A stretch of 64,000 bases of DNA. Source: Rubrivirga marina. GTDB taxonomy: Bacteria; Bacteroidota; Rhodothermia; Rhodothermales; Rubricoccaceae. Below, piece after piece: positions 1 to 64,000 of this stretch (its first letter is position 1; each line of letters opens with the position of its first letter). Below the pieces are notes generated by a model. That model was given only the letters and a program-made list of their open reading frames with translations, made no database searches and was not told the DNA's origin. Location: assembly GCF_002283365.1 (NCBI RefSeq), contig NZ_MQWD01000001.1, positions 3,071,749 to 3,135,748 on the forward strand. The letters run 5' to 3'. Position numbers and translations under genes: made by a program.

Positions 1-226
1 CCGTCCGGCCGTCGACCTCGGCGACCACGCCGTAGCAGCAGGGGTGGCCGAACATGTGCGTGAGCAGGCCGGTCGCGGCCTCGGGCGAGGGGAAGTCGCG
101 CGCGAACCCGTGGCGGTCGGCGATGGCGGCGAACGCCTCGAAGCAGATCGCGCCGCACGCCGCGGCGTCGTCGGGCCGGGCGCGGCGGAGCGTGAGGGCG
201 GCGGCGGGGGCCGTGACGAGTTCCAT
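1..226 (-). CDS. GNAT-family N-acetyltransferase, N-terminal part (runs off the left edge)
   Basis: About 75 codons are visible, starting at an ATG at 226. The protein opens with MELVTAPAAALTLRRARPDD, and the strand-1/helix-1 pattern LTLRRARPDDAAACGAICFE is the usual start of a GNAT acetyltransferase fold. A later YGVVAEVDGR segment matches the beta-4 strand, just before the acetyl-CoA-binding part that lies outside the window. Substrate cannot be told. No Shine-Dalgarno sequence lies upstream of the ATG. The family call is by pattern recognition from half a protein, so it is moderate. Confidence 0.6.
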   Translation of the reverse strand, partial: MELVTAPAAALTLRRARPDDAAACGAICFEAFAAIADRHGFARDFPSPEAATGLLTHMFGHPCCYGVVAEVDGRT

Positions 227-248
227 CGGAGGAGGGGTCAGGGGAGGA

Positions 249-298
249 CCGCCCCGCTGGCGGCAGCGCCCGTCGCGAGCACGCCGCCAGCGGGGCGG
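249..298 (-). terminator. Strong 16-bp hairpin after the DUF5602-like gene
   Basis: The arms at 249-264 and 283-298 are perfect complements (16 bp, CCGCCCCGCTGGCGGC and its complement) around an 18-base loop. The hairpin starts five bases after the stop of the gene at 303-1112 and lies before the GNAT gene. There is no T-run, so it may be a U-tract-less terminator or a 3'-end stabiliser rather than a classical intrinsic terminator. Confidence 0.5.
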
Positions 299-302
299 CG
301 GG

Positions 303-1112
303 TCAGCCGGCGGCGTGGCGGACGAGCCCGTCGAGCGTGACGAGGTACTGCCCGGCGTCGGCGTCGTAGCGGACGGAGTAGCGGGTCGGGTAGTAGCCCG
401 CCGTTTGGAAGGCCTGGGGCTGCGCGAGCGTCTCCACGTGCGCCCGCCCGCTCGCCTTGAGCGACTCGAGGAACGCCCTCGTGATCATCGGCTCGAGGAA
501 CGGGACGCGGCCGTCGTAGCTGCCCCAGATGAGCACCTCGGTGAAGGTGGGGCCTCCCGGCGCGTACGTCGGGTCCGCCGTGTCGACGAGGTGGTTCCCC
601 ATCTCGGGAACGGCTGGGCCGGGCGGAAGGACGTAGCCCTGGGGGACGTACCTCGCCTCCGGCGCCCGGCCGCCCTTCTCCCCGAACTCGGGGTCGACCG
701 GCGTCCAGGACTCCCGCTCGGCCACCGGGACCCAGTAGAAATGGAGGTCGAAGTGGGGGTACGTGAAGAGGCCCTCGGGCTCGTGGCCTTCAGGGTTCCA
801 CCCGAACCAGACGTGGTCGTACTGGAGGCCCGCAGTGCGGGCCTCGTCGGGGAGGCGGAGCGTCCACAGGCTCTCGTGGTCGTGTCCGTCGCCGCCGGCG
901 TGCGTGGGGAGCCCGCTCAGGGCGCTCTCAGAGATGGCAACGCCGAGTGTCTCGGGGACGCCCGAAGCACCTATGCGGACGAACGTGCGGACGGTGCCGT
1001 CGCCGACGTCCGCGGCGGTTCCGAAGTGGGTGCCAGCGTCGGACGTGCCGTCGCAGCCGGCCAATAGGAGGAGCGCCAGGGCGCCGAGGGGGAGGACGGA
1101 TCGGGGGTGCAT
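303..1112 (-). CDS. DUF5602/TTHB210-like lipoprotein
   Basis: A 269-residue exported lipoprotein. Residues 1-20 form a hydrophobic signal peptide with lipobox LLAGC (Cys20), so the mature protein should be membrane-anchored on the periplasmic side. The body carries histidine-rich patches: HAGGDGHDHE near 71-80, HFDLHFYWVP near 120-129 and MGNHLVD near 170. The PHFDLHFY motif is typical of proteins annotated DUF5602/TTHB210-like, whose function is not established; the clustered His/Asp residues suggest metal binding (inference). It is followed by a strong hairpin and preceded by about 100 bases without an obvious promoter. Confidence 0.6.
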   Translation of the reverse strand: MHPRSVLPLGALALLLLAGCDGTSDAGTHFGTAADVGDGTVRTFVRIGASGVPETLGVAISESALSGLPTHAGGDGHDHESLWTLRLPDEARTAGLQYDHVWFGWNPEGHEPEGLFTYPHFDLHFYWVPVAERESWTPVDPEFGEKGGRAPEARYVPQGYVLPPGPAVPEMGNHLVDTADPTYAPGGPTFTEVLIWGSYDGRVPFLEPMITRAFLESLKASGRAHVETLAQPQAFQTAGYYPTRYSVRYDADAGQYLVTLDGLVRHAAG

Positions 1113-1223
1113 GAGGCGGCGGCGTCGAGCCGCGGAGGGTCGGGATGGGCGCCGCGATGACGCGACAGTGCGAGCGTACCCGCCTCACAACGAGCGTCGC
1201 ATGGGCGGCGCGGCCTATTCCCG

Positions 1224-1837
1224 CTACCCGGCATGGCCGCTTCCTCGAAAGGCTCCCCCAGAGCTTGTTTGGCGAGCTAACCCTGGGCGAGCGAGGCGGC
1301 GGAGCATGAGCCGGACCATCGCCGGTTTGATCAGCGCCTCGGCCAACTCAACCCGCCACTCGTAGTCCTTGGCGAGTCGGCGGTACCGGCCCAGCCACGC
1401 GAACGTCCGCTCCACGACCCGCCGTCGGGGCCGGACAACGAACCCTCGCTGCCCCGGCTCAGGCCGGACGATCTCGACCCAGACGCTCCGCTCGGCCGCC
1501 CACGCCGCGAGCGGGCGGCCGCCGTAGGCCCGGTCGGCCCACAGGAGCGCGAGCCTCGGCTGGAGCGGGCGGAGCCCGCCGAGGAGCCGCCTCGCCCCGG
1601 CCTGGTCTGAGACGTCGGCGCCGGTCACGTGGCACGCGACGACGAGCCCCTCCGTGTCGACGAGAACATGCCGCTTCCGCCCCGCCACGCGCCTCCCGCC
1701 GTAGAAGCCACGGACGAGCACCCGCCTGAGGCGGCCGTGCCCCCCGACAGCGTAGTGGCTCCCGAACAGGTCCATGACGTGGACGGCGTCCGAGCACGTT
1801 CTCGAGTGGAGCGGGGCCGCCCTTGCCGTTCTCTCGG
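1224..1837 (-). pseudogene. IS5-family transposase, C-terminal remnant
   Basis: The frame encodes the back half of an IS5-type DDE transposase: VAGRKRHVLVDTEGLVV, then LLWADRAYGG (second acidic residue) and the RRRVVERTFAWLGRYRRL signature with the catalytic Glu. The N-terminal helix-turn-helix region is missing. The first convenient ATG (1775) is internal, and the frame stays open through the junction near 1838-1855 without a recognisable start. The last residues (SSGGAFRGSGHAG) read out of the element into flanking DNA. It cannot encode an active enzyme by itself. Confidence 0.75.
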
Positions 1838-1855
1838 TGTCAAGAGTTCTTGACA
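1261..1855 (-). mobile_element. Truncated IS5-family (IS427-like) insertion sequence
   Basis: One end is recognisable at 1261 as GAGCTTGTTTGGCGA, which resembles IS5/IS427-type terminal repeats. It lies just beyond the conserved end of the transposase. No matching inverted copy (TCGCCAAACAAGCTC) is seen on the other side. There the transposase frame stops matching the family near a perfect palindrome at 1838-1855 and meets a truncated recombinase gene. The element therefore looks cut at its 5' side, probably by deletion or by a second rearrangement. The left boundary given is the junction and is approximate. Confidence 0.55.
1838..1855. repeat. Perfect palindrome at the IS/recombinase junction
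   Basis: TGTCAAGA-GT-TCTTGACA is an 8-bp perfect inverted repeat with a 2-base centre, AT-rich compared with its surroundings. It sits exactly where the transposase remnant meets the recombinase remnant and supplies the stop codon that ends the recombinase frame. It could be a protein-binding site, the scar of the rearrangement or part of the lost IS end. Confidence 0.5.
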
Positions 1856-2345
1856 GCCGGCGAGAGACGCCAGCGGAGGACGTCGACGCCGGGGACCGGG
1901 TCTAGGCCGGCCGCCTCGCCCGACCGCCGCACGACGCGGCCGATCGACATCGGCGAGAGCGGCCGGTCCGACACGTTCCCGTGCCGGTCCACGCCGCGGA
2001 ACAGAGGACCATCCTCGACCCCCGCCGCGCCGACCCAGTCGGAGACGAGAGCCGCCGGGTCCACGTCCCCACCCGGGACCAAGACGACCGTGTCGTCGCC
2101 GCCGTAGAGCTGGTACCGGAGCTCGCTCCGACCGGGCGTGACGTCGAGGTCGAGCTCGTCGGCCTCGATCCGCGAGAGCTCCGAGGGTCGGAGGGCGGCG
2201 CCCGCCCCGAGGGCGAGGAGCGCGCGGTCGCGCTTGCCGAGGAGCGAGTCCGGGTCGAGCGCCCCGATCATCCGGAAGACCTCCGGGGCGAGCGCCCGGT
2301 CGGCCGGGAACGCCCCCGTTCGTTCGGGCCACACGTCGCGGTCCT
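1840..2345 (-). pseudogene. Tyrosine recombinase (phage-type integrase), truncated at both ends
   Basis: The frame holds the middle of a tyrosine recombinase: RMIGALDPDSLLGKRDRALL followed by LGAGAALRPSELSRIEADEL, where the Arg of LRPSELSR is the first catalytic arginine. It ends at GVDVLRWRLSPAVKNS, where the HxxR box and the nucleophilic tyrosine should follow, so both are missing. Upstream of about 2345 the frame stays open but is antisense to another gene fragment and no longer resembles a recombinase. The stop codon comes from the junction palindrome. It is an inactive relic, probably of an integrated element or a cassette recombinase. Confidence 0.65.
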
Positions 2346-2655
2346 CCAAGATGGAGTACCTCGCTACCTCCGCCTCAAGGCGGAGCGGAAGCGGCTCGAC
2401 GCCGAACTCAAGGCCCTGGAGCCCGTCATCTACTCCTCGCTCCTCGACGAGGACGGGGCGACGGCTGACGTCCTCGGCCACACGCTCTCCGTCAGGACCC
2501 GGAAGTCGTACGAGTACAGCCCCGAGGTCGACCGGCTCTCCGACGAGCTAAAGGCTCTCAAGCGCTACGAAGAGAAGGCCGGGATCGCCGCCTGTGTCCG
2601 GGCCACGGGCTACATCTCCGTCGTGACCAAGCCGCCCTTCCAACGGGCTGCCTGA
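2346..2655 (+). pseudogene. Hypothetical charged helical protein, 5'-truncated
   Basis: About 100 codons read YLRLKAERKRLDAELKALEP and onward, ending KPPFQRAA. The sequence is strongly helical and charged (two coiled-coil-like stretches, near the start and around SPEVDRLSDELKALKRYEEK). It has normal codon use for the genome, so it is probably a real protein. It has no start codon of its own near the point where similarity would begin; the frame runs backwards into the antisense of the recombinase remnant. I read it as a small mobile-element-associated gene cut at its 5' end by the same rearrangement. Function unknown. Confidence 0.4.
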
Positions 2656-2680
2656 ACGGCTGGCGATCTACTGGTATGAT
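2652..2680 (+). promoter_or_regulatory. Possible promoter of the small lipoprotein gene
   Basis: A TATGAT box at 2675-2680 in the extended form TGGTATGAT stands out in otherwise GC-rich DNA, 57 bases before the ATG at 2738. A weak -35-like CTGAAC lies 17 bases upstream. This is pattern recognition only. Confidence 0.35.
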
Positions 2681-2737
2681 TGTCCCTTAGCGTCTCGCCG
2701 CCCGGCCCCCAGATCGACTGGACTCAACCCACGTACA

Positions 2738-3205
2738 ATGAACCTGCGTAACGCCGCCAGCACAGTTCTTCTCGCCCTCGCGCTGACCTCTTGTGACTCG
2801 GGCGGCCTCGACGCCAGCGCCGAGGCGGCTGCGCTATCGGGGAACTGGATCTCGACTCAGTCCGCACAGGTCGATCAGCACCCTGACTTGGACCTCGACC
2901 TCCAATTCTCAGCCGACGGGACCGTGTCCGGCAGCGGCACCCTCGCAAAGACCCCGGCCCGCATCGGCGATCCGATCACGACCTACCTGGACCTCGTGAT
3001 CGAGGGGACCTGGACCTCCGACCGTTTCACGCTCGACGTCACCCGGAGGCTATACGCGCCGTCCTTCGCGTACACCCTCACGGTCAACCGGGCGTCGTGC
3101 CCCGATCAGAGCGGCTCCCCCGTCGGCACGTACTGCGAGGCGTCGATGACCGGCAGCGGCCAGTTCGCGAACCCCTCCTTCACCTTCTTCAACACCTTGG
3201 ACTGA
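2738..3205 (+). CDS. Small lipoprotein, function unknown
   Basis: A 155-residue protein with a signal peptide and lipobox ALTSC (Cys19). After the anchor, a stretch GNWISTQSAQ and regularly alternating hydrophobic/polar strands (LDLDLQFSADGTVSGSGTL, TYLDLVIEGTWTSDRFTLDV) suggest a small beta-barrel or beta-sandwich of the lipocalin-like/META kind seen in many Bacteroidota lipoproteins. Two cysteines in the C-terminal third (CPDQSGSPVGTYC) may form a disulfide. It has its own likely promoter and is followed by about 60 bases before the tRNA terminator. No specific function can be assigned. Confidence 0.65.
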   Translation: MNLRNAASTVLLALALTSCDSGGLDASAEAAALSGNWISTQSAQVDQHPDLDLDLQFSADGTVSGSGTLAKTPARIGDPITTYLDLVIEGTWTSDRFTLDVTRRLYAPSFAYTLTVNRASCPDQSGSPVGTYCEASMTGSGQFANPSFTFFNTLD

Positions 3206-3271
3206 GGCCGGGAGAGGGGAGAGGCGGAAGCAGTTGAGCTAAGAACCCTTCCACTGGCCCTTCCAGTAGAA

Positions 3272-3316
3272 AAGCAGAAAGCCCCTAAGTCGTTGCGACT
3301 TAAAGGCTTTCTGCTT
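3272..3316 (-). terminator. Intrinsic terminator of the tRNA-Arg gene
   Basis: The arms AAGCAGAAAGCC (3272-3283) and GGCTTTCTGCTT (3305-3316) are perfectly complementary, with a second nested stem TAAGTCG/CGACTTA inside. Read on the minus strand the hairpin is followed by TTTTCTACT. It lies directly 3' of the tRNA gene. Confidence 0.8.
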
Positions 3317-3324
3317 GTTCGTTG

Positions 3325-3398
3325 TACGCCCGAGAGGATTCGAACCTCTGACCTTTGGTACCGGAAACCAACGCTCTATCCAACTGAGCTACGGGCGC
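3325..3398 (-). tRNA. tRNA-Arg, anticodon CCG
   Basis: The minus strand folds into a complete cloverleaf: acceptor GCGCCCG/CGGGCGT, D-arm TAGCTCAGTTGGATAGAGCG, anticodon stem TTGGT/ACCAA with loop TTCCGGT (anticodon CCG, reading CGG), and T-arm AGAGG-TTCGAAT-CCTCT. The discriminator base is A and no CCA is encoded. CGG is a frequent arginine codon in this genome. Confidence 0.95.
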
Positions 3399-3410
3399 GT
3401 CGGGAGGCCC

Positions 3411-3438
3411 AAGATACGGAGGCCGGGACCGGCGGCAA
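3411..3438 (-). promoter_or_regulatory. Promoter of the tRNA-Arg gene
   Basis: On the minus strand a TTGCCG (-35-like, 3433-3438) is separated by 16 bases from TATCTT (-10-like, 3411-3416), and the mature tRNA begins 12 bases further on. This is the best-formed promoter visible in the window. Confidence 0.55.
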
Positions 3439-3571
3439 GGGGACGGTCGTTGCAAGACCGCGTGAACCAGCCCGTCGCGTCTCCACGCGCACACGACAGG
3501 GAGTTGCGGGCGGGTTCACGGTGCACGCGACCACAATCCCCTAGTCTACAAGGCTTCGCACCCAGACGCCC

Positions 3572-4903
3572 GTGCCCGTCCGCATCGCCTCCGTCGACCC
3601 CGGATCGCTCGCCGAGACGCTCGGCTGGGCGCCGGGCGACCAGATCCTCGCCATCAACGGCGAGCCGGTCGAGGACGAACTCGACTTCCGCTTCAAGACG
3701 TCCGACGAGCGGCTGACGCTCCGCGTCCGGACGGGGGGGCAGTTGGCGGAGGAGACCGTCGAGAAGGAGCCAGACGCCGGCCTCGGCGTCGAGCTGGAGG
3801 AGTTCCGCATCAAGACCTGCGGCGACGACTGCGTGTTCTGCTTCGTCGACCAGAACCCGGTCGGCCTCCGCGACACGCTGTACTTCCGCGACGGCGACTT
3901 CCGGATGTCGTTCCTCTACGGCAACTACATCACGGTCACGAACCTCCGCGACCGCGACCTCGAGCGGATCGTCGAGCAGCGACTCAGCCCGCTCTACGTC
4001 TCGGTCCACTGCACCGACGACGACGTCCGCGCCGAGATGATGGGCCACCGGACGCTCCGCGACCGGCAGGGCGAGAAGCTCCGGTTCCTGGCCGACCACG
4101 GCATCGAGCTCCACGCGCAGATCGTTCTCGTCCCGGGCTACAACGACGGGGCCCAACTCGTCAAGACGATCCTCGACCTGTACGATTTGGAGGAGCAGCT
4201 GTACTCCGTGAGCATCGTCCCTGTCGGCCTGACGGCGCACCGGAGGGCGCTCACCACGCTCCGGCCCGTCTCGCCGTCCGAGGCGCGGCAGCTGGCCCGC
4301 CAGGTCGCCCGCTGGCAGGACTACTTCCGCGAGCGGATCGGCCGCGGGTTCGTCTACCTCTCCGACGAGGTCTACCTCCTCGCCGGCCTCGACTTCCCAG
4401 ACGAGGAGGCCTACGACGGCTACCCGCTCATGGAGAACGGCGTCGGGATGAGCCGCGACTTCTTGGACGAGCTGGCCTTCCAGGCGGAGGACCTGCCGGA
4501 CGCGTTGCCCGAGTCCAGGCGAGTCACGCTCGTGTCCGGGACGCTCACGGCGCCGCTCCTCCGAGACCGCGTCGAACCCGTGCTGCGAGGGGTCGAGGGG
4601 CTGGATGTCGAGGTCGTCGCCTGTGAGAACCGGCTGTTTGGCGAGGTCGTGACGGTGTCGGGCCTCCTCAACTTCAAGAGCTTCCTCGCGGAGCTCAAGC
4701 CCCGCGCCGCGGCCGGCACGCTCGGTGACCTCGTCGTGCTGCCGCCCGACTGCGTCAACTTCGAAGGGCTCTTCCTCGACAACCGCCCGGGCCAGATGAC
4801 CCCCGACGACCTGAGCCGCGCGCTCGGCGGCGTGGAGGTCGTGGTGTTCGACGGCGATTGGGGAGCGCTCGTGGACCGGCTGGCGGACCCTGTCGCGGCG
4901 TAG
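3572..4903 (+). CDS. PDZ-radical SAM protein, DUF512 family
   Basis: A 443-residue protein starting at GTG 3572. Residues 1-35 form a PDZ-like segment ([20 protein letters not shown]). The radical SAM cluster motif follows as CGDDCVFC with Cys83, Cys87 and Cys90 (CX3CX2C), then [18 protein letters not shown] and the C-terminal DUF512 region ([30 protein letters not shown]). This PDZ/radical-SAM/DUF512 layout is a conserved family of predicted Fe-S oxidoreductases, often called FeS-binding protein in cyanobacteria and clostridia; its substrate is not known. It is the first gene of a plus-strand run that includes membrane-protein genes. Confidence 0.85.
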
Positions 4904-4955
4904 GTGAATCCCGGCACGGTCGCTGCTCGTTGAGGGCCTCCGCTTCGATCCCGCC

Positions 4956-6059
4956 GTGACTGACCCCGAGATCCAGACCTCCGCCGTCCCCACGTCGGCG
5001 CCGCCGGCCGCCCCCGTCGCCTCGACACCGACCGAGGCCGACGCCATCGTCGACGCGTGGCCGTGGGCCCGGCCCTCCCGACTCACGGGCTGGCTGGAGC
5101 GGAACGACTTCCACCCGCTGCTGACGGCGTTCCTCGTCTTCGTCGCCGCGTTCCTCCTGTTCCAGGTCGTCGTGGCGCCCATCGTGCTCGCGATCGGAGT
5201 GGTCTGGGACCTCTCGCAAAACGGGGGAGGGGAGCCGCCCGACATGACGGTGATCCTCGAGCAGCTGACCACGAACGGCCGGCTCATGATGATCGCCAAC
5301 ACGGTCGGCCAGCTCGTCGGGTTCGGCCTGTTCGCGTGGGTCGTGGCGAAGCTCCACTCGCCGGACGCCCGCGAGTACCTCCGGATCCGAAAGCCCGACG
5401 GACCGGGGCTCGGCCTCGCCGCCGTCGGCTGGGCGACGCTGTACCCGGTCGTCCTGTGGACCGGCCAGCTCAACGAGCGCGTCCCGATGCCCGATTGGCT
5501 CCACCAGCTGGAGCAGCAGCAGGTGGATTTGTTGGAAGGTCTGCTCCTGGGAGGTGACCTCTCGACGATGTTCCTGTTCGTCGCGCTCGCCCTTACGCCC
5601 GCGATCTGCGAGGAGCTCCTGTTCCGGGGCTACCTCCAACGGCAGGTCGAGCGGGGGTGGGGGACGGCCGCGAGCATCGTCCTCGTGGGTGTCCTGTTCG
5701 GGCTGTACCACCTCCGCCTCAGCCAGGCGATCCCACTGTCGCTCTTGGGCATCTACCTCGGCTTCGTGGTGTGGGCGACGGGCAGCCTGTGGGCCGGGTT
5801 TACGGTCCACCTGCTGAACAATGGGTTCGCGGTGCTCGCTTCAGCGGTCGTCCGCGATTCGCCGGAGATGGACCTGGAGAGCCTCGAGTCGATGGGGGTG
5901 CCGTGGTATGTTGGCCTGCTCGGGATCGCCCTCACGGCGGCCGTCGTCAAGGCCCTGCTCGCTCGGCGCCAGTCCCTCGTCGGGACCACGGCCGACGCGA
6001 GGCCGGTTGAAGCCGAGCTCGTCCCCTCTCCTCCGACCTCTCCTCCCGTCCTCTCATGA
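4956..6059 (+). CDS. CPBP-family intramembrane metalloprotease (CAAX protease-like)
   Basis: A 367-residue polytopic membrane protein with about eight hydrophobic segments. The three CPBP motifs are present: CEELLFRGYL with Glu219, Glu220 and Arg224, LFGLYH with His252, and VHLLNNGFAVL near residue 290. In the family these residues bind a metal inside the membrane. Bacterial members are linked to CAAX-like processing, immunity to self-made peptides or membrane-protein turnover, and no specific role can be told here. Start is GTG 4956 (MTDPEIQ), giving a soluble acidic, proline-rich tail before the first membrane segment. Its stop overlaps the next ATG by four bases (ATGA). Confidence 0.85.
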   Translation: MTDPEIQTSAVPTSAPPAAPVASTPTEADAIVDAWPWARPSRLTGWLERNDFHPLLTAFLVFVAAFLLFQVVVAPIVLAIGVVWDLSQNGGGEPPDMTVILEQLTTNGRLMMIANTVGQLVGFGLFAWVVAKLHSPDAREYLRIRKPDGPGLGLAAVGWATLYPVVLWTGQLNERVPMPDWLHQLEQQQVDLLEGLLLGGDLSTMFLFVALALTPAICEELLFRGYLQRQVERGWGTAASIVLVGVLFGLYHLRLSQAIPLSLLGIYLGFVVWATGSLWAGFTVHLLNNGFAVLASAVVRDSPEMDLESLESMGVPWYVGLLGIALTAAVVKALLARRQSLVGTTADARPVEAELVPSPPTSPPVLS

Positions 6060-6478
6060 AAGAGCCCGCCAGCACCCCCCACGACGACTCCCCCGACGAG
6101 CGGAGAGGCCGGACCTACGAGGGCTGGGTCTCGGTGTTCGAGTGCTCCACCGACTTCGAGGCCGACCTGGTGCGCGATCGCCTCGACGAGGAGGACATCG
6201 CCGCGGTCGTCCTCACGCAGCGCGACCACTCGTTCAACCTCAACGTCGGCGACCTCTCGCCGGTCCACGTCATGGTGAGGCCGGAGGACGAGGCGGCCGC
6301 GCAGGAACTCCTCGACCGCGAACCGCTCACGGACGAGGAACTCGAGAGGGCGGCGCTCGACGCCGACGTCCTGGCGCCCGACGCGCACGACCCCATCTCG
6401 GAGGCCCGGCTCGATTCCGGCATCGACGAGATCAGCCTCGACGTGCCCGAGGAGGAAGAGGACGACGAGGACGCCTAG
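6056..6478 (+). CDS. DUF2007-domain protein with acidic tail
   Basis: A 140-residue soluble protein. Residues 20-80 (GWVSVFECSTDFEADLVRDR and onward to the VHVMVRPEDEAAAQELLD segment) match the DUF2007 putative signal-transducing domain, a small ferredoxin-like fold common in Bacteroidota. The remainder is very acidic and ends in EEEEDDEDA, a halophile-like or flexible tail. It overlaps the CPBP gene by four bases and abuts cdsA, so the three are probably co-transcribed and translationally coupled. Biological role unknown. Confidence 0.7.
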   Translation: MKEPASTPHDDSPDERRGRTYEGWVSVFECSTDFEADLVRDRLDEEDIAAVVLTQRDHSFNLNVGDLSPVHVMVRPEDEAAAQELLDREPLTDEELERAALDADVLAPDAHDPISEARLDSGIDEISLDVPEEEEDDEDA

Positions 6479-7297
6479 GTGTCGAACTTCGCCCAGCGCG
6501 TCCTGACCGGGCTGGTCGGTGCCGCGCTCGTCGTCGCCGCGGTCCGGGCGGGCGGCTGGGTGTTCGCTCTCTTCATCGGGGGGGTGGCGCTGGCGGCCCA
6601 GTACGAGCTCTACCGGCTCGTCCGGGCCGGCGGCGTGAAGCCGCTCATCGGGTACGGGATGGCGCTCGGCGCCGTCGCCACGCTGTGGCCGCTCGTGCCC
6701 CGAGCAGGGCTGATTCTTTCGGCTGGCCTGGTCGGCCTCCTGTTCGCCGTCCTCTACCTGCGCCGCGAGACGCCCCTCCTCGACGCGGCGGGGACCGCGT
6801 TCGGCGTCCTGTATCCGGCCCTCCTCGCGAGCAGCCTCCTCGTCCTCCGATTCGCCGAGGCGAGCGGACTCGACGAGATGGAGCGGTTCTGGCTCACCAC
6901 GGCCGTCCTCTTCAGCGTCTGGGGAGCCGACTCGTTCGCCTACCTCGCGGGCCGTGCGTTCGGCCGGACGCCCCTGTTCGAACGGATCTCCCCGAAGAAG
7001 ACCTGGGAAGGCGCGGCGGGCGGCGCCGTGGGCGCGTTCGCACTCGTGGCCGTGTTCAAGCTGACGGTCCTCGGCACGGCCGTCTCGTGGATTGACGTCA
7101 TGGCGATCGCCGTCGCCAGCGGGGTGCTCGGACCGTTTGGCGATCTGGCCGAGAGCCACTTCAAGCGGTCCGTTGGAGTCAAGGACTCGGCGGCGTGGCT
7201 GCCCGGGCACGGTGGACTGCTGGACCGGATCGACGCGACGCTCGTCGCGGTGCCGGCCGTCGTGCTCTACTTCGAGCTCACGCGGGGGCTGCTCTAG
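6479..7297 (+). CDS. cdsA: Phosphatidate cytidylyltransferase CdsA
   Basis: This 272-residue membrane enzyme makes CDP-diacylglycerol from phosphatidate and CTP, the branch-point step of phospholipid synthesis. It has about seven transmembrane segments and the family signature near the C-terminus: SHFKR (starting at Ser226), then GVKDSAAWLPGHGG and LLDRIDA. The GADSFAYLAGRAFGR and SPKKTWEG motifs also fit. The start is GTG 6479, immediately after the upstream stop. A 12-bp hairpin of the CCGCCTCGG family lies 22 bases after the stop, as the probable transcript end. Confidence 0.93.
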   Translation: MSNFAQRVLTGLVGAALVVAAVRAGGWVFALFIGGVALAAQYELYRLVRAGGVKPLIGYGMALGAVATLWPLVPRAGLILSAGLVGLLFAVLYLRRETPLLDAAGTAFGVLYPALLASSLLVLRFAEASGLDEMERFWLTTAVLFSVWGADSFAYLAGRAFGRTPLFERISPKKTWEGAAGGAVGAFALVAVFKLTVLGTAVSWIDVMAIAVASGVLGPFGDLAESHFKRSVGVKDSAAWLPGHGGLLDRIDATLVAVPAVVLYFELTRGLL

Positions 7298-7318
7298 CCC
7301 GCGCCGCGCTGCGTCATT

Positions 7319-7350
7319 CGTCCGCCTCGGTGAGGAGCCCGAGGCGGACG
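7319..7350 (+). repeat. CCGCCTCGG-family hairpin after cdsA
   Basis: CGTCCGCCTCGG (7319-7330) pairs perfectly with CCGAGGCGGACG (7339-7350) around an 8-base loop. No T-run follows. The same stem recurs after other stop codons in this window; see the findings. Confidence 0.6.
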
Positions 7351-7470
7351 AGGTTTGGGCCAGATGCGTCCCTGAGACGTGGGGCTGGATTGTGAATCAC
7401 ACGTTGGATGCCGCGGTGCGGAAACACGCGATGCCGCACCGCGTCAAAGCGATTGATCCACTCCGCCCTC

Positions 7471-7929
7471 ATGCCTCGCCTGATCAAACGCTACGGGAGC
7501 CGCAAGCTCTACGACACCACCGACAGCCGCTACGTCAGCCTTGAGGAGGTGGCCGGGTTCGTCCGTTCGGGCGAGCGCGTCGAGGTGGTCGAGAACAAGA
7601 CGGGCCAGGACGTGACTGCCGCGGTCCTCACCCAGATCATCTCTGAGGAAGGCCGCAACGGTCGCGGATTGCTCTCGCCCGGGTTCCTCCACGACCTCCT
7701 CCGGGTCGGCGAGCGGGCCCTCAAGGCCGGCGAGAAGGCCGTCGAGAGTGGGCTCACGCAGGCCCGCCGCGGCGTGGACGACCTCACCACCAAAGCCGTC
7801 GACCGGATCCGCCCCGGCGGACTCGTCGGCGAAGTCCGCGACGAGATGGACCGACTCCGCGCCCGCCTCGACGGGCTCGAGCGCTCTCTCTCCGAGCTGG
7901 ACGACGACACGAAGACTTCCGACCAGTAA
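7471..7929 (+). CDS. PHA synthesis regulator PhaR-like DNA-binding protein
   Basis: A 152-residue protein. Residues 1-62 match the polyhydroxyalkanoate-synthesis-repressor N-terminal domain (PRLIKRYGSRKLYDTTDSRY followed by the VSLEEVAGFVRSGERVEVVE stretch), which binds both DNA and PHA in the family. The remainder is amphipathic and phasin-like (ALKAGEKAVESGLTQARRGV, then MDRLRARLDGLERSLSELD), a coiled-coil suited to granule binding. I take ATG 7471 as the start because homology begins there, although the frame is open upstream to 7408. The next gene is a phasin 36 bases downstream, so the regulator and its target are adjacent. No PhaC synthase is in the window. Confidence 0.85.
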   Translation: MPRLIKRYGSRKLYDTTDSRYVSLEEVAGFVRSGERVEVVENKTGQDVTAAVLTQIISEEGRNGRGLLSPGFLHDLLRVGERALKAGEKAVESGLTQARRGVDDLTTKAVDRIRPGGLVGEVRDEMDRLRARLDGLERSLSELDDDTKTSDQ

Positions 7930-7965
7930 CCCCCCGGACTCCGTCCGAACAGCCCCCCAACCCCC

Positions 7966-8610
7966 ATGGCTACCACGACCACCCAGGACCTCCAGAAGGA
8001 GATCAAGAAGACCGCCGACACGGCCGTCAAGACCGCCAGGACCACCGTCGAGTCCGTCCAGCGTGACCTCACCGAGGCCGCGGGCGACGTGCAGGACGCC
8101 GCGCACAAGGTGTTCCTCGCCGGCCTCGGCGCCCTCGCGATGGCCGAGGACGAGGGCTCGAAGGCGTTCAAGAAGCTTGTCAAGAAGGGCGAGAAGGTGA
8201 AGCTGCCCGGCCTCGGCATGGACCGCGTCCGCGCCGTCCGCGCTCAGATCACTGGCGAGGCCGAGAAGGCGGCCGACGACGTCAAGGGCCGCGTCAGCGA
8301 CGCCCGCTACTTTGCCGGCGAGAAGGCCGACCAGGCCGAGGCCCAGCTCAACGACACGGTGACCACTGTCATGAAGCGGCTCGGAGTCCCGACGCGGACG
8401 GAGATCTCGGAGCTCACGGCGAGCGTCGAGCGCCTCACGGCCCAGATCGAGCGCCTCAAGGAGGAGCGTGTCGCCTCCACGACGCCCACCCTCGAGGCAG
8501 TCGGCGGCGGCTGGTACGAGATCCGCCTCGGCGACGTCGTCGTCGAGAAGGTCCAGGGCAAGGACGAGGCGGAGAAGTCCCTCCTGCGCGTCCAGGAGCA
8601 GCGCGCGTAA
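7966..8610 (+). CDS. Phasin-family protein with an extra C-terminal domain
   Basis: A 214-residue, alanine/lysine-rich helical protein. The body (FLAGLGALAMAEDEGSKAFK, KLVKKGEKV, and the heptad-rich ISELTASVERLTAQIERLKE) is typical of PhaF/PhaI-like phasins, which coat polyhydroxyalkanoate granules. After the coiled coil the last 40 residues (GGGWYEIRLGDVVVEKVQGKDEAEKSLL) form a compact beta-rich tail not seen in ordinary phasins; it may be a docking module. It follows the PhaR-like gene and precedes a patatin-like hydrolase. That suggests a granule coat, regulator and hydrolase unit (inference from context). Confidence 0.8.
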   Translation: MATTTTQDLQKEIKKTADTAVKTARTTVESVQRDLTEAAGDVQDAAHKVFLAGLGALAMAEDEGSKAFKKLVKKGEKVKLPGLGMDRVRAVRAQITGEAEKAADDVKGRVSDARYFAGEKADQAEAQLNDTVTTVMKRLGVPTRTEISELTASVERLTAQIERLKEERVASTTPTLEAVGGGWYEIRLGDVVVEKVQGKDEAEKSLLRVQEQRA

Positions 8611-8633
8611 CCTCCCGCTCCGACTTCCGCCAG

Positions 8634-8664
8634 CGGGCGGGCGCGGACCGACCGTGCCCGCCCG
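8634..8664 (+). terminator. Hairpin between the phasin and patatin genes
   Basis: CGGGCGGGC (8634-8642) pairs with GCCCGCCCG (8656-8664) around a 13-base loop and is followed by TTGTCT. It lies 24 bases after the phasin stop. It could attenuate read-through so that the phasin is made in excess of the hydrolase. Confidence 0.4.
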
Positions 8665-8688
8665 TTGTCTGTCCACTCCCCCGATCCC

Positions 8689-9912
8689 ATGCAGCTCACC
8701 GATCACCACCGGACCGGCTACGTCGGCCTCGCGCTCGCGGGCGGCGGCCCCGAGGGCGCCATCTACGAGATCGGCGTCCTCCGCGCGCTCGACGACGCCC
8801 TCGACGGGCTCGACCTCAACGACGTCCGGGTGACGGTCGGCGTCTCGGCCGGCGCCTTCGTCGGCGCGTCGCTGGGGAACGGGATCACGACCGCTCAGCT
8901 GGTCCGGTCGGTGGTGGGGGAGGAGCCGACGGAGCACCCGTTCCGTCCCGAGCTCTTCCTGTCGCCGGCGTTCCGCGAGTACGCCCGCCGCGGGCTGAGG
9001 GTGCCGCTGCTCGCGTGGGACGCGCTCCGCGAGGCGCTCGACGACCCGAAGGGAACGGGCGGGTTCCTGTCGTCGCTGGTGGCCCACCTCGGGCGCGCGC
9101 TTCCGGTGGGGGTGTTCGACAACACCCCGCTGCGGGAGTATCTCGAGGCCTTGTTCTCCGTCCAGGGTCGGACGAACGACTTCCGTCGACTCCGCAACCC
9201 GCTCTACGTCGTCGCGACGGACCTCGACTCGAGCGAGACGGTCGTGTTCGGCTCCGAGGGGGCGGACCACGTGCCGATCTCGCTCGCCGTCCAGGCCTCG
9301 ACGGCACTCCCGGGGCTGTACCCGCCCGTCGAGATCGAGGGCCGCCACTACGTCGACGGCGTGCTCAACAAGACGGTCCACGCGTCGGTCGCGTTCGGCC
9401 ACGGCGCGGGCCTCGTCCTGTGCGTCAACCCGATCGTCCCGGTCGACACCGCGCGGGCGGTCGCCGATGGGGCCATGCGTCGCGGCCGGCTCACGGACCG
9501 CGGGATGCCCGGCGTGATGAGCCAGACGTTCCGGACCCTAATTCGCAGCCGGATGGACACCGGCATGGCCGCCTACCGCGACCGCTACGTCGACGCCGAC
9601 CTGCTCCTCTTCGAGCCGCGCCGCGACGACTACCGGATGTTCTTCACCAACGTGTTCTCGTTTGCCTCTCGGAAGGAGGTGGTCGAGCACGCCTATCGTT
9701 CGACGCTGGAGCAGCTCCGCGACCGCGCCGACGAGGTCGGTCCGGTGCTCGAGCGCCATGGCCTCCGGCTCCGCGAGCACGTCCTCGCCCGGAAGCGCTT
9801 CGACGTCTGGGAGAGCGTTGGCCTGGGGGGGGACGAGCCGCTGATGCCGTCGACGGTCGCCACGCGCGACCTCCGCGACGCCCTCGCCGACCTCGACGAG
9901 TGGCTGGGCTGA
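8689..9912 (+). CDS. Patatin-like phospholipase/esterase
   Basis: A 407-residue protein with the patatin catalytic dyad: the oxyanion-hole loop LALAGGGPEGAIYEIGVLRA near the N-terminus, the nucleophile elbow GVSAG with Ser53, and the aspartate in YVDGVLNKT (Asp223). No signal peptide, so it probably acts in the cytoplasm. ATG 8689 is preferred to TTG 8665. Patatin-like enzymes hydrolyse acyl esters, and lipid or intracellular PHA breakdown are both possible. Its position next to a PhaR-like regulator and a phasin makes a granule-linked role attractive but unproven. It converges with the BON gene. Confidence 0.85.
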   Translation: MQLTDHHRTGYVGLALAGGGPEGAIYEIGVLRALDDALDGLDLNDVRVTVGVSAGAFVGASLGNGITTAQLVRSVVGEEPTEHPFRPELFLSPAFREYARRGLRVPLLAWDALREALDDPKGTGGFLSSLVAHLGRALPVGVFDNTPLREYLEALFSVQGRTNDFRRLRNPLYVVATDLDSSETVVFGSEGADHVPISLAVQASTALPGLYPPVEIEGRHYVDGVLNKTVHASVAFGHGAGLVLCVNPIVPVDTARAVADGAMRRGRLTDRGMPGVMSQTFRTLIRSRMDTGMAAYRDRYVDADLLLFEPRRDDYRMFFTNVFSFASRKEVVEHAYRSTLEQLRDRADEVGPVLERHGLRLREHVLARKRFDVWESVGLGGDEPLMPSTVATRDLRDALADLDEWLG

Positions 9913-9930
9913 GTCGCCGAGGCGGGCGCC

Positions 9931-10317
9931 CTAGGCGTCCGCGATCCGGAGGTGATCGACGATCCGGCGCACGCCGGGGACGCGGCTGACGAGCCCGAGC
10001 ACGTCCTCGCGCACCGCTGACGACGGGAGGGTGCCGTAGAGCGACACGGCGCCATCGTGGACGTAGACCGTCAGCCCCTTGACGGGCAGCCCGCCAGAGC
10101 GGACGCCGTCGCGGATCCGCCGCGCGACCGACTGGTCGGCCGTCGTCTTCGCCCGAGCCGCCTGGTGGCGGTCGACGAGGGCGCGGAGAGCGGGGGGGAG
10201 GCCGTAGCCGAGGACTTGGGCGCTGGCGGACAAGGGCGTGTGGGATGGGCCATCGGATCCCTCGGCAAGCGACGTGCCAGGGCGTGCGCAGCGCCGTGGT
10301 GTCGTCGATTCGGGCAC
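9931..10317 (-). CDS. BON-domain protein
   Basis: A 128-residue protein whose second half is a single BON domain: ARRIRDGVRSGGLPVKGLTV, then DGAVSLYGTLPSSAVREDVL and GVRRIVDHLRI. BON domains bind membranes or phospholipids and are typical of OsmY-type envelope proteins. However, no signal peptide is visible in the N-terminal 45 residues (MPESTTPRRCARPGTSLAEG start, GTG 10317), which are of low conservation. The true start could lie further in, before ASAQVLGYGLPPAL. It ends 19 bases from the convergent patatin gene. Confidence 0.65.
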   Translation of the reverse strand: MPESTTPRRCARPGTSLAEGSDGPSHTPLSASAQVLGYGLPPALRALVDRHQAARAKTTADQSVARRIRDGVRSGGLPVKGLTVYVHDGAVSLYGTLPSSAVREDVLGLVSRVPGVRRIVDHLRIADA

Positions 10318-10401
10318 GCGAGTCCCATCCCCGCTCCGTTTCGAAACGCCGGCGTTCCGTCGGTCCCGGCCGCGCCCGCCTCGGGCAGCCGGTGGTCCGA
10401 C

Positions 10402-13203
10402 CTAGAACCCGAGGCCGCCGCCGCTGCCAAAGCCGCCCGTGCGGACCGTCGAGTTCGGCACGTCGAGGCGGAGGAAGTCGCGGAGGAACCCGCTCTTGAC
10501 GTAGAGCGACACGGCGAACAGCTTCGTCACGCCGATGGGCTGCCAGTTGATCGCGAGCTCCCAACAGTGGAGGTCGCGCCGGAGCCCGAGCCGCGTCGTC
10601 GTGATCTCCATGGACGTGAGATCGACGCCGGTGCTCCCGGTCAGCGACCAGTTCTGCGTCAGCCGCGTGTTGAACTGCGACACGTCGAGCGTCGCGAGCG
10701 TCCGCCCGTCGCTGACCGCCGTCGGGGCGGTCCGGTTGATCGTGATCCCGAGGGCGACCGACCAGGGCGCTGAGTAGTCGACGTAGCCCACAGCCGCGCT
10801 CCGTGGGAGGATCGAGCTCGGGTCGTACGGGTCGCCCGGAAGCGGCGGGCTGTACACCGGACGGACGTCCGTGGCGCCCGAGCGGCGGGCCGACTGGAAG
10901 GTCCGGCTGATCTGGACGTTTGAGTTCGTGAGCCGGAGCGGCCGGCCGTTCGTCTCGAAGTACGTCACGGGCGAGGCCGTCGCCAGGGTGTCGACGGCGT
11001 AGGCTGAGAAGTTGGCGCTGCCGCTGGCGTTGAACCCGTAGGCCGTCGTCGTGAACCGCGCGGAGACGGGCCGGATGGGCTGCTGCTCCGCCGCGAAGTT
11101 GTACCCGCCCGACAAGCTCAGCGAGAGGAGCTGGTTCGTCTGGCTCCGCTCCTCGCCCGTCGAGTCGACGCGGACCGTCCGCCCCACGAACGTGTTCTGG
11201 ACCGACAGGTTGAGCGCCCGCGTCGGGTCGGTCGGGATCGTCGGGTGGATCGCGTAGCGGCGCGTCCGGTTCGTGGAGTCTACCTGGACCTCCTTCACGA
11301 ACCCGAACGCGGCGTAGTCGGGCTCGAACGAGAGCGACGCCTGCGGCGTGACCGTGTGGCGGATCCCGTCGAGCGCGCCGATGCGGATCGGGAAGGTCCC
11401 GTACAACTCCGTCGAGGCCGACGCGCTCAGCGCGAACCGGCGGACCGGCGTGAACCCCGGGTCGCTCGTCGTCACCACGCGGTTCAACTCGGACTCGAAC
11501 GTCTGGACGACGGCCTCGTCGGCCCAGGTCTCGGTGAACGTGAGCGTCGGGCCGAACGTGAGGTTGTAGCGCGGGACCGAGAACGAGGCGTTGATCGGGA
11601 CGGTCTGGACCACTTGGTAGTCGAACCGCCGCGTGTCGCAGGCCCGGTCGTCGGGGTCGGCGCAGGTCGCCTCGGCGAACGCGCTGGGGCTGAACAGCGC
11701 GTCGAGGGCGGAGACCCCGGTCGAGTCGCTGAGCGGCTGGTAGGCGAAGGCGTTCTGGGCGTTGGCGGTGTAGCTGAAGCTGATCTTCTCGTACCACCGG
11801 TCGTCGCGGCCGGAGCGGAACGGGAAGCGGCGCTGCTGCGAGAACGACACCTGCGGGAGCGTGGCCGTCGTCCGGTTGTTGGCAAAGTCCTGGAACGCCT
11901 GGACCGACGCGTTTAGCGACCGCCCGACGCTCGGCCACTGCTGAGCGTACGACACCGACGACGAGGTCGACGCCTGGAGCTGGTCGCTCACGTTGTCCGA
12001 CGCCAGCCGCTGGCTGACCGACTGGAGGTTCACGCTCGCCGTGAGCCGCTGGCCCGCCGGGAACGACTGGTTGTGGCTCCACCGGAGCCCGACCGGCGTG
12101 CGCGGCGCGTAGTTCGGGTCCGTCGGCTCGCCCGTCACGATCCGCCCGTACTGGAGCCCGACCTGCCCGCTGTAGGCGTAGCGCTTGTTGTACCGGAACT
12201 GCCCGTCCAGCTGGAACGAGCCCTGCGTGCCCACCTTGCCCGTGAGCTGGGCGTCGAGGTAGTCGCTGATGGCCCAGTACCAGCCGACGTCGTCGAGAAA
12301 GATCCCGTACGCCGAGTCGCGGCCGTAGCGGAAGGGGAGGGGCCCGCTGCGCCGGCCCTCCGCCGCCGGGAAGTAGCCGAACGGGAGAATGAGCGGCATC
12401 GGCACGCCCAGCAGCTTGAGCTGGACGGGCCCCGTGAACACCCGCTCGCCGTCGACGACCTTGATCCGGCCCGCCTCGACGGCGTAGTGGGGGTGGTCGA
12501 GGTCGCACGTGGTGTAGGCCGCGTCCTGGGCGAACACGACGTGCGCGTCCTGCTGCTTGAGGATGCCGCCGAGGAGGTAGCCGTCCTCGATCTGCGTCCG
12601 CGCGCCGGTCACGCGGCCGCGGCGCGTGCGGAGGTTGTAGACGACCTCGCGGCCCGAGAACTGGCCCTCCTCGCCCTGGAACTGCGGGATGCCGACCTCG
12701 CCGGAGTCCGACGGCACACCCGACGCCCGCAGCACCTCGCGCGCCGATTCGTAGTCGACGCGGCCGGCCGAGATCTGCGCGCCCTCGTACTCTGTCTGCA
12801 CGTTGCCGAAGAGCGACACCACGTCGCCCGGACCGTCCGGCTCGGCCCCGCCCCGAGGCGCCAGCGTCACGCGGAGCGAGTCGGTCGCGATGTAGCGGAC
12901 GGCCCGGTCGAGTCCGCCCTCCGCGGCCGGGGCGCGGGGGACGGGCAGTGCGATGGGAGGCGCTGGGGTCTCCACCGTGTCCGGCGCCGCCCCCGTGTCG
13001 GTCCGCGGGACGACCGAGGCGGGCGGACTCGTGAGCGAGTCGGTCGGAGCGGCCAGCGTGTCCGCGACGGCGGGTGTTCCTGCCTGAGCCGTGTCGGGGA
13101 CGACGACCTGGGCGCTGGCGGACGCCGCCAGCAGGAGGGCCAGAAATGGGAGGAGGCGGACCACGGGACCCGAACGGTCGCCGCGGCGGCTTCGTGCGCC
13201 CAT
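10402..13203 (-). CDS. lptD: LPS-assembly outer-membrane protein LptD
   Basis: A 933-residue outer-membrane protein with a cleavable signal peptide (FLALLLAASASAQ, cleavage after about residue 31) and a proline/threonine-rich linker. It is followed by an OstA/LptA-like jellyroll domain (SLFGNVQTEYEGAQISAGRV, then EVVYNLRTRRGRVTGARTQI) and the large LptD barrel domain from KLLGVPMPLILPFGYFPAAE onward. It inserts lipopolysaccharide into the outer leaflet with an LptE partner, not seen here. The length fits the Bacteroidota-type LptD. The C-terminus GFGSGGGLGF ends in Phe, as expected for a BAM substrate. It is followed by a ROK kinase gene upstream on the same strand (8-base gap). Confidence 0.9.
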   Translation of the reverse strand: MGARSRRGDRSGPVVRLLPFLALLLAASASAQVVVPDTAQAGTPAVADTLAAPTDSLTSPPASVVPRTDTGAAPDTVETPAPPIALPVPRAPAAEGGLDRAVRYIATDSLRVTLAPRGGAEPDGPGDVVSLFGNVQTEYEGAQISAGRVDYESAREVLRASGVPSDSGEVGIPQFQGEEGQFSGREVVYNLRTRRGRVTGARTQIEDGYLLGGILKQQDAHVVFAQDAAYTTCDLDHPHYAVEAGRIKVVDGERVFTGPVQLKLLGVPMPLILPFGYFPAAEGRRSGPLPFRYGRDSAYGIFLDDVGWYWAISDYLDAQLTGKVGTQGSFQLDGQFRYNKRYAYSGQVGLQYGRIVTGEPTDPNYAPRTPVGLRWSHNQSFPAGQRLTASVNLQSVSQRLASDNVSDQLQASTSSSVSYAQQWPSVGRSLNASVQAFQDFANNRTTATLPQVSFSQQRRFPFRSGRDDRWYEKISFSYTANAQNAFAYQPLSDSTGVSALDALFSPSAFAEATCADPDDRACDTRRFDYQVVQTVPINASFSVPRYNLTFGPTLTFTETWADEAVVQTFESELNRVVTTSDPGFTPVRRFALSASASTELYGTFPIRIGALDGIRHTVTPQASLSFEPDYAAFGFVKEVQVDSTNRTRRYAIHPTIPTDPTRALNLSVQNTFVGRTVRVDSTGEERSQTNQLLSLSLSGGYNFAAEQQPIRPVSARFTTTAYGFNASGSANFSAYAVDTLATASPVTYFETNGRPLRLTNSNVQISRTFQSARRSGATDVRPVYSPPLPGDPYDPSSILPRSAAVGYVDYSAPWSVALGITINRTAPTAVSDGRTLATLDVSQFNTRLTQNWSLTGSTGVDLTSMEITTTRLGLRRDLHCWELAINWQPIGVTKLFAVSLYVKSGFLRDFLRLDVPNSTVRTGGFGSGGGLGF

Positions 13204-13210
13204 GGCCGCG

Positions 13211-14212
13211 CTAGGCCGCGTCGTCGATGTGCTCGAAGACGAGGCGGGCCGCGCCGAGCATCGCCACGTCGTTGCCTCGCGTCTCCTGCACGATCTCGAT
13301 CCCTTCGCAGAGCGACGGCATGGTCCAGCGCTTCATCGCGTCGCGCGCCGGGTCGAGCAGAAAGTCGCCCGCCCGCGACACGCCGCCGCCGACGACCACC
13401 TTCCGGATGTCGAGCAGGTTCACGATCGAGCCGAGGAGGACGCCCAGCTTGTGGCCGGCCCAGGTGAGGACCTCGCGCGCGGCCTCATCGCCCGCCAGCG
13501 CGGCCGCGTGGACCCGTTGGGGGGTCACGTGCTCGAGGTCGCGGCCCGACGTCGCGTAGAGGTTCGTTTCCCGGGCGAGGAGCTGATAGCGCGCGTGCCG
13601 CGAGAGGAACTTCTGCCCGAGGTAGGCCTCCAGCGCGCCCGCCACGCCGGTCCGGTCGTAGGGCCCCTCGTAGTCGATGGTCATGTGGCCGATCTCGCCC
13701 GCGGCGCCAGTCGTCCCGCGGAACAGCCGGTTGTCGACGATGATGGCCCCGCCGACGCCCGTCCCGAGCGTGACCATGATGAACGAGTCGAACGGGACGC
13801 CGGCCCCGTAGAACGCCGAGCCGAGGGCCGCCGCGTTCGCGTCGTTCTCGGCGATGATCGGGCCCCGCACCTCGATCCCCGCCTCGGCCATCCGCGGGCC
13901 GATGTGGTCGGCGAGGCGGACCCGCTCCCAACCGGGGATGTTCGGGGGCTTCGTCACCGTCGTCCGGTCCATCGACACGACGCCCGGCACGCCGACGCCG
14001 ATGCCCTCGACGTGGCCGTGGGCCTCGAACCCCTGCACGACCCGCTGGACGCCCTCCACGATCCGGTCGAGCACGCGCTCTGGGCCGTGCTCGGCCTCGG
14101 TCGGCAGCGTCGCCTGTCGGACGATCCCGTCGGTCCGCTCGACGAGCGCGACCTTGAGGTTCGTCCCGCCGAGGTCGACGCCGACGGCGTATTCCGGGGT
14201 GGTCTCGGGCAT
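13211..14212 (-). CDS. ROK-family sugar kinase (glucokinase-like), zinc motif lost
   Basis: A 333-residue sugar kinase. The ATP phosphate-1 motif is VGVDLGGTNLKVALVE near residues 10-25 and the catalytic Asp is in AENDANAAALGSAFYG. The ROK signature is present (FIMVTLGTGVGGAIIVDNRL, GEIGHMTID). The usual zinc site C-x-C-G-x-x-G-C is replaced position for position by D-R-T-G-V-A-G-A before LEAYLG, so all three cysteines are gone. Glucose or N-acetyl-sugar phosphorylation is likely from family knowledge, but the specificity cannot be read. It abuts the FtsB-like gene without a gap. Confidence 0.85.
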   Translation of the reverse strand: MPETTPEYAVGVDLGGTNLKVALVERTDGIVRQATLPTEAEHGPERVLDRIVEGVQRVVQGFEAHGHVEGIGVGVPGVVSMDRTTVTKPPNIPGWERVRLADHIGPRMAEAGIEVRGPIIAENDANAAALGSAFYGAGVPFDSFIMVTLGTGVGGAIIVDNRLFRGTTGAAGEIGHMTIDYEGPYDRTGVAGALEAYLGQKFLSRHARYQLLARETNLYATSGRDLEHVTPQRVHAAALAGDEAAREVLTWAGHKLGVLLGSIVNLLDIRKVVVGGGVSRAGDFLLDPARDAMKRWTMPSLCEGIEIVQETRGNDVAMLGAARLVFEHIDDAA

Positions 14213-14494
14213 CTACTCCGACGCTTCGACGCGGTAGACGCGCTCGCCGGGGCGGCGCATCCCGTACTCCTCTCGGGCCACCCGTTCGAGCGTCACGTCG
14301 TCGAGGCCGGCGTCCAGCCGGGCCTCCAACGTCTCGTTCTCTTTGGCGAGCCGCTGGTTCTCGACGGTCAGCCGGTCGAGCTCGTGGGCGTAGCTCGCCC
14401 GGCGGTACACGCTGTGGCTGTCGAAGAACGCGACCCAGAGTCCGAGCCCGATCACCCCGGCGATCAGGACGTTCCGGCGAAAGCGCTTGCTCAT
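14213..14494 (-). CDS. FtsB/DivIC-type septum formation initiator
   Basis: A 93-residue bitopic protein: a short basic cytoplasmic start (MSKRFRRN), one transmembrane helix (VLIAGVIGLGLWVAFF), a periplasmic coiled coil (SYAHELDRLTVENQRLAKEN) and the characteristic C-terminal VAREEYGMRRPGERVYRV. In the family it forms the FtsQLB divisome complex. It lies between enolase and the ROK kinase, and the enolase-ftsB order is a widespread bacterial arrangement, which supports the call. Confidence 0.88.
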   Translation of the reverse strand: MSKRFRRNVLIAGVIGLGLWVAFFDSHSVYRRASYAHELDRLTVENQRLAKENETLEARLDAGLDDVTLERVAREEYGMRRPGERVYRVEASE

Positions 14495-14561
14495 GGCGAC
14501 GGGTGGGGGGATCCCTGAAGGTAGCGAGGACCGGCGGGGCCGCCCACCACGGTCGCCCGGT

Positions 14562-16112
<1,551 letters not shown>

Positions 16113-17549
16113 CTAGCGGACGCGCGTCGTGCACGAGCCGTACGCCCCGAGGCTGGCCGAGACCGACTGGCCCGGGCTGAAGCCCTCGAGGAAGTACTGG
16201 TCGCGCGACGGCCCGGCCCGCTCGTAGCCGGCGGCGGCGCGGCGGGCGCTGGCCGCGATCTCCGCGCTCGAGCTTGAGGCGGCCACGTTTCGGTAGATGT
16301 CGGCGAGGCACCAGTACGCGAACCGGCCCCGGAGCGACGACGGGCGGCCGACCGACTGGGCGATCAGTCCGGCGCGGCGGTACAGGCTCGGGCCGTGGTT
16401 CGGGAAGTACTCGAGCGCCCGGTTGAAGTCGGACGACGACCCGTAGGCGCTCACGCCGCGCGAGTAGAAGAAGTCGGCGCGCTGGGCGTTCGACTGGGCG
16501 TTCGTGATGGCCCGGTTGAAGAGGTCGTTGCCCCTGCCCGACTCGCCGTCGCGGTAGGCCTGGAAGGCCAGCGCGAGGAGCGTCCGCGGGTTGTCGACCT
16601 GGCTCGTGATGACGTCGAGGCGGAGGATCTGACTCCGGATCTCGGCCACGTCCTCACCGAGCGCCTCCAATCGGTCGGGTTGCTGGAGCACGACGCCGAG
16701 GAGTTGCAAGGCCTCTTGATCCCCGATGGACCCCCCTCGGAGGTCGGCGATCAGCGCCTCGACGGCCTCGTCGGAGCCGACGGAGACGCCACCCTGCTCG
16801 GCCGGGTCGGTCTCGATGTAGTCGGCGTACTGCGTGTAGCTCTGCTGCAGCGCCGCGTCGTCGAGGGCCGCGGCGATCTGGCGGATAAACTCGGCCCGGT
16901 CCGGGTTCGGCTGCTCGGCCCCGAACTCGTCGGCTGAGGCGTTGAAGAGCTGAACGATGTACCAGTCCTCGAGGCTGTCCGGCTGGGCCTCGAACGCCCG
17001 GTTGAACGCGTCGAACTGGCGCTCGGCCGCGTCGTCGTAGTAGGCGCTGTTCTGGAAGAAGAAGAAGCCCTCGCGGAGGTCGCGGAGGTACGGGTCGTAG
17101 GCGATGTTCTGGGCCCGCATCGCCTCGACGCCGGCCGCGCGGGACGCGAGCGCCGAGTCGAGGTAGGCCACCTTCTCGGTCCGGTTGGTGGAGTCGACCT
17201 GGGCCGCGAAGTCCTCGTAGATCGAGGCCATCCGGAGGTAGTTCCGGTCGTCGGGGTCCTCGCCCGTGAACAGCGGCTCGTTCTCGAGGAGCCACGTGAT
17301 GTAGGGGTAGGCCGCGCAGTAGTCCCCGTTCCGGTAGTACTCGGACCCGAGGCTGAAGTTGGCCCGCGTCGTCTCCTGGATCAGGACGTACGTGTCGGCG
17401 CAGTAGTCGCCCGGGCCGTACGCCGTCGGCGTGTCGGGCACGAACGGCGTGTCGTCGCGCGAGACGTTCCCGCCGGTCGAGGGTGGCGCGCTGCACGCGG
17501 CGAAGACGCCGAAGGCGAGGAGGAAGAGGGCGAGGCGGGTCGGTCGCAT
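16113..17549 (-). CDS. Large TPR-like lipoprotein, function unknown
   Basis: A 478-residue protein with signal peptide and lipobox FAAC (Cys19). The body is almost entirely helical, with repeated TPR-like units: ANFSLGSEYYRNGDYCAAYP, AERQFDAFNRAFEAQPDSLE, ALAFQAYRDGESGRGNDLFN and ADFFYSRGVSAYGSSSDFNR. TPR lipoproteins in this phylum commonly serve as scaffolds at the outer membrane. It lies next to a FadL-like barrel and a DUF4270 lipoprotein, so a shared envelope role is plausible. It has its own intrinsic terminator. I do not recognise a more specific family. Confidence 0.75.
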   Translation of the reverse strand: MRPTRLALFLLAFGVFAACSAPPSTGGNVSRDDTPFVPDTPTAYGPGDYCADTYVLIQETTRANFSLGSEYYRNGDYCAAYPYITWLLENEPLFTGEDPDDRNYLRMASIYEDFAAQVDSTNRTEKVAYLDSALASRAAGVEAMRAQNIAYDPYLRDLREGFFFFQNSAYYDDAAERQFDAFNRAFEAQPDSLEDWYIVQLFNASADEFGAEQPNPDRAEFIRQIAAALDDAALQQSYTQYADYIETDPAEQGGVSVGSDEAVEALIADLRGGSIGDQEALQLLGVVLQQPDRLEALGEDVAEIRSQILRLDVITSQVDNPRTLLALAFQAYRDGESGRGNDLFNRAITNAQSNAQRADFFYSRGVSAYGSSSDFNRALEYFPNHGPSLYRRAGLIAQSVGRPSSLRGRFAYWCLADIYRNVAASSSSAEIAASARRAAAGYERAGPSRDQYFLEGFSPGQSVSASLGAYGSCTTRVR

Positions 17550-17604
17550 GGGCCGAGGGTGTGTCGTGTCGAGAGGGGTGAGAGTGGGGCGAGCCCCGCG
17601 GAAC

Positions 17605-18906
17605 CTAGTCGAAGCGGCGGCGGACGAACCAGCGCTCGCCGAAGTTGAGCGTCAGCGTCCCCTTGAAGAACGTGTCACGGACGAGTACGCCCTCGGCAGA
17701 ACCGCGGGTTCCGACCTCGAGCCCGAGGTCGAACCGGGCGCCGGTCAGGCGGTTTGGGACCGAGACGCCGCCGGTGAGCGCGAGCGTCGTGACGTCCTCG
17801 CCGGCCGGGGCGTAGAGCCCGTTCTCGGCGTACCCGCCGATCCGGTACGACGACCGCTGGAACACGCCCGCGCGGCGGTCCCGGCCCGCCGGCGTGATCT
17901 CGAACCCGCCGCCGACGCGGACCCGGTCGCTGAGCAGGTCGAGCCCGGTGCCCGGGTCGTAGCCGCCGACGGGCAACGAGCTGTCGAAGCCGGACCACGG
18001 CTCGTACGACGCGTCGAGCGCGGCGAGCCAACGGAGCCCCGAGAGGTAGGCCACGCCCCCGCGGACGGCGAGGGGGATCGTCACGTCGCCGTCGACGGAG
18101 AGGCTGCCGTCGGGGGCGCGGAGCGTGTCGCGGTCGAGGCTCTCGCCGAGCGTGACGGTCCGCGAGGCGTCGAGGGCCGCGGGGAGTCGGACCGAGGCGG
18201 CGACCGTGAGGGCGTCGTCGTCGGTGGCGAGGTTGCGGGCCGTGACCGCCGCGCCGAGCGTGGCGGTGATCCCGCGGAGCCGCGTCACGCGCGCCTGGCG
18301 GGTCTCGAGAAAGACGTTGTCGTCGAAGTCGGTCCGCTGGAGAAGCTCCTGCGAGCCGAACAGGACGTCGGCGGAGGCGCCGAGTTGGAGGAACGACCCG
18401 ACCTTCGCGCCGACGCCGGCCGAGAGCTGCTGGAGCCCGCCGGCGCCCTCCTGGTTGAGGGTGTACGGGGCCATGTCGCCCTCGACCGAGAGCGAGTCGC
18501 GGATGGCGGCCCGGTAGTTGACGCGCGAGAAGGGGCGGTAGGCGAGCGTGACGCCGAGGCGGCCGGGGAGGAGCGGGACCCCGAGGTGGAGCGACGACAG
18601 GTCGCCCGCGGTCCCGACGCTGGCCTCGTCCGTGAGCGCGTCCTCGCCGCGGACCGTCGCGAGGCTCGCGCCCGCCGAGAACGTCGTGAGCGCCTGGTCC
18701 GACCAGAGCGCCGGGTTCGACAGGTTCACGTACGTCCCGGACCGGAGCGCCGTCGCGGCGTGGCCCAGCGCGACCGACTGGGACGACCCGAACTCGACGC
18801 GCTCGCCGAGGCCGTACAGCGAGTAGATCGAGCCGTAGTTGTTCTGCCCCTGGGCCCGCGCACCGGCGCAGACGACGAGGGCGAGGAGGAGCGCGGAGAG
18901 GCGCAT
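17605..18906 (-). CDS. FadL/OMPP1-like outer-membrane beta-barrel protein
   Basis: A 433-residue protein from ATG 18906 with a signal peptide (LSALLLALVVCAGARA). The mature start GSIYSLYGLGERVEFGSSQS and VALGHAATALRSGTYVNLSNPALWS are typical of the hatch region of FadL/OMPP1-type transporters (an NPA motif in LSNPALWS), followed by alternating-residue beta strands to the C-terminus. The last strand ends GERWFVRRRFD. Such proteins carry hydrophobic substrates across the outer membrane, and the substrate here is unknown. Neighbours are envelope lipoproteins on the same strand. Confidence 0.75.
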   Translation of the reverse strand: MRLSALLLALVVCAGARAQGQNNYGSIYSLYGLGERVEFGSSQSVALGHAATALRSGTYVNLSNPALWSDQALTTFSAGASLATVRGEDALTDEASVGTAGDLSSLHLGVPLLPGRLGVTLAYRPFSRVNYRAAIRDSLSVEGDMAPYTLNQEGAGGLQQLSAGVGAKVGSFLQLGASADVLFGSQELLQRTDFDDNVFLETRQARVTRLRGITATLGAAVTARNLATDDDALTVAASVRLPAALDASRTVTLGESLDRDTLRAPDGSLSVDGDVTIPLAVRGGVAYLSGLRWLAALDASYEPWSGFDSSLPVGGYDPGTGLDLLSDRVRVGGGFEITPAGRDRRAGVFQRSSYRIGGYAENGLYAPAGEDVTTLALTGGVSVPNRLTGARFDLGLEVGTRGSAEGVLVRDTFFKGTLTLNFGERWFVRRRFD

Positions 18907-18955
18907 GGACACGAGAGGGGTCAGAGCGGGGGACACGCGAGCGGCGCGGACGTTG

Positions 18956-20161
18956 CTACTCCGGCGCGGAGCCGACGAGGGTCAGCGTGAACCGCGGGCC
19001 GGGGTCGGGCTGCGACTCCGGCAGGAGGAGGGGGAAGATGTCGAGCGAGGGGATCCCCGTGACGGATCGCAACTCGTACCGCTCGAAGGCCTGCGCGGGG
19101 TCGAGGAGGAGCGCTTGCACCTGCTGTGTCAGCCCCGTCGTCGCGACGACGGTCAGCTCGCCCGAGCCATCGTACACGACGCTGTCGGAAAGCCGGACGA
19201 GCTCTTCTTCACCGTCGACCGTGCGGATGCCGTAGAGGAACGACCGGCTGGCGATCGGGCGGACGAACGCCCCGTCGCGAGCCAGCGACGCGTCCAGTGG
19301 CAGCCGGATGCGGGCCCGCGCCAGCGGGGTCGACCCGATCGGCGAGAAGTCGGCGTCGAACCGGACCGCCGCGCCGGGGCTGGCGCGGACGCCGAGCGTG
19401 CCGCTGGGCACCATCGTCGGGGCCTCGGTGGCGATTGACGAGAACACCTCGGAGAGCGGGAAGCGGACCGTGTCCTCGCCCACGACGACGCGGAGCCCGG
19501 AGCCCTCGCTGGCGAACGTGTTGAACCCGAAGACGACGCCGGGCGCCGCCACGAACGAGGCCGGCACGTCAAGCGCGAAACCCTCGAAGTCGTCGTCGAA
19601 GTCGTCGCTGAGGAGGAGGGCGGCGTTCGCGCTCACCCACGCGTCGGGCAGGTCGAACCGCCGGAGCGTGTCGGACGCGACGACGGTCGTAGTCGAGAGC
19701 ACGTCGCCGGTCGCGAACAGCGTGTCGGCCGGGTAGCTCGTGTCGACCTCCCAGCTGCCCTGGATCTCGCGGAGCTCGAGCGGGAGGGCCGTCGTCGTGT
19801 CGCCGTAGGCGTAGGCGCGGTCGAGCTCGAGCCACGCGTCGGTCACGTCGCCCGCCTCGGCGTCGCCGTCGAGGGTGCTGGGCTGGAGGAGGTCGACGTA
19901 GGCGACGGCGCGGGCGTCGCCGAAGACGGGGTCCACCACGCGGCCGGCGAGCACGCGCGTCTGGATCGCCGTCGTCGTGCTGGTGGACGCGATGCCGATG
20001 GCGACCGTCGTGTCTGGGACCTCCGTGTAGGTCGTCACGGGGACCGTCCGGACGTTCGGATCGAGCTGCTCCTCGTCGATCAGGCCGAGGCCGACCCCGG
20101 CGGGGTCCTGGCAGGCGGAGAGGAGGAGGACGGCCGCGGCGGCGGCGACGGTGAATCTCAC
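18956..20161 (-). CDS. DUF4270-family lipoprotein
   Basis: A 401-residue lipoprotein when started at GTG 20161 (MRFTVAAAAAVLLLSAC, Cys17); an in-frame ATG at 20224 would give an implausible leader. After the anchor, QDPAGVGLGLIDEEQLDPN and VPVTTYTEVPDTTVAI match the start of the Bacteroidota DUF4270 family. The remainder is beta-rich with a C-terminal SLDIFPLLLPESQPD. Function is unknown. In many Bacteroidota the DUF4270 gene lies beside a GT5-domain-only glycogen-synthase-like gene, exactly as here, which supports the call. It is separated from that gene by an intrinsic terminator. Confidence 0.75.
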   Translation of the reverse strand: MRFTVAAAAAVLLLSACQDPAGVGLGLIDEEQLDPNVRTVPVTTYTEVPDTTVAIGIASTSTTTAIQTRVLAGRVVDPVFGDARAVAYVDLLQPSTLDGDAEAGDVTDAWLELDRAYAYGDTTTALPLELREIQGSWEVDTSYPADTLFATGDVLSTTTVVASDTLRRFDLPDAWVSANAALLLSDDFDDDFEGFALDVPASFVAAPGVVFGFNTFASEGSGLRVVVGEDTVRFPLSEVFSSIATEAPTMVPSGTLGVRASPGAAVRFDADFSPIGSTPLARARIRLPLDASLARDGAFVRPIASRSFLYGIRTVDGEEELVRLSDSVVYDGSGELTVVATTGLTQQVQALLLDPAQAFERYELRSVTGIPSLDIFPLLLPESQPDPGPRFTLTLVGSAPE

Positions 20162-20296
20162 GGGGGGCGGTGTCGGTCGGGGGGACGGGGCGCCTTCCCA
20201 ACGACGCCCCGCCGCGATTCGCATGAGGGCGCGCCGAAAGGGACGACGGACCTCCAGCCTAGCGAGTCTGCGAGGCGCCCGACCGGGCGGATCCTG

Positions 20297-20335
20297 CAAA
20301 AAAGCGACGCGGCCGGGCGTCGCTGCCCGGCCGCG
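20297..20335 (-). terminator. Intrinsic terminator after the GT5-like gene
   Basis: CGCGGCCGGGC (20308-20318) and GCCCGGCCGCG (20325-20335) form an 11-bp stem with a six-base loop. On the minus strand a TCGCTTTTTTG tail follows. It lies about 25 bases after the stop at 20360. Confidence 0.85.
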
Positions 20336-20359
20336 TGCCGTGTGGGAGGGGCGTGGGGG

Positions 20360-21130
20360 CTACGCCGCGAGGGCTGGTCCGAGCGACGTGTACAGCTCGG
20401 CGGCCGTGTCGGCGACGGCCTCGGGGTCCTCGCTGAGCGTCGGCCCGGTGGGCTCGCCGTCGGCGGCGCGGTCCGAGCCGGCGTAGGCCGCGGCGTCGGC
20501 CGTGTCGAGGCCGATCTGGCGCATCGTCTTCCCGGCCCAGCCGGCCGGCAGGCCGAGGCCCTCGGCCTCCTCGGCCGTGAGCGTGTGGCTGTACCCGTCG
20601 TCGCCCTCCGGCGTGTAGACGGTCCGGACGCCCGACAGGACCTCGCTGTCGCCGAGCTCCTCCTGCAAGACGTGTGGCACGAACGAGCTGATCCAGCCGG
20701 CGGCGTGGACCACGTCGGGTCGCCAGCCGAGGTTCTCGACGGTCGAGAACGCCGCGCGCGCGAAGAAGAGGGCGCGGGCCGGGTTGTCCTCGAACACCTT
20801 CTCCGACTTCCGCTCCTGGTGGAGCCCCTTCCGCTTGAAGAAGTGGACGGAGTCCATGAAGTAGACCTGGAGCCGGATGCCCGGGATCGAGGCCACCTTC
20901 ACCTTGAGGGTGTCCTTGGCGTCGCCGGCCTCGATCTCGGCACCGGACAGGCGGATGACTTCGTGGAGCCGGTTCCGGCGCTCCGACACCACGCCGTAGC
21001 GGGGCATCAGGATGCGGGGCTCGACGTCTTTGTGCTCCTGGAGCGCTTCCGGGAGGACCCGGAGAACCTGGGAGACCTCGGTGGTCTCGGAGAACGGGGC
21101 GACTTCTCCGGCGACGAACAGTACTCGCAT
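20360..21130 (-). CDS. Glycogen/starch-synthase-like protein, GT5 N-domain only
   Basis: A 256-residue protein that covers only the N-terminal Rossmann half of a GT5 glycogen synthase (start MRVLFVAGEVAPFSETTEVS, then PRYGVVSERRNRLHEVIRLS and PDVVHAAGWISSFVPHVLQE). The donor-binding K-x-G-G loop of true synthases is replaced by ETTEV, and the whole C-terminal half is absent. It is therefore unlikely to make glycogen. Short homologues of this kind are conserved in Bacteroidota next to DUF4270 (and often panC), which matches the neighbour. The last 70 residues are an Ala/Asp-rich tail. Role unknown. Confidence 0.75.
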   Translation of the reverse strand: MRVLFVAGEVAPFSETTEVSQVLRVLPEALQEHKDVEPRILMPRYGVVSERRNRLHEVIRLSGAEIEAGDAKDTLKVKVASIPGIRLQVYFMDSVHFFKRKGLHQERKSEKVFEDNPARALFFARAAFSTVENLGWRPDVVHAAGWISSFVPHVLQEELGDSEVLSGVRTVYTPEGDDGYSHTLTAEEAEGLGLPAGWAGKTMRQIGLDTADAAAYAGSDRAADGEPTGPTLSEDPEAVADTAAELYTSLGPALAA

Positions 21131-21247
21131 CGATGGGGGACGGTGGGACCTCGATTCGGCGCGTGAAAACTAACTCCGTTGGGGGGGGGGCCGCCACCGT
21201 GCTCGCCGAGGCGCTCGTATCATGGTCGCTCGCCCGGCCTCCGACCC

Positions 21248-21562
21248 GTGACCAAAGCTCAGATCGTCGACCGTATCGCCGAGGCCACCGGCCTCACCAA
21301 ACTGGAGACGGAGGCCGTGGTCGACGGGTTCATGCACACCGTCCTCGACGCCGTGTCGGAGGGCGACCGGGTCGAGCTCCGAGGATTCGGCACGTTCAAG
21401 TCCGTCGAGCGCGCGCCCCGCACGGCGCGCAACCCGCGGACCGACCAGCCCGTGCCGGTCCCGCGCCGGATGGTCCCCGTCTTCAAGCCCGCCCAGGAGT
21501 TCCGCCGCCGCGTCGAGGAGGAGGGGGCCGAGCGGCTGGTGGGTGCGGAGGACGACGCCTAG
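21248..21562 (+). CDS. HU/IHF-family DNA-binding protein
   Basis: A 104-residue nucleoid protein starting at GTG 21248 (MTKAQIVDRIAEATGLTKLE). It has the HU dimer core (EAVVDGFMHTVLDAVSEGDR), then VELRGFGTFKSVERAPRTAR and the DNA-contacting arm NPRTDQPVPVPRRMVPVFKP. The arm carries a proline where HU intercalates. It has a 14-residue acidic C-terminal extension. It bends and compacts DNA; whether it is HU- or IHF-like is not decided. Its start is only 118 bases from the divergent GT5-like gene, whose spacer contains an 11-G run (21180-21190). Confidence 0.92.
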   Translation: MTKAQIVDRIAEATGLTKLETEAVVDGFMHTVLDAVSEGDRVELRGFGTFKSVERAPRTARNPRTDQPVPVPRRMVPVFKPAQEFRRRVEEEGAERLVGAEDDA

Positions 21563-21569
21563 ACGACCC

Positions 21570-22469
21570 ATGCCGGCCTGCGACTCGTGTGGCGCGAGCC
21601 TCGACCCCGAGGCCACCGTCTGTGACCTGTGCGGCACGCCCGTTGCCGCGACCCCGTCGGTCTCGGCGGACCCGCCGGCCGAGTCGGTCGAGGCGGAGGG
21701 CCAGCCGCGGGCCGGAGCGGCCTGCCCCGCATGCGGCCACGTGAACCCGCCCGGGAGCCGCTTCTGCAACGCCTGTGGCGCCGACCTCCCCGTCGAAGCG
21801 CCGACCGCCACACCCGCCCCCGCGGCTCCGACGGCGGGCGAGCGGCCGTCGTCGGCCGCCGGGAAGCGCGGGCTGATGGTCGTCGGCCTCGGCGTGCTCG
21901 CCGTCGTCGCGCTCTACGGGCTGACGCTGCTCTCGCCCCGCGACGCCCCCGAGCCGGCGCCGGCCACCGAAGAGGTCGGGGAGGCCGCGCCGATTCCCGA
22001 GGGGGCCCCCCCGCTTCCGGACTCGCTCCAGGCCGCGGCCGACCGCTTCGCCGACCTGGGGACGGCAGAGGGGTGGTACGAGTCCGGCCGGTACTATCTC
22101 ACGGCGGCGTTCAACACGGTCCAGACCGACCCCACGTCGAGCGTCCGCTGGGCGCGGCGGGCCATCGAGGACTTCGAGCGGAGTCTCGCGCTCGAGGAGG
22201 ATCCGCAGGTCCGCGTGGCCCTCGCCGAGGCCGCGACCTTCGACCCGGCGGATCCGATGCGTCCGATCCAGGAACTCCGCACCGTCCTCGACGCGGATCC
22301 CGACAACCTCGACGCCACGTTCCTCTTGGCCGAGCGGCGCCTGATGATCGGCCGCGTCGACAGCGCACGGGTGGCGTTTGAGCGGATCGTGGAGATCGCC
22401 CCGCCCGGCGCGCCGGTTCGACAGCGGGCGGAGGCGGCGCTCGCCTCGATGGGCCCCGCCGGCGGGTGA
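21570..22469 (+). CDS. Double zinc-ribbon, membrane-anchored TPR protein
   Basis: A 299-residue protein with two zinc ribbons at the N-terminus (CDSCGASLDPEATVCDLCG, then CPACGHVNPPGSRFCNACG), a proline-rich linker, one transmembrane helix (GLMVVGLGVLAVVALYGLTL) and a C-terminal helical TPR-like domain (WYESGRYYLTAAFNTVQTDP, RWARRAIEDFERSLALEEDP and LDATFLLAERRLMIGRVDSA). The topology is cytoplasmic ribbons with an exported TPR domain. Similar proteins are common and of unknown role. The stop overlaps the GTG start of modA by four bases. Confidence 0.75.
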   Translation: MPACDSCGASLDPEATVCDLCGTPVAATPSVSADPPAESVEAEGQPRAGAACPACGHVNPPGSRFCNACGADLPVEAPTATPAPAAPTAGERPSSAAGKRGLMVVGLGVLAVVALYGLTLLSPRDAPEPAPATEEVGEAAPIPEGAPPLPDSLQAAADRFADLGTAEGWYESGRYYLTAAFNTVQTDPTSSVRWARRAIEDFERSLALEEDPQVRVALAEAATFDPADPMRPIQELRTVLDADPDNLDATFLLAERRLMIGRVDSARVAFERIVEIAPPGAPVRQRAEAALASMGPAGG

Positions 22470-23188
22470 CGCGCGCCGCGCTCGGCCTCGCCGTCGCGCT
22501 TCTCGGGGGCTGCGCGCGCGACGACGGCGCCGCGCTCGTGTTCGCCGCCGCCTCCACCGTCGACGTCGTCCGACACGTCACCGAGGCGGAGACGGCCGCG
22601 GGGCGGCCCGCCTCGGTGAGCGTCGCGGCCTCCTCCGTGCTGGCCCGCCAGATCGCTCAGGGCGCCCCCGCCGACGTCTTCGTGACCGCAGATCCGGACT
22701 GGATCGACTGGCTCGTCACCCAGGGGGTGGCGCTCATCGACCGTCGTGAGGTGGCCCGTGGACGGCTCGTGGTCGTCGGCCCCGCAGACGCACCCTCGAC
22801 CCGTTCCGTCGCCGACGCGCTCGCGATGGCCGAGCGGATCGCGCTCGCGGACCCGTCGCACGTGCCTGCAGGGGCCTACGCGGAGACCTCCCTCCGACGC
22901 CTCGGCGTCTGGGACGAGGTCGCGCCGCGCGTCGTGGCGGCGGGAGACGTGCGCGCCGCCGTCGCGGCCGTCGAGACCGGGACGGCGGACTGCGCCGTCG
23001 TGTACGCGTCGGACGCTCAGGCCTCGTCCCGCGTCCGGGTGCTCGCCGAGGTGCCGGAGGCGGTCACGCCGCCCATCCGCTACGAGGCGGCCCTTCTTGA
23101 CCCCAGCCGCGGCCGGGCCGTCTTCGACGCGATCGTCGGAGCAGGGGACGTGTGGCGAGAGGCCGGGTTCGACCCCGCTCGCCCATGA
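22466..23188 (+). CDS. modA: Molybdate ABC transporter substrate-binding protein ModA
   Basis: A 240-residue lipoprotein (lipobox LLGGC, Cys16) of the ModA family: LVFAAASTVDVVRHVTEAET, SVAASSVLARQIAQGAPADV and FVTADPDWIDWLVTQGVALI are its hallmarks. ADPSHVPAGAYAETSLRRLG and TADCAVVYASDA close the second lobe. It captures molybdate or tungstate outside the cytoplasmic membrane. It overlaps the upstream gene (GTGA) and modB (ATGA), so the three are coupled. MoaE, which uses the cofactor, is encoded 34 kb away in the same window. Confidence 0.9.
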   Translation: MTRAALGLAVALLGGCARDDGAALVFAAASTVDVVRHVTEAETAAGRPASVSVAASSVLARQIAQGAPADVFVTADPDWIDWLVTQGVALIDRREVARGRLVVVGPADAPSTRSVADALAMAERIALADPSHVPAGAYAETSLRRLGVWDEVAPRVVAAGDVRAAVAAVETGTADCAVVYASDAQASSRVRVLAEVPEAVTPPIRYEAALLDPSRGRAVFDAIVGAGDVWREAGFDPARP

Positions 23189-23826
23189 CGCCCGCCGACT
23201 GGGACGCCGTCGTGATCAGCGTGCGCGTCGCCGTCGGGGCGACGGTGTTGGCGGCCGGGCCGAGCCTCGCGCTCGGGTGGTGGCTCGCTCACCGCCGCGG
23301 CCCGTGGGCGAGCGTCGTCGAGTTCGTCGTTCTCCTGCCGCTCGTCCTTCCCCCCGTCGTCACCGGCTACGCGCTGCTGCTCGTCCTCCCGCGTGGGGTC
23401 GCGTTTACGTGGGGGGCGGGCGTCATCGCGGCAGCGATCGTCGGTCTCCCGCTGTTCGTGCAGCTCGCGCGAGCGGGCTTCGAGGCGATCGACCGCGACC
23501 TGCTGGACGCCGCCCGGGTTGACGGCGCGGGGCGGTGGGCCGTGGCCCGCGCCGTCGTCGCGCCTCTGGCGGCGCCCGCGGTCGCGGCCGGCGCCGCGCT
23601 CCACTTCGCCCGGGCCCTCGGCGAGTTCGGAGCGACGCTCGTCGTGGCCGGCAACCTCCCGGGGCGGACGCAGACGGTCCCGCTCGCGCTGTTCAGCCGG
23701 CTCAACCAGATCGGCGGCGAGGCCGCGTCGATCCGGCTCGCCGTCGTCGCCATCGTCCTCGCGGCGGTGAGCCTGGGCCTCTCCCGCGTGTTGCTCCGTC
23801 GGTGGACGATCGGGGCTGCACCGTAG
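23185..23826 (+). CDS. modB: Molybdate ABC transporter permease ModB
   Basis: A 213-residue permease with five to six membrane helices. The EAA loop that docks the ATPase is visible as EAIDRDLLDAARVDGAGRWA, and PLVLPPVVTGYALLLVLP plus ALGEFGATLVVAGNLPGRTQ are diagnostic of ModB. ATG 23185 overlaps the modA stop. No modC ATPase follows: the next gene is an M16-like lipoprotein. The transporter must therefore borrow or encode its ATPase elsewhere. Confidence 0.9.
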   Translation: MTPADWDAVVISVRVAVGATVLAAGPSLALGWWLAHRRGPWASVVEFVVLLPLVLPPVVTGYALLLVLPRGVAFTWGAGVIAAAIVGLPLFVQLARAGFEAIDRDLLDAARVDGAGRWAVARAVVAPLAAPAVAAGAALHFARALGEFGATLVVAGNLPGRTQTVPLALFSRLNQIGGEAASIRLAVVAIVLAAVSLGLSRVLLRRWTIGAAP

Positions 23827-23850
23827 CTTGGCGCGTCTGCCGCCCTCCCC

Positions 23851-24969
23851 ATGCGCATTGCCGCCGTCGTCCTGCTGATCGCCGTCGCCAGCGGGTGCGC
23901 TGCGACCGCCCCCGCCTCGGTGGTCGCGCCGAGCCCCGCGGTGGTGGTCGCCGTCGAGCCCCCCGCGCCGCCGCCGGTCCCGGTCGCCGAGCGTCCCGAG
24001 GTGGTCGAACTCGCCCCGCTCGTCCCGCCGCCCGTCCCCGAGCGCCGCATCGAGCGGCGGTCGGTCTACGAGCAGGCGGGGGTGACCGAGTGGACCCTCG
24101 CGAACGGGCTCACGGTCGTGTATCTGCACGAGCCCAACGCCGACGTGTACCGCGCTCGCGTCCAGGCGCCGACGGGTTGGGTGTCGCTCCCAGCGTCGAT
24201 GCGCAGCGTGTTCGAGGAGGGCGGCGCCGCGACGTGGGGCGGACTCCTGGCCTCAGTCGAGCCGCGGCGGCGGGTCGCCGTGGCCGAGGCTGAGACGCTG
24301 GCGGAGCTCGTCGGATCGGTCGAGGCGCTCTTTACGCGCCCCTCGGACCCGCCCGTGTCGGAGGCGATCGCGAGCGCCTTCGACCGGCCGTCTGATTTCG
24401 TCGTCGTGCTGTCGGGCCCGGTCGAGCGGGAATGGGTCGAGCCCGTTATTGCAACTGCCCTCGCACCCCTCCGCGGGCGCGACTCCGAGTTTGGGCCCCT
24501 CCTCGAGACTCCGGAGCCGATCGCGTCGGCGAGTCTCGTCGCCGAGATCAACGCCGGATGGGACGACCTCCCCGCCATCGTCTTGCTGAGCCACCTCCTG
24601 GCCGATCGGAGCGGGAGGGGAGACGCCGTTCGCCTCGACTTCGACGCCCCACGGCGAGTGGCGCACGCGCTCGTCGACCCCTCGGGGGCAGGGGCCGACG
24701 TCTTTCGCCCCGCCTCGGACGACGCGATCCGCGTGGCCCGGACCGAGAGCGCTCGTGCGGCGGCCTCTCCGGAGGGGCGGATCCTCGCGCTCGCGATCCT
24801 CTACGAGGTGCCCGGCAACGTCCGCCCGGCCCGCCCGCCGTCGGACGCGCTGACGCTCTCCGACCGGATCGAGCGTACGCCGCCCGCCCGTGTCGTCGAC
24901 CTTCTCGGTCGCCTCGCCCAGGCGGCCGTCGTCACGGCCCCGCCGCCCCTCCCATCTCTCCCCGAGTGA
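23851..24969 (+). CDS. Degenerate M16 (PqqL-like) peptidase homologue, lipoprotein
   Basis: A 372-residue protein with signal peptide (lipobox ASGC, Cys16), a proline-rich linker and two segments that resemble PqqL-type M16 peptidases: GVTEWTLANGLTVVYLHEPN (the usual NG-L-V start of an M16 domain) and SDFVVVLSGPVEREWVEPVI (the core strand-helix of the second half). The HxxEH zinc motif and the acidic third ligand are absent, and about half of a normal M16 domain is missing. It is probably a non-catalytic binding protein rather than a protease. Codons 199-201 contain one copy of the GTTATTGCAA motif. The stop overlaps the next start (GTGA). Confidence 0.55.
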   Translation: MRIAAVVLLIAVASGCAATAPASVVAPSPAVVVAVEPPAPPPVPVAERPEVVELAPLVPPPVPERRIERRSVYEQAGVTEWTLANGLTVVYLHEPNADVYRARVQAPTGWVSLPASMRSVFEEGGAATWGGLLASVEPRRRVAVAEAETLAELVGSVEALFTRPSDPPVSEAIASAFDRPSDFVVVLSGPVEREWVEPVIATALAPLRGRDSEFGPLLETPEPIASASLVAEINAGWDDLPAIVLLSHLLADRSGRGDAVRLDFDAPRRVAHALVDPSGAGADVFRPASDDAIRVARTESARAAASPEGRILALAILYEVPGNVRPARPPSDALTLSDRIERTPPARVVDLLGRLAQAAVVTAPPPLPSLPE

Positions 24970-25628
24970 CCGTGGACCCGCTTTTCACAGACGACGAACG
25001 CGAGCGCATCCGGCTGGCCGTGGCCGAAGCCGAGACCCGGACGGCGGGCGAGATCGTCCCCTACGTGGTGCGCCAGAGCGGGGACTACGACGTCGCGACG
25101 TGGCGGGCCGCCTCTGCTGGGGCGCTCCTCGCAGGGACCCTCGCCCTCGCCGTCGCGTGGCTCAACGACGGGTGGGGCTGGGGCTGGCTCTACTCGGCCT
25201 GGGCGCTCGCACTCGTGATGGCTGGGGGGGGCGTCCTCGGCGCGTTCCTGACGCTCCTCGACCCGGTCCGCCGGGCCCTCGCGGGGGCCGAGCGGCTCGA
25301 CACCGCCGTGCACCGACGCTCGGCCGTCGCGTTTCTCGAGGAGGAGGTGTTCGACACCCGCGACCGGACCGGCATCCTCCTGTTCGTGTCGCTCTTCGAG
25401 CACCGGATCGAGGTCGTCGGGGACGCGGGCATCAATGCGAAGGTGGAGCAGCACGAGTGGGAGGAGGTCGTCGACCTCATCCGCACTGGCATCCGCGGGC
25501 AGTCGTTGGCGGACGGGCTCGTGGCGGCGATCGAGAAGTGCGGCGACCTCCTTCATCGTCGCGGCGTCGCCGTCCGCCCCGACGACACCGATGAGCTTCC
25601 GGACGACGTCCGCGTGCGGGACGAATGA
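24966..25628 (+). CDS. TPM-domain membrane protein
   Basis: A 220-residue protein of the TPM (TLP18.3/Psb32/MOLO-1) family. The start MTVDPLFTDDERERIRLAVA followed by ETRTAGEIVPYVV opens the domain. It is interrupted by two transmembrane helices (ASAGALLAGTLALAVAWLND and YSAWALALVMAGGGVLGAFL) before the second half (LFVSLFEHRIEVVGDAGINA, VEQHEWEEVVDLIRTGIRGQ). Such proteins often sit beside a second TPM protein, as here. Biological roles are ill-defined outside photosystem repair. GTG 24966 and the stop both overlap neighbours by four bases. Confidence 0.8.
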   Translation: MTVDPLFTDDERERIRLAVAEAETRTAGEIVPYVVRQSGDYDVATWRAASAGALLAGTLALAVAWLNDGWGWGWLYSAWALALVMAGGGVLGAFLTLLDPVRRALAGAERLDTAVHRRSAVAFLEEEVFDTRDRTGILLFVSLFEHRIEVVGDAGINAKVEQHEWEEVVDLIRTGIRGQSLADGLVAAIEKCGDLLHRRGVAVRPDDTDELPDDVRVRDE

Positions 25629-26581
25629 GGGCGGGGGGCCTCCTCGCAGTCCTCCTGCTCGCGGTGCCTGGGGCCGCAGCGCTCGACGTCCCCCCGCTCA
25701 CCGGTCGCGTCGTCGACCTGGCCGACGTTCTCGACCCGGCCACCGAGGCGGCCCTGGTCGCGCGGTTGGCGGCGCACGAGGACAGCACGTCGAATCAGGT
25801 CGTCGTCCTCACGATCCCGTCGCTCGAGGGTGAGATTCTGGAGCCGTACGCGACGCGCGTGTTCCGGACGTGGGAGCTCGGCCAGGCCGACCGCGACAAC
25901 GGCATCTTGCTCCTCGTCGCCGTCGCCGACCGCGAGCTCCGGATCGAGGTCGGCTACGGGTTGGAGGGCTCGCTCACCGACGCCACGTCCGGGTCGATCA
26001 TCCGGGCCGAGATCGTCCCGCGGTTCCGCGACGGCGACTTCGACGCGGGCGTCGTGGCCGGGGTCGACGCGATCCTGGGAGCTATCGACGGTAGCTACGC
26101 GCCCCGGCCGCTCGCGGGTCTCCGCGACGGTCAATGGAAAGAACTGATCCTCTTCGGCGGCATGACGCTCCTCTTCGCGCCCTTCTTTCTCGTCCCGGCG
26201 GTCCTCCACGGGTTCACGTGGGAGACGGCCCGCGTGCAGACCATCACCGGCTCGGTCTTCGTCCTGTTCATGCTGGGGATGCCGCTCTTCGTCGCCACGG
26301 ACTCCGCCCTGCTGACGCTCAGCATCTCGATCGGCGTTCTCCTCGTGCTTCTGCTCCTGTGCTTCCTCGCGGACCGCATTCTGGAGGCGAACCCGAAGCT
26401 CCGTGCTTGGCGGGAGCACTGGCAGAAAAAACAGGCCGCGTTCAAACGGGCGCGCTCCCGTGGGGCCACGACGGTCGTCGTCGATGGTCGGCCGTACTCC
26501 GTCCCGACCTCGTCGTCGTCGGGCGGGTTCAGCGGCGGTGGGGGCTCGTCCGGTGGCGGCGGCGCCTCGGGGAGCTGGTGA
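25625..26581 (+). CDS. TPM-domain protein, YgcG-like, with Gly/Ser tail
   Basis: A 318-residue protein with a signal peptide (LLAVLLLAVPGAAA), an exported TPM domain (TGRVVDLADVLDPATEAALV, LAAHEDSTSNQVVVLTIPSL, DNGILLLVAVADRELRIEVG, YGLEGSLTD), then three membrane helices around residues 175-255 and a cytoplasmic tail ending in FSGGGGSSGGGGASGSW. The YgcG-type order and terminal Gly/Ser run are characteristic. It overlaps the previous TPM gene by ATGA, so the pair is likely to form one membrane complex. It ends opposite the convergent VOC gene. Confidence 0.85.
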   Translation: MRAGGLLAVLLLAVPGAAALDVPPLTGRVVDLADVLDPATEAALVARLAAHEDSTSNQVVVLTIPSLEGEILEPYATRVFRTWELGQADRDNGILLLVAVADRELRIEVGYGLEGSLTDATSGSIIRAEIVPRFRDGDFDAGVVAGVDAILGAIDGSYAPRPLAGLRDGQWKELILFGGMTLLFAPFFLVPAVLHGFTWETARVQTITGSVFVLFMLGMPLFVATDSALLTLSISIGVLLVLLLLCFLADRILEANPKLRAWREHWQKKQAAFKRARSRGATTVVVDGRPYSVPTSSSSGGFSGGGGSSGGGGASGSW

Positions 26582-26588
26582 CGGCCGT

Positions 26589-26609
26589 CTCGGTCGGTAT
26601 GTGACCGAG
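26589..26609. terminator. Hairpin between convergent TPM and VOC genes
   Basis: CTCGGTC (26589-26595) pairs with GACCGAG (26603-26609) on a 7-base loop; CGGCC/GGCCG (26582-26586 and 26617-26621) can extend the stem across an internal loop. It fills the 43-base gap between two convergent genes and could serve both. Confidence 0.4.
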
Positions 26610-26624
26610 GCAGACTGGCCGGAG

Positions 26625-27044
26625 CTACAGCGCCTCGATGCGGAGGAGCGTGCCGTCGACGTCGCGGAGGTAGATCGCGGCCGGCGTTTCGGTGTACCGG
26701 ATGCCCTGGAGGTCGAGGCGGGCGCGGAGGAGCGTGACGGTCCGCCGCGGCATCCCGAAGGCGAGCTCGTGCACGCCGCGGGCCGTCTCGTCGTCGGACT
26801 CGACGAGCTCGAAGACCTGGTGGCCCTCGGCGTCGAGCATCTGGGCCCGCGGCTGCGCCGTCATCGGGTGGACGCCCAGCCCGCCGAGCGTCAGCCCCAG
26901 GGCGGTGACGTAGAAGTCGAGCGCCTCGTCGAACCGCGTCGTGCGGACGCAGACGCTGCGGAGCCAGATCGCGGAGCTCGGCTTGCGGAGGGCGCGCTCG
27001 GCTTGGCGATACGCGGAGTCGAGCGTGGCGGAGGTGGGAGACAT
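26625..27044 (-). CDS. VOC-family (glyoxalase/bleomycin-resistance fold) protein
   Basis: A 139-residue protein. After a 30-residue N-terminal helix, two beta-alpha-beta-beta-beta units of a VOC fold are clear: RSVCVRTTRFDEALDFYVTA, LGLTLGGLGV and MLDAEGHQVFELVESDD, then VHELAFGMPRRTVTLLRARL and AIYLRDVDGTLLRIEAL. Metal-ligand positions are partly kept (HELAF, EAL). VOC proteins range from glyoxalases to dioxygenases, and the substrate cannot be inferred. It is a stand-alone gene between the TPM pair and the Suf region. Confidence 0.75.
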   Translation of the reverse strand: MSPTSATLDSAYRQAERALRKPSSAIWLRSVCVRTTRFDEALDFYVTALGLTLGGLGVHPMTAQPRAQMLDAEGHQVFELVESDDETARGVHELAFGMPRRTVTLLRARLDLQGIRYTETPAAIYLRDVDGTLLRIEAL

Positions 27045-27164
27045 GTGGCGGGCGTGCCGGGGAAAGAGAGTGATCGACGCACAGTCTCCTCCACCGGTTA
27101 TGCCAGCGTTTCTCCGACCCGTTCACCGCGCGCTGGTGGAACGATCCCGCCCAGATCCTCTGGC

Positions 27165-27389
27165 CTAAAACACGGTGCCTCCGTCGACGGATGCCTGCCT
27201 AGGCTCCGGAGAGCGGTCGGGGCCCGTCATCGTCCCGATCCAGCGACGACAGTCGGCGTCGATCCCGAGGGCGTGGGGCCCACCCGTGACGCCCGGTGCG
27301 TCGAGGCCCGTCGCGTCCAGGGAGCTGGGCCCGGTCAGGCTGCACGCGGTGAGTACGAGAGAGCAGACCCGAACGAGAGCGGCACTCAT
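27165..27389 (-). CDS. Possible small lipoprotein
   Basis: A 74-residue frame with an ATG, a hydrophobic start and a lipobox-like LTAC (MSAALVRVCSLVLTACSLTG). The mature part is short, polar and without a known motif (ALGIDADCRRWIGTMTGPDR). It lies alone in a 450-base interval between the VOC gene and the Suf cluster. Small lipoproteins of this style are frequent in the phylum, but the frame could be fortuitous in GC-rich DNA. The rest of 27045-27490 shows only a small hairpin (CCCCT/AGGGG near 27431-27444). Confidence 0.35.
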   Translation of the reverse strand: MSAALVRVCSLVLTACSLTGPSSLDATGLDAPGVTGGPHALGIDADCRRWIGTMTGPDRSPEPRQASVDGGTVF

Positions 27390-27467
27390 TTAGGGGCGGT
27401 GAGACCGTCCAACGCTCGCCCTCGGGTCTCCGACCGGCGTCCCCTCCGCAGGGGAGCCCACCCCGCT

Positions 27468-27487
27468 CCGCCTCGCCGCCGAGGCGG
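27468..27487 (-). repeat. CCGCCTCGG-family hairpin after the sufT-like gene
   Basis: CCGCCTCG (27468-27475) pairs with CGAGGCGG (27480-27487) around CCGC, six bases past the stop of the minus-strand gene. No T-run follows. Confidence 0.55.
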
Positions 27488-27493
27488 GCGGGG

Positions 27494-27856
27494 CTACATG
27501 AACCCCAGCGTCAGCCGGGCCTCGTCACTCAGCATCTCCATCGAGTACGACGGCACGAACACGAGGTCGATCTTCGCGTGCGCCACGCCCTCCAGCGCGT
27601 TGACGCCCTGCTCGACCTCGGCCGGCAGCGTCTCGGCGGCCGGGCAGTTCGGCGCCGTCAGCGTCATCTTGACCGTGACGTCCTTGCCGTCGGCCTCGGG
27701 CGCGTCCTCGATGGTCCAGCCGTAGATCAGGCCGAGGTCCCAGATCGGGACGGGGATCTCCGGGTCGTAGATGGTCCGCATGACCTGGACCATGCCGTCT
27801 TCGAGCTCGGAGAGGTCGTCGGCCTCGCGGCCGTCGCGGAGGAAGTCGCGTTCCAT
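27494..27856 (-). CDS. SufT-like/MIP18-type Fe-S maturation protein
   Basis: A 120-residue DUF59 (MIP18) protein starting at ATG 27856 (MERDFLRDG). The family motifs are DGMVQVMRTIYDPEIPVPIW, DLGLIYGW, KMTLTAPNCPAAETLPAEVE (with the conserved Cys) and VFVPSYSMEMLSDEARLTLG. SufT-like proteins help transfer Fe-S clusters to apo-enzymes. It is the last gene of the sufB-sufC-sufD run on the minus strand, which supports this role. It is followed by a CCGCCTCGG-type hairpin. Confidence 0.85.
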   Translation of the reverse strand: MERDFLRDGREADDLSELEDGMVQVMRTIYDPEIPVPIWDLGLIYGWTIEDAPEADGKDVTVKMTLTAPNCPAAETLPAEVEQGVNALEGVAHAKIDLVFVPSYSMEMLSDEARLTLGFM

Positions 27857-27914
27857 GGGTCGTTGGACGTGCGGGGTGAAACGTGGAGCGTTCGACGCCG
27901 CACGTTCCACGTGT

Positions 27915-29225
27915 CTACTTCAGCCGCTCGGCGATGCGGGCGTCGAGGTGGTCGCGGACGGCCTCGATCGGCACCATCTCGACCACGTCGTGGGCGAAGG
28001 CGTAGAGGAGCATCGCCCGCGCGTCGGCCTCGGAGACGCCGCGGCTGCGGAGGTAGAAGATGTGCTCGGGCTCGATGGCGCCGGTCGTCGAGCCGTGCGA
28101 GCACTTGACGTCGTCGGCGTAGATCTCGAGCTCCGGTTTCGAGTAGTGGTGCGCGTCGGGGCTGAGGACGACGCCCTGGCTCTGCTGGTAGGCGTTCGTC
28201 TGCTGGCCCTCGCGCTGGACGAACACCTTGCCGTTGAAGACGCCCGTGCCCTGGTCGTAGATGATGCCCTTGAACAGCTCGTTCGACTCGCAGCCCGGGG
28301 CCACGTGGTCGATCAGCGTGTTCGTGTCGACGTGCTCGGCGCCGTGGCAGATGTAGAGTCCGCCGATCGTCGCGTTGCCGCCCTGGCCGGCCGGCACCAT
28401 CACGGAGTTGTTCCGGACCGTCCCGGCCGCGAACGTGAACGTCAGCGTGGAGACCGTCGAGTCGCGCTCCTGGTAGCTCTGGACGTGGGTGACCGCGTTG
28501 GCGTCGTCGCCCTCGTCCTGGATCCGGACGTGCGTGACGTTCGACGCAGGGCCGGCCACGATCTCCGTGAGGTCGTTGCGGAACGTCGGCGCGTCGCCGC
28601 GGACGACGTAGGTCTCGATCACCTTGACCTCGGCGGTCTCGCCGACCACGAGGAGGTTGCGGCCCTGCACGAACGTCGGCCCGTCGGCCGTGAGGACGTT
28701 CACCACGTGGATCGGCCGCTCGACGGCGACGCCGCGTGGGACGTGGAGGTAGACGCCGTCCAGCGAGAGCGCGGCGTTGAGGGCCGCGAACGCGTCGCGC
28801 TCGACGCGGACGTGGGCGCCGAACGTGTCGGCGAGGGCGTCGGGCGACTGGCGAGCCGTCTGGGCCAGCGACGCGACCGTCACGCCCTCCGGCAGCCCGC
28901 CGAGGTCCGAGGCCTCCGCGTCGAACCGGCCGTTGACGATCACGACTCGGACCGCGTCGAGCCCGTCGATCCGGGCCGCGGCCAGGTCCGCCTCGGTCGC
29001 CGAGGCGGGGGGGGCGGGGGCGTAGTCGGGCTTGAGGGCCGGGCGGAGGTCGGTGTACTTCCACGCCTCGTCGCGCGTCGACGGCAGGCCGGCGGCCTCG
29101 AACGCGTTCTTCGCGGCGGTGCGGCGGACGGCGAACGGGTCGGGCGCGCCGTCGCCGGAGAACGCGCCCTCCAGCGCCTCCGTCGCGTGGCGGAGCAGGG
29201 CGGGGGCCTTTTCGAGGTCGATCAT
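27915..29225 (-). CDS. sufD: Fe-S cluster assembly protein SufD
   Basis: A 436-residue component of the SufBC2D scaffold, starting at ATG 29225 (MIDLEKAPALL). Its beta-helix core and SufD/SufB C-terminal motifs are clear: ERPIHVVNVLTADGPTFVQG, IQDEGDDANAVTHVQSYQER, SVMVPAGQGG, HGAEHVDTNTLIDHVAPGCE and DDVKCSHGSTTGAIEPEHIF. The conserved histidine of KCSHG is present. In the family SufD with SufB and SufC builds Fe-S clusters. A CCGCCTCGG/CCGAGGCGG palindrome (28988-29008) lies inside the coding region. A 61-base gap separates it from sufC. Confidence 0.93.
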   Translation of the reverse strand: MIDLEKAPALLRHATEALEGAFSGDGAPDPFAVRRTAAKNAFEAAGLPSTRDEAWKYTDLRPALKPDYAPAPPASATEADLAAARIDGLDAVRVVIVNGRFDAEASDLGGLPEGVTVASLAQTARQSPDALADTFGAHVRVERDAFAALNAALSLDGVYLHVPRGVAVERPIHVVNVLTADGPTFVQGRNLLVVGETAEVKVIETYVVRGDAPTFRNDLTEIVAGPASNVTHVRIQDEGDDANAVTHVQSYQERDSTVSTLTFTFAAGTVRNNSVMVPAGQGGNATIGGLYICHGAEHVDTNTLIDHVAPGCESNELFKGIIYDQGTGVFNGKVFVQREGQQTNAYQQSQGVVLSPDAHHYSKPELEIYADDVKCSHGSTTGAIEPEHIFYLRSRGVSEADARAMLLYAFAHDVVEMVPIEAVRDHLDARIAERLK

Positions 29226-29286
29226 GGGGTGGGGGATGGGGTAAGGGTGAAGAGCGAGGGGCTCGTCGCCCCCCACGCGTCACTCG

Positions 29287-30051
29287 TTACGCCGCGGGGG
29301 CAGCTTCCTCGATGAGCCAGTCGTAGCCCTTCACTTCGAGCTCCTCGGCCAGCTCCGGACCGCCGGACCGGACGATGCGGCCGTCGACGAGGACGTGCAC
29401 CTTGTCCGGCGTGATGTAGTCGAGGAGGCGCTGGTAGTGCGTGATGAGCACGAACGCGCGGTCCTCCGAGCGGAGCTTGTTGACGCCGTCGGAGACGACC
29501 CGGAGCGCGTCGATGTCGAGGCCGGAGTCGGTCTCGTCGAGGATCGCGAGGCGCGGGTCGAGCATGGCCATCTGGAAGATCTCGGCCCGCTTCTTCTCGC
29601 CGCCCGAGAACCCCTCGTTCACCGACCGCTGCGTGAGCTTCGGGTCGAGGTTGACGAATGCGGCCTTCTCGCGCATCAGCTTGATGAAGTCGCCGACCGG
29701 CAGCGGCTCCTGCTTCCGGTGCTCGCGGACCGAGTTGACGGCCGTCCGGAGAAACTGGTGCGTGCTCACGCCGGGGAGCTCGACCGGGTACTGGAACGCC
29801 AGGAAGAGGCCCTCGCGGGTCCGCTCCTCCGGGTCCATCTCGAGGAGGTCCTCGCCGTCGAACTCGACGGAGCCCTCGGTGATCTCGTAGTCGTCGCGGC
29901 CGGCGAGGACGCTGGCGAGCGTCGACTTGCCGGACCCGTTCGGGCCCATGATGGCGTGGACCTCGCCCGAGTTGACGTCGAGCGAGAGCCCCTTGAGGAT
30001 CTCGTGGTCCTCGACGGAGACGTGGAGGTTGTGGACGGAGAGGAGAGACAT
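29287..30051 (-). CDS. sufC: Fe-S cluster assembly ATPase SufC
   Basis: A 254-residue ABC-type ATPase. Walker A is GPNGSGKST, the Q-loop region is LAFQYPVELPGVSTHQFLRT, the signature is FSGGEKKRAEIFQMAMLDPR, Walker B is LAILDETDSGLD, and the switch histidine is in LITHYQRLLDYI. It energises the SufBCD scaffold. It sits between sufB and sufD on the minus strand; a CCGCCTCGG hairpin separates it from sufB, which could adjust the ratio of products. Start ATG 30051 (MSLLSVHNLHVSVEDHEIL). Confidence 0.96.
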   Translation of the reverse strand: MSLLSVHNLHVSVEDHEILKGLSLDVNSGEVHAIMGPNGSGKSTLASVLAGRDDYEITEGSVEFDGEDLLEMDPEERTREGLFLAFQYPVELPGVSTHQFLRTAVNSVREHRKQEPLPVGDFIKLMREKAAFVNLDPKLTQRSVNEGFSGGEKKRAEIFQMAMLDPRLAILDETDSGLDIDALRVVSDGVNKLRSEDRAFVLITHYQRLLDYITPDKVHVLVDGRIVRSGGPELAEELEVKGYDWLIEEAAPAA

Positions 30052-30109
30052 GCGTCGTTCGGAGTGCGGCGCCCGCGTCGGGCGCTCGTTCGGGAGAGTC
30101 GTTGAGTCG

Positions 30110-30133
30110 GTCCGCCTCGGCGTCGAGGCGGAC
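30110..30133 (-). repeat. CCGCCTCGG-family hairpin between sufB and sufC
   Basis: GTCCGCCTCG (30110-30119) pairs perfectly with CGAGGCGGAC (30124-30133) around GCGT, eight bases after the sufB stop and inside what should be one operon. An internal position in an operon argues for mRNA processing or stabilisation rather than full termination. Confidence 0.6.
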
Positions 30134-30141
30134 GGGGTCGG

Positions 30142-31605
<1,464 letters not shown>

Positions 31606-31626
31606 GGGCGGTAGATCGTGTCCGGA

Positions 31627-31676
31627 GCGAACCGGGCGTAGAGGGGGCTGTTCCACCAAGACGGGGCGAACCGGGC
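31627..31676. promoter_or_regulatory. Direct repeat in the divergent sufB/iscA-like spacer
   Basis: GCGAACCGGGC occurs at 31627-31637 and again at 31666-31676, 39 bases apart, in the 210-base spacer between sufB and the IscA-type gene. A repeat on one face of the helix in a shared promoter region is a candidate binding site for an Fe-S regulator. No known SufR/IscR consensus is recognised. Confidence 0.3.
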
Positions 31677-31815
31677 CAGTCGCACGTCGGTCCCGATGAA
31701 CCCCGTCCGAAGTCGGATCGGGGGGGGAGGTACGAAGTTCGGGTCACTCGCCGTCTCCTGCCCGGCTGAGGGGTGAAACGTCCCCGAAGGCCTGGTGTCA
31801 CAGCCCCCCTTCACT

Positions 31816-32160
31816 ATGACCGAGTCTCTCCCGTTCGCCATCACCGAGCGCGCCCGCCAGCGGCTGGCATCCGTCGCCGTCGCCGAGGGCGTCGACCTTG
31901 GTGAAACGTTCCTCCGGGTCGCCGTGGTACCCGGCGGCTGCTCGGGCCTGACCTACGACCTCGGCTGGGACACCGTCGCCGGCCCGGCCGACGAGACCGT
32001 CGAGGTCGACGGGCTCCGCCTCGTGCTCGACCCGCGTTCGCTTGTGACCGTCGAGGGCACGACGCTCGACTTCACGGATGGCCTCGAGGGCAAGGGCTTC
32101 CACTTCGACAACCCCCAGGCTGTTCGGACGTGCGCTTGCGGCGAGTCGTTCTCGCTGTGA
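31816..32160 (+). CDS. IscA/SufA-type Fe-S cluster carrier (HesB family)
   Basis: A 114-residue A-type carrier starting at ATG 31816 (MTESLPFAITERARQRLASV). The three cluster-binding cysteines are present as GGCSGLTYDL and the C-terminal CACGES (C-x-C-G). It accepts clusters from the SufBCD scaffold and passes them on. It is divergent from sufB and shares a 210-base spacer, fitting co-regulation. Its last four bases overlap the GTG of the next gene. Confidence 0.92.
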   Translation: MTESLPFAITERARQRLASVAVAEGVDLGETFLRVAVVPGGCSGLTYDLGWDTVAGPADETVEVDGLRLVLDPRSLVTVEGTTLDFTDGLEGKGFHFDNPQAVRTCACGESFSL

Positions 32161-32690
32161 GAGGACCGCTCGTCGTCGTCGTCCTCGTCGGCCTCGGTGC
32201 CTGCGCCGATGACCCCGGTGCGTCGGCCCCGACCGTCCCGAACCCGACGGCTTCCGAGACGGTCAACCCCGCACCCGGCCTCGAGGCCGACGCGATGGCG
32301 CCGGCCGTCCAGGCCTCCGACCCGACGAGCGCCGACGCGGCGACCGACCGGCTCCTCGCCTACATCGGCGCCCACGCCGAGGGCTCTGCCGAGGCGGACA
32401 CCTTCTGGGCGCCCGAGGGGCTCCCAACGGGCGCCGACGTCTCGACCGAACCCTTCCGCCAGTCGGGTCAGCGCGTGGCGGGAGCGACCGTCGACGAGCC
32501 GAGCCGGCCGGAGGGCGCAGCGGGATCGGTCTACGTGACGGTGCCCGCGACGCTCGTCGTCCGCACCGAGGAGGGGGCGACGGAGACGGTCCGTCTGGCG
32601 TACACACTCCGCAGAGTCAACGACATACCCGGTGCGGAGCCGTGGTCGCTCCGGTGGCACATCGATCGCGTCGAGGCCGTCCGGCCCTAG
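32157..32690 (+). CDS. Lipoprotein of unknown function
   Basis: A 177-residue protein if started at GTG 32157, which gives an ideal signal peptide (MRGPLVVVVLVGLGAC, lipobox Cys16) and a 4-base overlap with the carrier gene; an earlier GTG at 32130 is possible. A low-complexity Ala/Pro/Thr/Asp linker is followed by a compact domain (LLAYIGAHAEGSAEADTFWA, SVYVTVPATLVVRTEEGATE, TVRLAYTLRRVNDIPGAEPW, SLRWHIDRVE). The second part resembles small NTF2/beta-sheet lipoproteins, but no family is recognised. A hairpin at 32709-32738 ends the unit. Confidence 0.6.
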   Translation: MRGPLVVVVLVGLGACADDPGASAPTVPNPTASETVNPAPGLEADAMAPAVQASDPTSADAATDRLLAYIGAHAEGSAEADTFWAPEGLPTGADVSTEPFRQSGQRVAGATVDEPSRPEGAAGSVYVTVPATLVVRTEEGATETVRLAYTLRRVNDIPGAEPWSLRWHIDRVEAVRP

Positions 32691-32708
32691 AAGCCGTCGC
32701 TACAAAGA

Positions 32709-32738
32709 AGCCCGCTGGCCTTACGGGGCCAGCGGGCT
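32709..32738. terminator. 12-bp hairpin after the lipoprotein gene
   Basis: AGCCCGCTGGCC (32709-32720) and GGCCAGCGGGCT (32727-32738) are perfect complements on a TTACGG loop, 18 bases after the stop at 32690. The plus side lacks a T-run; the minus side reads CTTCTTTGT. Confidence 0.6.
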
Positions 32739-32799
32739 CAAGGGTGGGACGTGGGACGGCACGTCATCACCTGTGCCCAATGAACGGCAGATACGGGAA

Positions 32800-32986
32800 A
32801 CGTGTGCCCCGTCTGTCACGCTTTGGACCGTCTTCACGACACGTGTAGGGAATCCCTGATCAGGGGGTGTCGTGAACCACTAAAACAACGGCGCAGTGAA
32901 CGGCTTCGGTCACTATCTGGAGATAGTGTGAACTGGGCGGGCTCGGTATCCTCTCGGCCCTAACCAGGCATCGCCGGGTCGTTCAT
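32800..32986. other. Structured, gene-free interval between convergent genes
   Basis: No coding frame is convincing here. The interval is less GC-rich than its surroundings and contains nested symmetry: TTCACGACAC (32833-32842) with GTGTCGTGAA (32867-32876), enclosing the perfect palindrome CCCTGATCAGGG (32854-32865), and then CACTATCT-GG-AGATAGTG (32911-32928). GTGAAC occurs three times (32872, 32896, 32928). It lies between the 3' ends of two convergent genes, where no promoter is needed. A small RNA, a short non-autonomous element or a protein-binding site are all possible. Confidence 0.4.
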
Positions 32987-33466
32987 TCATCGAGTGGTCC
33001 ACGTGATCCTGTCGCCGGGGACGAGTCCGATCCGACGGGAGTAGCCCGCCGGGACCTCGACGACGAACTGGGCGGGACCCTCGGAGAGCACGTTGTCGAA
33101 GGAGTACGGTGTCGTGTTCTCCACCACGTTGAGGAGCGTCGAATCGGCCCCGTAGAACTGGATGTCGAGCGACCGCGGCGTGTTCGCCATGTAAAACGCC
33201 TGGTCCTCCGCGGCGGGGAAGACGAACAGCATCCCCGTGTCGTCAGGAATCTCGCTCCGCTGCATCAGCCCTCGGCTCCGGGTCGAGTCGGTGTCGGCGA
33301 TCTCGATGTCGATCGTACGGAGCGTGTCGGTGCCGCGAACGAAGCTCAGGGTGCCCTCGATGTCGAACGGAATCGAGGCCCGAGAGCTGGGCGCTGGCTG
33401 CGGCTCGTCGGGCTCGGGACAGCCACACAGGACGAAGGCCAATACGAGAAACGGGATGGCGCGCAT
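32987..33466 (-). CDS. DUF192-domain lipoprotein
   Basis: A 159-residue protein from ATG 33466 with signal peptide and lipobox LCGC (Cys15 or so). Its domain is DUF192: TIDIEIADTDSTRSRGLMQR, MLFVFPAAEDQAFYMANTPR, SLDIQFYGADSTLLNVVENT and FVVEVPAGYSRRIGLVPGD. DUF192 proteins are small secreted or periplasmic beta-proteins of unknown function, widespread in bacteria and archaea. It is downstream of hemW on the same strand with a 25-base gap, possibly in one transcript. Confidence 0.85.
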   Translation of the reverse strand: MRAIPFLVLAFVLCGCPEPDEPQPAPSSRASIPFDIEGTLSFVRGTDTLRTIDIEIADTDSTRSRGLMQRSEIPDDTGMLFVFPAAEDQAFYMANTPRSLDIQFYGADSTLLNVVENTTPYSFDNVLSEGPAQFVVEVPAGYSRRIGLVPGDRITWTTR

Positions 33467-33491
33467 GGACTCAGGGGGGGACACCCGAAAA

Positions 33492-34649
33492 CTAGCCCAC
33501 GAGCCGCAAGGCCACGGCGTCGGCGACCGCGGCGCCCTCGACGGTGAGGCGGACCCGCCCGGGGCGGACGTCGACGAGGCCTGCGCCTTCGAGCGCCGCC
33601 AGTTCCGCGCGGCGGTCGGTGAGGAGGTCGACGCCGTAGTCTCGTTCGAGGACGTCGAGGTCGAGCCCGTCCACGAGGCGGCGGAGGCCGAGGAGGACGG
33701 CCTCGTCGGCGAGTTCGTCGGGGCCGATCTGCTCGCGCCACTCGATGGGGCTCTCGCCCCCGAGGAGGAGACCCTGCCAGCGCCCGAGGTGGGCGACGTC
33801 GGCCCAGCGCCAGCCGCGGCTTCGCGTCTCGCGCCAGAACGAGTGCGCGCTCGGCCCGAGCCCGAGGACCGTCTCGTGCGCCCAGTAGCTCTGGTTGTGC
33901 TGGCTCCGGTGGCCGGGTCGGGCGAACGAGGAGATCTCGTAGTGCTCGAAGCCCTGGCCGAGGAGGTACTCGTGCGTGAACAGGTAGCGCTCACGGAGCG
34001 TCTCGTCGCCCTCGGGGACGACGCGGCCGAGCGCCACCATCTTGTGGAGGGGGGTCCGCTCTTCGACCGTGAGGCTGTAGGTCGAGACGTGAGCCGCGCC
34101 GAGGCGGACGGCCTTCTGGAGGTTGGCGCCCCAGTGCTCGAACGGCTGATCGGGCACGCCGAAGATGAGGTCGACGGAGACCTCCCCGATCGCGGCCACG
34201 GCCGCCTCGACGCCGGCCTCGGCCTGCGCGGCGTCGTGGGCCCGGTTCATGAACACGAGGTCGTCGTCGAAGAACGACTGGACCCCGAGCGAGAGCCGCG
34301 TCACGCCGAGGGCGCGAGCCGCACGGAGCCAGTCGGCGCCCTCCGGTCCGACCAGGTCTTCCGGGTTGGCCTCGACGGTCACCTCCTCGAGGGCCTTCGT
34401 GTCGAAGTGGCCGTGCGCCGCGCCGACGACGGCCGCCAGCGCGTCGGGCGTGAGGAGCGACGGCGTCCCGCCGCCGAGGTAGAGCGTCCGTAGCGGTGCC
34501 TTCCCCTGGTACTCATGGCCGAGGCGCTCGGCCTCGACTTCGATCGCCCGAGTGAACGGCCCCTCGTCGCGGCGCGTCGTGGTAAAGTAGAAGTCGCAGT
34601 AGACGCAGCGCTGCGAGCAGAAAGGGACGTGGATGTAAAGGCCAGCCAA
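33492..34649 (-). CDS. hemW: HemW-type radical SAM protein (heme chaperone, HemN-like)
   Basis: A 385-residue radical SAM protein with the N-terminal signature YIHVPFCSQRCVYCDF (Cys11, Cys15, Cys18; CX3CX2C). It continues with LRTLYLGGGTPSLLTPDALA, TVEANPEDLV, RLSLGVQSFFDDDLVFMNRA, SVDLIFGVPDQPFEHWGANL and YEISSFARPGHRSQHNQSYW, then a HemN C-terminal domain. The lack of an extra N-terminal cysteine after the cluster motif fits HemW (heme trafficking) rather than coproporphyrinogen oxidase HemN. The gene begins close to the divergent AhpD-like gene. Confidence 0.88.
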   Translation of the reverse strand: MAGLYIHVPFCSQRCVYCDFYFTTTRRDEGPFTRAIEVEAERLGHEYQGKAPLRTLYLGGGTPSLLTPDALAAVVGAAHGHFDTKALEEVTVEANPEDLVGPEGADWLRAARALGVTRLSLGVQSFFDDDLVFMNRAHDAAQAEAGVEAAVAAIGEVSVDLIFGVPDQPFEHWGANLQKAVRLGAAHVSTYSLTVEERTPLHKMVALGRVVPEGDETLRERYLFTHEYLLGQGFEHYEISSFARPGHRSQHNQSYWAHETVLGLGPSAHSFWRETRSRGWRWADVAHLGRWQGLLLGGESPIEWREQIGPDELADEAVLLGLRRLVDGLDLDVLERDYGVDLLTDRRAELAALEGAGLVDVRPGRVRLTVEGAAVADAVALRLVG

Positions 34650-34693
34650 GGCATGCTCGATATTCAGGGCCCCCTGTACCGCCGACCCCCACC

Positions 34694-35206
34694 ATGGGTG
34701 CCCTCGCCGACCGAGTCATCGTCGCCGCCGAACGTCAGACCGGCTGCGAGATGCCGTACCTCCGCACGCTCGCGGACGCCTCCGGCGGCGCCTTCGCCCG
34801 GTGGATGCTGGCCATGCCCGCGGCCCAGTTCCGCCAGCGGGCGCCCCGCGACGCCTGGCACCTCGCCCGCCTCGGCGCGACCGTCGCCCAAGACTGCGGG
34901 ACGTGCGTCCAGATCGTCGTGACGGTCGCCCAGCGGGACGGCATGTCGGTGACGACGCTCCGCCAGGCCCTCGATGACCCCGGCGCGCTGTACGACGACG
35001 CGCGTGCCGCGTACGCGTTCGGCTTCTCCATCTCCTCCCAGGCCGACGACGTGGCCGACCGGGTCGCCGAGGTGGAGGCCCTGTTCGGCCACGAAGCCCA
35101 CGTCGAGCTAGCGATGGCCGTCGCCACCTGCCAGCTGTTCCCAGTCCTCAAGCGAGGGCTCGGCCAGTCCTTGGCGTGTTCACTGGTGACGATCGAGATG
35201 GAGTGA
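34694..35206 (+). CDS. AhpD-like/carboxymuconolactone-decarboxylase-fold protein
   Basis: A 170-residue helical protein with a redox-type CxxC motif (QDCGTCVQIVVTVAQRDG, Cys68 and Cys71) in the position used by AhpD alkylhydroperoxidases, followed by ALDDPGALYDDARAAYAFGF. The downstream histidine of the AhpD EXXCXXXH proton-relay motif is not obvious, as a glutamine stands after the second cysteine. A peroxidase or disulfide-exchange role is therefore only plausible. It is divergent from hemW (44 bases) and about 70 bases before nurA. Confidence 0.6.
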   Translation: MGALADRVIVAAERQTGCEMPYLRTLADASGGAFARWMLAMPAAQFRQRAPRDAWHLARLGATVAQDCGTCVQIVVTVAQRDGMSVTTLRQALDDPGALYDDARAAYAFGFSISSQADDVADRVAEVEALFGHEAHVELAMAVATCQLFPVLKRGLGQSLACSLVTIEME

Positions 35207-35274
35207 GGGCGCGCGAATCGGGCGGATTGCGGGGCGCGGAGTCCTTACCCTGAGGCGTCCCCCCGACCGATCTC

Positions 35275-36432
35275 GTGCTCGACTTCGCCCGCCTCGCCGG
35301 TCAGATCTCCGACTTCGCGACGTACCGCGTGCAAGAGGACCGCGCCCACGCCGGCCGCCTCGACCGTGCGCTCGCCGCCCTCGACGACTGCGCGCCGACG
35401 TGGGAAGCCCTTCGCGACCGCGCCACGCACGCGACGGGCGGCCCGCTCCGGGCGCTCCCCCGGACCCGCCCCGACGAGAGCCATGCCTGCGGCCCCCGTC
35501 CGGCGACCGTGACCGTGGTCGCGACGGATGGCTCCCAGATCTTCCCGGACCGCCACGTCGACCCGGCGTGCTACCTCCTCAACGTCGGGCGCGTCGCGAT
35601 CCACTACGGCACGCTCGACCCGCCGCTCATCCGCGCCGAGCCGACGCTCCGCTACCGCCAGCAGGACCTGGCCGATCTTGCGGACGATGACGCCGAGGCG
35701 TCCCCGCTCGACCTCACGTCCGAAGTCGTGTCCGCGCTCCGCGACGAGCTCGAACTCCGCTGGCTCTTCGACACGGCCGACGAAGAGCGCCGCAGCGGCC
35801 GCGACGTCGTCGCGATGGCCGACGGGACGCTGATCCGGTGGATGCTCCGCGGGATGAAGAACCGCCGCCTCGAGACCCAGCTCCTGAGCCGCTACGTGGC
35901 CGAGCTGGACCGCTTCCGCGGGGCCGGCATCCCCGTGTGCTCGTACGTCTCGCGCCCGGCCAACGCCGAGGTCGTCAACCTCCTCCGCCTCCACCGCGAC
36001 GAGCCCGACTGGGACGTCTCACCGGACTCGATCCGCGGGGTGCAGGACCGGCACGTGTTCGCGTCACGGCTCGAGGTCGGCGAGCGGTCCGCGGTGTTCC
36101 TCTCGCGGAGCGAGGTGCTCAAGCAGTACGGCGATCACCGGATCGTCGCGTTCTACGTCCACGGGTGCGCCGAGGTGGGCCGGGTCGAGATGCCGGAATG
36201 GGTGGCCGACGTGCCCGGCTGGCTGGACCTGATCCATGCCGTCGTGCTCGACCAGTGCGAGAAGGGGGGAGGGTACCCGATCATCCTGCAGGAAGCCCAC
36301 GAGCGGGCCGTCGTGCGGGCCCGCGAAAAGGACGTGTTCTACCGGATCCTCGCGCGGCAGGCTCGGGGCGCGGGCGCCGAGGCGGGGACGTACTCCGGCA
36401 AGGCGGCCTCGAAGCGCGCGCCGCGCGTCTGA
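35275..36432 (+). CDS. nurA: NurA-domain nuclease
   Basis: A 385-residue protein starting at GTG 35275. The NurA core is visible: VTVVATDGSQIFPDRHVDPA (Asp85 in the D-G-S-Q motif that binds the catalytic metal), VVAMADGTLIRW (second acidic site), GIPVCSYVSRPANAEVVNLL and a C-terminal YPIILQEAHERAVVRAREKD. NurA is a 5'-to-3' nuclease that works with the HerA translocase in end resection and in some defence systems. The next gene encodes a HAS-barrel protein, the domain that caps HerA, but no HerA ATPase is present nearby. Confidence 0.85.
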   Translation: MLDFARLAGQISDFATYRVQEDRAHAGRLDRALAALDDCAPTWEALRDRATHATGGPLRALPRTRPDESHACGPRPATVTVVATDGSQIFPDRHVDPACYLLNVGRVAIHYGTLDPPLIRAEPTLRYRQQDLADLADDDAEASPLDLTSEVVSALRDELELRWLFDTADEERRSGRDVVAMADGTLIRWMLRGMKNRRLETQLLSRYVAELDRFRGAGIPVCSYVSRPANAEVVNLLRLHRDEPDWDVSPDSIRGVQDRHVFASRLEVGERSAVFLSRSEVLKQYGDHRIVAFYVHGCAEVGRVEMPEWVADVPGWLDLIHAVVLDQCEKGGGYPIILQEAHERAVVRAREKDVFYRILARQARGAGAEAGTYSGKAASKRAPRV

Positions 36433-36503
36433 CCGTCCGTACGTCCCGATCTTCTGAGGGCGTGCGCCTCGGGCGTCCAGTTCTGTCCTCCACCTCCCGC
36501 CCC

Positions 36504-37121
36504 ATGTCCGTTCCCGTCGCCGAAGTCATCGCGTCCAGCACGCGCGAGATCGTGGCCGAGGTCTACGCCGAGGCGGAGACGCCCGCGTTCGGGTCGTGGG
36601 TCGAGATCGAGACCGACGACGGGACGGTGCTGTACGGCCTCGTCAGCCACGCCGAGACGGGCAGCGTCGAGCCCGGCCGCCAGGCCGTCGCCCTCGGCGC
36701 CGACTACGACCGCGACCGGATCCGCCGCGAGATGCCCCAGATCCTGGAGCTCGTCCGCACGACGGTGCGCGCCCAGGTCCTCGCGTATTGGGACGGCCAA
36801 GCGCGGGTCGACGGCCGGCCCCACGTGCGGCAGACGCTCCCGCCGCGGCCGGCGGCGCTCCACGACCGCGTCCGCCCGTGCGGCCCCGACGCCGTGGCCG
36901 CGCTGGCAGCGCCCTTCGACGTGCTCCGGACGCTCGCGCGGCACCCCGACCCCGCGGTGCCCGCCGACGACCTCCTCGCCGCCGTGCTCCGCAACCTCCA
37001 CGCCGCGCACGGGGGAGGGGACGACGGGGAGACCATCCTCGTCGAGGCCGGCCGCGCGCTCGCCCGGCTGCTCGACGACGACCACGAGCGGCTCCAGTCG
37101 ATCCTCCGGCGCGTCCGATGA
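36504..37121 (+). CDS. Free-standing HAS-barrel domain protein
   Basis: A 205-residue protein from ATG 36504. Residues 1-75 (VAEVIASSTREIVAEVYAEA, then FGSWVEIETDDGTVLYGLVS and GSVEPGRQAVALG) look like the HAS (HerA/ATP-synthase) barrel found at the N-terminus of HerA translocases. The remainder is helical (REMPQILELVRTTVRAQVLA, DDLLAAVLRNLHAAHGGGDD, GRALARLLDDDHERLQSILR) with no Walker motifs. It follows nurA by 71 bases on the same strand. I infer that it is a NurA partner acting as adaptor; the ATPase may be elsewhere in the genome. It ends in a CCGCCTCGG hairpin. Confidence 0.6.
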   Translation: MSVPVAEVIASSTREIVAEVYAEAETPAFGSWVEIETDDGTVLYGLVSHAETGSVEPGRQAVALGADYDRDRIRREMPQILELVRTTVRAQVLAYWDGQARVDGRPHVRQTLPPRPAALHDRVRPCGPDAVAALAAPFDVLRTLARHPDPAVPADDLLAAVLRNLHAAHGGGDDGETILVEAGRALARLLDDDHERLQSILRRVR

Positions 37122-37130
37122 CCGCGGCCC

Positions 37131-37156
37131 CCTCCGCCTCGGCACCGAGGCGGGGG
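37131..37156 (+). repeat. CCGCCTCGG-family hairpin after the HAS-barrel gene
   Basis: CCTCCGCCTCGG pairs with CCGAGGCGGGGG around CA (9 Watson-Crick pairs in the core, then one G-T wobble and two more pairs). It starts nine bases after the stop at 37121 and is followed at 37174 by a GTTATTGCAA motif. Confidence 0.6.
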
Positions 37157-37171
37157 TAAGAGTCGGATGGC

Positions 37172-37184
37172 CCGTTATTGCAAC
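37172..37184 (+). repeat. CCGTTATTGCAAC motif, intergenic copy
   Basis: CCGTTATTGCAAC at 37172-37184, in the 63-base gap between the converging HAS-barrel and outer-membrane-protein genes. It is one of six same-strand copies in the window (core positions 24445, 37174, 52219, 52920, 56509 and 58641). Confidence 0.6.
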
Positions 37185-37682
37185 CTAGAAAATCACCCCA
37201 CTGCGAAGCGCGATCACGGGAACGGCCTCCCGCTCTCCGACCACCAGCGACGGGTTGATCTCCACGAACAGCGACGTCTCCGTCAGCGGGATCGCCCAGC
37301 CGTAGCCGGCGTGGAGCGAGGGGCCGCCGCCGCCGTCCGAGAGCGGGATGAACCCGCCGAACCCGCCCAGCACGTACCGCGCCGAGTGCCGCGACGGGAG
37401 CGTGACGATGACCGACGCCTGTGGGTTGAGCACGTAGCGCGCCTGGTCGGCCCCCTCGAACAGGTGCGCGCCGATGCCGAGGCTGGCGGCGACCGACACG
37501 TCGGCGTTGACCGGGAGCGCGACGCGGCCGCGGACGCCCAGCGAGGGCCCATTCGGGATCACGTTCTGGTCGAGGACGGCCGTCGCGACGTCGAAGCTGG
37601 CGCCGATCCGCGGCTCGACGACGTCGTAGCGCTGGGCGAGGGCGGCGGGCGCGAGGAGCAGGGCGAGGAGAAGAACGCGCAT
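37185..37682 (-). CDS. Small outer-membrane beta-barrel-like protein
   Basis: A 165-residue exported protein from ATG 37682 (signal peptide MRVLLLALLLAPAALA). The mature part alternates hydrophobic and polar residues in about eight strands (RIGASFDVATAVLDQ, SLGVRGRVALPVNADVSVAA, YVLGGFGGFIPLSDGGGGPS, LHAGYGWAIPLTETSLFVEI) and ends VIALRSGVIF with a terminal Phe, as in small outer-membrane barrels. No specific family is recognised. It converges with the HAS-barrel gene and lies 75 bases from the divergent acyl-CoA dehydrogenase gene. Confidence 0.65.
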   Translation of the reverse strand: MRVLLLALLLAPAALAQRYDVVEPRIGASFDVATAVLDQNVIPNGPSLGVRGRVALPVNADVSVAASLGIGAHLFEGADQARYVLNPQASVIVTLPSRHSARYVLGGFGGFIPLSDGGGGPSLHAGYGWAIPLTETSLFVEINPSLVVGEREAVPVIALRSGVIF

Positions 37683-37757
37683 GGGGGGAGGAGAGAGGGG
37701 CGTAGCTTGGGCGGACACGAGTCAGCCGCCCCGAGCGCCGCCAAAGTAGCGTCCGTC

Positions 37758-39089
37758 ATGTCCCAGTCCCCCGACGTCATCCGTACCCCCGAGCTCGCCG
37801 CCGCCGGTGACGGCGCGCCGACCCACGATCGCCAGGATGCGGGTCAGTCCGGCGACCCCGCCGCGTTCCGCCCGCTCGGCCACACGCCGGCCGGCATCGA
37901 CAACGGGCGCTACGACCCCGCCGCGTTCTCGGCGCTGGACTTCTACCGCATCGACGACCTCCTCACGGACGACGAGAAGGCCCACCGCGACCGCGTTCGC
38001 GCGTACGTCACGGCCGAGGTCTTGCCGGTCATCGAGCAGCACGCACAGGCGCTGACGTTCCCGGTCGAGGTCGGGCGCGAGCTGGCCGCGCTCGGCGTCA
38101 TCGGGCCGACGATCCCGACCGAGTACGGCGGCCTCGGCGCCTCCTCGGTGACCTACGGCCTGATGATGCAGGAGGTCGAGCGGGCCGACAGTGGGCTCAG
38201 GTCGTTCTGCTCCGTGATGGGCTCACTCGTGATGTACCCCATCCACACGTACGGTTCCGAGGAGCAGAAGCGCCGCTGGCTCCCGAAGCTGGCCACGGCC
38301 GAGGCCATCGGGTGCTTTGCGCTCACGGAGCCCAACGTCGGCTCGGATCCGGGGTCGATGCAGACGCTCGCGACCCGCGACGGCGACGGGTTCGTGATCA
38401 CGGGTCACAAGCGGTGGAGCACGAACGCCTCGATCGCCGACGTCGCCGTGGTGTGGGCCAAGGACGACGATGGCGACGTCCGGGGCTTCCTCGTCGAGAC
38501 CGACCGGGAGGGCGTCTCGACGCCGCGGATCATGGACAAGTGGTCGCTCCGGGCGGCCGTGACCAGCGAGGTCGTCCTCGACGAGGTGCGCGTGCCGGCC
38601 TCGGCGATGCTGCCGAACGTGAAGGGGCTCAAGGGGCCACTGTCCTGTCTCACCCAGGCGCGCTACGGGATCGCGTGGGGCGTCCTCGGCGCCGCCCTCG
38701 CGTGCTACGACGCCGCCATCCAGCACACGACCTCGCGCGAGCAGTTCGGCCGGCCCGTCGCCGGCTTCCAGCTCGTCCAGAACCACATCGCCGACATGCT
38801 GGCCGACATCACGAAGGCGCAGCTCGTGGCATGGCGGCTCGGCCGGATGAAGGACGAGGGCACGATGCGGCCCCAGCACGTCTCGCTCGCCAAGCGCGAC
38901 AACGTCCGCACGGCGCTGGCCGTCGCGCGCCAGAGCCGCCAGCTGCTCGGGGGCAACGGCGTCCTCGGCATCTACCCCGTGATGCGCCACATGGCCAACC
39001 TCGAGTCGGTGGTCACCTACGAGGGGACCGACGAGGTCCACACGCTCGTTCTCGGGCAGGAGGCGACCGGCATCAACGCGTTCTCGTAG
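37758..39089 (+). CDS. Acyl-CoA dehydrogenase, glutaryl-CoA dehydrogenase-like
   Basis: A 443-residue FAD flavoenzyme. It matches the glutaryl-CoA dehydrogenase subgroup closely: RSFCSVMGSLVMYPIHTYGS, GCFALTEPNVGSDPGSMQTL, ITGHKRWSTNASIADVAVVW, GPLSCLTQARYGIAWGVLGA, SRQLLGGNGVLGIYPVMRHM and TYEGTDEVHTLVLGQEATGI, where the Glu of TYEGTDE is the family's catalytic base. It would oxidise and decarboxylate glutaryl-CoA to crotonyl-CoA in lysine/tryptophan breakdown. ATG 37758 gives an unusual 55-residue N-terminal extension (rich in Asp, Gly and Pro) before the normal domain start YRIDDLLTDDEK. Confidence 0.88.
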   Translation: MSQSPDVIRTPELAAAGDGAPTHDRQDAGQSGDPAAFRPLGHTPAGIDNGRYDPAAFSALDFYRIDDLLTDDEKAHRDRVRAYVTAEVLPVIEQHAQALTFPVEVGRELAALGVIGPTIPTEYGGLGASSVTYGLMMQEVERADSGLRSFCSVMGSLVMYPIHTYGSEEQKRRWLPKLATAEAIGCFALTEPNVGSDPGSMQTLATRDGDGFVITGHKRWSTNASIADVAVVWAKDDDGDVRGFLVETDREGVSTPRIMDKWSLRAAVTSEVVLDEVRVPASAMLPNVKGLKGPLSCLTQARYGIAWGVLGAALACYDAAIQHTTSREQFGRPVAGFQLVQNHIADMLADITKAQLVAWRLGRMKDEGTMRPQHVSLAKRDNVRTALAVARQSRQLLGGNGVLGIYPVMRHMANLESVVTYEGTDEVHTLVLGQEATGINAFS

Positions 39090-39148
39090 GCGCAACGTCC
39101 GACGCCGTCACGCGTATTCGAGCCCTCACCACCCGACACCTTACCGCC

Positions 39149-39484
39149 ATGGGACCCGGAGAGGTCATCGCCGCACTCGCTCTCTTCGTGGGCATGCCCT
39201 GGGCCGTGTTCTCGGGGATCGCCAAGATCAAGGCCGCCAGCCACGGCGGCGGGGGGAGCCGCGAGGGGGCGAGCCTCCGCAAGAGCGAGCTGGAGGCGAT
39301 CATCGGAACGGCCGTGGAGGACGCGACCGCGCCGCTCATCCGCCGCGTCGAGACGCTCGAGGCCATCGTCACGCAGGAGGAGGCCGCGATGGACCGGATC
39401 GACCCGGCCGTCCTGGCCGACGCGCTCGATCACGACGCCGAGGCGGACGCCCCCGCGGGGGCCCGGCGCCGGACGCGCGAGTAG
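39149..39484 (+). CDS. Small membrane protein, PspB-like layout
   Basis: A 111-residue protein from ATG 39149 with one N-terminal transmembrane helix (VIAALALFVGMPWAVFSGIA), a glycine linker and a coiled coil (RKSELEAIIGTAVEDATAPL, then RRVETLEAIVTQEEAAMDRI). The last 30 residues are acidic, then basic. The layout (one membrane helix with a cytoplasmic coiled coil containing RxSELEAxI and RVETLEAIV) resembles PspB-type stress-envelope proteins, but the similarity is weak. It starts 60 bases after the dehydrogenase and overlaps the next gene by one base. Confidence 0.5.
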   Translation: MGPGEVIAALALFVGMPWAVFSGIAKIKAASHGGGGSREGASLRKSELEAIIGTAVEDATAPLIRRVETLEAIVTQEEAAMDRIDPAVLADALDHDAEADAPAGARRRTRE

Positions 39485-39759
39485 TGGCCTCCGTCCGACC
39501 GGAGCACGACGACGCGTTCTGGGAGGCCCTCGCAGATCGGGACTGGCGGCGCGTCCGCTGGCGCCGCTCGCGGTCGCCCGACGTCCCGCCCGAGGGGGCC
39601 GTGTGTGCCGCGTACGGCACGCCGATCCACCGGCGCGGCACCTACTACGTCCGCCCCGCCTACACGGACGGGACGGATTGGCTCAGCCAGCAGGCGTACG
39701 ACACGATGGTCCGCAAGACGCGTGGGCGCCGGGCCTCCAGGCGCTCGGGCACGCGCTGA
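39484..39759 (+). CDS. Small basic protein of unknown function
   Basis: A 91-residue, Arg/Trp/Tyr-rich protein starting at GTG 39484 in the stop codon of the previous gene. The sequence WEALADRDWRRVRWRRSRSP followed by AAYGTPIHRRGTYYVRPAYT and WLSQQAYDTMVRKTRGRRAS has no motif I recognise. It could bind nucleic acid given its charge (about one in five residues is Arg). Coupled translation with the PspB-like gene suggests a shared process. Confidence 0.45.
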   Translation: MASVRPEHDDAFWEALADRDWRRVRWRRSRSPDVPPEGAVCAAYGTPIHRRGTYYVRPAYTDGTDWLSQQAYDTMVRKTRGRRASRRSGTR

Positions 39760-39775
39760 CCCCGCCCGCCTCGGT

Positions 39776-40798
39776 CTATTCCCCGAGGCCGAAGGGGAGG
39801 TCGAGGCGGGCCCCGCGGCGGAGCGGGACGTCGGCCTCGTAGACGAGCCGCCGGTCCTCGTCGTAGCCCTGGACCGTCATCCGGCTCCGCGTCATGGAGA
39901 CGGCCATGAACCCGGGCACGCGGAGGGCGAACAGCGTATTCGGCGTCTCGACGACCTCGCGCGTGAGCGATCCGGCGCCGGAGACGAAGTAGTCGACCGT
40001 CGATCCCTCGGGGCGGTGGTGCTGGAGGTTGTGGTCGTGGCCGGCGAAGTAGGCCTGGACGCCGTACTGCTCGAAGAGCGGCACGAGGCGCTCGACGAGG
40101 CGCTCGTTGTCTGAGTAGGCCGTCGAGCCGACGTAGATCGGGTGGTGGCCCACGACGATTTTCCACGCCGCGTCCGAGTTCTCCAGCGTCCGCTCGAGCC
40201 ACTCGAGTTGACCGTCGTGGTCCCAGTCCCCCGTGTCGGAAAAGCGGCGGCGGTAGTCCTCGGGGTAGGCGAGGGGGTTCGTGTCGAGGAACACGAAGAG
40301 GGCCCGGGTCTCGTCGTCGACGGCCAGCGTCTCGGCGTAGTACTGGGCCGGCAGGTACCACCGGTCGCTCGTCTCGGTGTAGGCGATCTGGGCCGGCACG
40401 TTGCCCTGCCAGTCGTGGTTGCCGAGCGTGACGTACCAGCGGCTCTGGAGCGCCGGGGCGGTGTAGATCCGCTCGAACGACCGGTCCCACTTGACGTCGT
40501 CCACGCCGGTGACGCCCGAGAGGTAGAAGTTGTCGCCGGTCGAGATGGTGAACTTGCTCCGGACCCGCTCGCCGATGACGCCCATCGACTCGGCGACCTC
40601 GGCTTGGTTGAAGAACCCGTTCCGCCCCCAGTCGCCGACGATGAGGTAGTTGAGCGCGGTCGAGTCGAACGGGGCGGGCTCGCCGGACGCGAGGGCCTCG
40701 TAGTCCGGGACCCGCTGGCCAACGGGCTGGGGCGTCCCGCAAGCCCAGAGGAGGGCGAGCGCGGAGAGGAGGGCGAGCGGGAGGCGGAGAGACGTCAC
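39776..40798 (-). CDS. Metallophosphoesterase (purple-acid-phosphatase-like) lipoprotein
   Basis: A 340-residue calcineurin-like phosphoesterase with signal peptide and lipobox LWAC (start GTG 40798, MTSLRLPLALLSALALLWAC). All metal-binding motifs are in order: NYLIVGDWGRNGF, STGDNFYLSG, VTLGNHDWQGN, IVVGHHPIYVGS and YFAGHDHNLQHH. The set matches the acid-phosphatase type 5/tartrate-resistant group, so it probably removes phosphate from organic phosphates outside the cytoplasm. It lies downstream of the GH31 gene on the same strand (49 bases) and ends six bases from a hairpin-like repeat near 39765-39810. Confidence 0.85.
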   Translation of the reverse strand: MTSLRLPLALLSALALLWACGTPQPVGQRVPDYEALASGEPAPFDSTALNYLIVGDWGRNGFFNQAEVAESMGVIGERVRSKFTISTGDNFYLSGVTGVDDVKWDRSFERIYTAPALQSRWYVTLGNHDWQGNVPAQIAYTETSDRWYLPAQYYAETLAVDDETRALFVFLDTNPLAYPEDYRRRFSDTGDWDHDGQLEWLERTLENSDAAWKIVVGHHPIYVGSTAYSDNERLVERLVPLFEQYGVQAYFAGHDHNLQHHRPEGSTVDYFVSGAGSLTREVVETPNTLFALRVPGFMAVSMTRSRMTVQGYDEDRRLVYEADVPLRRGARLDLPFGLGE

Positions 40799-40847
40799 GC
40801 CAGGCCCAACGCGCGAGGGCCTGACCCGCGTTCCCTCGGCCGCCGTC

Positions 40848-43202
40848 TCACCGGAGGATTTCGATCGAGGCGCCCACCGGGACGCGGAACCGCGCGGATC
40901 CGTCCCACACCACCTCGATCTCCTCGCCGACGGCCGCGACCCGGGCGGGCGCGGCACCGAGGCCGTGGACCTCGACGTCCCAGGCGGTCCATTCGGGCGT
41001 GTGGGCGCCCGATACGGCACACCCGATGTGGACCGCCTCCCCGTCGTCCTCGAGGTCGAGGCGGCCGAGCCAGGCGTCGCCATCGCCGTCGCCCGCGTCC
41101 TCGTAGAGCCACGACGTGTGGCGCCCGGGCGCGGGGTACACGTGGAGCGTCAGCCGGTCGACCGGCTCGCCGGTGTGCTGGCGGACCGGTCCGAGCGGCA
41201 GCACGGAGCCGCCGCGGACGTAGAGCGGGACGTGGTCGAGCGGGGTCTTCGTCCGGATCGTCTGCCGCCCCTCGAAGGGCTCGCCCGTCCAGAAATCGAA
41301 CCAGCCCGCCTCGGCGTCCGGGAGGTACACCTCGCGCTCGGTCTGGCCCTCCTCGAGGACGGGCTGCGCGAGGAGCGTGTCGCCGACATAGAACCCGAGC
41401 GGGCTCGCCCGGCGGACCGTCTGGTCGCCGGGGTGGACGAGTGGGAGCGGGCGGAGGATCGGCGTGCCGTGCGTGGCGGCCTGCCAGAGCGCCGTGTAGA
41501 GGACCGGGAGAAGGCGGTACCGGAGCTCGATGGCTTCGCGGCACACGCGCTCGACCTCGTCACCGAACAGCCACGGCTCCTGGCGCGGCGTGTCGACGGC
41601 CGAGTGGTTACGGAAGAGCGGCGTGAGCGCGCCGACCTGGGTCCACCGCGCGAGCAACTCGCCCGTCGGCTCCCCGACGAACCCGCCCACATCGGACCCC
41701 GTGAACGTCATGCCCGAGACGCCGAGCGAGAGGCACGTCTGGACGGCCAGCGTGAGGTGGTCCCACGTCGCCGAGTTGTCGCCGGTCCAACTCGTCCCGA
41801 ACCGCTGCGCCCCGGCGTACGAGGCCCGCGTGATGGTGAACGGCCGTCGTCCGGGCGCGATCTCACGCAGGCCCTCGAACGTCGCGCGCTGCATCTGCAT
41901 CCCGTAGACGTTGTGCGCCTCGGCGTGCGAGCCGCCCTCGCCCTCGAACGCGTGCCGCGCCTCGTCGGGGATCGTCCCGACGCCCTCCTCGGCCTCCATC
42001 GAGCCCTCGACGTGCTTGACCTCGAAGATGGCCGGCTCGTTCATGTCGTTCCACACCCCGTCGATGCCGTCGCGGACTAACTCGTCGTGGAGCGATCCCC
42101 ACCACGCGCGGACGTCGGCGTCGGTGAAGTCGGGGAAGGCGCACGGGCCGGGCCAGACGTCGCCGTGGACTTCGGAGCCGTCCGGGTACAGGACGTAGGC
42201 GTCGCGCTCTTCGCCCTGACGGTAGACGTCGTAGTCCGGGTCGTCGGCCTTGACGCCGGGGTCGATGATGACGACCGACTTGAACCCGTCGCGTTTCAGG
42301 TCGGCGAGCAGGCCGGGTGGATCGGGGAACCGCTCGCGGTCCCACGTAAAGACCCGGTACCCGTCCATGTAGTGGATGTCGAAGTACAACGCGTCGCACG
42401 GGATGCCGCGGTCGCGGAAGCCGGCGGCGACGTCGCGGATCTCGCCCTCGTCCATGTACGAGTACCGGCACTGGTGGTAGCCGAGCGCCCACCGCGGCAG
42501 CATCGGCGTCCGCCCCGTGAGCCGGGCGTAGGTCTCGACCACGCCGAGGGGCGTAAGGCTGTGGAGGACGTAGAGGTCGAGCACGCCGCCGTCGGCCGAC
42601 CACGTCATCCGGTCGCTCTCGGCGGCGCCGAGGTCGAAGCGGCTTCGGAACGTGTTGTCGTAGAACAGCCCGACGGCGCCGTCGGTGCCCTGCTTGAGCA
42701 CGAACGGGACCGACTTGTAGAGCGGGTCTGTTCCCCGGCCGTACTTGAAGGCGTCGGTGTTCCAGAGCTCGACGGCGTGGCCGCGGCGGTCGAGCGCGAG
42801 CGCCTTGTCGCCTAGCCCGAACAGCCGGTCCTCGGGCTCGAGCGCGACGGCGTGGGCGACGCCCTTCGTAGGGAGGGCCTCCGCCTCGGCGAGCACGCGG
42901 CCGTGCCGGCGGTCGGTGACGACGAACGCGCCCGTCGCGACCGTGACGCGGATCCGGAGCGCCGCCGTCTCGACCTCGACGACCTCGTCGGCGTCACGGA
43001 CGCGCCAGTGCGACGGGCCGCCCCACCGGGCGTCGGGGTCGAGGGCGTACGACGGGCGCTCGCGCGGCGCCTCGCCATCGCGAAGGAGCCGGACGCGGAC
43101 GACCTCGTCGGCGAGCGCGTCGAGGCGGAGGGTGCCGGCGTGGGTCGGAAACGTCAGCACGCCGGCCGTGATGGCCGGCGCGTCGGGGAGGGGGGACGAC
43201 AT
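40848..43202 (-). CDS. Glycoside hydrolase family 31 alpha-glucosidase
   Basis: A 784-residue enzyme from ATG 43202. The N-terminal beta-sandwich (residues 1-220) leads into the catalytic barrel: MLPRWALGYHQCRYSYMDEG, YFDIHYMDGYRVFTWDRERF, the nucleophile motif DGVWNDMNEPAIF with Asp386, then TRASYAGAQRFGTSWTGDNS and FTGSDVGGFVGEPTGELLAR with the acid/base region, and FRNHSAVDTPRQEPWLFGDE. It cleaves terminal alpha-linked glucose from malto- or isomalto-oligosaccharides. No signal peptide is seen, so it is probably cytoplasmic. A LacI-type operator and a -10-like box lie about 390 bases upstream. Confidence 0.93.
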   Translation of the reverse strand: MSSPLPDAPAITAGVLTFPTHAGTLRLDALADEVVRVRLLRDGEAPRERPSYALDPDARWGGPSHWRVRDADEVVEVETAALRIRVTVATGAFVVTDRRHGRVLAEAEALPTKGVAHAVALEPEDRLFGLGDKALALDRRGHAVELWNTDAFKYGRGTDPLYKSVPFVLKQGTDGAVGLFYDNTFRSRFDLGAAESDRMTWSADGGVLDLYVLHSLTPLGVVETYARLTGRTPMLPRWALGYHQCRYSYMDEGEIRDVAAGFRDRGIPCDALYFDIHYMDGYRVFTWDRERFPDPPGLLADLKRDGFKSVVIIDPGVKADDPDYDVYRQGEERDAYVLYPDGSEVHGDVWPGPCAFPDFTDADVRAWWGSLHDELVRDGIDGVWNDMNEPAIFEVKHVEGSMEAEEGVGTIPDEARHAFEGEGGSHAEAHNVYGMQMQRATFEGLREIAPGRRPFTITRASYAGAQRFGTSWTGDNSATWDHLTLAVQTCLSLGVSGMTFTGSDVGGFVGEPTGELLARWTQVGALTPLFRNHSAVDTPRQEPWLFGDEVERVCREAIELRYRLLPVLYTALWQAATHGTPILRPLPLVHPGDQTVRRASPLGFYVGDTLLAQPVLEEGQTEREVYLPDAEAGWFDFWTGEPFEGRQTIRTKTPLDHVPLYVRGGSVLPLGPVRQHTGEPVDRLTLHVYPAPGRHTSWLYEDAGDGDGDAWLGRLDLEDDGEAVHIGCAVSGAHTPEWTAWDVEVHGLGAAPARVAAVGEEIEVVWDGSARFRVPVGASIEILR

Positions 43203-43588
43203 GAACGATCGGGTATGCTGGCGGACCTCAAGGCGCTCCACGTCTGCGCGGGCCCGGACCACGACCACGCGCCGCCTCCGGGCGCAGCGGTCTCGGCCTT
43301 GCCGGGGTCGCCGGAGAGCGGGATCTCCGTGCCGTCGACCACAACGGTGTGGGGGTTAGCCGAGCCCGACGACGGGGATCTGCATTCAAGACGATGGTGC
43401 GGCACGCCGTGCGACCCCCCGCGGCGGACCGTCGCCGTGGCGTCCAGGTCGCGGTCGGCGGGGCTCTGGCGCGCGCGGAGCATCATCGGGTTTGACACGA
43501 CGAGCTCCGTGTCACTGTCTGCGGCGAGCGCGGAGGAGCGAACGGGTGCGGGAGGGTGGGGCGGGAGCAGGTGCGGGAGCTCATGGGG
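43203..43588 (-). other. Long leader region upstream of the GH31 gene
   Basis: About 385 bases between the candidate operator and the GH31 start. A minus-strand frame at 43154-43498 (114 codons) contains a plausible-looking fragment (NPHTVVVDGTEIPLSGDPGK) that resembles the end of a carbohydrate-enzyme beta-domain. The rest does not, and it overlaps the GH31 start, so I do not call a gene. A TGACACG/CGTGTCA inverted repeat (43493-43514) is also present. It could be a long 5' leader or the remains of a lost gene. Confidence 0.3.
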
Positions 43589-43589
43589 C

Positions 43590-43617
43590 GTAAGCGCTTA
43601 CCTGGCCCGCATTGTAA
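43590..43617 (-). promoter_or_regulatory. LacI-type operator and promoter for the GH31 gene
   Basis: GTAAGCGCTTAC at 43590-43601 is a perfect 12-base palindrome with the central CG and GTAA/TTAC arms typical of LacI-family operators. On the minus strand a TACAAT box (-10-like, 43611-43616) lies ten bases upstream of it, so the operator would cover the transcription start, a repressing arrangement. A LacI-family regulator is encoded at 60398-61435, but other such proteins must exist in the genome, so the pairing is only a candidate. Confidence 0.6.
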
Positions 43618-43670
43618 CCCATCGCGGGGGCTACGGACGCCACCGTGTCGGCCGTCTCCGCCGACGCTCC

Positions 43671-44333
43671 TCAACTCGAGACGGCCTGGCGGATCCGCTC
43701 GGCAACCTCCTCGCTGGGCGTCACCGCCGAGAAGATCATGGCCCGCTGGCGCCACGTGACCACGAACTGGCCGTCGACCACGCGGGAGTCGACCGGCGTG
43801 GGCTCGCTGAGCGCGGCGTAGGACCCTTCGGGAAGGTCGAAGGAGGACCGGACCCGGTCGAGCAGGATGTAGTCGTACGCAAAGACCGTCGCGCGCTCGC
43901 CGTCGGTCCCCTCGAACCGGAACGCGGGCACCTGGACCTCCGACGGCGACGTGTTGGCCGAGGGCTGGACGGTCCCGATCGTCGGGATGCCGACGCCGAC
44001 GATCGCGAGGGCCGGCAGGTCCGGCGGGGCGACGTGCCAGCCGAGCGCGTCGAGGACGAGCGCCTGGGCCTCCTCGGGCTGCGTCGTCCCGAGGTCCGGC
44101 ACGAAGGCGTCGGCTGTCGTGACGAGGTGCTGGAGCACGCTGTCGGGGTCGGACTCGTCGGGCAGCACGCCCCACACCAGGAACGCGACGCCGGCGATCA
44201 CAGCGAGGATGACCGCCAGGAGGCCGGGGCGGAGGCGGCGCGGCGGCTCGGGCGTCGGGCCCGGCCGGTCCTGGACGCGGTCGAAGGCGGGGAGATCGGT
44301 GACCCGCTCCGCCTCGGCAGAGAGCTCGGCCAT
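43671..44333 (-). CDS. Membrane protein with exported domain, function unknown
   Basis: A 220-residue protein from ATG 44333: a 35-residue acidic/proline-rich cytoplasmic part, one transmembrane helix (LLAVILAVIAGVAFLVWGVL) and a periplasmic domain. The domain includes LGWHVAPPDLPALAIVGVGI, FRFEGTDGERATVFAYDYIL and FVVTWRQRAMIFSAVTPSEE, which resemble the sensor part of transmembrane anti-sigma or zinc-finger proteins, but no N-terminal Cys/His site is seen. It overlaps the upstream SAM-hydrolase gene by ATGA, so the two are translationally coupled. Confidence 0.55.
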   Translation of the reverse strand: MAELSAEAERVTDLPAFDRVQDRPGPTPEPPRRLRPGLLAVILAVIAGVAFLVWGVLPDESDPDSVLQHLVTTADAFVPDLGTTQPEEAQALVLDALGWHVAPPDLPALAIVGVGIPTIGTVQPSANTSPSEVQVPAFRFEGTDGERATVFAYDYILLDRVRSSFDLPEGSYAALSEPTPVDSRVVDGQFVVTWRQRAMIFSAVTPSEEVAERIRQAVSS

Positions 44334-45181
44334 CAGGCGTTGGTGGCGACCGTCGCGTCGCGCGACGGCGTGCGGGCCAGCGCGTCGAAGACGAGGTGGA
44401 CAGTGTCGCCGCGCTCCACGGACAGGAGCTCGGAGGCGTGGCCGCGATTCACGGCGATCTCCAGCAGCCCGGCGCTGCCGAAGAGCGTGAGCGGGTCGCC
44501 CGCGCCGACCTCGGCGTACGTCCGGGCGTGGTTGCGGAAGACGGTCGAGCCGGCGAAGCACTTGAAGGCCCGGCCGGCGCGCTGGCCCTCGACGTCGTCC
44601 CGCGTGATGTTCGTCACGCAGTTGCCGAAGTGGTCGACGTGGAGGACCATCCCGAACACGCCCTGCTCGTCGACGCGCGGGAGCGGCCAGTGGAGCGGTG
44701 TGAGCTTGTGGACCGGCTCGCCGAGGTCGGCGAGGTCGGCGCCGGCGGCGAGGCGCGCGGCGGCGGGCCCGAACACGTCGCGGCCGTGGAACGTGGCGCT
44801 GGCCGCGTCGTCGGTCGGAAGCGCGACGGCCTCTACGACGGCCTCGGACCCGACCACGAGCGGCAGGAGCCCGTTGTCGGCGCCGACGAACATGTGGGGC
44901 GCCCCGTCCACGTCGAACCGCGCGGCAAGGGCTTGGCGCTCAGTCCCGACCGTCGGGTCGACCACGACGAGGTGGACCGTCTCGGCGGGAAAGTGTGGGA
45001 CGACCTGGCGGAGCGTGAACGCGGCCGTCATCACGTCCTGCGCCGGGATCTCGTGGGTCACGTCGATCAGGCGCACCGCGGGCTCGGCGCGCAGCATCGC
45101 GCCTTTCATGGCCGCGACGTAGCCATCGCGGAGGCCGAAGTCGGTGGTGAGCGTGACGATCACGGCGGGGGGAGGCGACAT
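44333..45181 (-). CDS. SAM hydrolase (SAM hydroxide adenosyltransferase, DUF62 family)
   Basis: A 282-residue protein from ATG 45181. The fluorinase-related fold is clear from VTLTTDFGLRDGYVAAMKGA, RLIDVTHEIPAQDVMTAAFT, VHLVVVDPTVGTERQALAAR (the Asp/Arg of the catalytic set), GADNGLLPLV, HGRDVFGPAAARLAAGADLA and HVDHFGNCVTNI. DUF62 enzymes convert SAM to adenosine and methionine with an activated water. It lacks the 23-residue insertion of true halogenases as far as can be judged from length. It is divergent from a GbsR-type regulator (67 bases). Confidence 0.88.
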   Translation of the reverse strand: MSPPPAVIVTLTTDFGLRDGYVAAMKGAMLRAEPAVRLIDVTHEIPAQDVMTAAFTLRQVVPHFPAETVHLVVVDPTVGTERQALAARFDVDGAPHMFVGADNGLLPLVVGSEAVVEAVALPTDDAASATFHGRDVFGPAAARLAAGADLADLGEPVHKLTPLHWPLPRVDEQGVFGMVLHVDHFGNCVTNITRDDVEGQRAGRAFKCFAGSTVFRNHARTYAEVGAGDPLTLFGSAGLLEIAVNRGHASELLSVERGDTVHLVFDALARTPSRDATVATNA

Positions 45182-45248
45182 GTGCAAGGTACGGCGGCCC
45201 GCTTCGCCCGCCCTCTCCGCTATCTTCGCCGATCCCGACCGTCCGCCC

Positions 45249-45842
45249 GTGCCACCGAACGACTCCCCCCATTCCGACGACGCGCTGAGCGACCGCGGCC
45301 GACGCGCGCTCGACGAGTTCGTCCTCCTCTGGGGCGAGATGGCCTCGCACTGGGGCATCAACCGGACGATGGCGCAGATCCACGCGCTGCTCTACGCGAC
45401 GGCCCGGCCGCTCGACACGGACGAGATCATGGAGCAGCTCCAGATCAGCCGCGGCAACGCCAACATGAACCTCCGGGCCCTCGTGGACTGGAACCTCGTC
45501 CGCAAGACCCACCAGATCGGCTCGCGGAAGGACTTCTTCGTCGCCGAGGAGGACGTCTGGACCATCACGACCACGATCATCGAGGAGCGCCAGCGGCGCG
45601 AGATCAAGCCGGTCCAGCGGGCGCTCGACGGCGTCGCCAGCGGCCTCCGCGAGGGCGGCGAATACGGGGAGGACGCCGCCCTCGCGGACCGCGTCGAGGC
45701 TTTGGTCGAAATCATGGAGGTGTTCGACGCGTTCACCCAGGCGCTCCTCCCGCTCGTCCGGGGTCGGAGCACCGAGAAGGTCCGCCGGGTCGCCACGTTT
45801 GCGTCGAAGCTCCGCCGGCAGCGGGGCGAGGGGAACTCCTGA
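45249..45842 (+). CDS. GbsR/MarR-family transcriptional regulator
   Basis: A 197-residue winged-helix protein starting at GTG 45249 (MPPNDSPHSDD); an earlier in-frame start reaches into the divergent gene and is less likely. The GbsR signature is present: VLLWGEMASHWGINRTMAQI, HALLYATARPLDTDEIMEQL and SRGNANMNLRALVDWNLVRK (recognition helix), then KDFFVAEEDVWTITTTIIEE. GbsR regulators control osmoprotectant or envelope genes in other bacteria; the target here is unknown but could be the adjacent divergent gene. The stop overlaps the yraN start by one base. Confidence 0.85.
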   Translation: MPPNDSPHSDDALSDRGRRALDEFVLLWGEMASHWGINRTMAQIHALLYATARPLDTDEIMEQLQISRGNANMNLRALVDWNLVRKTHQIGSRKDFFVAEEDVWTITTTIIEERQRREIKPVQRALDGVASGLREGGEYGEDAALADRVEALVEIMEVFDAFTQALLPLVRGRSTEKVRRVATFASKLRRQRGEGNS

Positions 45843-46225
45843 TGGCGTCGCCGGCCGAGATCGGGCGCCGCGGCGAGGATCTCGCCGTCGAACACCTCGA
45901 AGCGAAGGGCTACCGCGTCCTCGAGCGGAACTACCGGTTCGGGCGCGAGGAGGTCGACATTGTCGCCTTCCAACCGACGCCGAAGGACGACGGTGGGATG
46001 ATCGTGTTCGTCGAGGTCAAGGCCCGCAGCGGCGCCGGCTTCGGCCCGCCGGAGGCCGCGGTCGACAAGCCGAAGCAGCAGGCCATCCTGCGCGTCGCGG
46101 AGGCCTACCTCCACGAGCGCCGCCTCATCCCGTCGCCGACCCGGTTCGACGTGGTCGCGGTCCAGTTCGATGGCGGCGAGGCCGAGCTGACCCACTTCGA
46201 GAACGCGTTTGGCTATTTCGTCTAG
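45842..46225 (+). CDS. yraN: YraN/UPF0102-family putative endonuclease-fold protein
   Basis: A 127-residue protein with the UPF0102 motifs GRRGEDLAVEHLEAKGYRVL, RNYRFGREEVDIVAF (conserved Glu/Asp) and IVFVEVKARSGAGFGPPEAA, which build the D-x(n)-E-x-K site of restriction-endonuclease-like folds. In the family the role may be in recombination or replication restart; it is not proven. ATG 45842 overlaps the GbsR stop, and the 3' end overlaps the next gene by 17 bases. Confidence 0.9.
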   Translation: MASPAEIGRRGEDLAVEHLEAKGYRVLERNYRFGREEVDIVAFQPTPKDDGGMIVFVEVKARSGAGFGPPEAAVDKPKQQAILRVAEAYLHERRLIPSPTRFDVVAVQFDGGEAELTHFENAFGYFV

Positions 46226-47183
46226 CGTCGTCGCCGGCCGCGTCCCGGGCGACGGCCCGCTCGTTCTCGTCCACGGTGGCGCGTGGGACATCCCCCAGGA
46301 CGAGACCGAGGCGCACCTCGACGGGCTGGACCGCGCGCTCCGCATCGGCCAGCGGGCCCTCGAGCGCGGCCTCGCCAGCCTCGACGTGGTCGTGGAGGTG
46401 GTCGCGGCGCTCGAGGACCACCCGGCATTCGACGCCGGACGCGGCGCCGTCCTCGACCGCGACGGGCAGCCGCAGCTGGACGCCGGGGTGATGGACGGGG
46501 GGGACCTGACCTGGGGTGCCGTCGCCAACGTCCGACGGTTGAAGAACCCCATCCGCACGGCCCGCGCGCTCGTCGACGAGGACGGCCAGGCGCGGCTTCT
46601 GGTGGCCGACGGCGCCGAGCGGTTCGCGGCGGAACTCGGCCACGCAGCGGTGTCGCCCTCGTCGCTCGTGGTGGAGCGGGAGGTCGCGCGCCACCGGCGA
46701 ATCGCGGAGCACGCGGCGTTTCATACGAGCGCGGCGTTCGCGGGAGCGATGGACGTGCCGCGCGGGACCGTCGGCTGCGTCGTCCGCGACGGGGCCGGTC
46801 GTCTGGCGGCCGCGACGTCGACCGGCGGGGCGCCCTACACGCGCGCCGGCCGCGTGGGCGACTCGCCGATCCCCGGGGCGGGGTTTTTCGCGGACGCCTA
46901 CGGTGCGGCGTCGGCGACGGGCTGGGGAGAGGCGATCCTCACGACGCAGCTCGCCGCGCGGGCCGTCGCCGCCGTCGAGCGGGGGGAGTCCCCCGACCGA
47001 GCCGCCGAGGCGGCGGTCCTCGACCTCGGGGCCCGCGTGAGGTGGGCGGAGGCGTCGCGTGCGACCGCCGGCCTCATCCTCGTGGGCGCCGACGGGACAG
47101 CCGGGTGGGCCTTCTCGACGCCGCGGATGGCCCGGGGCTGGTGGCGGCCCGGGGAGGAACGGGTCGCGACGCTCGACCGCTAG
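46209..47183 (+). CDS. iaaA: Isoaspartyl peptidase/L-asparaginase (Ntn-hydrolase)
   Basis: A 324-residue precursor that self-cleaves before a threonine. The N-terminal part starts LVLVHGGAWDIPQDETEAHL and contains AFDAGRGAVLDRDGQPQLDA and GDLTWGAVANVRRLKNPIRT. The cleavage site is PRGTVGCVV with catalytic Thr187, followed by AAATSTGGAPYTRAGRVGDS and PIPGAGFFADAYGAASATGW. It removes beta-aspartyl residues and asparagine. The given TTG start overlaps yraN by 17 bases; homology starts near GPLVLVHGG, so a later start is possible. Confidence 0.88.
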   Translation: MAISSSVVAGRVPGDGPLVLVHGGAWDIPQDETEAHLDGLDRALRIGQRALERGLASLDVVVEVVAALEDHPAFDAGRGAVLDRDGQPQLDAGVMDGGDLTWGAVANVRRLKNPIRTARALVDEDGQARLLVADGAERFAAELGHAAVSPSSLVVEREVARHRRIAEHAAFHTSAAFAGAMDVPRGTVGCVVRDGAGRLAAATSTGGAPYTRAGRVGDSPIPGAGFFADAYGAASATGWGEAILTTQLAARAVAAVERGESPDRAAEAAVLDLGARVRWAEASRATAGLILVGADGTAGWAFSTPRMARGWWRPGEERVATLDR

Positions 47184-47184
47184 C

Positions 47185-48597
47185 CTACCAAGCGGTGCGA
47201 CGAGCCGATGTCCGCCCCGCGGCCGGCGTGTCCGGGGTGGGTGCCGGGGTAGGCATCACCGTCGAACCCGACGGCGGAGGGAACGTCGCCGGGCGCTCGG
47301 CGCGGACGTCCGCTTCGCGGGCGATGTGGCGCGGCGTGGGCCAGCGGCGGGCGGTGGCCGGGTGGTAGCGGGTCCGCAGGGCCGAGGGCTCGCGCGGTAC
47401 CGCGGCGGCACGGGTGCCGGCCTGAGGCGGTGCGTGGGACGCTACGAGGACCGGGGCTACAAGCCCGCCGTTCGAGGTCCGCACCTCGGTCCCGACGAAG
47501 TAGTAGGCCAGGATCTCGCGGTAGGTCCGCCCGGCGCGGGCCTGTCCGAGCGCGCCGTACTGGCTCATCCCGACGCCGTGCCCGTAGCCGCTCCCGCGGA
47601 ACACGTACTGGTCGCCCTCGACGGAGACGTCGAACCGCGTGCTCCGCACGGTCCGCGCCCCTGCGACGGCGTTAACGGCATTCCTGAACTGGACGCCCGT
47701 GATCCTCCGCGATCCGCCGATCAACTCGATGTCGAGGACGCGGCCGGAGCGTGACCGGCGCAGGATCTCGATGCCCTCGACGCGTCCGCCGTACTGGCGC
47801 GAGAGGGCGTCGAGCACGGCCGTGCGGGACGCTGAGGTGCGCCACGAGTGGTCCGGAGCGGCACTGTCGTACGGGTCCGGCACGCCACGCAGGTAGGGGA
47901 CCGGGTCGCCATCCCACACCAGGTCGTTGTCCGCCGTGTGGCCGCCCGACGACGAGAAGTAGTACGCGTCGGCCAACTCGCCTCGGTACATGAGCACTTC
48001 GCCCTGCGTGTCGAGCGCGGCCCGAAGGCTCACGTCACGGGTGACGCCGGAACCCTTGTAGACCTGCGCACTCGTGTCGTCGTCGAGGTCGTAGGTGGCG
48101 TGTGACCCGACTCGACGGAGGGCGTACGTGCGGGCAAGAATCGCCTGCGCCTTGGCGCCCTCTGGCGAGGCGAACCCGAATTCCGCCTGGACGACGCTCG
48201 CGACGTACGGCTCTAGCGGGGCGTGATTGACGAGTTCCATCTGCCCCCCTGCGATGCGGGCGGAGAGGTCGCCGGGGTACACCCGGTCGATGCGGCCGGC
48301 GCGGAGACGGAACTCGGCGCCGTCGAGGCGGAGGGACCGGGCCGAAACGTCGGCCCCGCCGAAACGGGCGCGGACATCGGCGCCGATGCGCGTCAGCGTC
48401 ATGCTCTCACCCGTCTGCAGCGCGCCCGATTCGACCCCGTCCAGCACGATTCGGACCGGCCCGTCGGTCGCCTCGATGCGAACCTCGGCGGGGCTCTCAC
48501 GATTCAGAATCCGGATCCGTACGTCGGAGTCGACGGGCTGTGCGAGGACTGGAGCCGCAAACAGAACGGCAAGCAGACCGTAGCGAAGGGTCGTCAT
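47185..48597 (-). CDS. SpoIID/LytB-domain secreted protein
   Basis: A 470-residue exported protein from ATG 48597 (signal peptide YGLLAVLFAAPVLA). The SpoIID domain core is residues 120-350: YVASVVQAEFGFASPEGAKA, AQAILARTYALRR, CDVS-like VTRDVSLRAALDTQGEVLMY, YYFSSSGGHTADNDLVWDG, VQFRNAVNAV and FRGSGYGHGVGMSQYGALGQ. SpoIID proteins are lytic transglycosylases acting on peptidoglycan without stem peptides. The last 100 residues are a Pro/Ala/Arg-rich tail with no clear fold. It is not a sporulation protein in this context. Confidence 0.88.
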   Translation of the reverse strand: MTTLRYGLLAVLFAAPVLAQPVDSDVRIRILNRESPAEVRIEATDGPVRIVLDGVESGALQTGESMTLTRIGADVRARFGGADVSARSLRLDGAEFRLRAGRIDRVYPGDLSARIAGGQMELVNHAPLEPYVASVVQAEFGFASPEGAKAQAILARTYALRRVGSHATYDLDDDTSAQVYKGSGVTRDVSLRAALDTQGEVLMYRGELADAYYFSSSGGHTADNDLVWDGDPVPYLRGVPDPYDSAAPDHSWRTSASRTAVLDALSRQYGGRVEGIEILRRSRSGRVLDIELIGGSRRITGVQFRNAVNAVAGARTVRSTRFDVSVEGDQYVFRGSGYGHGVGMSQYGALGQARAGRTYREILAYYFVGTEVRTSNGGLVAPVLVASHAPPQAGTRAAAVPREPSALRTRYHPATARRWPTPRHIAREADVRAERPATFPPPSGSTVMPTPAPTPDTPAAGRTSARRTAW

Positions 48598-48678
48598 GTG
48601 GTGGGACGGGAGAGTCAGGGCTGCATCGGGTCTCCGGTGCCCACTCGTCAAACGGATCCCCAGAATGGCTACCAATCG

Positions 48679-49476
48679 TTACAGGGCCAGCCGGCTGCGG
48701 AGCTCCCGAGAACGCGCCCGGCTGGCCGTCACTTCGTGCCCCGTCGTCAGGACCAGCTTGTAGCGGCCGGAGAACCAGGGGATCATCTCGCGGATGGCCG
48801 AGAGGTTGACGAGCGCGTTCCTGTGAACCCGCATGAACAGGTCGGGGTCCAGCCGGCTCTCCAGCGCGTCGAGCGTGAAGCTTACGATGTGCCGCTGCGC
48901 CGTCTTCCCCTCGCTGACGACGTAGAGGCTCGTGATCCCGTCGTGGACCTCAGCGGCGATGACCTCGGCCGCCTCGACGACGAGGAGCCGGTCGCGGCCC
49001 TGGACCGTGAACCGTTCGATCGGCGGCCCGTCGGCGGCGGGTGTCGGGACGACCTCGTCGAGCGTGTCGAGAAGGTCGGCGAGGCGGGCGTCCGGGTCCT
49101 CATCCCGGCGGTCCTCGACCCGCGAGACGGCTTTTTCGAGTCGCTCCGCGTTGATCGGCTTGAGGAGGTAGTCGGTCGCGTTGGCCTCGAACGCCTGGAT
49201 GGCGTACTCGTCGTAGGCCGTCGTGAACACGACGTCGGGTCGGCGGCCGGGGGGGATCCGCTCGATCACACCGAACCCGTCGAGCTCGGGCATCCGGACG
49301 TCGAGGAACGCGAGGTCGTAGTCGGTCTCGCTGAGGGTCTCGACGGCCTCGACGCCGTCGGCGGCCTCGTCCACGGGTCCGAGGCGGCCGGCCTCGACGA
49401 AGGGGTCGAGCAGACGGCGGAGGCGGGAGCGGGCGGGCGATTCGTCGTCGACGATGAGGACGCGGAGGGAGCTCAT
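48679..49476 (-). CDS. LytTR-family response regulator
   Basis: A 265-residue regulator from ATG 49476. Receiver domain: acidic pocket Asp10/Asp11 in LRVLIVDDESPARSRLRRLL, phospho-acceptor Asp59 in YDLAFLDVRMPELDGFG, switch region FTTAYDEYAIQAFEANATDY with Lys106 in LLKPI. A linker leads to a LytTR DNA-binding domain (FTVQGRDRLLVVEAAEVIAA, RHIVSFTLDALESRLDPDLF, MRVHRNALVNLSAIREM). The gene overlaps the upstream sensor kinase by ATGA; together they form a two-component pair. Confidence 0.93.
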   Translation of the reverse strand: MSSLRVLIVDDESPARSRLRRLLDPFVEAGRLGPVDEAADGVEAVETLSETDYDLAFLDVRMPELDGFGVIERIPPGRRPDVVFTTAYDEYAIQAFEANATDYLLKPINAERLEKAVSRVEDRRDEDPDARLADLLDTLDEVVPTPAADGPPIERFTVQGRDRLLVVEAAEVIAAEVHDGITSLYVVSEGKTAQRHIVSFTLDALESRLDPDLFMRVHRNALVNLSAIREMIPWFSGRYKLVLTTGHEVTASRARSRELRSRLAL

Positions 49477-51932
49477 GGAGCGGGAGGGGGGAGGAGAAGG
49501 GTGGCGCGCGCGCCGTCGGGGGTCGGTTTGACCGTCAGCGAGGCCGAGGGGCCGTAGAGGAGCCGGAGGCGGTCGGCGACGTTGCTGAGGCCGACGCCGT
49601 AGACCGCGCCGCCGGGTGGGAGGCCGGCGCCCGTGTCTTCGACGGCGATCTCGACCCCGTCGGCCGCGCGTCGGGCGCGGACCGTCACGGTGCCGCCGCC
49701 GCGTTTGCGCTCGACCCCGTGTTTGACGGCGTTCTCGACGAGCGTTTGAACGGCGAACGCGGGCACAGGCGTGTCCTCGACGCCGTCCTCCACCTCGAGT
49801 TCGACCCCGAGCGCGTCGCCGAACCGGGCCTCCTCGACGTGGAGGTAGCGGCGGACGAGGCGGAGCTCGTCGCGGAGCGGGACGAGGGCCTCGCCGCTCG
49901 CGTTGAGGACGTCGCGGAAGAGGGCCGCGAGGTGTTCGACCGTCGCCTCGGCCCGGTCCGGCGTGTCGCGAATCAGCGCGGCGACCGTGTTGAGCGCGTT
50001 GAACAGGAAGTGCGGGTTGATCTGCGCCCGGAGGGCGGCCATCTCCGCCTCCGACGTCTGGCGGATGAGGGCCCGCTCGCGGTCGATCAGCCGCAGCCGC
50101 TCGACCGCGAGCGCGAGCTGGCCGGCGAGGGCCCGCAGCTCGGCCACGTCCTCCGTGTTGTAGACGGCGAGCCGCCGTGCCTTCCGCCCGAGCACGAGGA
50201 GGCCGACCGGCGTCCCCCGGCCCGTCGTCACCGGGACCGCCAGCGCGGCGCCGAGGCGGGCGAGCCGGTCCGACACGCCGCGCGGCAGGTCGGCCTCGTT
50301 GAGCTCCTCGTTCCGCGACCACACCCGGCCTTCAGTCCGGAGCCGGTCCCACACGCGGTCGAGCTCGACCTGGGTGAACGACGGCGGCTCCGGGCGGAAC
50401 GTCGCCCGGGCCCACCGCTCGTCGGGCGTGCCGTGGGCCGCGTGGAGAAAGACGACGGCCGAGCGGACCCCGAGCGCCTCGCCGATCGCCGCCGCCGCCC
50501 CCTCGGCGAGCGTGTCGACGTCGAGGAACGACCCGAGCTCGTCCCCGAACCGGTCGAGCCGCTGGCGGGCGCGCTGGCGGCGCGTTCGGAACGCGCGCTG
50601 GACGCTGTCGCGGAGCGCCGGCGCCGCGCGCTCCGCCAGCAGGAGAAGGGTGACGACCAGGAGGCCGAGCGCGAGCGGGTGCGACCCGCCTGGGAGAACC
50701 GCGTCGAGCAGCGCCGACCCGAGGACGATGACGGCAAACGCCAGCGCGAGCATCGATACCGTCGTGAGGCCCTTGAGCAGGAGCGCGTCGAACGGCCCGT
50801 ACCGGAGCGTGGCGTACGAGACGAGGGCGACGGGGAGCAACGAGAGGAGCTGGAACGCGACTACGAACCACGCAGTGACCACCTCCGCCTCACGCGGCCC
50901 CGGCCCGAGGCGCGTCAGGACGAGCCCGGCGCCGAGGACCGCGACCCCGCAGACGAGCGCGCTACCGACGCGGCTCCATCGCTGGGGCGCCGCCCCTGGT
51001 TCGGCGAGGGCCTCGGGGGGCTGTGCCGCCACGAGGCCCGTCGCCGCCGCGACGTACACGCAGACGTAGAACAGGATCGGGACGGCGAATCCGTCCGCGG
51101 GGAGTGGGCCGGCGTGGCCGGTGAGGGTGGCCGTGAGGACGCCGAGGCCGAGGACGACGGCCGGGACGGCCAACAGCCACCGGCTCCGTCCGAGCGCGAC
51201 GATGGCGTCCCGGGTGCGGAGGCTTTGGTCGAGGAGGAGCGCGGGGTACGTGATCCACCCCGCGAGCGCGGCCAGCGTGAGGATGTCGAAGGCCACGCGT
51301 TCGAGCGTCGCGTCGGCGGGCGGGGCGCCGAAGAGCGACGCCCACACCCACCGCACGAGGTTGACCCCGACCCACGTGAACGCGGCGCCGATGAGCCGGC
51401 GGGACCGCCGGGCCCGGGGGCTTCGGGGCGCGAGCGGGGCGACCGTCAGGTACGCCAGGAGGTGGAAGAAGGCGACGACCCCGAACCCCCACCCGGTCGC
51501 CAGCCAGATCGACGTGCTGAGCGGGTAGAGAAACGTCGGGTACCGCTCGATGCGGACCTCCGTCGTCTCCTCGACGCCGCCGCGGTCCAGCACGTAGGTC
51601 AGCACCGCGCCGGTCGCCCTCTCGATCTGCGTCCGCGCCTCGGCCGAAGTCCGGACCTCCAGGTAGTCGATCGCCTCGAGCCGGTCGCCCTCGCGGATGC
51701 CGGCGCGACTGGCCGAGGCGCGGGGCAGAACGTAGGCGGCCACGACCCCTCCGTCGGCGTCAGCCCAGCGGACCCCGTCGTAGCCGGGCGCGGTCGTCTG
51801 GGTGAGCGGAAGGCCGACGTCGCGGAGGTATTCGGCCCAACTGAGGGCGAGCGACGCGAGCGGGAGGAGGGCCAGCCCGGCGAGGGCCAGGGCCAGCCCG
51901 CGGGCGAGCCACTGGCGCGACGGTCGGGTCAT
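49473..51932 (-). CDS. LytS-type sensor histidine kinase with PDZ-like and GAF domains
   Basis: An 819-residue kinase. Order: signal-anchor helix, exported PDZ-like segment (VVAAYVLPRASASRAGIREG, then DRLEAIDYLEVRTSAEARTQ, residues 55-130), eight or so membrane helices (140-460), a cytoplasmic helix and GAF-like domain (VLFGR-type stretch, 470-610), then the LytS kinase core INPHFLFNALNTVAALIRDT with His641. The ATPase follows as VQTLVENAVKHGVERKRGGG and VEDTGAGLPPGGAVYGVGLS. It phosphorylates the adjacent LytTR regulator. The exported PDZ-like module suggests sensing of misfolded or C-terminal peptides (inference). Confidence 0.88.
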   Translation of the reverse strand: MTRPSRQWLARGLALALAGLALLPLASLALSWAEYLRDVGLPLTQTTAPGYDGVRWADADGGVVAAYVLPRASASRAGIREGDRLEAIDYLEVRTSAEARTQIERATGAVLTYVLDRGGVEETTEVRIERYPTFLYPLSTSIWLATGWGFGVVAFFHLLAYLTVAPLAPRSPRARRSRRLIGAAFTWVGVNLVRWVWASLFGAPPADATLERVAFDILTLAALAGWITYPALLLDQSLRTRDAIVALGRSRWLLAVPAVVLGLGVLTATLTGHAGPLPADGFAVPILFYVCVYVAAATGLVAAQPPEALAEPGAAPQRWSRVGSALVCGVAVLGAGLVLTRLGPGPREAEVVTAWFVVAFQLLSLLPVALVSYATLRYGPFDALLLKGLTTVSMLALAFAVIVLGSALLDAVLPGGSHPLALGLLVVTLLLLAERAAPALRDSVQRAFRTRRQRARQRLDRFGDELGSFLDVDTLAEGAAAAIGEALGVRSAVVFLHAAHGTPDERWARATFRPEPPSFTQVELDRVWDRLRTEGRVWSRNEELNEADLPRGVSDRLARLGAALAVPVTTGRGTPVGLLVLGRKARRLAVYNTEDVAELRALAGQLALAVERLRLIDRERALIRQTSEAEMAALRAQINPHFLFNALNTVAALIRDTPDRAEATVEHLAALFRDVLNASGEALVPLRDELRLVRRYLHVEEARFGDALGVELEVEDGVEDTPVPAFAVQTLVENAVKHGVERKRGGGTVTVRARRAADGVEIAVEDTGAGLPPGGAVYGVGLSNVADRLRLLYGPSASLTVKPTPDGARATLLLPPPAP

Positions 51933-51970
51933 GTTCGGAATCTAGAGCGGCGCCGAAGCGTGGCAGGGGC

Positions 51971-52777
51971 ATGACTCCTGCCCTCGTCGACACCCACGTC
52001 CACCTCTACGCCGACGCCTACGACGCCGACCGCGACGCCGTCGTGGCCCGCGCCCGCGCCGCGGGCGTCGCCCAGATGATCCTGCCCGCCGTCGACCTCG
52101 CCTCGGTCGACGACGTGCTCGCGCTGTGCGATCGTCACGTCGGCGTGTTCGGGATGGCGGGTCTCCACCCGACCTACCTCGGCGACGCGCCGGAGGAAGC
52201 GGCCGAACGGATCGGTCCGTTATTGCAAGACCGACACATCATCGCCGTGGGCGAGACCGGCCTCGACTATTACTGGAGCCGCGAGCACGAGGAGCGACAG
52301 CGTGCCTCGCTCGCCGCGCACGCCCGCCTGGCCGCTGCCCACCGCCTGCCGCTCTCGCTCCACAACCGCGACAAGAAGGACAGCGACGACGCTTCGCGCG
52401 ACCTCGTCGCCATCCTTCGCGAGGTCAAGGCCGAGGCCGGGGACGCGCTGACGGGCGTGTTCCACTGCTTCGGCGGGCCGACGTGGCTGGCCCACGAGGT
52501 CCTCGACCTCGGGTTCTTCGTCGGACTAGGCGGCACGCTGACGTTCAAGAACGCGGGTGTGCCCGACGCCATCGCGGACGTCCCGCTCGATCGGATCGTG
52601 CTCGAAACCGACGGCCCCTACCTCGCGCCCACACCGCACCGCGGCTCCCGGAACGAGCCCGCCTACGTCGCGCTCGTCGCCCAGACGCTCGCCAGAGTTC
52701 GCGGGCTGACAGTCGGGGAGGTCGCCGAGGCGACCACGGCCAACGCCCGCCGGCTGTTCGGGCTGCCGGACTCCTGA
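51971..52777 (+). CDS. tatD: TatD-family metal-dependent DNase
   Basis: A 268-residue TIM-barrel hydrolase: metal ligands His9/His11 in VDTHVHLYADAY, Glu in IAVGETGLDYYWSREHEERQ, His in RLPLSLHNRD and GVFHCFGG, and Asp in IVLETDGPYLAPTPHRGSRN. The family includes 3'-5' exonucleases and D-aminoacyl-tRNA deacylases. Codons 83-86 (P-L-L-Q) use CCG TTA TTG CAA, three rare codons in a genome of this GC content, and form one copy of the CCGTTATTGCAA motif. It is divergent from the kinase gene. Confidence 0.92.
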   Translation: MTPALVDTHVHLYADAYDADRDAVVARARAAGVAQMILPAVDLASVDDVLALCDRHVGVFGMAGLHPTYLGDAPEEAAERIGPLLQDRHIIAVGETGLDYYWSREHEERQRASLAAHARLAAAHRLPLSLHNRDKKDSDDASRDLVAILREVKAEAGDALTGVFHCFGGPTWLAHEVLDLGFFVGLGGTLTFKNAGVPDAIADVPLDRIVLETDGPYLAPTPHRGSRNEPAYVALVAQTLARVRGLTVGEVAEATTANARRLFGLPDS

Positions 52778-52778
52778 C

Positions 52779-53006
52779 TCAGTCGAAGTCGCTGCAGGAC
52801 ATGAAATAGCCGCACCGCGGGTCCGGGCACCGGCGCTTGCAGCGATGGTTGTAGAGCCGACAGCCGCAGTTCGGGCAGTAGTTCCAGTGGTCGGCGGCCT
52901 GCTTGGTCTCTCTGGTGCCGTTATTGCACACAGGGTTCCCAACTCCCTGGGCCTCCGGGAAGGGGAGGGAGGGCTCCGTCAGCTTGGGGCGGCGCGACGG
53001 GTTCAT
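52779..53006 (-). CDS. Small cysteine-rich zinc-binding protein
   Basis: A 75-residue protein with eight closely spaced Cys at its C-terminal half: [20 protein letters not shown] followed by [12 protein letters not shown]. The pattern (C-x2-C-x-C ... C-x3-C-x3-C-x4-C) suggests one or two zinc sites. No family is recognised. Its start at ATG 53006 overlaps the upstream gene by ATGA, coupling the two. The codons for C-N-N (27-29) include an antisense copy of the GTTATTGCA motif. Confidence 0.6.
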
Positions 53007-53473
53007 GGCTCCGAGATCTCCAACAACCGGTGGCCCTCTGCGGCGGACGCCCGGAACGCGGCGACGAGCGCGTCGAAGTCGGGCCAGTCGGCCGGCTCGA
53101 AGGTGACGACGGTGTCACCGAGGCCGACCGTCAGCTCGCCGTGCTGGAGCCGGGCCGACGACACGGGCGCGAGCGCGCCCTCGGGCGGCGTCGCCGCGGC
53201 CTGCCACACGGAGTGGACGGCCGCGAACGGACCGCGGACGTCGACCTGCGCCTGGGTCGAGAGCAGCCGGCCCTGCCCCACGATCACGGCCACGCCGTAG
53301 GCCACGGCCGTGCCGCCGACGAACGGCCACAGGATGTCCTCCCCCTGCATCGCCGCCGCCAGCCCGACCGTCATCACGGCGAGCAGGGCGAGGGCGACCG
53401 GCCGCGCCTGCGCCTGGAGGGCCAGCCACGGGCGTGACGTGTCGCCGGGGTGATGGACGCTCTTGAACGTCAT
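53003..53473 (-). CDS. Two-helix membrane protein, PH-like domain, function unknown
   Basis: A 156-residue protein with two transmembrane helices ([20 protein letters not shown] and [19 protein letters not shown]). The C-terminal domain ([40 protein letters not shown]) looks like a small bacterial PH (DUF304-type) or similar beta-rich domain. It is coupled to the downstream Cys-rich gene. Neither member of the pair has a known role. Confidence 0.5.
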
Positions 53474-53497
53474 CGGCAGTCGGGGGGACGCCTCAGG

Positions 53498-55135
53498 TTA
53501 CGCCTCGTCGTCTGAACCCAGGAACGGGTACGTGAAGTGCGTGGCCGGGACGAACGTCTCCTTGAGCGAGCGGAGGCTGGCCCAGCGGAGGAGGTTCAGC
53601 TTCGAGCCGGCCTTGTCGTTCGTGCCGGACCCGCGGGCCCCGCCGAACGGCTGCTGCCCGACGACGGCGCCGGTCGGCTTGTCGTTGAGGTAGAAGTTGC
53701 CGGCGGCGTCGGCGAGGCGGTCGGTGGCGTGGGCGAGGACGGCCCGGTCGCGGGCGAAGACGGCGCCGGTCAGCGCGTACGGGCTGGTCGAGTCCACGAG
53801 GTCGAGGAGGTCGTCGAACGACCGGTCCGAGACGAACACCGAGGCGACGGGGCCGAAGATCTCCTGCTCCATCGTCTCGTAGCTCGGGTCGTCCGTGAGG
53901 AGGACTGTCGGGTCGACGAAGTAGCCGTCCTCCTTCGAGTGAGTCCCGCCGTGGACTACCTCCACGTTGTCGGCTTGGGCGGCGCGGTCGACGTAGCCGG
54001 TGATCTTGTCGTACGCCTTCTCGTCGATGACGGCGTTGACGAAGTGCGAGAAGTCCTCGACCGGCCCGACCGTGATCTCGGCCAGCTGGGCCTCGAGGGA
54101 CTCGCGGACGGCCGGCCAGAGCGCCTCCTCGACGTAGATCCGGCTCGCGGCCGAGCACTTCTGCCCCTGGTACTCGAACGACCCGCGCACGATGGCCGTC
54201 GCGACCGCCTCCGGGTCGGCGCTCTCGTGGGCGACGATGAAATCCTTCCCGCCCGTCTCCCCGACGATCCGCGGGTAGGCGTTGTAGTGGTCCAGGTTGT
54301 TGCCGATCTCGCGCCAGAGGTGGTTGAAGGTCTGCGTCGAGCCGGTGAAGTGGAGCCCGGCGAGGTGCTCGCTGGCGAGGACCGGGTCCCCCACGTCCGG
54401 CCCGTCGCCTGGGAGGAACTGGATCACGCCCGGCGGGAGGCCGGCGGCTTGCAGCAGCTCGACGATGACCTGCGCCGAGTACGTCTGCGTCGGCGCGGGC
54501 TTCCAGAGGACCGTGTTGCCGAGGAGTGCCGGCGCCGTGGGGAGGTTCGCGGCGATCGACGTGAAGTTGAACGGCGAGACGGCGAACACGAAGCCCTCGA
54601 GTGGCCGGTACTCGGTCCGGTTCCAGACGCCGGCCGGGCTTTGAGGCTGCTCCTCCATCATCTCGCGGTAGAACGCGACGTTGAACCGGAAAAAGTCGAC
54701 CATCTCGCAGGCCGCGTCGATCTCGGCCTGGTACGGGTTCTTCGACTGGCCGAGCATCGTGGCCGCGTTCATCCGGTCGCGGAACGGGCCGGCCAGCAGC
54801 TCGGCGGCCTTCAGGAAGATGGCCGCGCGGTCCGACCAGTCCATCCGGCTCCAGTCGTGGCGCGCGTCGAGGGCGCCCCGGATGGCCCGCTCGACGTCCT
54901 CCGTCCGGGCCTTGTGGAACGTGCCGAGGGTGTGGCCCAGGTCGTGCGGCGGGCGAATCGTCTCGGTTCGCCCGGTCTCAACGCGCTCGCCGTTGACGAC
55001 GGGCAGGACCATCATCTCCTCGCCGCGCATCGCGGTAAGCGTCTCGCGGAGCGACGCGCGCTCGGGGCTGCCGGGAGCGTAGTCACGGACGGGCTCGTTT
55101 CGGGGCGGTGGCGGGGTGGCGATCGCGTTGTGCAT
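53498..55135 (-). CDS. pruA: Delta-1-pyrroline-5-carboxylate dehydrogenase
   Basis: A 545-residue aldehyde-dehydrogenase superfamily enzyme from ATG 55135. It has the PruA-type start LPVVNGERVETGRTETIRPP, cofactor loop FVFAVSPFNFTSIAANLPTA, GVIQFLPGDGPDVGDPVLAS, FTGSTQTFNHLWREIGNNLD, catalytic Glu in RIVGETGGKDF and catalytic Cys in FEYQGQKCSAASRIYVEE. QQPFGGARGSGTNDKAG closes the site. It oxidises glutamate-semialdehyde to glutamate in proline breakdown. PutA/proline dehydrogenase is not adjacent. The long form (about 545) matches the stand-alone enzyme. Confidence 0.95.
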   Translation of the reverse strand: MHNAIATPPPPRNEPVRDYAPGSPERASLRETLTAMRGEEMMVLPVVNGERVETGRTETIRPPHDLGHTLGTFHKARTEDVERAIRGALDARHDWSRMDWSDRAAIFLKAAELLAGPFRDRMNAATMLGQSKNPYQAEIDAACEMVDFFRFNVAFYREMMEEQPQSPAGVWNRTEYRPLEGFVFAVSPFNFTSIAANLPTAPALLGNTVLWKPAPTQTYSAQVIVELLQAAGLPPGVIQFLPGDGPDVGDPVLASEHLAGLHFTGSTQTFNHLWREIGNNLDHYNAYPRIVGETGGKDFIVAHESADPEAVATAIVRGSFEYQGQKCSAASRIYVEEALWPAVRESLEAQLAEITVGPVEDFSHFVNAVIDEKAYDKITGYVDRAAQADNVEVVHGGTHSKEDGYFVDPTVLLTDDPSYETMEQEIFGPVASVFVSDRSFDDLLDLVDSTSPYALTGAVFARDRAVLAHATDRLADAAGNFYLNDKPTGAVVGQQPFGGARGSGTNDKAGSKLNLLRWASLRSLKETFVPATHFTYPFLGSDDEA

Positions 55136-55293
55136 GGCGGGGTCGGATCCGAGAAACTGGGGACGGGCAGAGAGGGGTGCCTGCCGAAAGCTAGGGAGCC
55201 GGCGGCGAGCGTTCGAAGGGCTTCCGGTCAACTTCCCGATGGCTCGCCACGAACGGAGCGACCTTTCGGCCTCCGGCGTAGGCGTCGGCCCGC

Positions 55294-55313
55294 CCGCCTC
55301 GGCACCGAGGCGG
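55294..55313. repeat. CCGCCTCGG-family hairpin in a divergent spacer
   Basis: CCGCCTCGG (55294-55302) pairs with CCGAGGCGG (55305-55313) around CA, identical to the core of the copy at 37134-37153. Here it lies between the starts of pruA and the LolC/E-like gene, not after a stop codon, so it cannot be a terminator for either. Confidence 0.6.
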
Positions 55314-55350
55314 AGGAGGCCGGCTCCTGGATCCCCTTTCCCCGCTCTCG

Positions 55351-56607
55351 ATGATCGGCCCCTTCGAACGCACGCTCGCGCTCCGCTACCTCCGTGGGGC
55401 CGAGGGCCGCGACGAGCGGCGCGGGTTCCTGCGGTTCGTCGTCGTCGCGGCCATCGGAGGCGTGGCGGTCGGCACGGGCGCGCTGCTGCTCGCGCTGATG
55501 ATCGTCCGCGGGTTCAGCCGCGAGATCGAGGCCAAGATCGTCGGGTTCGGCCAGCACGTGCAGGTCGAGACGTACCTCGGCGAGCCGATCCAGAACGTCG
55601 ACAGCGTGGCGGCAGCCGTGGCCGGCCTCGAGCATGTCGAGAACGTCGCGCCCGCCATCGTCGACTTCGCCCTCCTCAGCAGCCGCGGGTCGGGCAACGA
55701 GTCGGTGGAGGGCGTGCTGCTGTGGGGCACCGAGGCGGAGGACCAGCCGTTCGTCGCGGAGCGTACCGAGGCCGGCGCCTTCGACCTCGGGGAGGACGCC
55801 GAGGGGCGGCCCGGGGTCGTCCTCGGGCTCCGGCTGGCGGAGCGGCTCGGGCTGTCGGTCGGCGACCGAATCACGGCGTACTCGACCCGGGGCCTCGGCG
55901 CCGGTCAGATCCAGTCGCGCCCGCGGGTCCGTCAGTACCACGTGGCTGGCGTCTTCGAGACCGGACTCGGCGACTTCGACGAGCGGTTCGCATTCGTCGG
56001 CCTCGACGCGGCGGCGCAGTTGTTTGCGTACCCACCCGGTCAGGTCTCCCGCCTCGACGTCACGCTCGACGACCGGATGAACGCTCGGGCCGTGTCGGAC
56101 GCGGTGACCGACAAGATCGGGCCGCCGCTCTTCGCGCGGTCGATCGAGGAGGTGTACCGCGGGCTCTTCGCCTGGGTCGAGCTCCAGCAGAGCATCGTCC
56201 CCCTCGTGATCTCGATCCTCGTGGTCGTCGCGGCGTTCAACATCGTCGGGGCCCTGCTGATGGTGGTGCTCGAGAAGGCCCGCGAGATCGGAACGGTGCT
56301 GGCGATGGGCGCCAGCCGGGCGTCCGTGCGGCGGCTGTTCTTGGTGTTCGGGTTGATGGTGGGCGTGATCGGCGCTGCGATCGGGACGGCCGTGGCGGTC
56401 GCGTTTGGCGCGATCCAGGCGCGGTTCGCGATCATCCGGTTGCCGCAGGACGCGTACTACCTCGACCGGGCGCCGGTGGAGATGAGCGGGGTCGACATCA
56501 TAGCGACCGTTATTGCAACTGTACTTATCTGCACCCTGGCTGCTTACCTCCCCGCCCGCGCCGCAGCGAGCGTCGAGCCCGTCCGTACGATCCGGTTCGG
56601 GGGGTAG
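55351..56607 (+). CDS. LolC/E-type ABC transporter permease (MacB/FtsX family)
   Basis: A 418-residue membrane protein with one N-terminal and three C-terminal helices around a large periplasmic domain (about 50-280). N-terminal LALRYLRGAEGRDERRGFLR, C-terminal SIVPLVISILVVVAAFNIVG, ALLMVVLEKAREIGTVLAMG (coupling helix) and LAAYLPARAAASVEPVRTIR match LolC/LolE. It extracts lipoproteins from the inner membrane when paired with LolD, which is not in the window. Codons 387-390 (V-I-A-T) hold a copy of the GTTATTGCAACTG motif. ATG 55351 is 215 bases from the divergent pruA. Confidence 0.85.
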   Translation: MIGPFERTLALRYLRGAEGRDERRGFLRFVVVAAIGGVAVGTGALLLALMIVRGFSREIEAKIVGFGQHVQVETYLGEPIQNVDSVAAAVAGLEHVENVAPAIVDFALLSSRGSGNESVEGVLLWGTEAEDQPFVAERTEAGAFDLGEDAEGRPGVVLGLRLAERLGLSVGDRITAYSTRGLGAGQIQSRPRVRQYHVAGVFETGLGDFDERFAFVGLDAAAQLFAYPPGQVSRLDVTLDDRMNARAVSDAVTDKIGPPLFARSIEEVYRGLFAWVELQQSIVPLVISILVVVAAFNIVGALLMVVLEKAREIGTVLAMGASRASVRRLFLVFGLMVGVIGAAIGTAVAVAFGAIQARFAIIRLPQDAYYLDRAPVEMSGVDIIATVIATVLICTLAAYLPARAAASVEPVRTIRFGG

Positions 56608-56767
56608 GAGGAGGGGAGGGGCACCCTTCCACGCGTTCTCGAGACGAGGGGAATTCAGCGGATTCGAGCGGCTCCGCCCCGCGGGTCGTCGGTCTTCCGT
56701 CCGGGTCCCGCGAACCGCGCACGGGCACGGTCGTAGCCCGAAGCCCTCCGTCCCCCCAAACCTTCCC

Positions 56768-57250
56768 ATGGCCCTCTCCGCCGGCGACGCCGCCCCCGAT
56801 TTCTCGCTCTACGACGACGCCACTGACGAATTCTCTCTCGCCGAGGCGCGTGAGGACGGCCCGGTCGTCCTCCTGTTCTTCCCTGGCGCGTTCACCAGCG
56901 TCTGCACGACCGAGCTCAACACCGTCGGCAACGACTACGACCGGTACACCGACCTCGGCGCGCAGGTCGTCGGCATCTCGACGGACTCGCCGTTCGCCCT
57001 CGCCGAGTTCAAAAGCGTCAACGGCTTCCCGTTCCGGCTCCTCTCCGACCACGACGGCGAGGTCTCGGCCGCCTACGGCGCGAAGTATGACAACGATTTT
57101 ACCCCGATGGGCCTCGACCGGATCTCGAAGCGCGCGGCGTTCGTGGTCCGGCCCGACGGGACGCTCGCCTACACCGAAGTCCTCGAGAACGCCGGCGAGC
57201 AGCCCGACTTCGACGCGATCCTCAACGCCCTCCATGGAGCCTCCGAGTGA
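56768..57250 (+). CDS. Peroxiredoxin (AhpE/BCP-like)
   Basis: A 160-residue thioredoxin-fold peroxidase. The peroxidatic motif is LLFFPGAFTSVCTTELN with Cys46; GISTDSPFALAEFKSVNGFP and FPFRLLSDHDGEVSAAYGAK follow. No second cysteine is present, so it appears to be a 1-Cys enzyme. It reduces hydroperoxides with an external thiol. The stop overlaps the moaE start by 17 bases, an unusual coupling of a peroxidase with cofactor synthesis. Confidence 0.92.
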   Translation: MALSAGDAAPDFSLYDDATDEFSLAEAREDGPVVLLFFPGAFTSVCTTELNTVGNDYDRYTDLGAQVVGISTDSPFALAEFKSVNGFPFRLLSDHDGEVSAAYGAKYDNDFTPMGLDRISKRAAFVVRPDGTLAYTEVLENAGEQPDFDAILNALHGASE

Positions 57251-57650
57251 CCGCGATTGGTGGTCGGCGCTGACCGAGGAGCCCCTCGACGTCGGCGCCG
57301 TCCACGCGTTTCTGGCCGACGAGCGTGCGGGTGGGACCTGCGTGTTCGTCGGCACCAGCCGGCGGTGGACCGATGGCGCCGAGACGGACCTTCTGACGTA
57401 CGAGGCGTACCCCGATATGGCCGAGGCGGAGCTCGCCCGGCTCGCCGTCGTCGCAGCCGAGCGGTGGGACGCCGTGAAGGTCGCCGTCCTGCACCGGACG
57501 GGCGCCGTGCCGCCCCCCGAGGCCAGCGTCGCCGTCGGCGTCGCGTGCCCGCATCGGGCCGAGGCGTTCGAGGCCGCGCGCTGGCTCATCGACACCCTCA
57601 AGGAGTCCGTCCCCATCTGGAAGACCGAACACGCCGACCGTGATGCCTGA
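57234..57650 (+). CDS. moaE: Molybdopterin synthase catalytic subunit MoaE
   Basis: A 138-residue MoaE: LDVGAVHAFLADERAGGTCV, FVGTSRRWTDGAETDLLTYE, AYPDMAEAELARLA, VAVLHRTGAVPPPEASVAVG and the active-site tail ESVPIWKTEHADRDA, with the conserved Lys in WKTE. With MoaD it adds the dithiolene sulfurs to precursor Z. MoaD is not adjacent. ModA/ModB for molybdate uptake are encoded 34 kb upstream. Start ATG 57234 lies inside the peroxiredoxin gene. Confidence 0.9.
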   Translation: MEPPSDRDWWSALTEEPLDVGAVHAFLADERAGGTCVFVGTSRRWTDGAETDLLTYEAYPDMAEAELARLAVVAAERWDAVKVAVLHRTGAVPPPEASVAVGVACPHRAEAFEAARWLIDTLKESVPIWKTEHADRDA

Positions 57651-58638
57651 CCGCTTTTCGTTTTCCGACCTCCATGACCGTGCGCGCGCGCTCAAGAAGC
57701 GGATCGCGCTGCCCGAAGGCGAGGACCCCCGCACGATCCGCGCGGCGGCGTGGCTAGCCGAGCACGAGGTCGTCCGCCCCCTCCTGATCGGCCGGGAGGC
57801 TCAGATCCGCGCCGAGGCCGACCGCCTCGGCGTCTCGCTGCCCCACTCCGTCCCGATCGTCGACCCGGCCCAGAGCGAGCGGTCTCAGACCTATGCGCAG
57901 GCCCTCTTCCAGAAGAGGAAGCACAAGGGGCTGACGTACGAGCAGGCCGGCGAGTGGACGCAGGACGTCCTCTACTTCGGCGACCTCATGGTCGACGCGG
58001 GCGACGCCGACGGCTGCGTGGCCGGCGCGGCCCACCCGTCGCCCGACGTGATCCGCGCGGCGATCCACGTGCTGGGCGTGGCCGAGGGCTCGGCGCTCGT
58101 CTCGTCGTTCTTCCTGATGGTGCTCCCCGACGGTCGCCCGCTCACGTACGCCGACTGCGGGGTCAACGCCGACCCGTCGGCGGAGCAACTCGCATCCATC
58201 GGCCTCGACGCGGCGGCGAACCATCGGTTTCTGACCGGACAGGAGCCAGTCGTCGCGTTCCTGTCCTTCTCGACGAAGGGCTCGGCCGATCACCCGGATG
58301 TCGACAAGGTCCGGGAGGCCGTCGAGATCGCGCGGAGGAAGAAGCCGGACCTCGCCCTCGACGGCGAGTTCCAGTTCGACGCGGCCTTCGACGCGGGCGT
58401 GGGCGAACGGAAGGCGCCAGGAAGTCCGGTCGCCGGGAAGGCCAACGTGTACGTCTTCCCCGATCTCGGCGCGGGCAACATCGGCTACAAGATCACCCAG
58501 CGCGTCGGCGGGGCCGAGGCGTTCGGGCCTGTGCTCCAGGGGCTCCGGTTGCCGGCGAACGACCTGTCGCGAGGGGCCGACTGGGAGGACATCGCGAACG
58601 TGGCGACGATCACGGCGATTCAGGCCGGAGCCGTATAG
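57643..58638 (+). CDS. pta: Phosphate acetyltransferase (Pta), short form
   Basis: A 331-residue enzyme that exchanges acetyl between CoA and phosphate. Matches: KKRIALPEGEDPRTIRAAAW, EQAGEWTQDVLYFGDLMVDA, DADGCVAGAAHPSPDVIRAA, SFFLMVLPDGRPLTYADCGV, FLSFSTKGSADHPDVDKVRE, LDGEFQFDAAFDAGVGERKA and PDLGAGNIGYKITQRVGGAE. The start ATG 57643 is 8 bases before the moaE stop. The acetate kinase partner is not in the window, so the enzyme may use another acetyl-phosphate sink. It ends two bases before a GTTATTGCAA copy. Confidence 0.93.
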   Translation: MPDRFSFSDLHDRARALKKRIALPEGEDPRTIRAAAWLAEHEVVRPLLIGREAQIRAEADRLGVSLPHSVPIVDPAQSERSQTYAQALFQKRKHKGLTYEQAGEWTQDVLYFGDLMVDAGDADGCVAGAAHPSPDVIRAAIHVLGVAEGSALVSSFFLMVLPDGRPLTYADCGVNADPSAEQLASIGLDAAANHRFLTGQEPVVAFLSFSTKGSADHPDVDKVREAVEIARRKKPDLALDGEFQFDAAFDAGVGERKAPGSPVAGKANVYVFPDLGAGNIGYKITQRVGGAEAFGPVLQGLRLPANDLSRGADWEDIANVATITAIQAGAV

Positions 58639-58640
58639 CT

Positions 58641-58650
58641 GTTATTGCAA
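58641..58650 (+). repeat. GTTATTGCAA motif at the nitrilase start
   Basis: GTTATTGCAA at 58641-58650; its last A is the first base of the ATG of the next gene. It fills the 11-base gap between pta and the nitrilase gene, where a ribosome-binding site would normally lie. It is one of six same-strand copies in the window. Confidence 0.6.
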
Positions 58651-59453
58651 TGATCATCTCTTGCATTCAGACCGGGCCAACAAAAGGCCACACGCAGGCC
58701 AACAAGGATGCTGTGGAGGAGAGGGTCCTCGCTGCCGACGCTGACCTCGTCGTCCTGCCCGAGCTGTTCGCGAGCGGATATTTCTTCGACTCGACGGAGC
58801 AGGCCGCCGCACTCGCCGAGTCGGTCCCGGACGGGCCGACGACGCATCGGCTCCACTCGTGGGCGCGAGCGACGGGCGCGACGATCGTGGCTGGGCTCCC
58901 GGAACGCGATGGCGACGCCCTCTACAACAGCGCCGTCGTCGTGACCCCGAACGGCTGGCTCGGGACGTACCGAAAGACGCACCTGTTCTACGAGGAGACC
59001 CTGCACTTCGAGCCTGGGGCGGACGGCTTCAAGGTGTGGACCGTCACGGACCGGAACCGCCGGAGCTACCGGCTCGGCGTCATGATCTGCTTCGACTGGT
59101 TCTTCCCGGAGTCGGCGCGGACGCTCGCGCTGAACGGCGCGGACGTCATCGCGCACCCGTCGAACCTCGTCCTGCCGCACTGCCCAACCGCCATGCCGAT
59201 CCGCGCCCTCGAGAACGGCGTGTTCACGGCCACGGCCAACCGCGTCGGGACCGAGTCGAACGGCGCGGAGTCGCTGACGTTCATCGGCCGCAGTGTGATC
59301 TGCTCGCCGTCGGCCGACGTGCTCGCCTCGGCGCCCGAGGCGGAGGAGGCCGTGATCCGGGCGGAGATCGACCCGCACGCAGCGCGGGAGACGGCGCTCA
59401 ACCCCTACAACGACCGGCACCGGGACCGCCGGCCACAGCTGTACGTCCGCTAA
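58650..59453 (+). CDS. Nitrilase-superfamily amidohydrolase
   Basis: A 267-residue carbon-nitrogen hydrolase with its complete E-K-C triad: Glu38 in LVVLPELFASGYFF, Lys109 in GTYRKTHLFYEE and Cys147 in LGVMICFDWFFPESARTLAL. MPIRALENGVFTATANRVGT is the usual dimer segment. Omega-amidase, amidase or deaminated-glutathione amidase activities are possible; the specificity is not clear. ATG 58650 begins within the GTTATTGCAA motif. It ends ten bases from the convergent purC. Confidence 0.88.
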   Translation: MIISCIQTGPTKGHTQANKDAVEERVLAADADLVVLPELFASGYFFDSTEQAAALAESVPDGPTTHRLHSWARATGATIVAGLPERDGDALYNSAVVVTPNGWLGTYRKTHLFYEETLHFEPGADGFKVWTVTDRNRRSYRLGVMICFDWFFPESARTLALNGADVIAHPSNLVLPHCPTAMPIRALENGVFTATANRVGTESNGAESLTFIGRSVICSPSADVLASAPEAEEAVIRAEIDPHAARETALNPYNDRHRDRRPQLYVR

Positions 59454-59462
59454 TGCAACCCG

Positions 59463-60401
59463 TCAACTCAACGCCTCCAGCGCGTACCGGATGCGCGCTT
59501 CCGGCTCCGGGCTGAGGTCCGGCTCGAAGCTCTCTCCCGTAACCGTCTCGTAGAGTTCGACATAGCGCGCGCTGACCTCTTCGACGAACGAGGGGGGCAG
59601 ATCAGGGAGCGCCTCGCCGCTTCGTCCTTGGAAGCCGTGGTCCATCAGCCACTCGCGCACGAACTCTTTCGAGAGCTGACGCTGCGGCTCACCAGCTGAC
59701 AGGCGCTCTTCGTACCCCTCGGCGTAGTAATACCGGGACGAGTCGGGGGTGTGGACCTCGTCGATCACGTGGAGGCGACCGTCCGGGGCGCGACCGAACT
59801 CGTACTTGGTGTCGACGAGAAGCAGGCCTCGCTCGGTCGCGATCTCGGTTCCCCGCTGGAACAGCGCCAGTGCGAGAGCCGCTGCCTCGTCCAGGGTCTC
59901 CTGATCGAGGAGCCCGCGAGCGACGATGTCGGCTCGGCGGATGTCCTCGTCATGGCCCTCCTCGGCCTTCGTCGCCGGCGTCAGGATCGGCGCCGGGAGC
60001 CGTTCGGACTCGCGGAGGCCGTCGGGCAGCGCCTCGCCACAGAGCTCACGCCCTCCGCCTCGGTAGACGCGCCAGGCGTGTCCGGCGAGGTAGCCGCGGA
60101 CGACGAACTCGATCGGCAGGGCCTCGCACTTCACCCCAACCGTCACGTTCGGGTCGGGGACGCTCAGGACGTGGTTCGGCGCGACATCGCCCGTCCGCTC
60201 GAACCAGTGCGCGGCGAGTCGGTTGAGCACCTGGCCCTTGAGTGGGATCGCCTGACGGAGGACGTGGTCGAACGCCGAGATCCGATCGGTCGTGACGAGC
60301 ACGAGCCGGCCATCGCCGAGGTCGTAGGTGTCGCGGACCTTGCCCTGGTACTTCGGACCGAGGTCGAGGTCGGTCGTCGCGAGCGGCGGCGGGAGCGTCA
60401 C
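59463..60401 (-). CDS. purC: SAICAR synthetase PurC
   Basis: A 312-residue purine-pathway ligase that joins aspartate to CAIR. Matches: GPKYQGKVRDTYDLGDGRLV, TTDRISAFDHVLRQAIPLKG, VTVGVKCEALPIEFVVRGYL, TPATKAEEGHDEDI, LLLVDTKYEFGRAPDGRLHV, IDEVHTPDSSRYYYAEGYEE and QLSKEFVREWLMDHGF. GTG 60401 overlaps the LacI-family stop by four bases (GTGA), so it is downstream in one transcript with a sugar-type regulator. Confidence 0.95.
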   Translation of the reverse strand: MTLPPPLATTDLDLGPKYQGKVRDTYDLGDGRLVLVTTDRISAFDHVLRQAIPLKGQVLNRLAAHWFERTGDVAPNHVLSVPDPNVTVGVKCEALPIEFVVRGYLAGHAWRVYRGGGRELCGEALPDGLRESERLPAPILTPATKAEEGHDEDIRRADIVARGLLDQETLDEAAALALALFQRGTEIATERGLLLVDTKYEFGRAPDGRLHVIDEVHTPDSSRYYYAEGYEERLSAGEPQRQLSKEFVREWLMDHGFQGRSGEALPDLPPSFVEEVSARYVELYETVTGESFEPDLSPEPEARIRYALEALS

Positions 60402-61435
60402 GTCGAGGGCACGGCGCCGGTGGAGCCGCGGACGGCGAGCGACAGCGGGAGCTGGATGTCGATCCGGTCGGCAACGTCGCGAGAACGGAGCCGCGTCAGG
60501 AGGCGCTTCGTGGCGTCGAATCCGGCCTGCTGCATCCCCTGCGTGACGGTCGTGAGGTCGAGGAAGCGGCTGAGCTTGAGGTCGTCGTAGCCCACGATCG
60601 AGACGTCGCGAGGGACGACGAGGCCGTGGTCACGCGCCCACGACCAGGCGCCATAGGCCTGGACGTCGGCCGACGCGAAGACGGCCGTGGGCCGGTCGTC
60701 CAAGCCCATGAGCTCTTCCATCGCTTCGGAGCCGGATTCCTCCGAATAGCCAGCGTGCTTGGTCGTCTGGCCGGTGACGACGAGGTCCGGATCGTACGGG
60801 ATGCCGGCCTCTTCGAGCGCGGCCTTGTAGCCGTCGAGGCGGGGGCTCGCGTTGTAGCTCCAGGCCTGCGCCGTGACGAGACCGATCCGTCGGTGCCCCT
60901 GTTCGATGAGGTACGTCGTCGCCATCTGGGATCCCTCGCGGTCGTCCCACCAGTAGGCGTCGAGCCCCGTGCAGCGGCTCCCCAAGAGGACGACCGGCGC
61001 CTGGAACGAGAGGAGCTGCTCGGCGATGTCGCCCTCGACGGGAAGCGACATCAGTAGGAGCCCGTCGACGGCCCCGCGGTTGAGGAACCGCTGGAGCGTC
61101 GGGTAGGGCTGGCCCGAACCGAGGTTGCACAGGAGGAGGTCGATGTCCTCGTCCCGGAGCGCGTCCTTGACGCCCTTCAGCATCTCCACGAAGAACATCG
61201 AGGTGGCCGAGGGCAGCGCGACGGCGATCGAGGTCGTCGACTGCTGGGCGAGCTTCCGGGCGATCCGCTGGGGCTGGAACTGGAGCTTGCGGATGGCGGC
61301 CTGGACGCGGCTCCGGGTCGCGTCGGAGACCTCGTTGGACCCGTTGAGAACCCGGGAGACCGTGGAGATGGCGACGCCGGCCTCGTCGGCGACGTCGTAG
61401 ATCGTGGGCCGCGTGTTCGGGGAACGATCGGGCAT
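60398..61435 (-). CDS. LacI-family transcriptional regulator
   Basis: A 345-residue regulator. The DNA-binding helix-turn-helix and hinge are PTIYDVADEAGVAISTVSRV, LNGSNEVSDATRSRVQAAIR and FQPQRIARKLAQQSTTSIAV. The periplasmic-binding-type sensor follows (FVEMLKGVKDALRDEDIDLL, GVDGLLLMSLP-type stretch, DVQAYGAWSWARDHGLVVPR, DVSIVGYDDLKLSRFLDLTT). The AISTVSRVLNG signature fits a LacI-type operator with a central CG, like the one upstream of the GH31 gene. It is coupled to purC downstream. The effector is unknown. Confidence 0.92.
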   Translation of the reverse strand: MPDRSPNTRPTIYDVADEAGVAISTVSRVLNGSNEVSDATRSRVQAAIRKLQFQPQRIARKLAQQSTTSIAVALPSATSMFFVEMLKGVKDALRDEDIDLLLCNLGSGQPYPTLQRFLNRGAVDGLLLMSLPVEGDIAEQLLSFQAPVVLLGSRCTGLDAYWWDDREGSQMATTYLIEQGHRRIGLVTAQAWSYNASPRLDGYKAALEEAGIPYDPDLVVTGQTTKHAGYSEESGSEAMEELMGLDDRPTAVFASADVQAYGAWSWARDHGLVVPRDVSIVGYDDLKLSRFLDLTTVTQGMQQAGFDATKRLLTRLRSRDVADRIDIQLPLSLAVRGSTGAVPST

Positions 61436-61486
61436 GGCGGGGGGCGCTGGGAACCCTAAAACTACGGGAGCGCGCCCGGACTGGTA

Positions 61487-62317
61487 TTACGAATGTGAAG
61501 AGGGCCCGACGTGCAGCCGAGGCGCGTGTCCCTCCACCTCGGTCGCGTGCCGGACCGCGTCGGTCGCGAACCGCTTCGCGAGTTGGAGCGCCTCCTCGAC
61601 CGGTCGGCCGGAGACGAGGCCTGACAGCGCCGCGAGCGCGAACGCGCTGGACGCGCCGTCGGGGTGGGCGTCGAGCAACGGTGCCTCGAAGAGCGCGAAG
61701 TCCTCGCCGTCGTAGTAGAGGTCGGCGAAGAACGGACGCCCGGCGTCGGAGCCGGGGTCGTCGGCGGCGTCGTAAAAGCGATAGGGAAGACTCCCACACC
61801 GGATCACGACGGCCGCCGCGCCGCGGTTGTGGAGCCGCTGGGCCGCGACTTGAGCGTCGTCCAGCGACTCGATCTGCGTGTTCGTGACCAGCTCGGCGTC
61901 CGCCTTCGAGAGCGTCACGAGCGTCGCCGCACCGAGGCGGTCGGCGACGGCGTCGATTCCGCGCGCTTCCAGGACGGTCTCCCCACTCGGCCCCGAGGCG
62001 ACCACGTCCAGAACGACCGGCACGTCCATGCTCCGGACCCGGTCGAGGACCGCGGCCGCTGTTTTGTCGCTGCCGAGCACGCCGATCTTGACGCCCCGCA
62101 CCGGGCCGGCCGCCTCGAGGTGTTCGAGTTGCGCGATCACGGTGTCGACCGGGACGTCCGTGACGTCGGTCACCCGTCCCCCGCTGGCGACGACGATCGA
62201 CGTGCAGATCGGGAGGGGAGCGAGACCGAGCGCCCGGGCGGCGAGCACGTCGGCCGCGAGGCCGCGTTCGCTGACGGTGTAGGTGGCGCCGACGACGGCG
62301 ACGGGGGAGAGGGGCAT
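61487..62317 (-). CDS. ThiD-like phosphomethylpyrimidine/pyridoxal kinase
   Basis: A 276-residue ribokinase-fold kinase from ATG 62317. Matches: AADVLAARALGLAPLPICTS (ThiD substrate lid), VRGVKIGVLGSDKTAAAVLD, VPVVLDVVASGPSGETVLEA, ATLVTLSKADAELVTNTQIE, AAAVVIRCGSLPYRF and the anion-hole end DAHPDGASSAFALAALSGLV. It probably phosphorylates HMP or HMP-phosphate for thiamine. The usual GTGC anion-hole is changed to HPDGASSAF, so pyridoxine or another substrate is possible. It is divergent from the ABC-ATPase gene (82 bases). Confidence 0.7.
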   Translation of the reverse strand: MPLSPVAVVGATYTVSERGLAADVLAARALGLAPLPICTSIVVASGGRVTDVTDVPVDTVIAQLEHLEAAGPVRGVKIGVLGSDKTAAAVLDRVRSMDVPVVLDVVASGPSGETVLEARGIDAVADRLGAATLVTLSKADAELVTNTQIESLDDAQVAAQRLHNRGAAAVVIRCGSLPYRFYDAADDPGSDAGRPFFADLYYDGEDFALFEAPLLDAHPDGASSAFALAALSGLVSGRPVEEALQLAKRFATDAVRHATEVEGHAPRLHVGPSSHS

Positions 62318-62399
62318 GAGCTCGGAAGGGGGAGGCCGAAAGCTACCGGGAGGTCGGGCAGCGATCCGTCTATCTTCCGCCAACCCTTCATCCCCGCCG

Positions 62400-63488
<1,089 letters not shown>

Positions 63489-63513
63489 AAGGCGCTCACC
63501 GCCTGCGACTGTC

Positions 63514-63795
63514 ATGGCCAACGCCTCGACGCCAGCCCGTCTCCTTGCCGTTCTCCTCGCGCTCGCCGTTCTGTTCTCTGGTCAACTCGTCCTGTCCGGA
63601 TGCGAGGTCGACCACGAGACCGAGGCCGACGGAGACAAGTCCGTGCGCGTGACGGTCGACGGTGAGGCCGTCGACCGGGCGCGTGACAATGTGGAGGCTG
63701 CCGGCGAGGCCATCGAAGACGCGGCCTCGGACGCCGCCGAGACGATCGATCAGAACGTCGACGTCGGAGAGAACGCCCGAGATGGGGATGGCTGA
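63514..63795 (+). CDS. Small acidic lipoprotein
   Basis: A 93-residue protein with a signal peptide and lipobox LSGC (MANASTPARLLAVLLALAVL start, Cys30). The mature part is acidic and helical (EVDHETEADGDKSVRVTVDG, then VDRARDNVEAAGEAIEDAAS). It looks like a short envelope lipoprotein of the Lpp/YtxH-like kind, with heptads that could form a coiled coil. Function unknown. A hairpin follows 15 bases after the stop. Confidence 0.6.
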   Translation: MANASTPARLLAVLLALAVLFSGQLVLSGCEVDHETEADGDKSVRVTVDGEAVDRARDNVEAAGEAIEDAASDAAETIDQNVDVGENARDGDG

Positions 63796-63810
63796 GCTCG
63801 ATCGGAGGCG

Positions 63811-63869
63811 GCTGCGGCCTGGCCGCAGCGTCCGTCCGAGGGTCTCACTCACGATAACAGTAATTATCG
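63811..63869 (+). promoter_or_regulatory. Hairpin and AT-rich palindrome between two genes
   Basis: GCTGCGGCC (63811-63819) pairs with GGCCGCAGC (63821-63829) as a possible transcript end for the small lipoprotein. Then CGATAA (63852-63857) and TTATCG (63864-63869) flank CAGTAA, an AT-rich spot in GC-rich DNA that may be a promoter or operator for the next gene. Confidence 0.4.
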
Positions 63870-63955
63870 AACCGACCTGGAGCGAGCTCTGTCGCCTCGA
63901 TCCGTCGACGCCCGAGGCCGGCCGTTCGTAACGTGCCATTCCCCCGGACCTGACG

Positions 63956-64000
63956 ATGGACTCTCACGATCGCGCCCTCCCGGCGAGCGTCGACGCCGGA
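63956..64000 (+). CDS. Start of an unidentified gene (runs off the right edge)
   Basis: Fifteen codons from ATG 63956 (MDSHDRALPASVDAG) are visible before the window ends. The frame lies downstream of an AT-rich palindrome that could be its promoter. Nothing can be said about function. Confidence 0.3.
   Translation, partial: MDSHDRALPASVDAG

What the first reader, a model, noticed from the sequence alone, without database searches (positions are those of the whole stretch)
24443..58650. A same-strand AT-rich motif, CCGTTATTGCAAC, in coding and non-coding DNA
By eye the core GTTATTGCAA occurs exactly at 24445-24454, 37174-37183, 52219-52228, 56509-56518 and 58641-58650, with GTTATTGCAC at 52920-52929. 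All are on the + strand and I found no copy on the other strand. A short form (CCGTTATTG) lies at 63172. Two copies share 15 bases (CCGTTATTGCAACTG). The copies fall in different reading frames (GTT ATT GCA in the M16-like and LolC/E-like genes; G TTA TTG CAA in tatD, using rare Leu codons), in an antisense position in a small gene, and in two intergenic gaps. That independence from the protein level argues for selection on DNA. A back-of-envelope estimate at 70% GC gives about 0.01 expected copies of this 10-mer. Polarity and spread over 34 kb suggest a strand-specific signal such as a Chi-like, KOPS-like or uptake sequence. Density rises to the right; none lies in the first 24 kb.
Basis: partly seen in the sequence, partly recalled or inferred. 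Interest (0 to 1): 0.7.

Follow-up and report, generated by a model that had tools for sequence, protein, structure and literature searches.

The report
Polar signs pointing to replication terminus
A short DNA word marks where chromosome copying ends in a group of bacteria: its copies point inward from both sides to the finish site, and on most plasmids checked it forms one inward-facing pair, as expected of a one-way stop sign for copying machines that uses an unknown protein.

Summary
The motif is real and is better written CYGTTATTGCA. The window ends at the chromosome terminus: a dif-like site lies at 63847-63874. In the window's genome all 18 chromosomal YGTTATTGCA copies point at it, + before and - after. 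In eight chromosomes of the order (Rhodothermales, five families) 126 of 128 copies converge. Of 13 Salinibacter and Rhodothermus plasmids, 11 carry one convergent pair, 102-226 bp apart. On five small contigs the motif lies about 60 bp from a dif-like core beside a recombinase gene, pointing at the core.

KOPS is unlikely: the FtsK-gamma reading helix is nearly the same in families with and without the motif, and a separate G-rich leading-strand octamer set exists. Tus is absent: 0 of 40 genomes above cut-off. RTP was not searched.

Best reading: Ter-like one-way fork barriers forming a fork trap, read by an unidentified protein (0.5). Main rival: a Xer- or SMC-linked terminus element (0.25), since the motif resembles a dif arm in some genomes. 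No binding protein was found and fork arrest cannot be shown by sequence.

The parts
24443..24453 (+). motif copy CCGTTATTGCA
37172..37182 (+). motif copy CCGTTATTGCA
52217..52227 (+). motif copy CCGTTATTGCA inside the tatD-like gene (51971-52777)
52918..52928 (+). motif copy CCGTTATTGCA (followed by C)
56507..56517 (+). motif copy CCGTTATTGCA inside the LolC/E-like permease gene (55351-56607)
58639..58649 (+). motif copy CTGTTATTGCA, starting right after the stop of the phosphate acetyltransferase gene (57640-58638)
63847..63874 (+). dif-like site ACTCACGATAACAGTAATTATCGAACCG, inside the 13-kb interval in which the motif changes strand
63956..64000 (+). start of a Xer-type tyrosine recombinase gene (PF00589, PF02899) that runs past the window end

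Best explanation
CYGTTATTGCA is a Ter-like, one-way replication-fork barrier. Shown: copies lie on the leading strand of both chromosome arms, converge on the dif region, are in most of the chromosomes scored densest near it, and on most plasmids examined form one convergent pair. Inferred: a chromosomally encoded DNA-binding protein, not Tus and not identified here, binds each copy as a polar complex; forks moving 5' to 3' along the motif pass, forks that have overrun the terminus meet the other face and stop. Ten or more copies on the chromosome would make a redundant trap around dif; one pair on a plasmid would make a trap of 100-230 bp, close to rep in the Salinibacter plasmids.
For: Convergence 126 of 128 in 8 chromosomes of 5 families; 18 of 18 in the window's genome. 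Strand flip lies opposite dnaA and, in G019, where GC skew changes sign. Dif-like site inside the flip interval in 6 chromosomes. One convergent pair in 11 of 13 plasmids, 102-226 bp apart, in the ten S. ruber cases 0.03-3.2 kb from the replication gene and without an inverted repeat better than shuffles between them. Copy number and layout match known traps: opposed Ter clusters with dif between the innermost sites, R6K with a terminus that blocks both forks, R1 with two ter sites near the origin (PMC10331603, passages). FtsK-gamma does not vary with the motif.
Against: No binding protein: Tus 0 of 40 above cut-off, no shared candidate gene beside motif copies in the part of the neighbourhoods held. 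No fork-arrest data. The pRMAR01 pair is 29 kb from RepA and, like the G010 island pair, flanks a dif-like core; five contigs have a single exact copy beside a dif-like core, which a plain trap does not need. Within 60 kb of dif lie 57 of 128 copies, but only 0 of 16 in G010 and 3 of 16 in G046. pSR56 has one copy, pSR11 none.
Confidence: 0.5

Rival explanations
1. Xer- or SMC-linked terminus element: the motif is an isolated Xer-type half-site, or the site of a host factor that assists Xer recombination at dif and at plasmid dif-like cores, or that unloads SMC near the terminus as XerD does in Bacillus subtilis.
For: Beside a dif-like core and a tyrosine recombinase gene on five contigs of G000 and G004, 61-66 bp from the core and pointing at it; pairs flank a dif-like core in pRMAR01 and the G010 island. 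In G004 the dif arm plus three spacer bases matches the motif at 11 of 12 positions, in G032 10, in G000 and G024 9; in three genomes the next best dif-profile hits are motif copies. XerD as a sequence-specific SMC unloader at the terminus: PMC12322038 and PMC8242196, passages; the original paper was not read.
Against: The arms in G015, G019 and G020 do not resemble the motif (fewer than 9 of 12) while the motif stays the same there. Contig cores differ (GATAA or GAGAA) with an unchanged motif. The ten S. ruber plasmid pairs enclose no recognisable dif-like core. Strict polarity is not obviously needed.
Confidence: 0.25
2. KOPS-like or other translocase-orienting sequence (one of the AIMS).
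For: Leading-strand polarity, convergence on dif, rising density to dif; near dif-like cores on contigs.
Against: FtsK-gamma reading helix nearly identical in 11 genomes with and 10 without the motif; G-rich biased octamers present in G000 (GGGGGAGG 63 to 10, GGGNAGGG 83 to 32 in a 440-kb sample); G046 has the motif but no FtsK-gamma match, though an assembly gap is possible; only 10-21 copies per chromosome.
Confidence: 0.12
3. A terminus organiser of another kind (MatP-like function) or several functions together.
For: Terminus-limited, 10-21 copies.
Against: Known matS is palindromic (recalled), this motif is not; exact small pairs on plasmids.
Confidence: 0.1
4. Chance, codon context, leading-strand gene bias, or spread of one mobile element.
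For: In G032 (a family without the cluster) 11 of 11 copies are on the leading strand but unclustered, which gene bias could produce. Of 19 genomes from other groups 16 have the 10-mer, up to 24 times in AT-richer ones.
Against: 0 reversed-control copies in the window's genome, clustering at dif, several frames and non-coding DNA, little flanking conservation beyond about 8-12 bp, plasmid pairs.
Confidence: 0.01

Closest known systems
Tus/Ter fork trap (Enterobacterales; R1 and R6K plasmids)
   Same: Polar short sites, about ten or more per chromosome, opposed on the two arms with dif between the innermost; few sites on plasmids (PMC10331603, passages).
   Different: Tus family not found. Different site sequence; any likeness of TTGCAAC to the Ter core is recalled and was not tested. 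The small innermost gap (down to 7 kb in G004) differs from E. coli as recalled.
RTP/Ter fork trap (Bacillus)
   Same: Opposed clusters around the terminus.
   Different: RTP sites are two half-sites each bound by a dimer (PMC10331603, passage); here one 11-bp polar core with weak flanks. RTP family not searched.
KOPS and other AIMS
   Same: Leading-strand polarity, convergence and rising density to dif (PMC5993296, abstract and passages).
   Different: 10-21 copies, against 96 or more in that paper's E. coli criterion; FtsK-gamma does not follow the motif; plasmid pairs without a visible dif-like core.
XerD-dependent SMC unloading at the terminus (Bacillus subtilis)
   Same: Terminus-limited sites; likeness to a Xer half-site in some genomes.
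   Different: Motif does not follow dif-arm changes; plasmid pairs; binding by Xer untested.

Membership tests
Tus/Ter fork trap | Tus protein (PF05472) encoded | tested here: not met
   0 of 40 genomes over the cut-off; two weak hits (E 0.135 in G004, 0.62 in G015)
Tus/Ter fork trap | non-palindromic sites, opposed on the two arms, with dif between the innermost | tested here: met
   126 of 128 convergent; dif-like site in the flip interval in 6 chromosomes
Tus/Ter fork trap | orientation-dependent fork arrest | not testable with these tools
   needs 2-D gels or marker-frequency analysis
RTP/Ter fork trap | RTP protein encoded | not tested
   no genome search was left
RTP/Ter fork trap | site of two adjacent dimer-binding half-sites | tested here: not met
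   one 11-bp core with weak flanks in 97 distinct sites selected for that core
KOPS | octamer read by FtsK-gamma | tested here: inconclusive
   gamma helix nearly identical in 11 genomes with and 10 without the motif; separate G-rich octamers; binding not testable here
AIMS | leading-strand octamer whose abundance rises to the terminus | tested here: met
AIMS | copy number reaching the published E. coli criterion (96 per genome) | tested here: not met
   10-21 YGTTATTGCA copies per scored chromosome
Xer half-site | sequence equals the arm of the local dif | tested here: inconclusive
   11, 9 and 9 of 12 in G004, G000 and G024; below 9 in G015, G019 and G020
matS/MatP | palindromic site (recalled) | tested here: not met
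   core CYGTTATTGCA is not palindromic

The most novel reading that the evidence does not exclude
Rhodothermales have a third, independently evolved replication fork-trap system: a Ter-like word shared by the chromosome and most of its plasmids, read by an unknown terminator protein unlike Tus.
Probability: 0.48. Interest if true: 0.9.

Novelty: new variant of a known kind. Interest (0 to 1): 0.8.

Why it matters
Two fork-trap systems are described and their proteins are restricted to four clades (PMC6549158, abstract and passages); many bacteria are thought to do without one. A polar, convergent word that marks the terminus of chromosomes and plasmids in another group would make the question of why cells keep a fork trap testable in organisms with cultured members (Rhodothermus, Salinibacter). 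It also gives a bait for the protein, a terminus marker for genomes with weak GC skew, and a link between termination and Xer/dif.

Tried and rejected
Chi and uptake sequence: too few copies, clustered. KOPS. Tus. I first guessed Gemmatimonadota; that led nowhere, and the order proved to be Rhodothermales. GC skew in the window's genome is too weak to place the terminus, so dnaA and the dif-like site were used. A variant motif following the dif arm was sought around dif in G032 and not found; the top polar words there look like an unrelated repeat. Genes beside motif copies shared by families: only terminus-syntenic genes such as a topoisomerase subunit; for G020, G024 and G046 the outer copies were hardly covered. 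Literature: the 10-mer is in 23 papers, 20 listed, none with a title on this subject; the one bacterial genome-regulation paper has it in a primer. Searches for fork traps with Gemmatimonadetes, Rhodothermales, Salinibacter or Rhodothermus listed nothing on such a system (only the top 8-15 of longer result lists were seen; open-licence papers only).

Limits of the polarity count: only copies on the main contig were scored. The G000 list comes; a further GTTATTGC at 238315 (-) also lies on the right arm, its flanks were not read. G046 has no identified dif, so a point in the middle of the flip interval was used; for G010 the island dif was used. dnaA stands for the origin; in G032 the second dnaA was used because skew changes near it. 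G032 is not among the 128. G041, searched, was not scored because its dif was not found; with a terminus at about 1.63-1.79 Mb roughly 11 of 14 would converge. The dif profile was built from six sites chosen by eye from pattern hits, so their scores are not independent; the G032 and G010-island sites were found with it afterwards. Families with and without the motif were judged from counts against the reversed control. Plasmids were scanned without joining the ends of the circle.

Full report
Observation. Among words with at least 4 copies in the window the core words have by far the highest ratios to expectation. Aligned with copies elsewhere the site is CYGTTATTGCA, usually followed by A (67 of 97), with weak A/T-rich flanks on both sides, in 97 distinct sites selected for that core.

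Whole genome. The window is G000:C1:3071749-3135748 of a 4.98-Mb genome in 11 contigs. There are 13 exact 10-mers and none of the reversed control. On the 4.71-Mb contig the 19 copies of GTTATTGC are + at ten places from 2647194 to 3130389 and - at nine: eight from 3143447 to 3662404 and one at 238315, which also lies on the right arm. dnaA is at 441579, so the strand flips in the half opposite the origin. A 28-bp dif-like site lies in the 13-kb gap between the innermost copies, at window 63847-63874, followed by a Xer-type tyrosine recombinase gene.

Relatives. Of 60 genomes of the same order 58 have exact copies; families f1, f3, f4, f6-f10, f12 and f13 have clearly more than the control, the others few. 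In 8 chromosomes from five families (f1, f3, f8, f12, f13), 126 of 128 YGTTATTGCA copies are on the leading strand and converge; the two exceptions are in G020 and G046. Median distance to dif is 16-150 kb where 798-1201 kb would be uniform; 57 of 128 lie within 60 kb, but 0 of 16 in G010 and 3 of 16 in G046 (positions). Dif-like sites of the form GATAA-N6-TTATC lie inside the flip interval in G000, G004, G015, G019, G020 and G024. A recombinase gene of the same cluster is found in all eight terminus regions, next to the site in G000, G004 and G020, 0.6 kb away in G015 and G019 and 5 kb away in G024; the G020 and G046 members are divergent. In G019 GC skew changes sign there. In G032 (family f14) a perfectly palindromic dif-like site exists without a motif cluster. 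Across 296 genomes drawn from the phylum, 228 have the 12-mer at least once; outside the order most have 0-5 copies, often a little above the reversed control, with higher counts in a few such as G098 (7 and 8), G297 (10 and 7) and G334 (6 and 7); their polarity was not tested.

Who they are. G020 contig 2 has the length (35505) and the Rep protein (100% identity) of pSR35 of Salinibacter ruber DSM 13855, so the order is Rhodothermales. G024 is probably Rhodothermus marinus DSM 4252 (chromosome length recalled).

Plasmids. Thirteen plasmids, twelve of S. ruber and one of R. marinus, were read (pSR11: 11000 of 11229 bases; the others whole). Eleven carry exactly one convergent pair of CYGTTATTGC, 102-226 bp apart start to start, and no other copy of that word; pSR56 has a single copy and pSR11 none. 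One partner in pSR116 and both in pRMAR01 lack the A after GC. Three of the eleven also have an isolated TCGTTATTGC. In the ten S. ruber pairs the replication gene is 0.03-3.2 kb away; in pRMAR01 RepA is 29 kb away. The S. ruber intervals hold no inverted repeat better than shuffles, while the pairs of pRMAR01 and of a terminus island in G010 flank a dif-like core.

Other small contigs. In G000 and G004 six contigs carry copies. Five have one exact copy 61-66 bp from a dif-like core and pointing at it, close to the start of a recombinase gene or, on G000:C10, of a two-gene unit ending in one; on G000:C5 a one-mismatch partner lies on the far side. On the sixth, G004:C14, a pair surrounds an imperfect palindrome that 7 of 300 shuffles match. 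A copy on G046:C2 lies in a HerA-like gene with no such core. Whether these contigs are plasmids is not known.

Mechanism. A word that converges once on each of these molecules, with many copies on the chromosome and one pair on most plasmids, including plasmids without a visible dif-like core, is what a fork trap needs; R6K has a terminus that blocks both forks, R1 has two ter sites near its origin, and E. coli has opposed Ter clusters with dif between the innermost (PMC10331603, passages). KOPS is less likely because FtsK-gamma does not differ between families with and without the motif (21 of 24 domains could be read), because a G-rich biased octamer set is present and because G046 shows the motif but no gamma domain (an assembly gap is possible). 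A Xer- or SMC-linked role stays open: the motif resembles the dif arm in G004 (11 of 12), G000 and G024 (9 of 12) but not in G015, G019 or G020. Shown: position, polarity, convergence, pairing. Inferred: binding by a protein, one-way arrest, which face blocks.

Known systems. [quoted passage not shown] Tus was not found here; RTP was not searched. AIMS (PMC5993296, abstract and passages) are leading-strand octamers rising to the terminus, in far higher numbers. So this works like a fork trap but is not a member of the Tus family on present evidence.

Noticed in passing
window 63847-64000: A dif-like site is followed 81 bp later by the start of a Xer-type recombinase gene; in G004 and G020 the same kind of gene also starts within 50 bp of the dif-like site.
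   Followed up: partly
G010, loci L279 and L280 (about C1:1597000-1745000): The terminus interval is about 127 kb longer than in G024 and carries a dif-like core with flanking motif pair much like that of plasmid pRMAR01: probably an integrated plasmid.
   Followed up: partly
G032, loci L210-L254: A polar repeat around AGCCTTAGTGCTCC occurs 21 times on one strand in the 640-kb sample; perhaps a CRISPR or other repeat array.
   Followed up: no
G098, G297, G334 (other families of the phylum): High counts of CYGTTATTGCAA on both strands with few or no control copies; possibly the same system elsewhere.
   Followed up: no
L150 (G019 4457015), L197 (G020 1847648): A motif copy lies just before type II topoisomerase-like subunit genes near the terminus (named by eye from the translations).
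   Followed up: no
L047 (G000 3147491), L189 (G004 1733647): A motif copy lies in what looks like the scpB gene (SMC partner, named by eye) in two genera, with similar surrounding codons.
   Followed up: no
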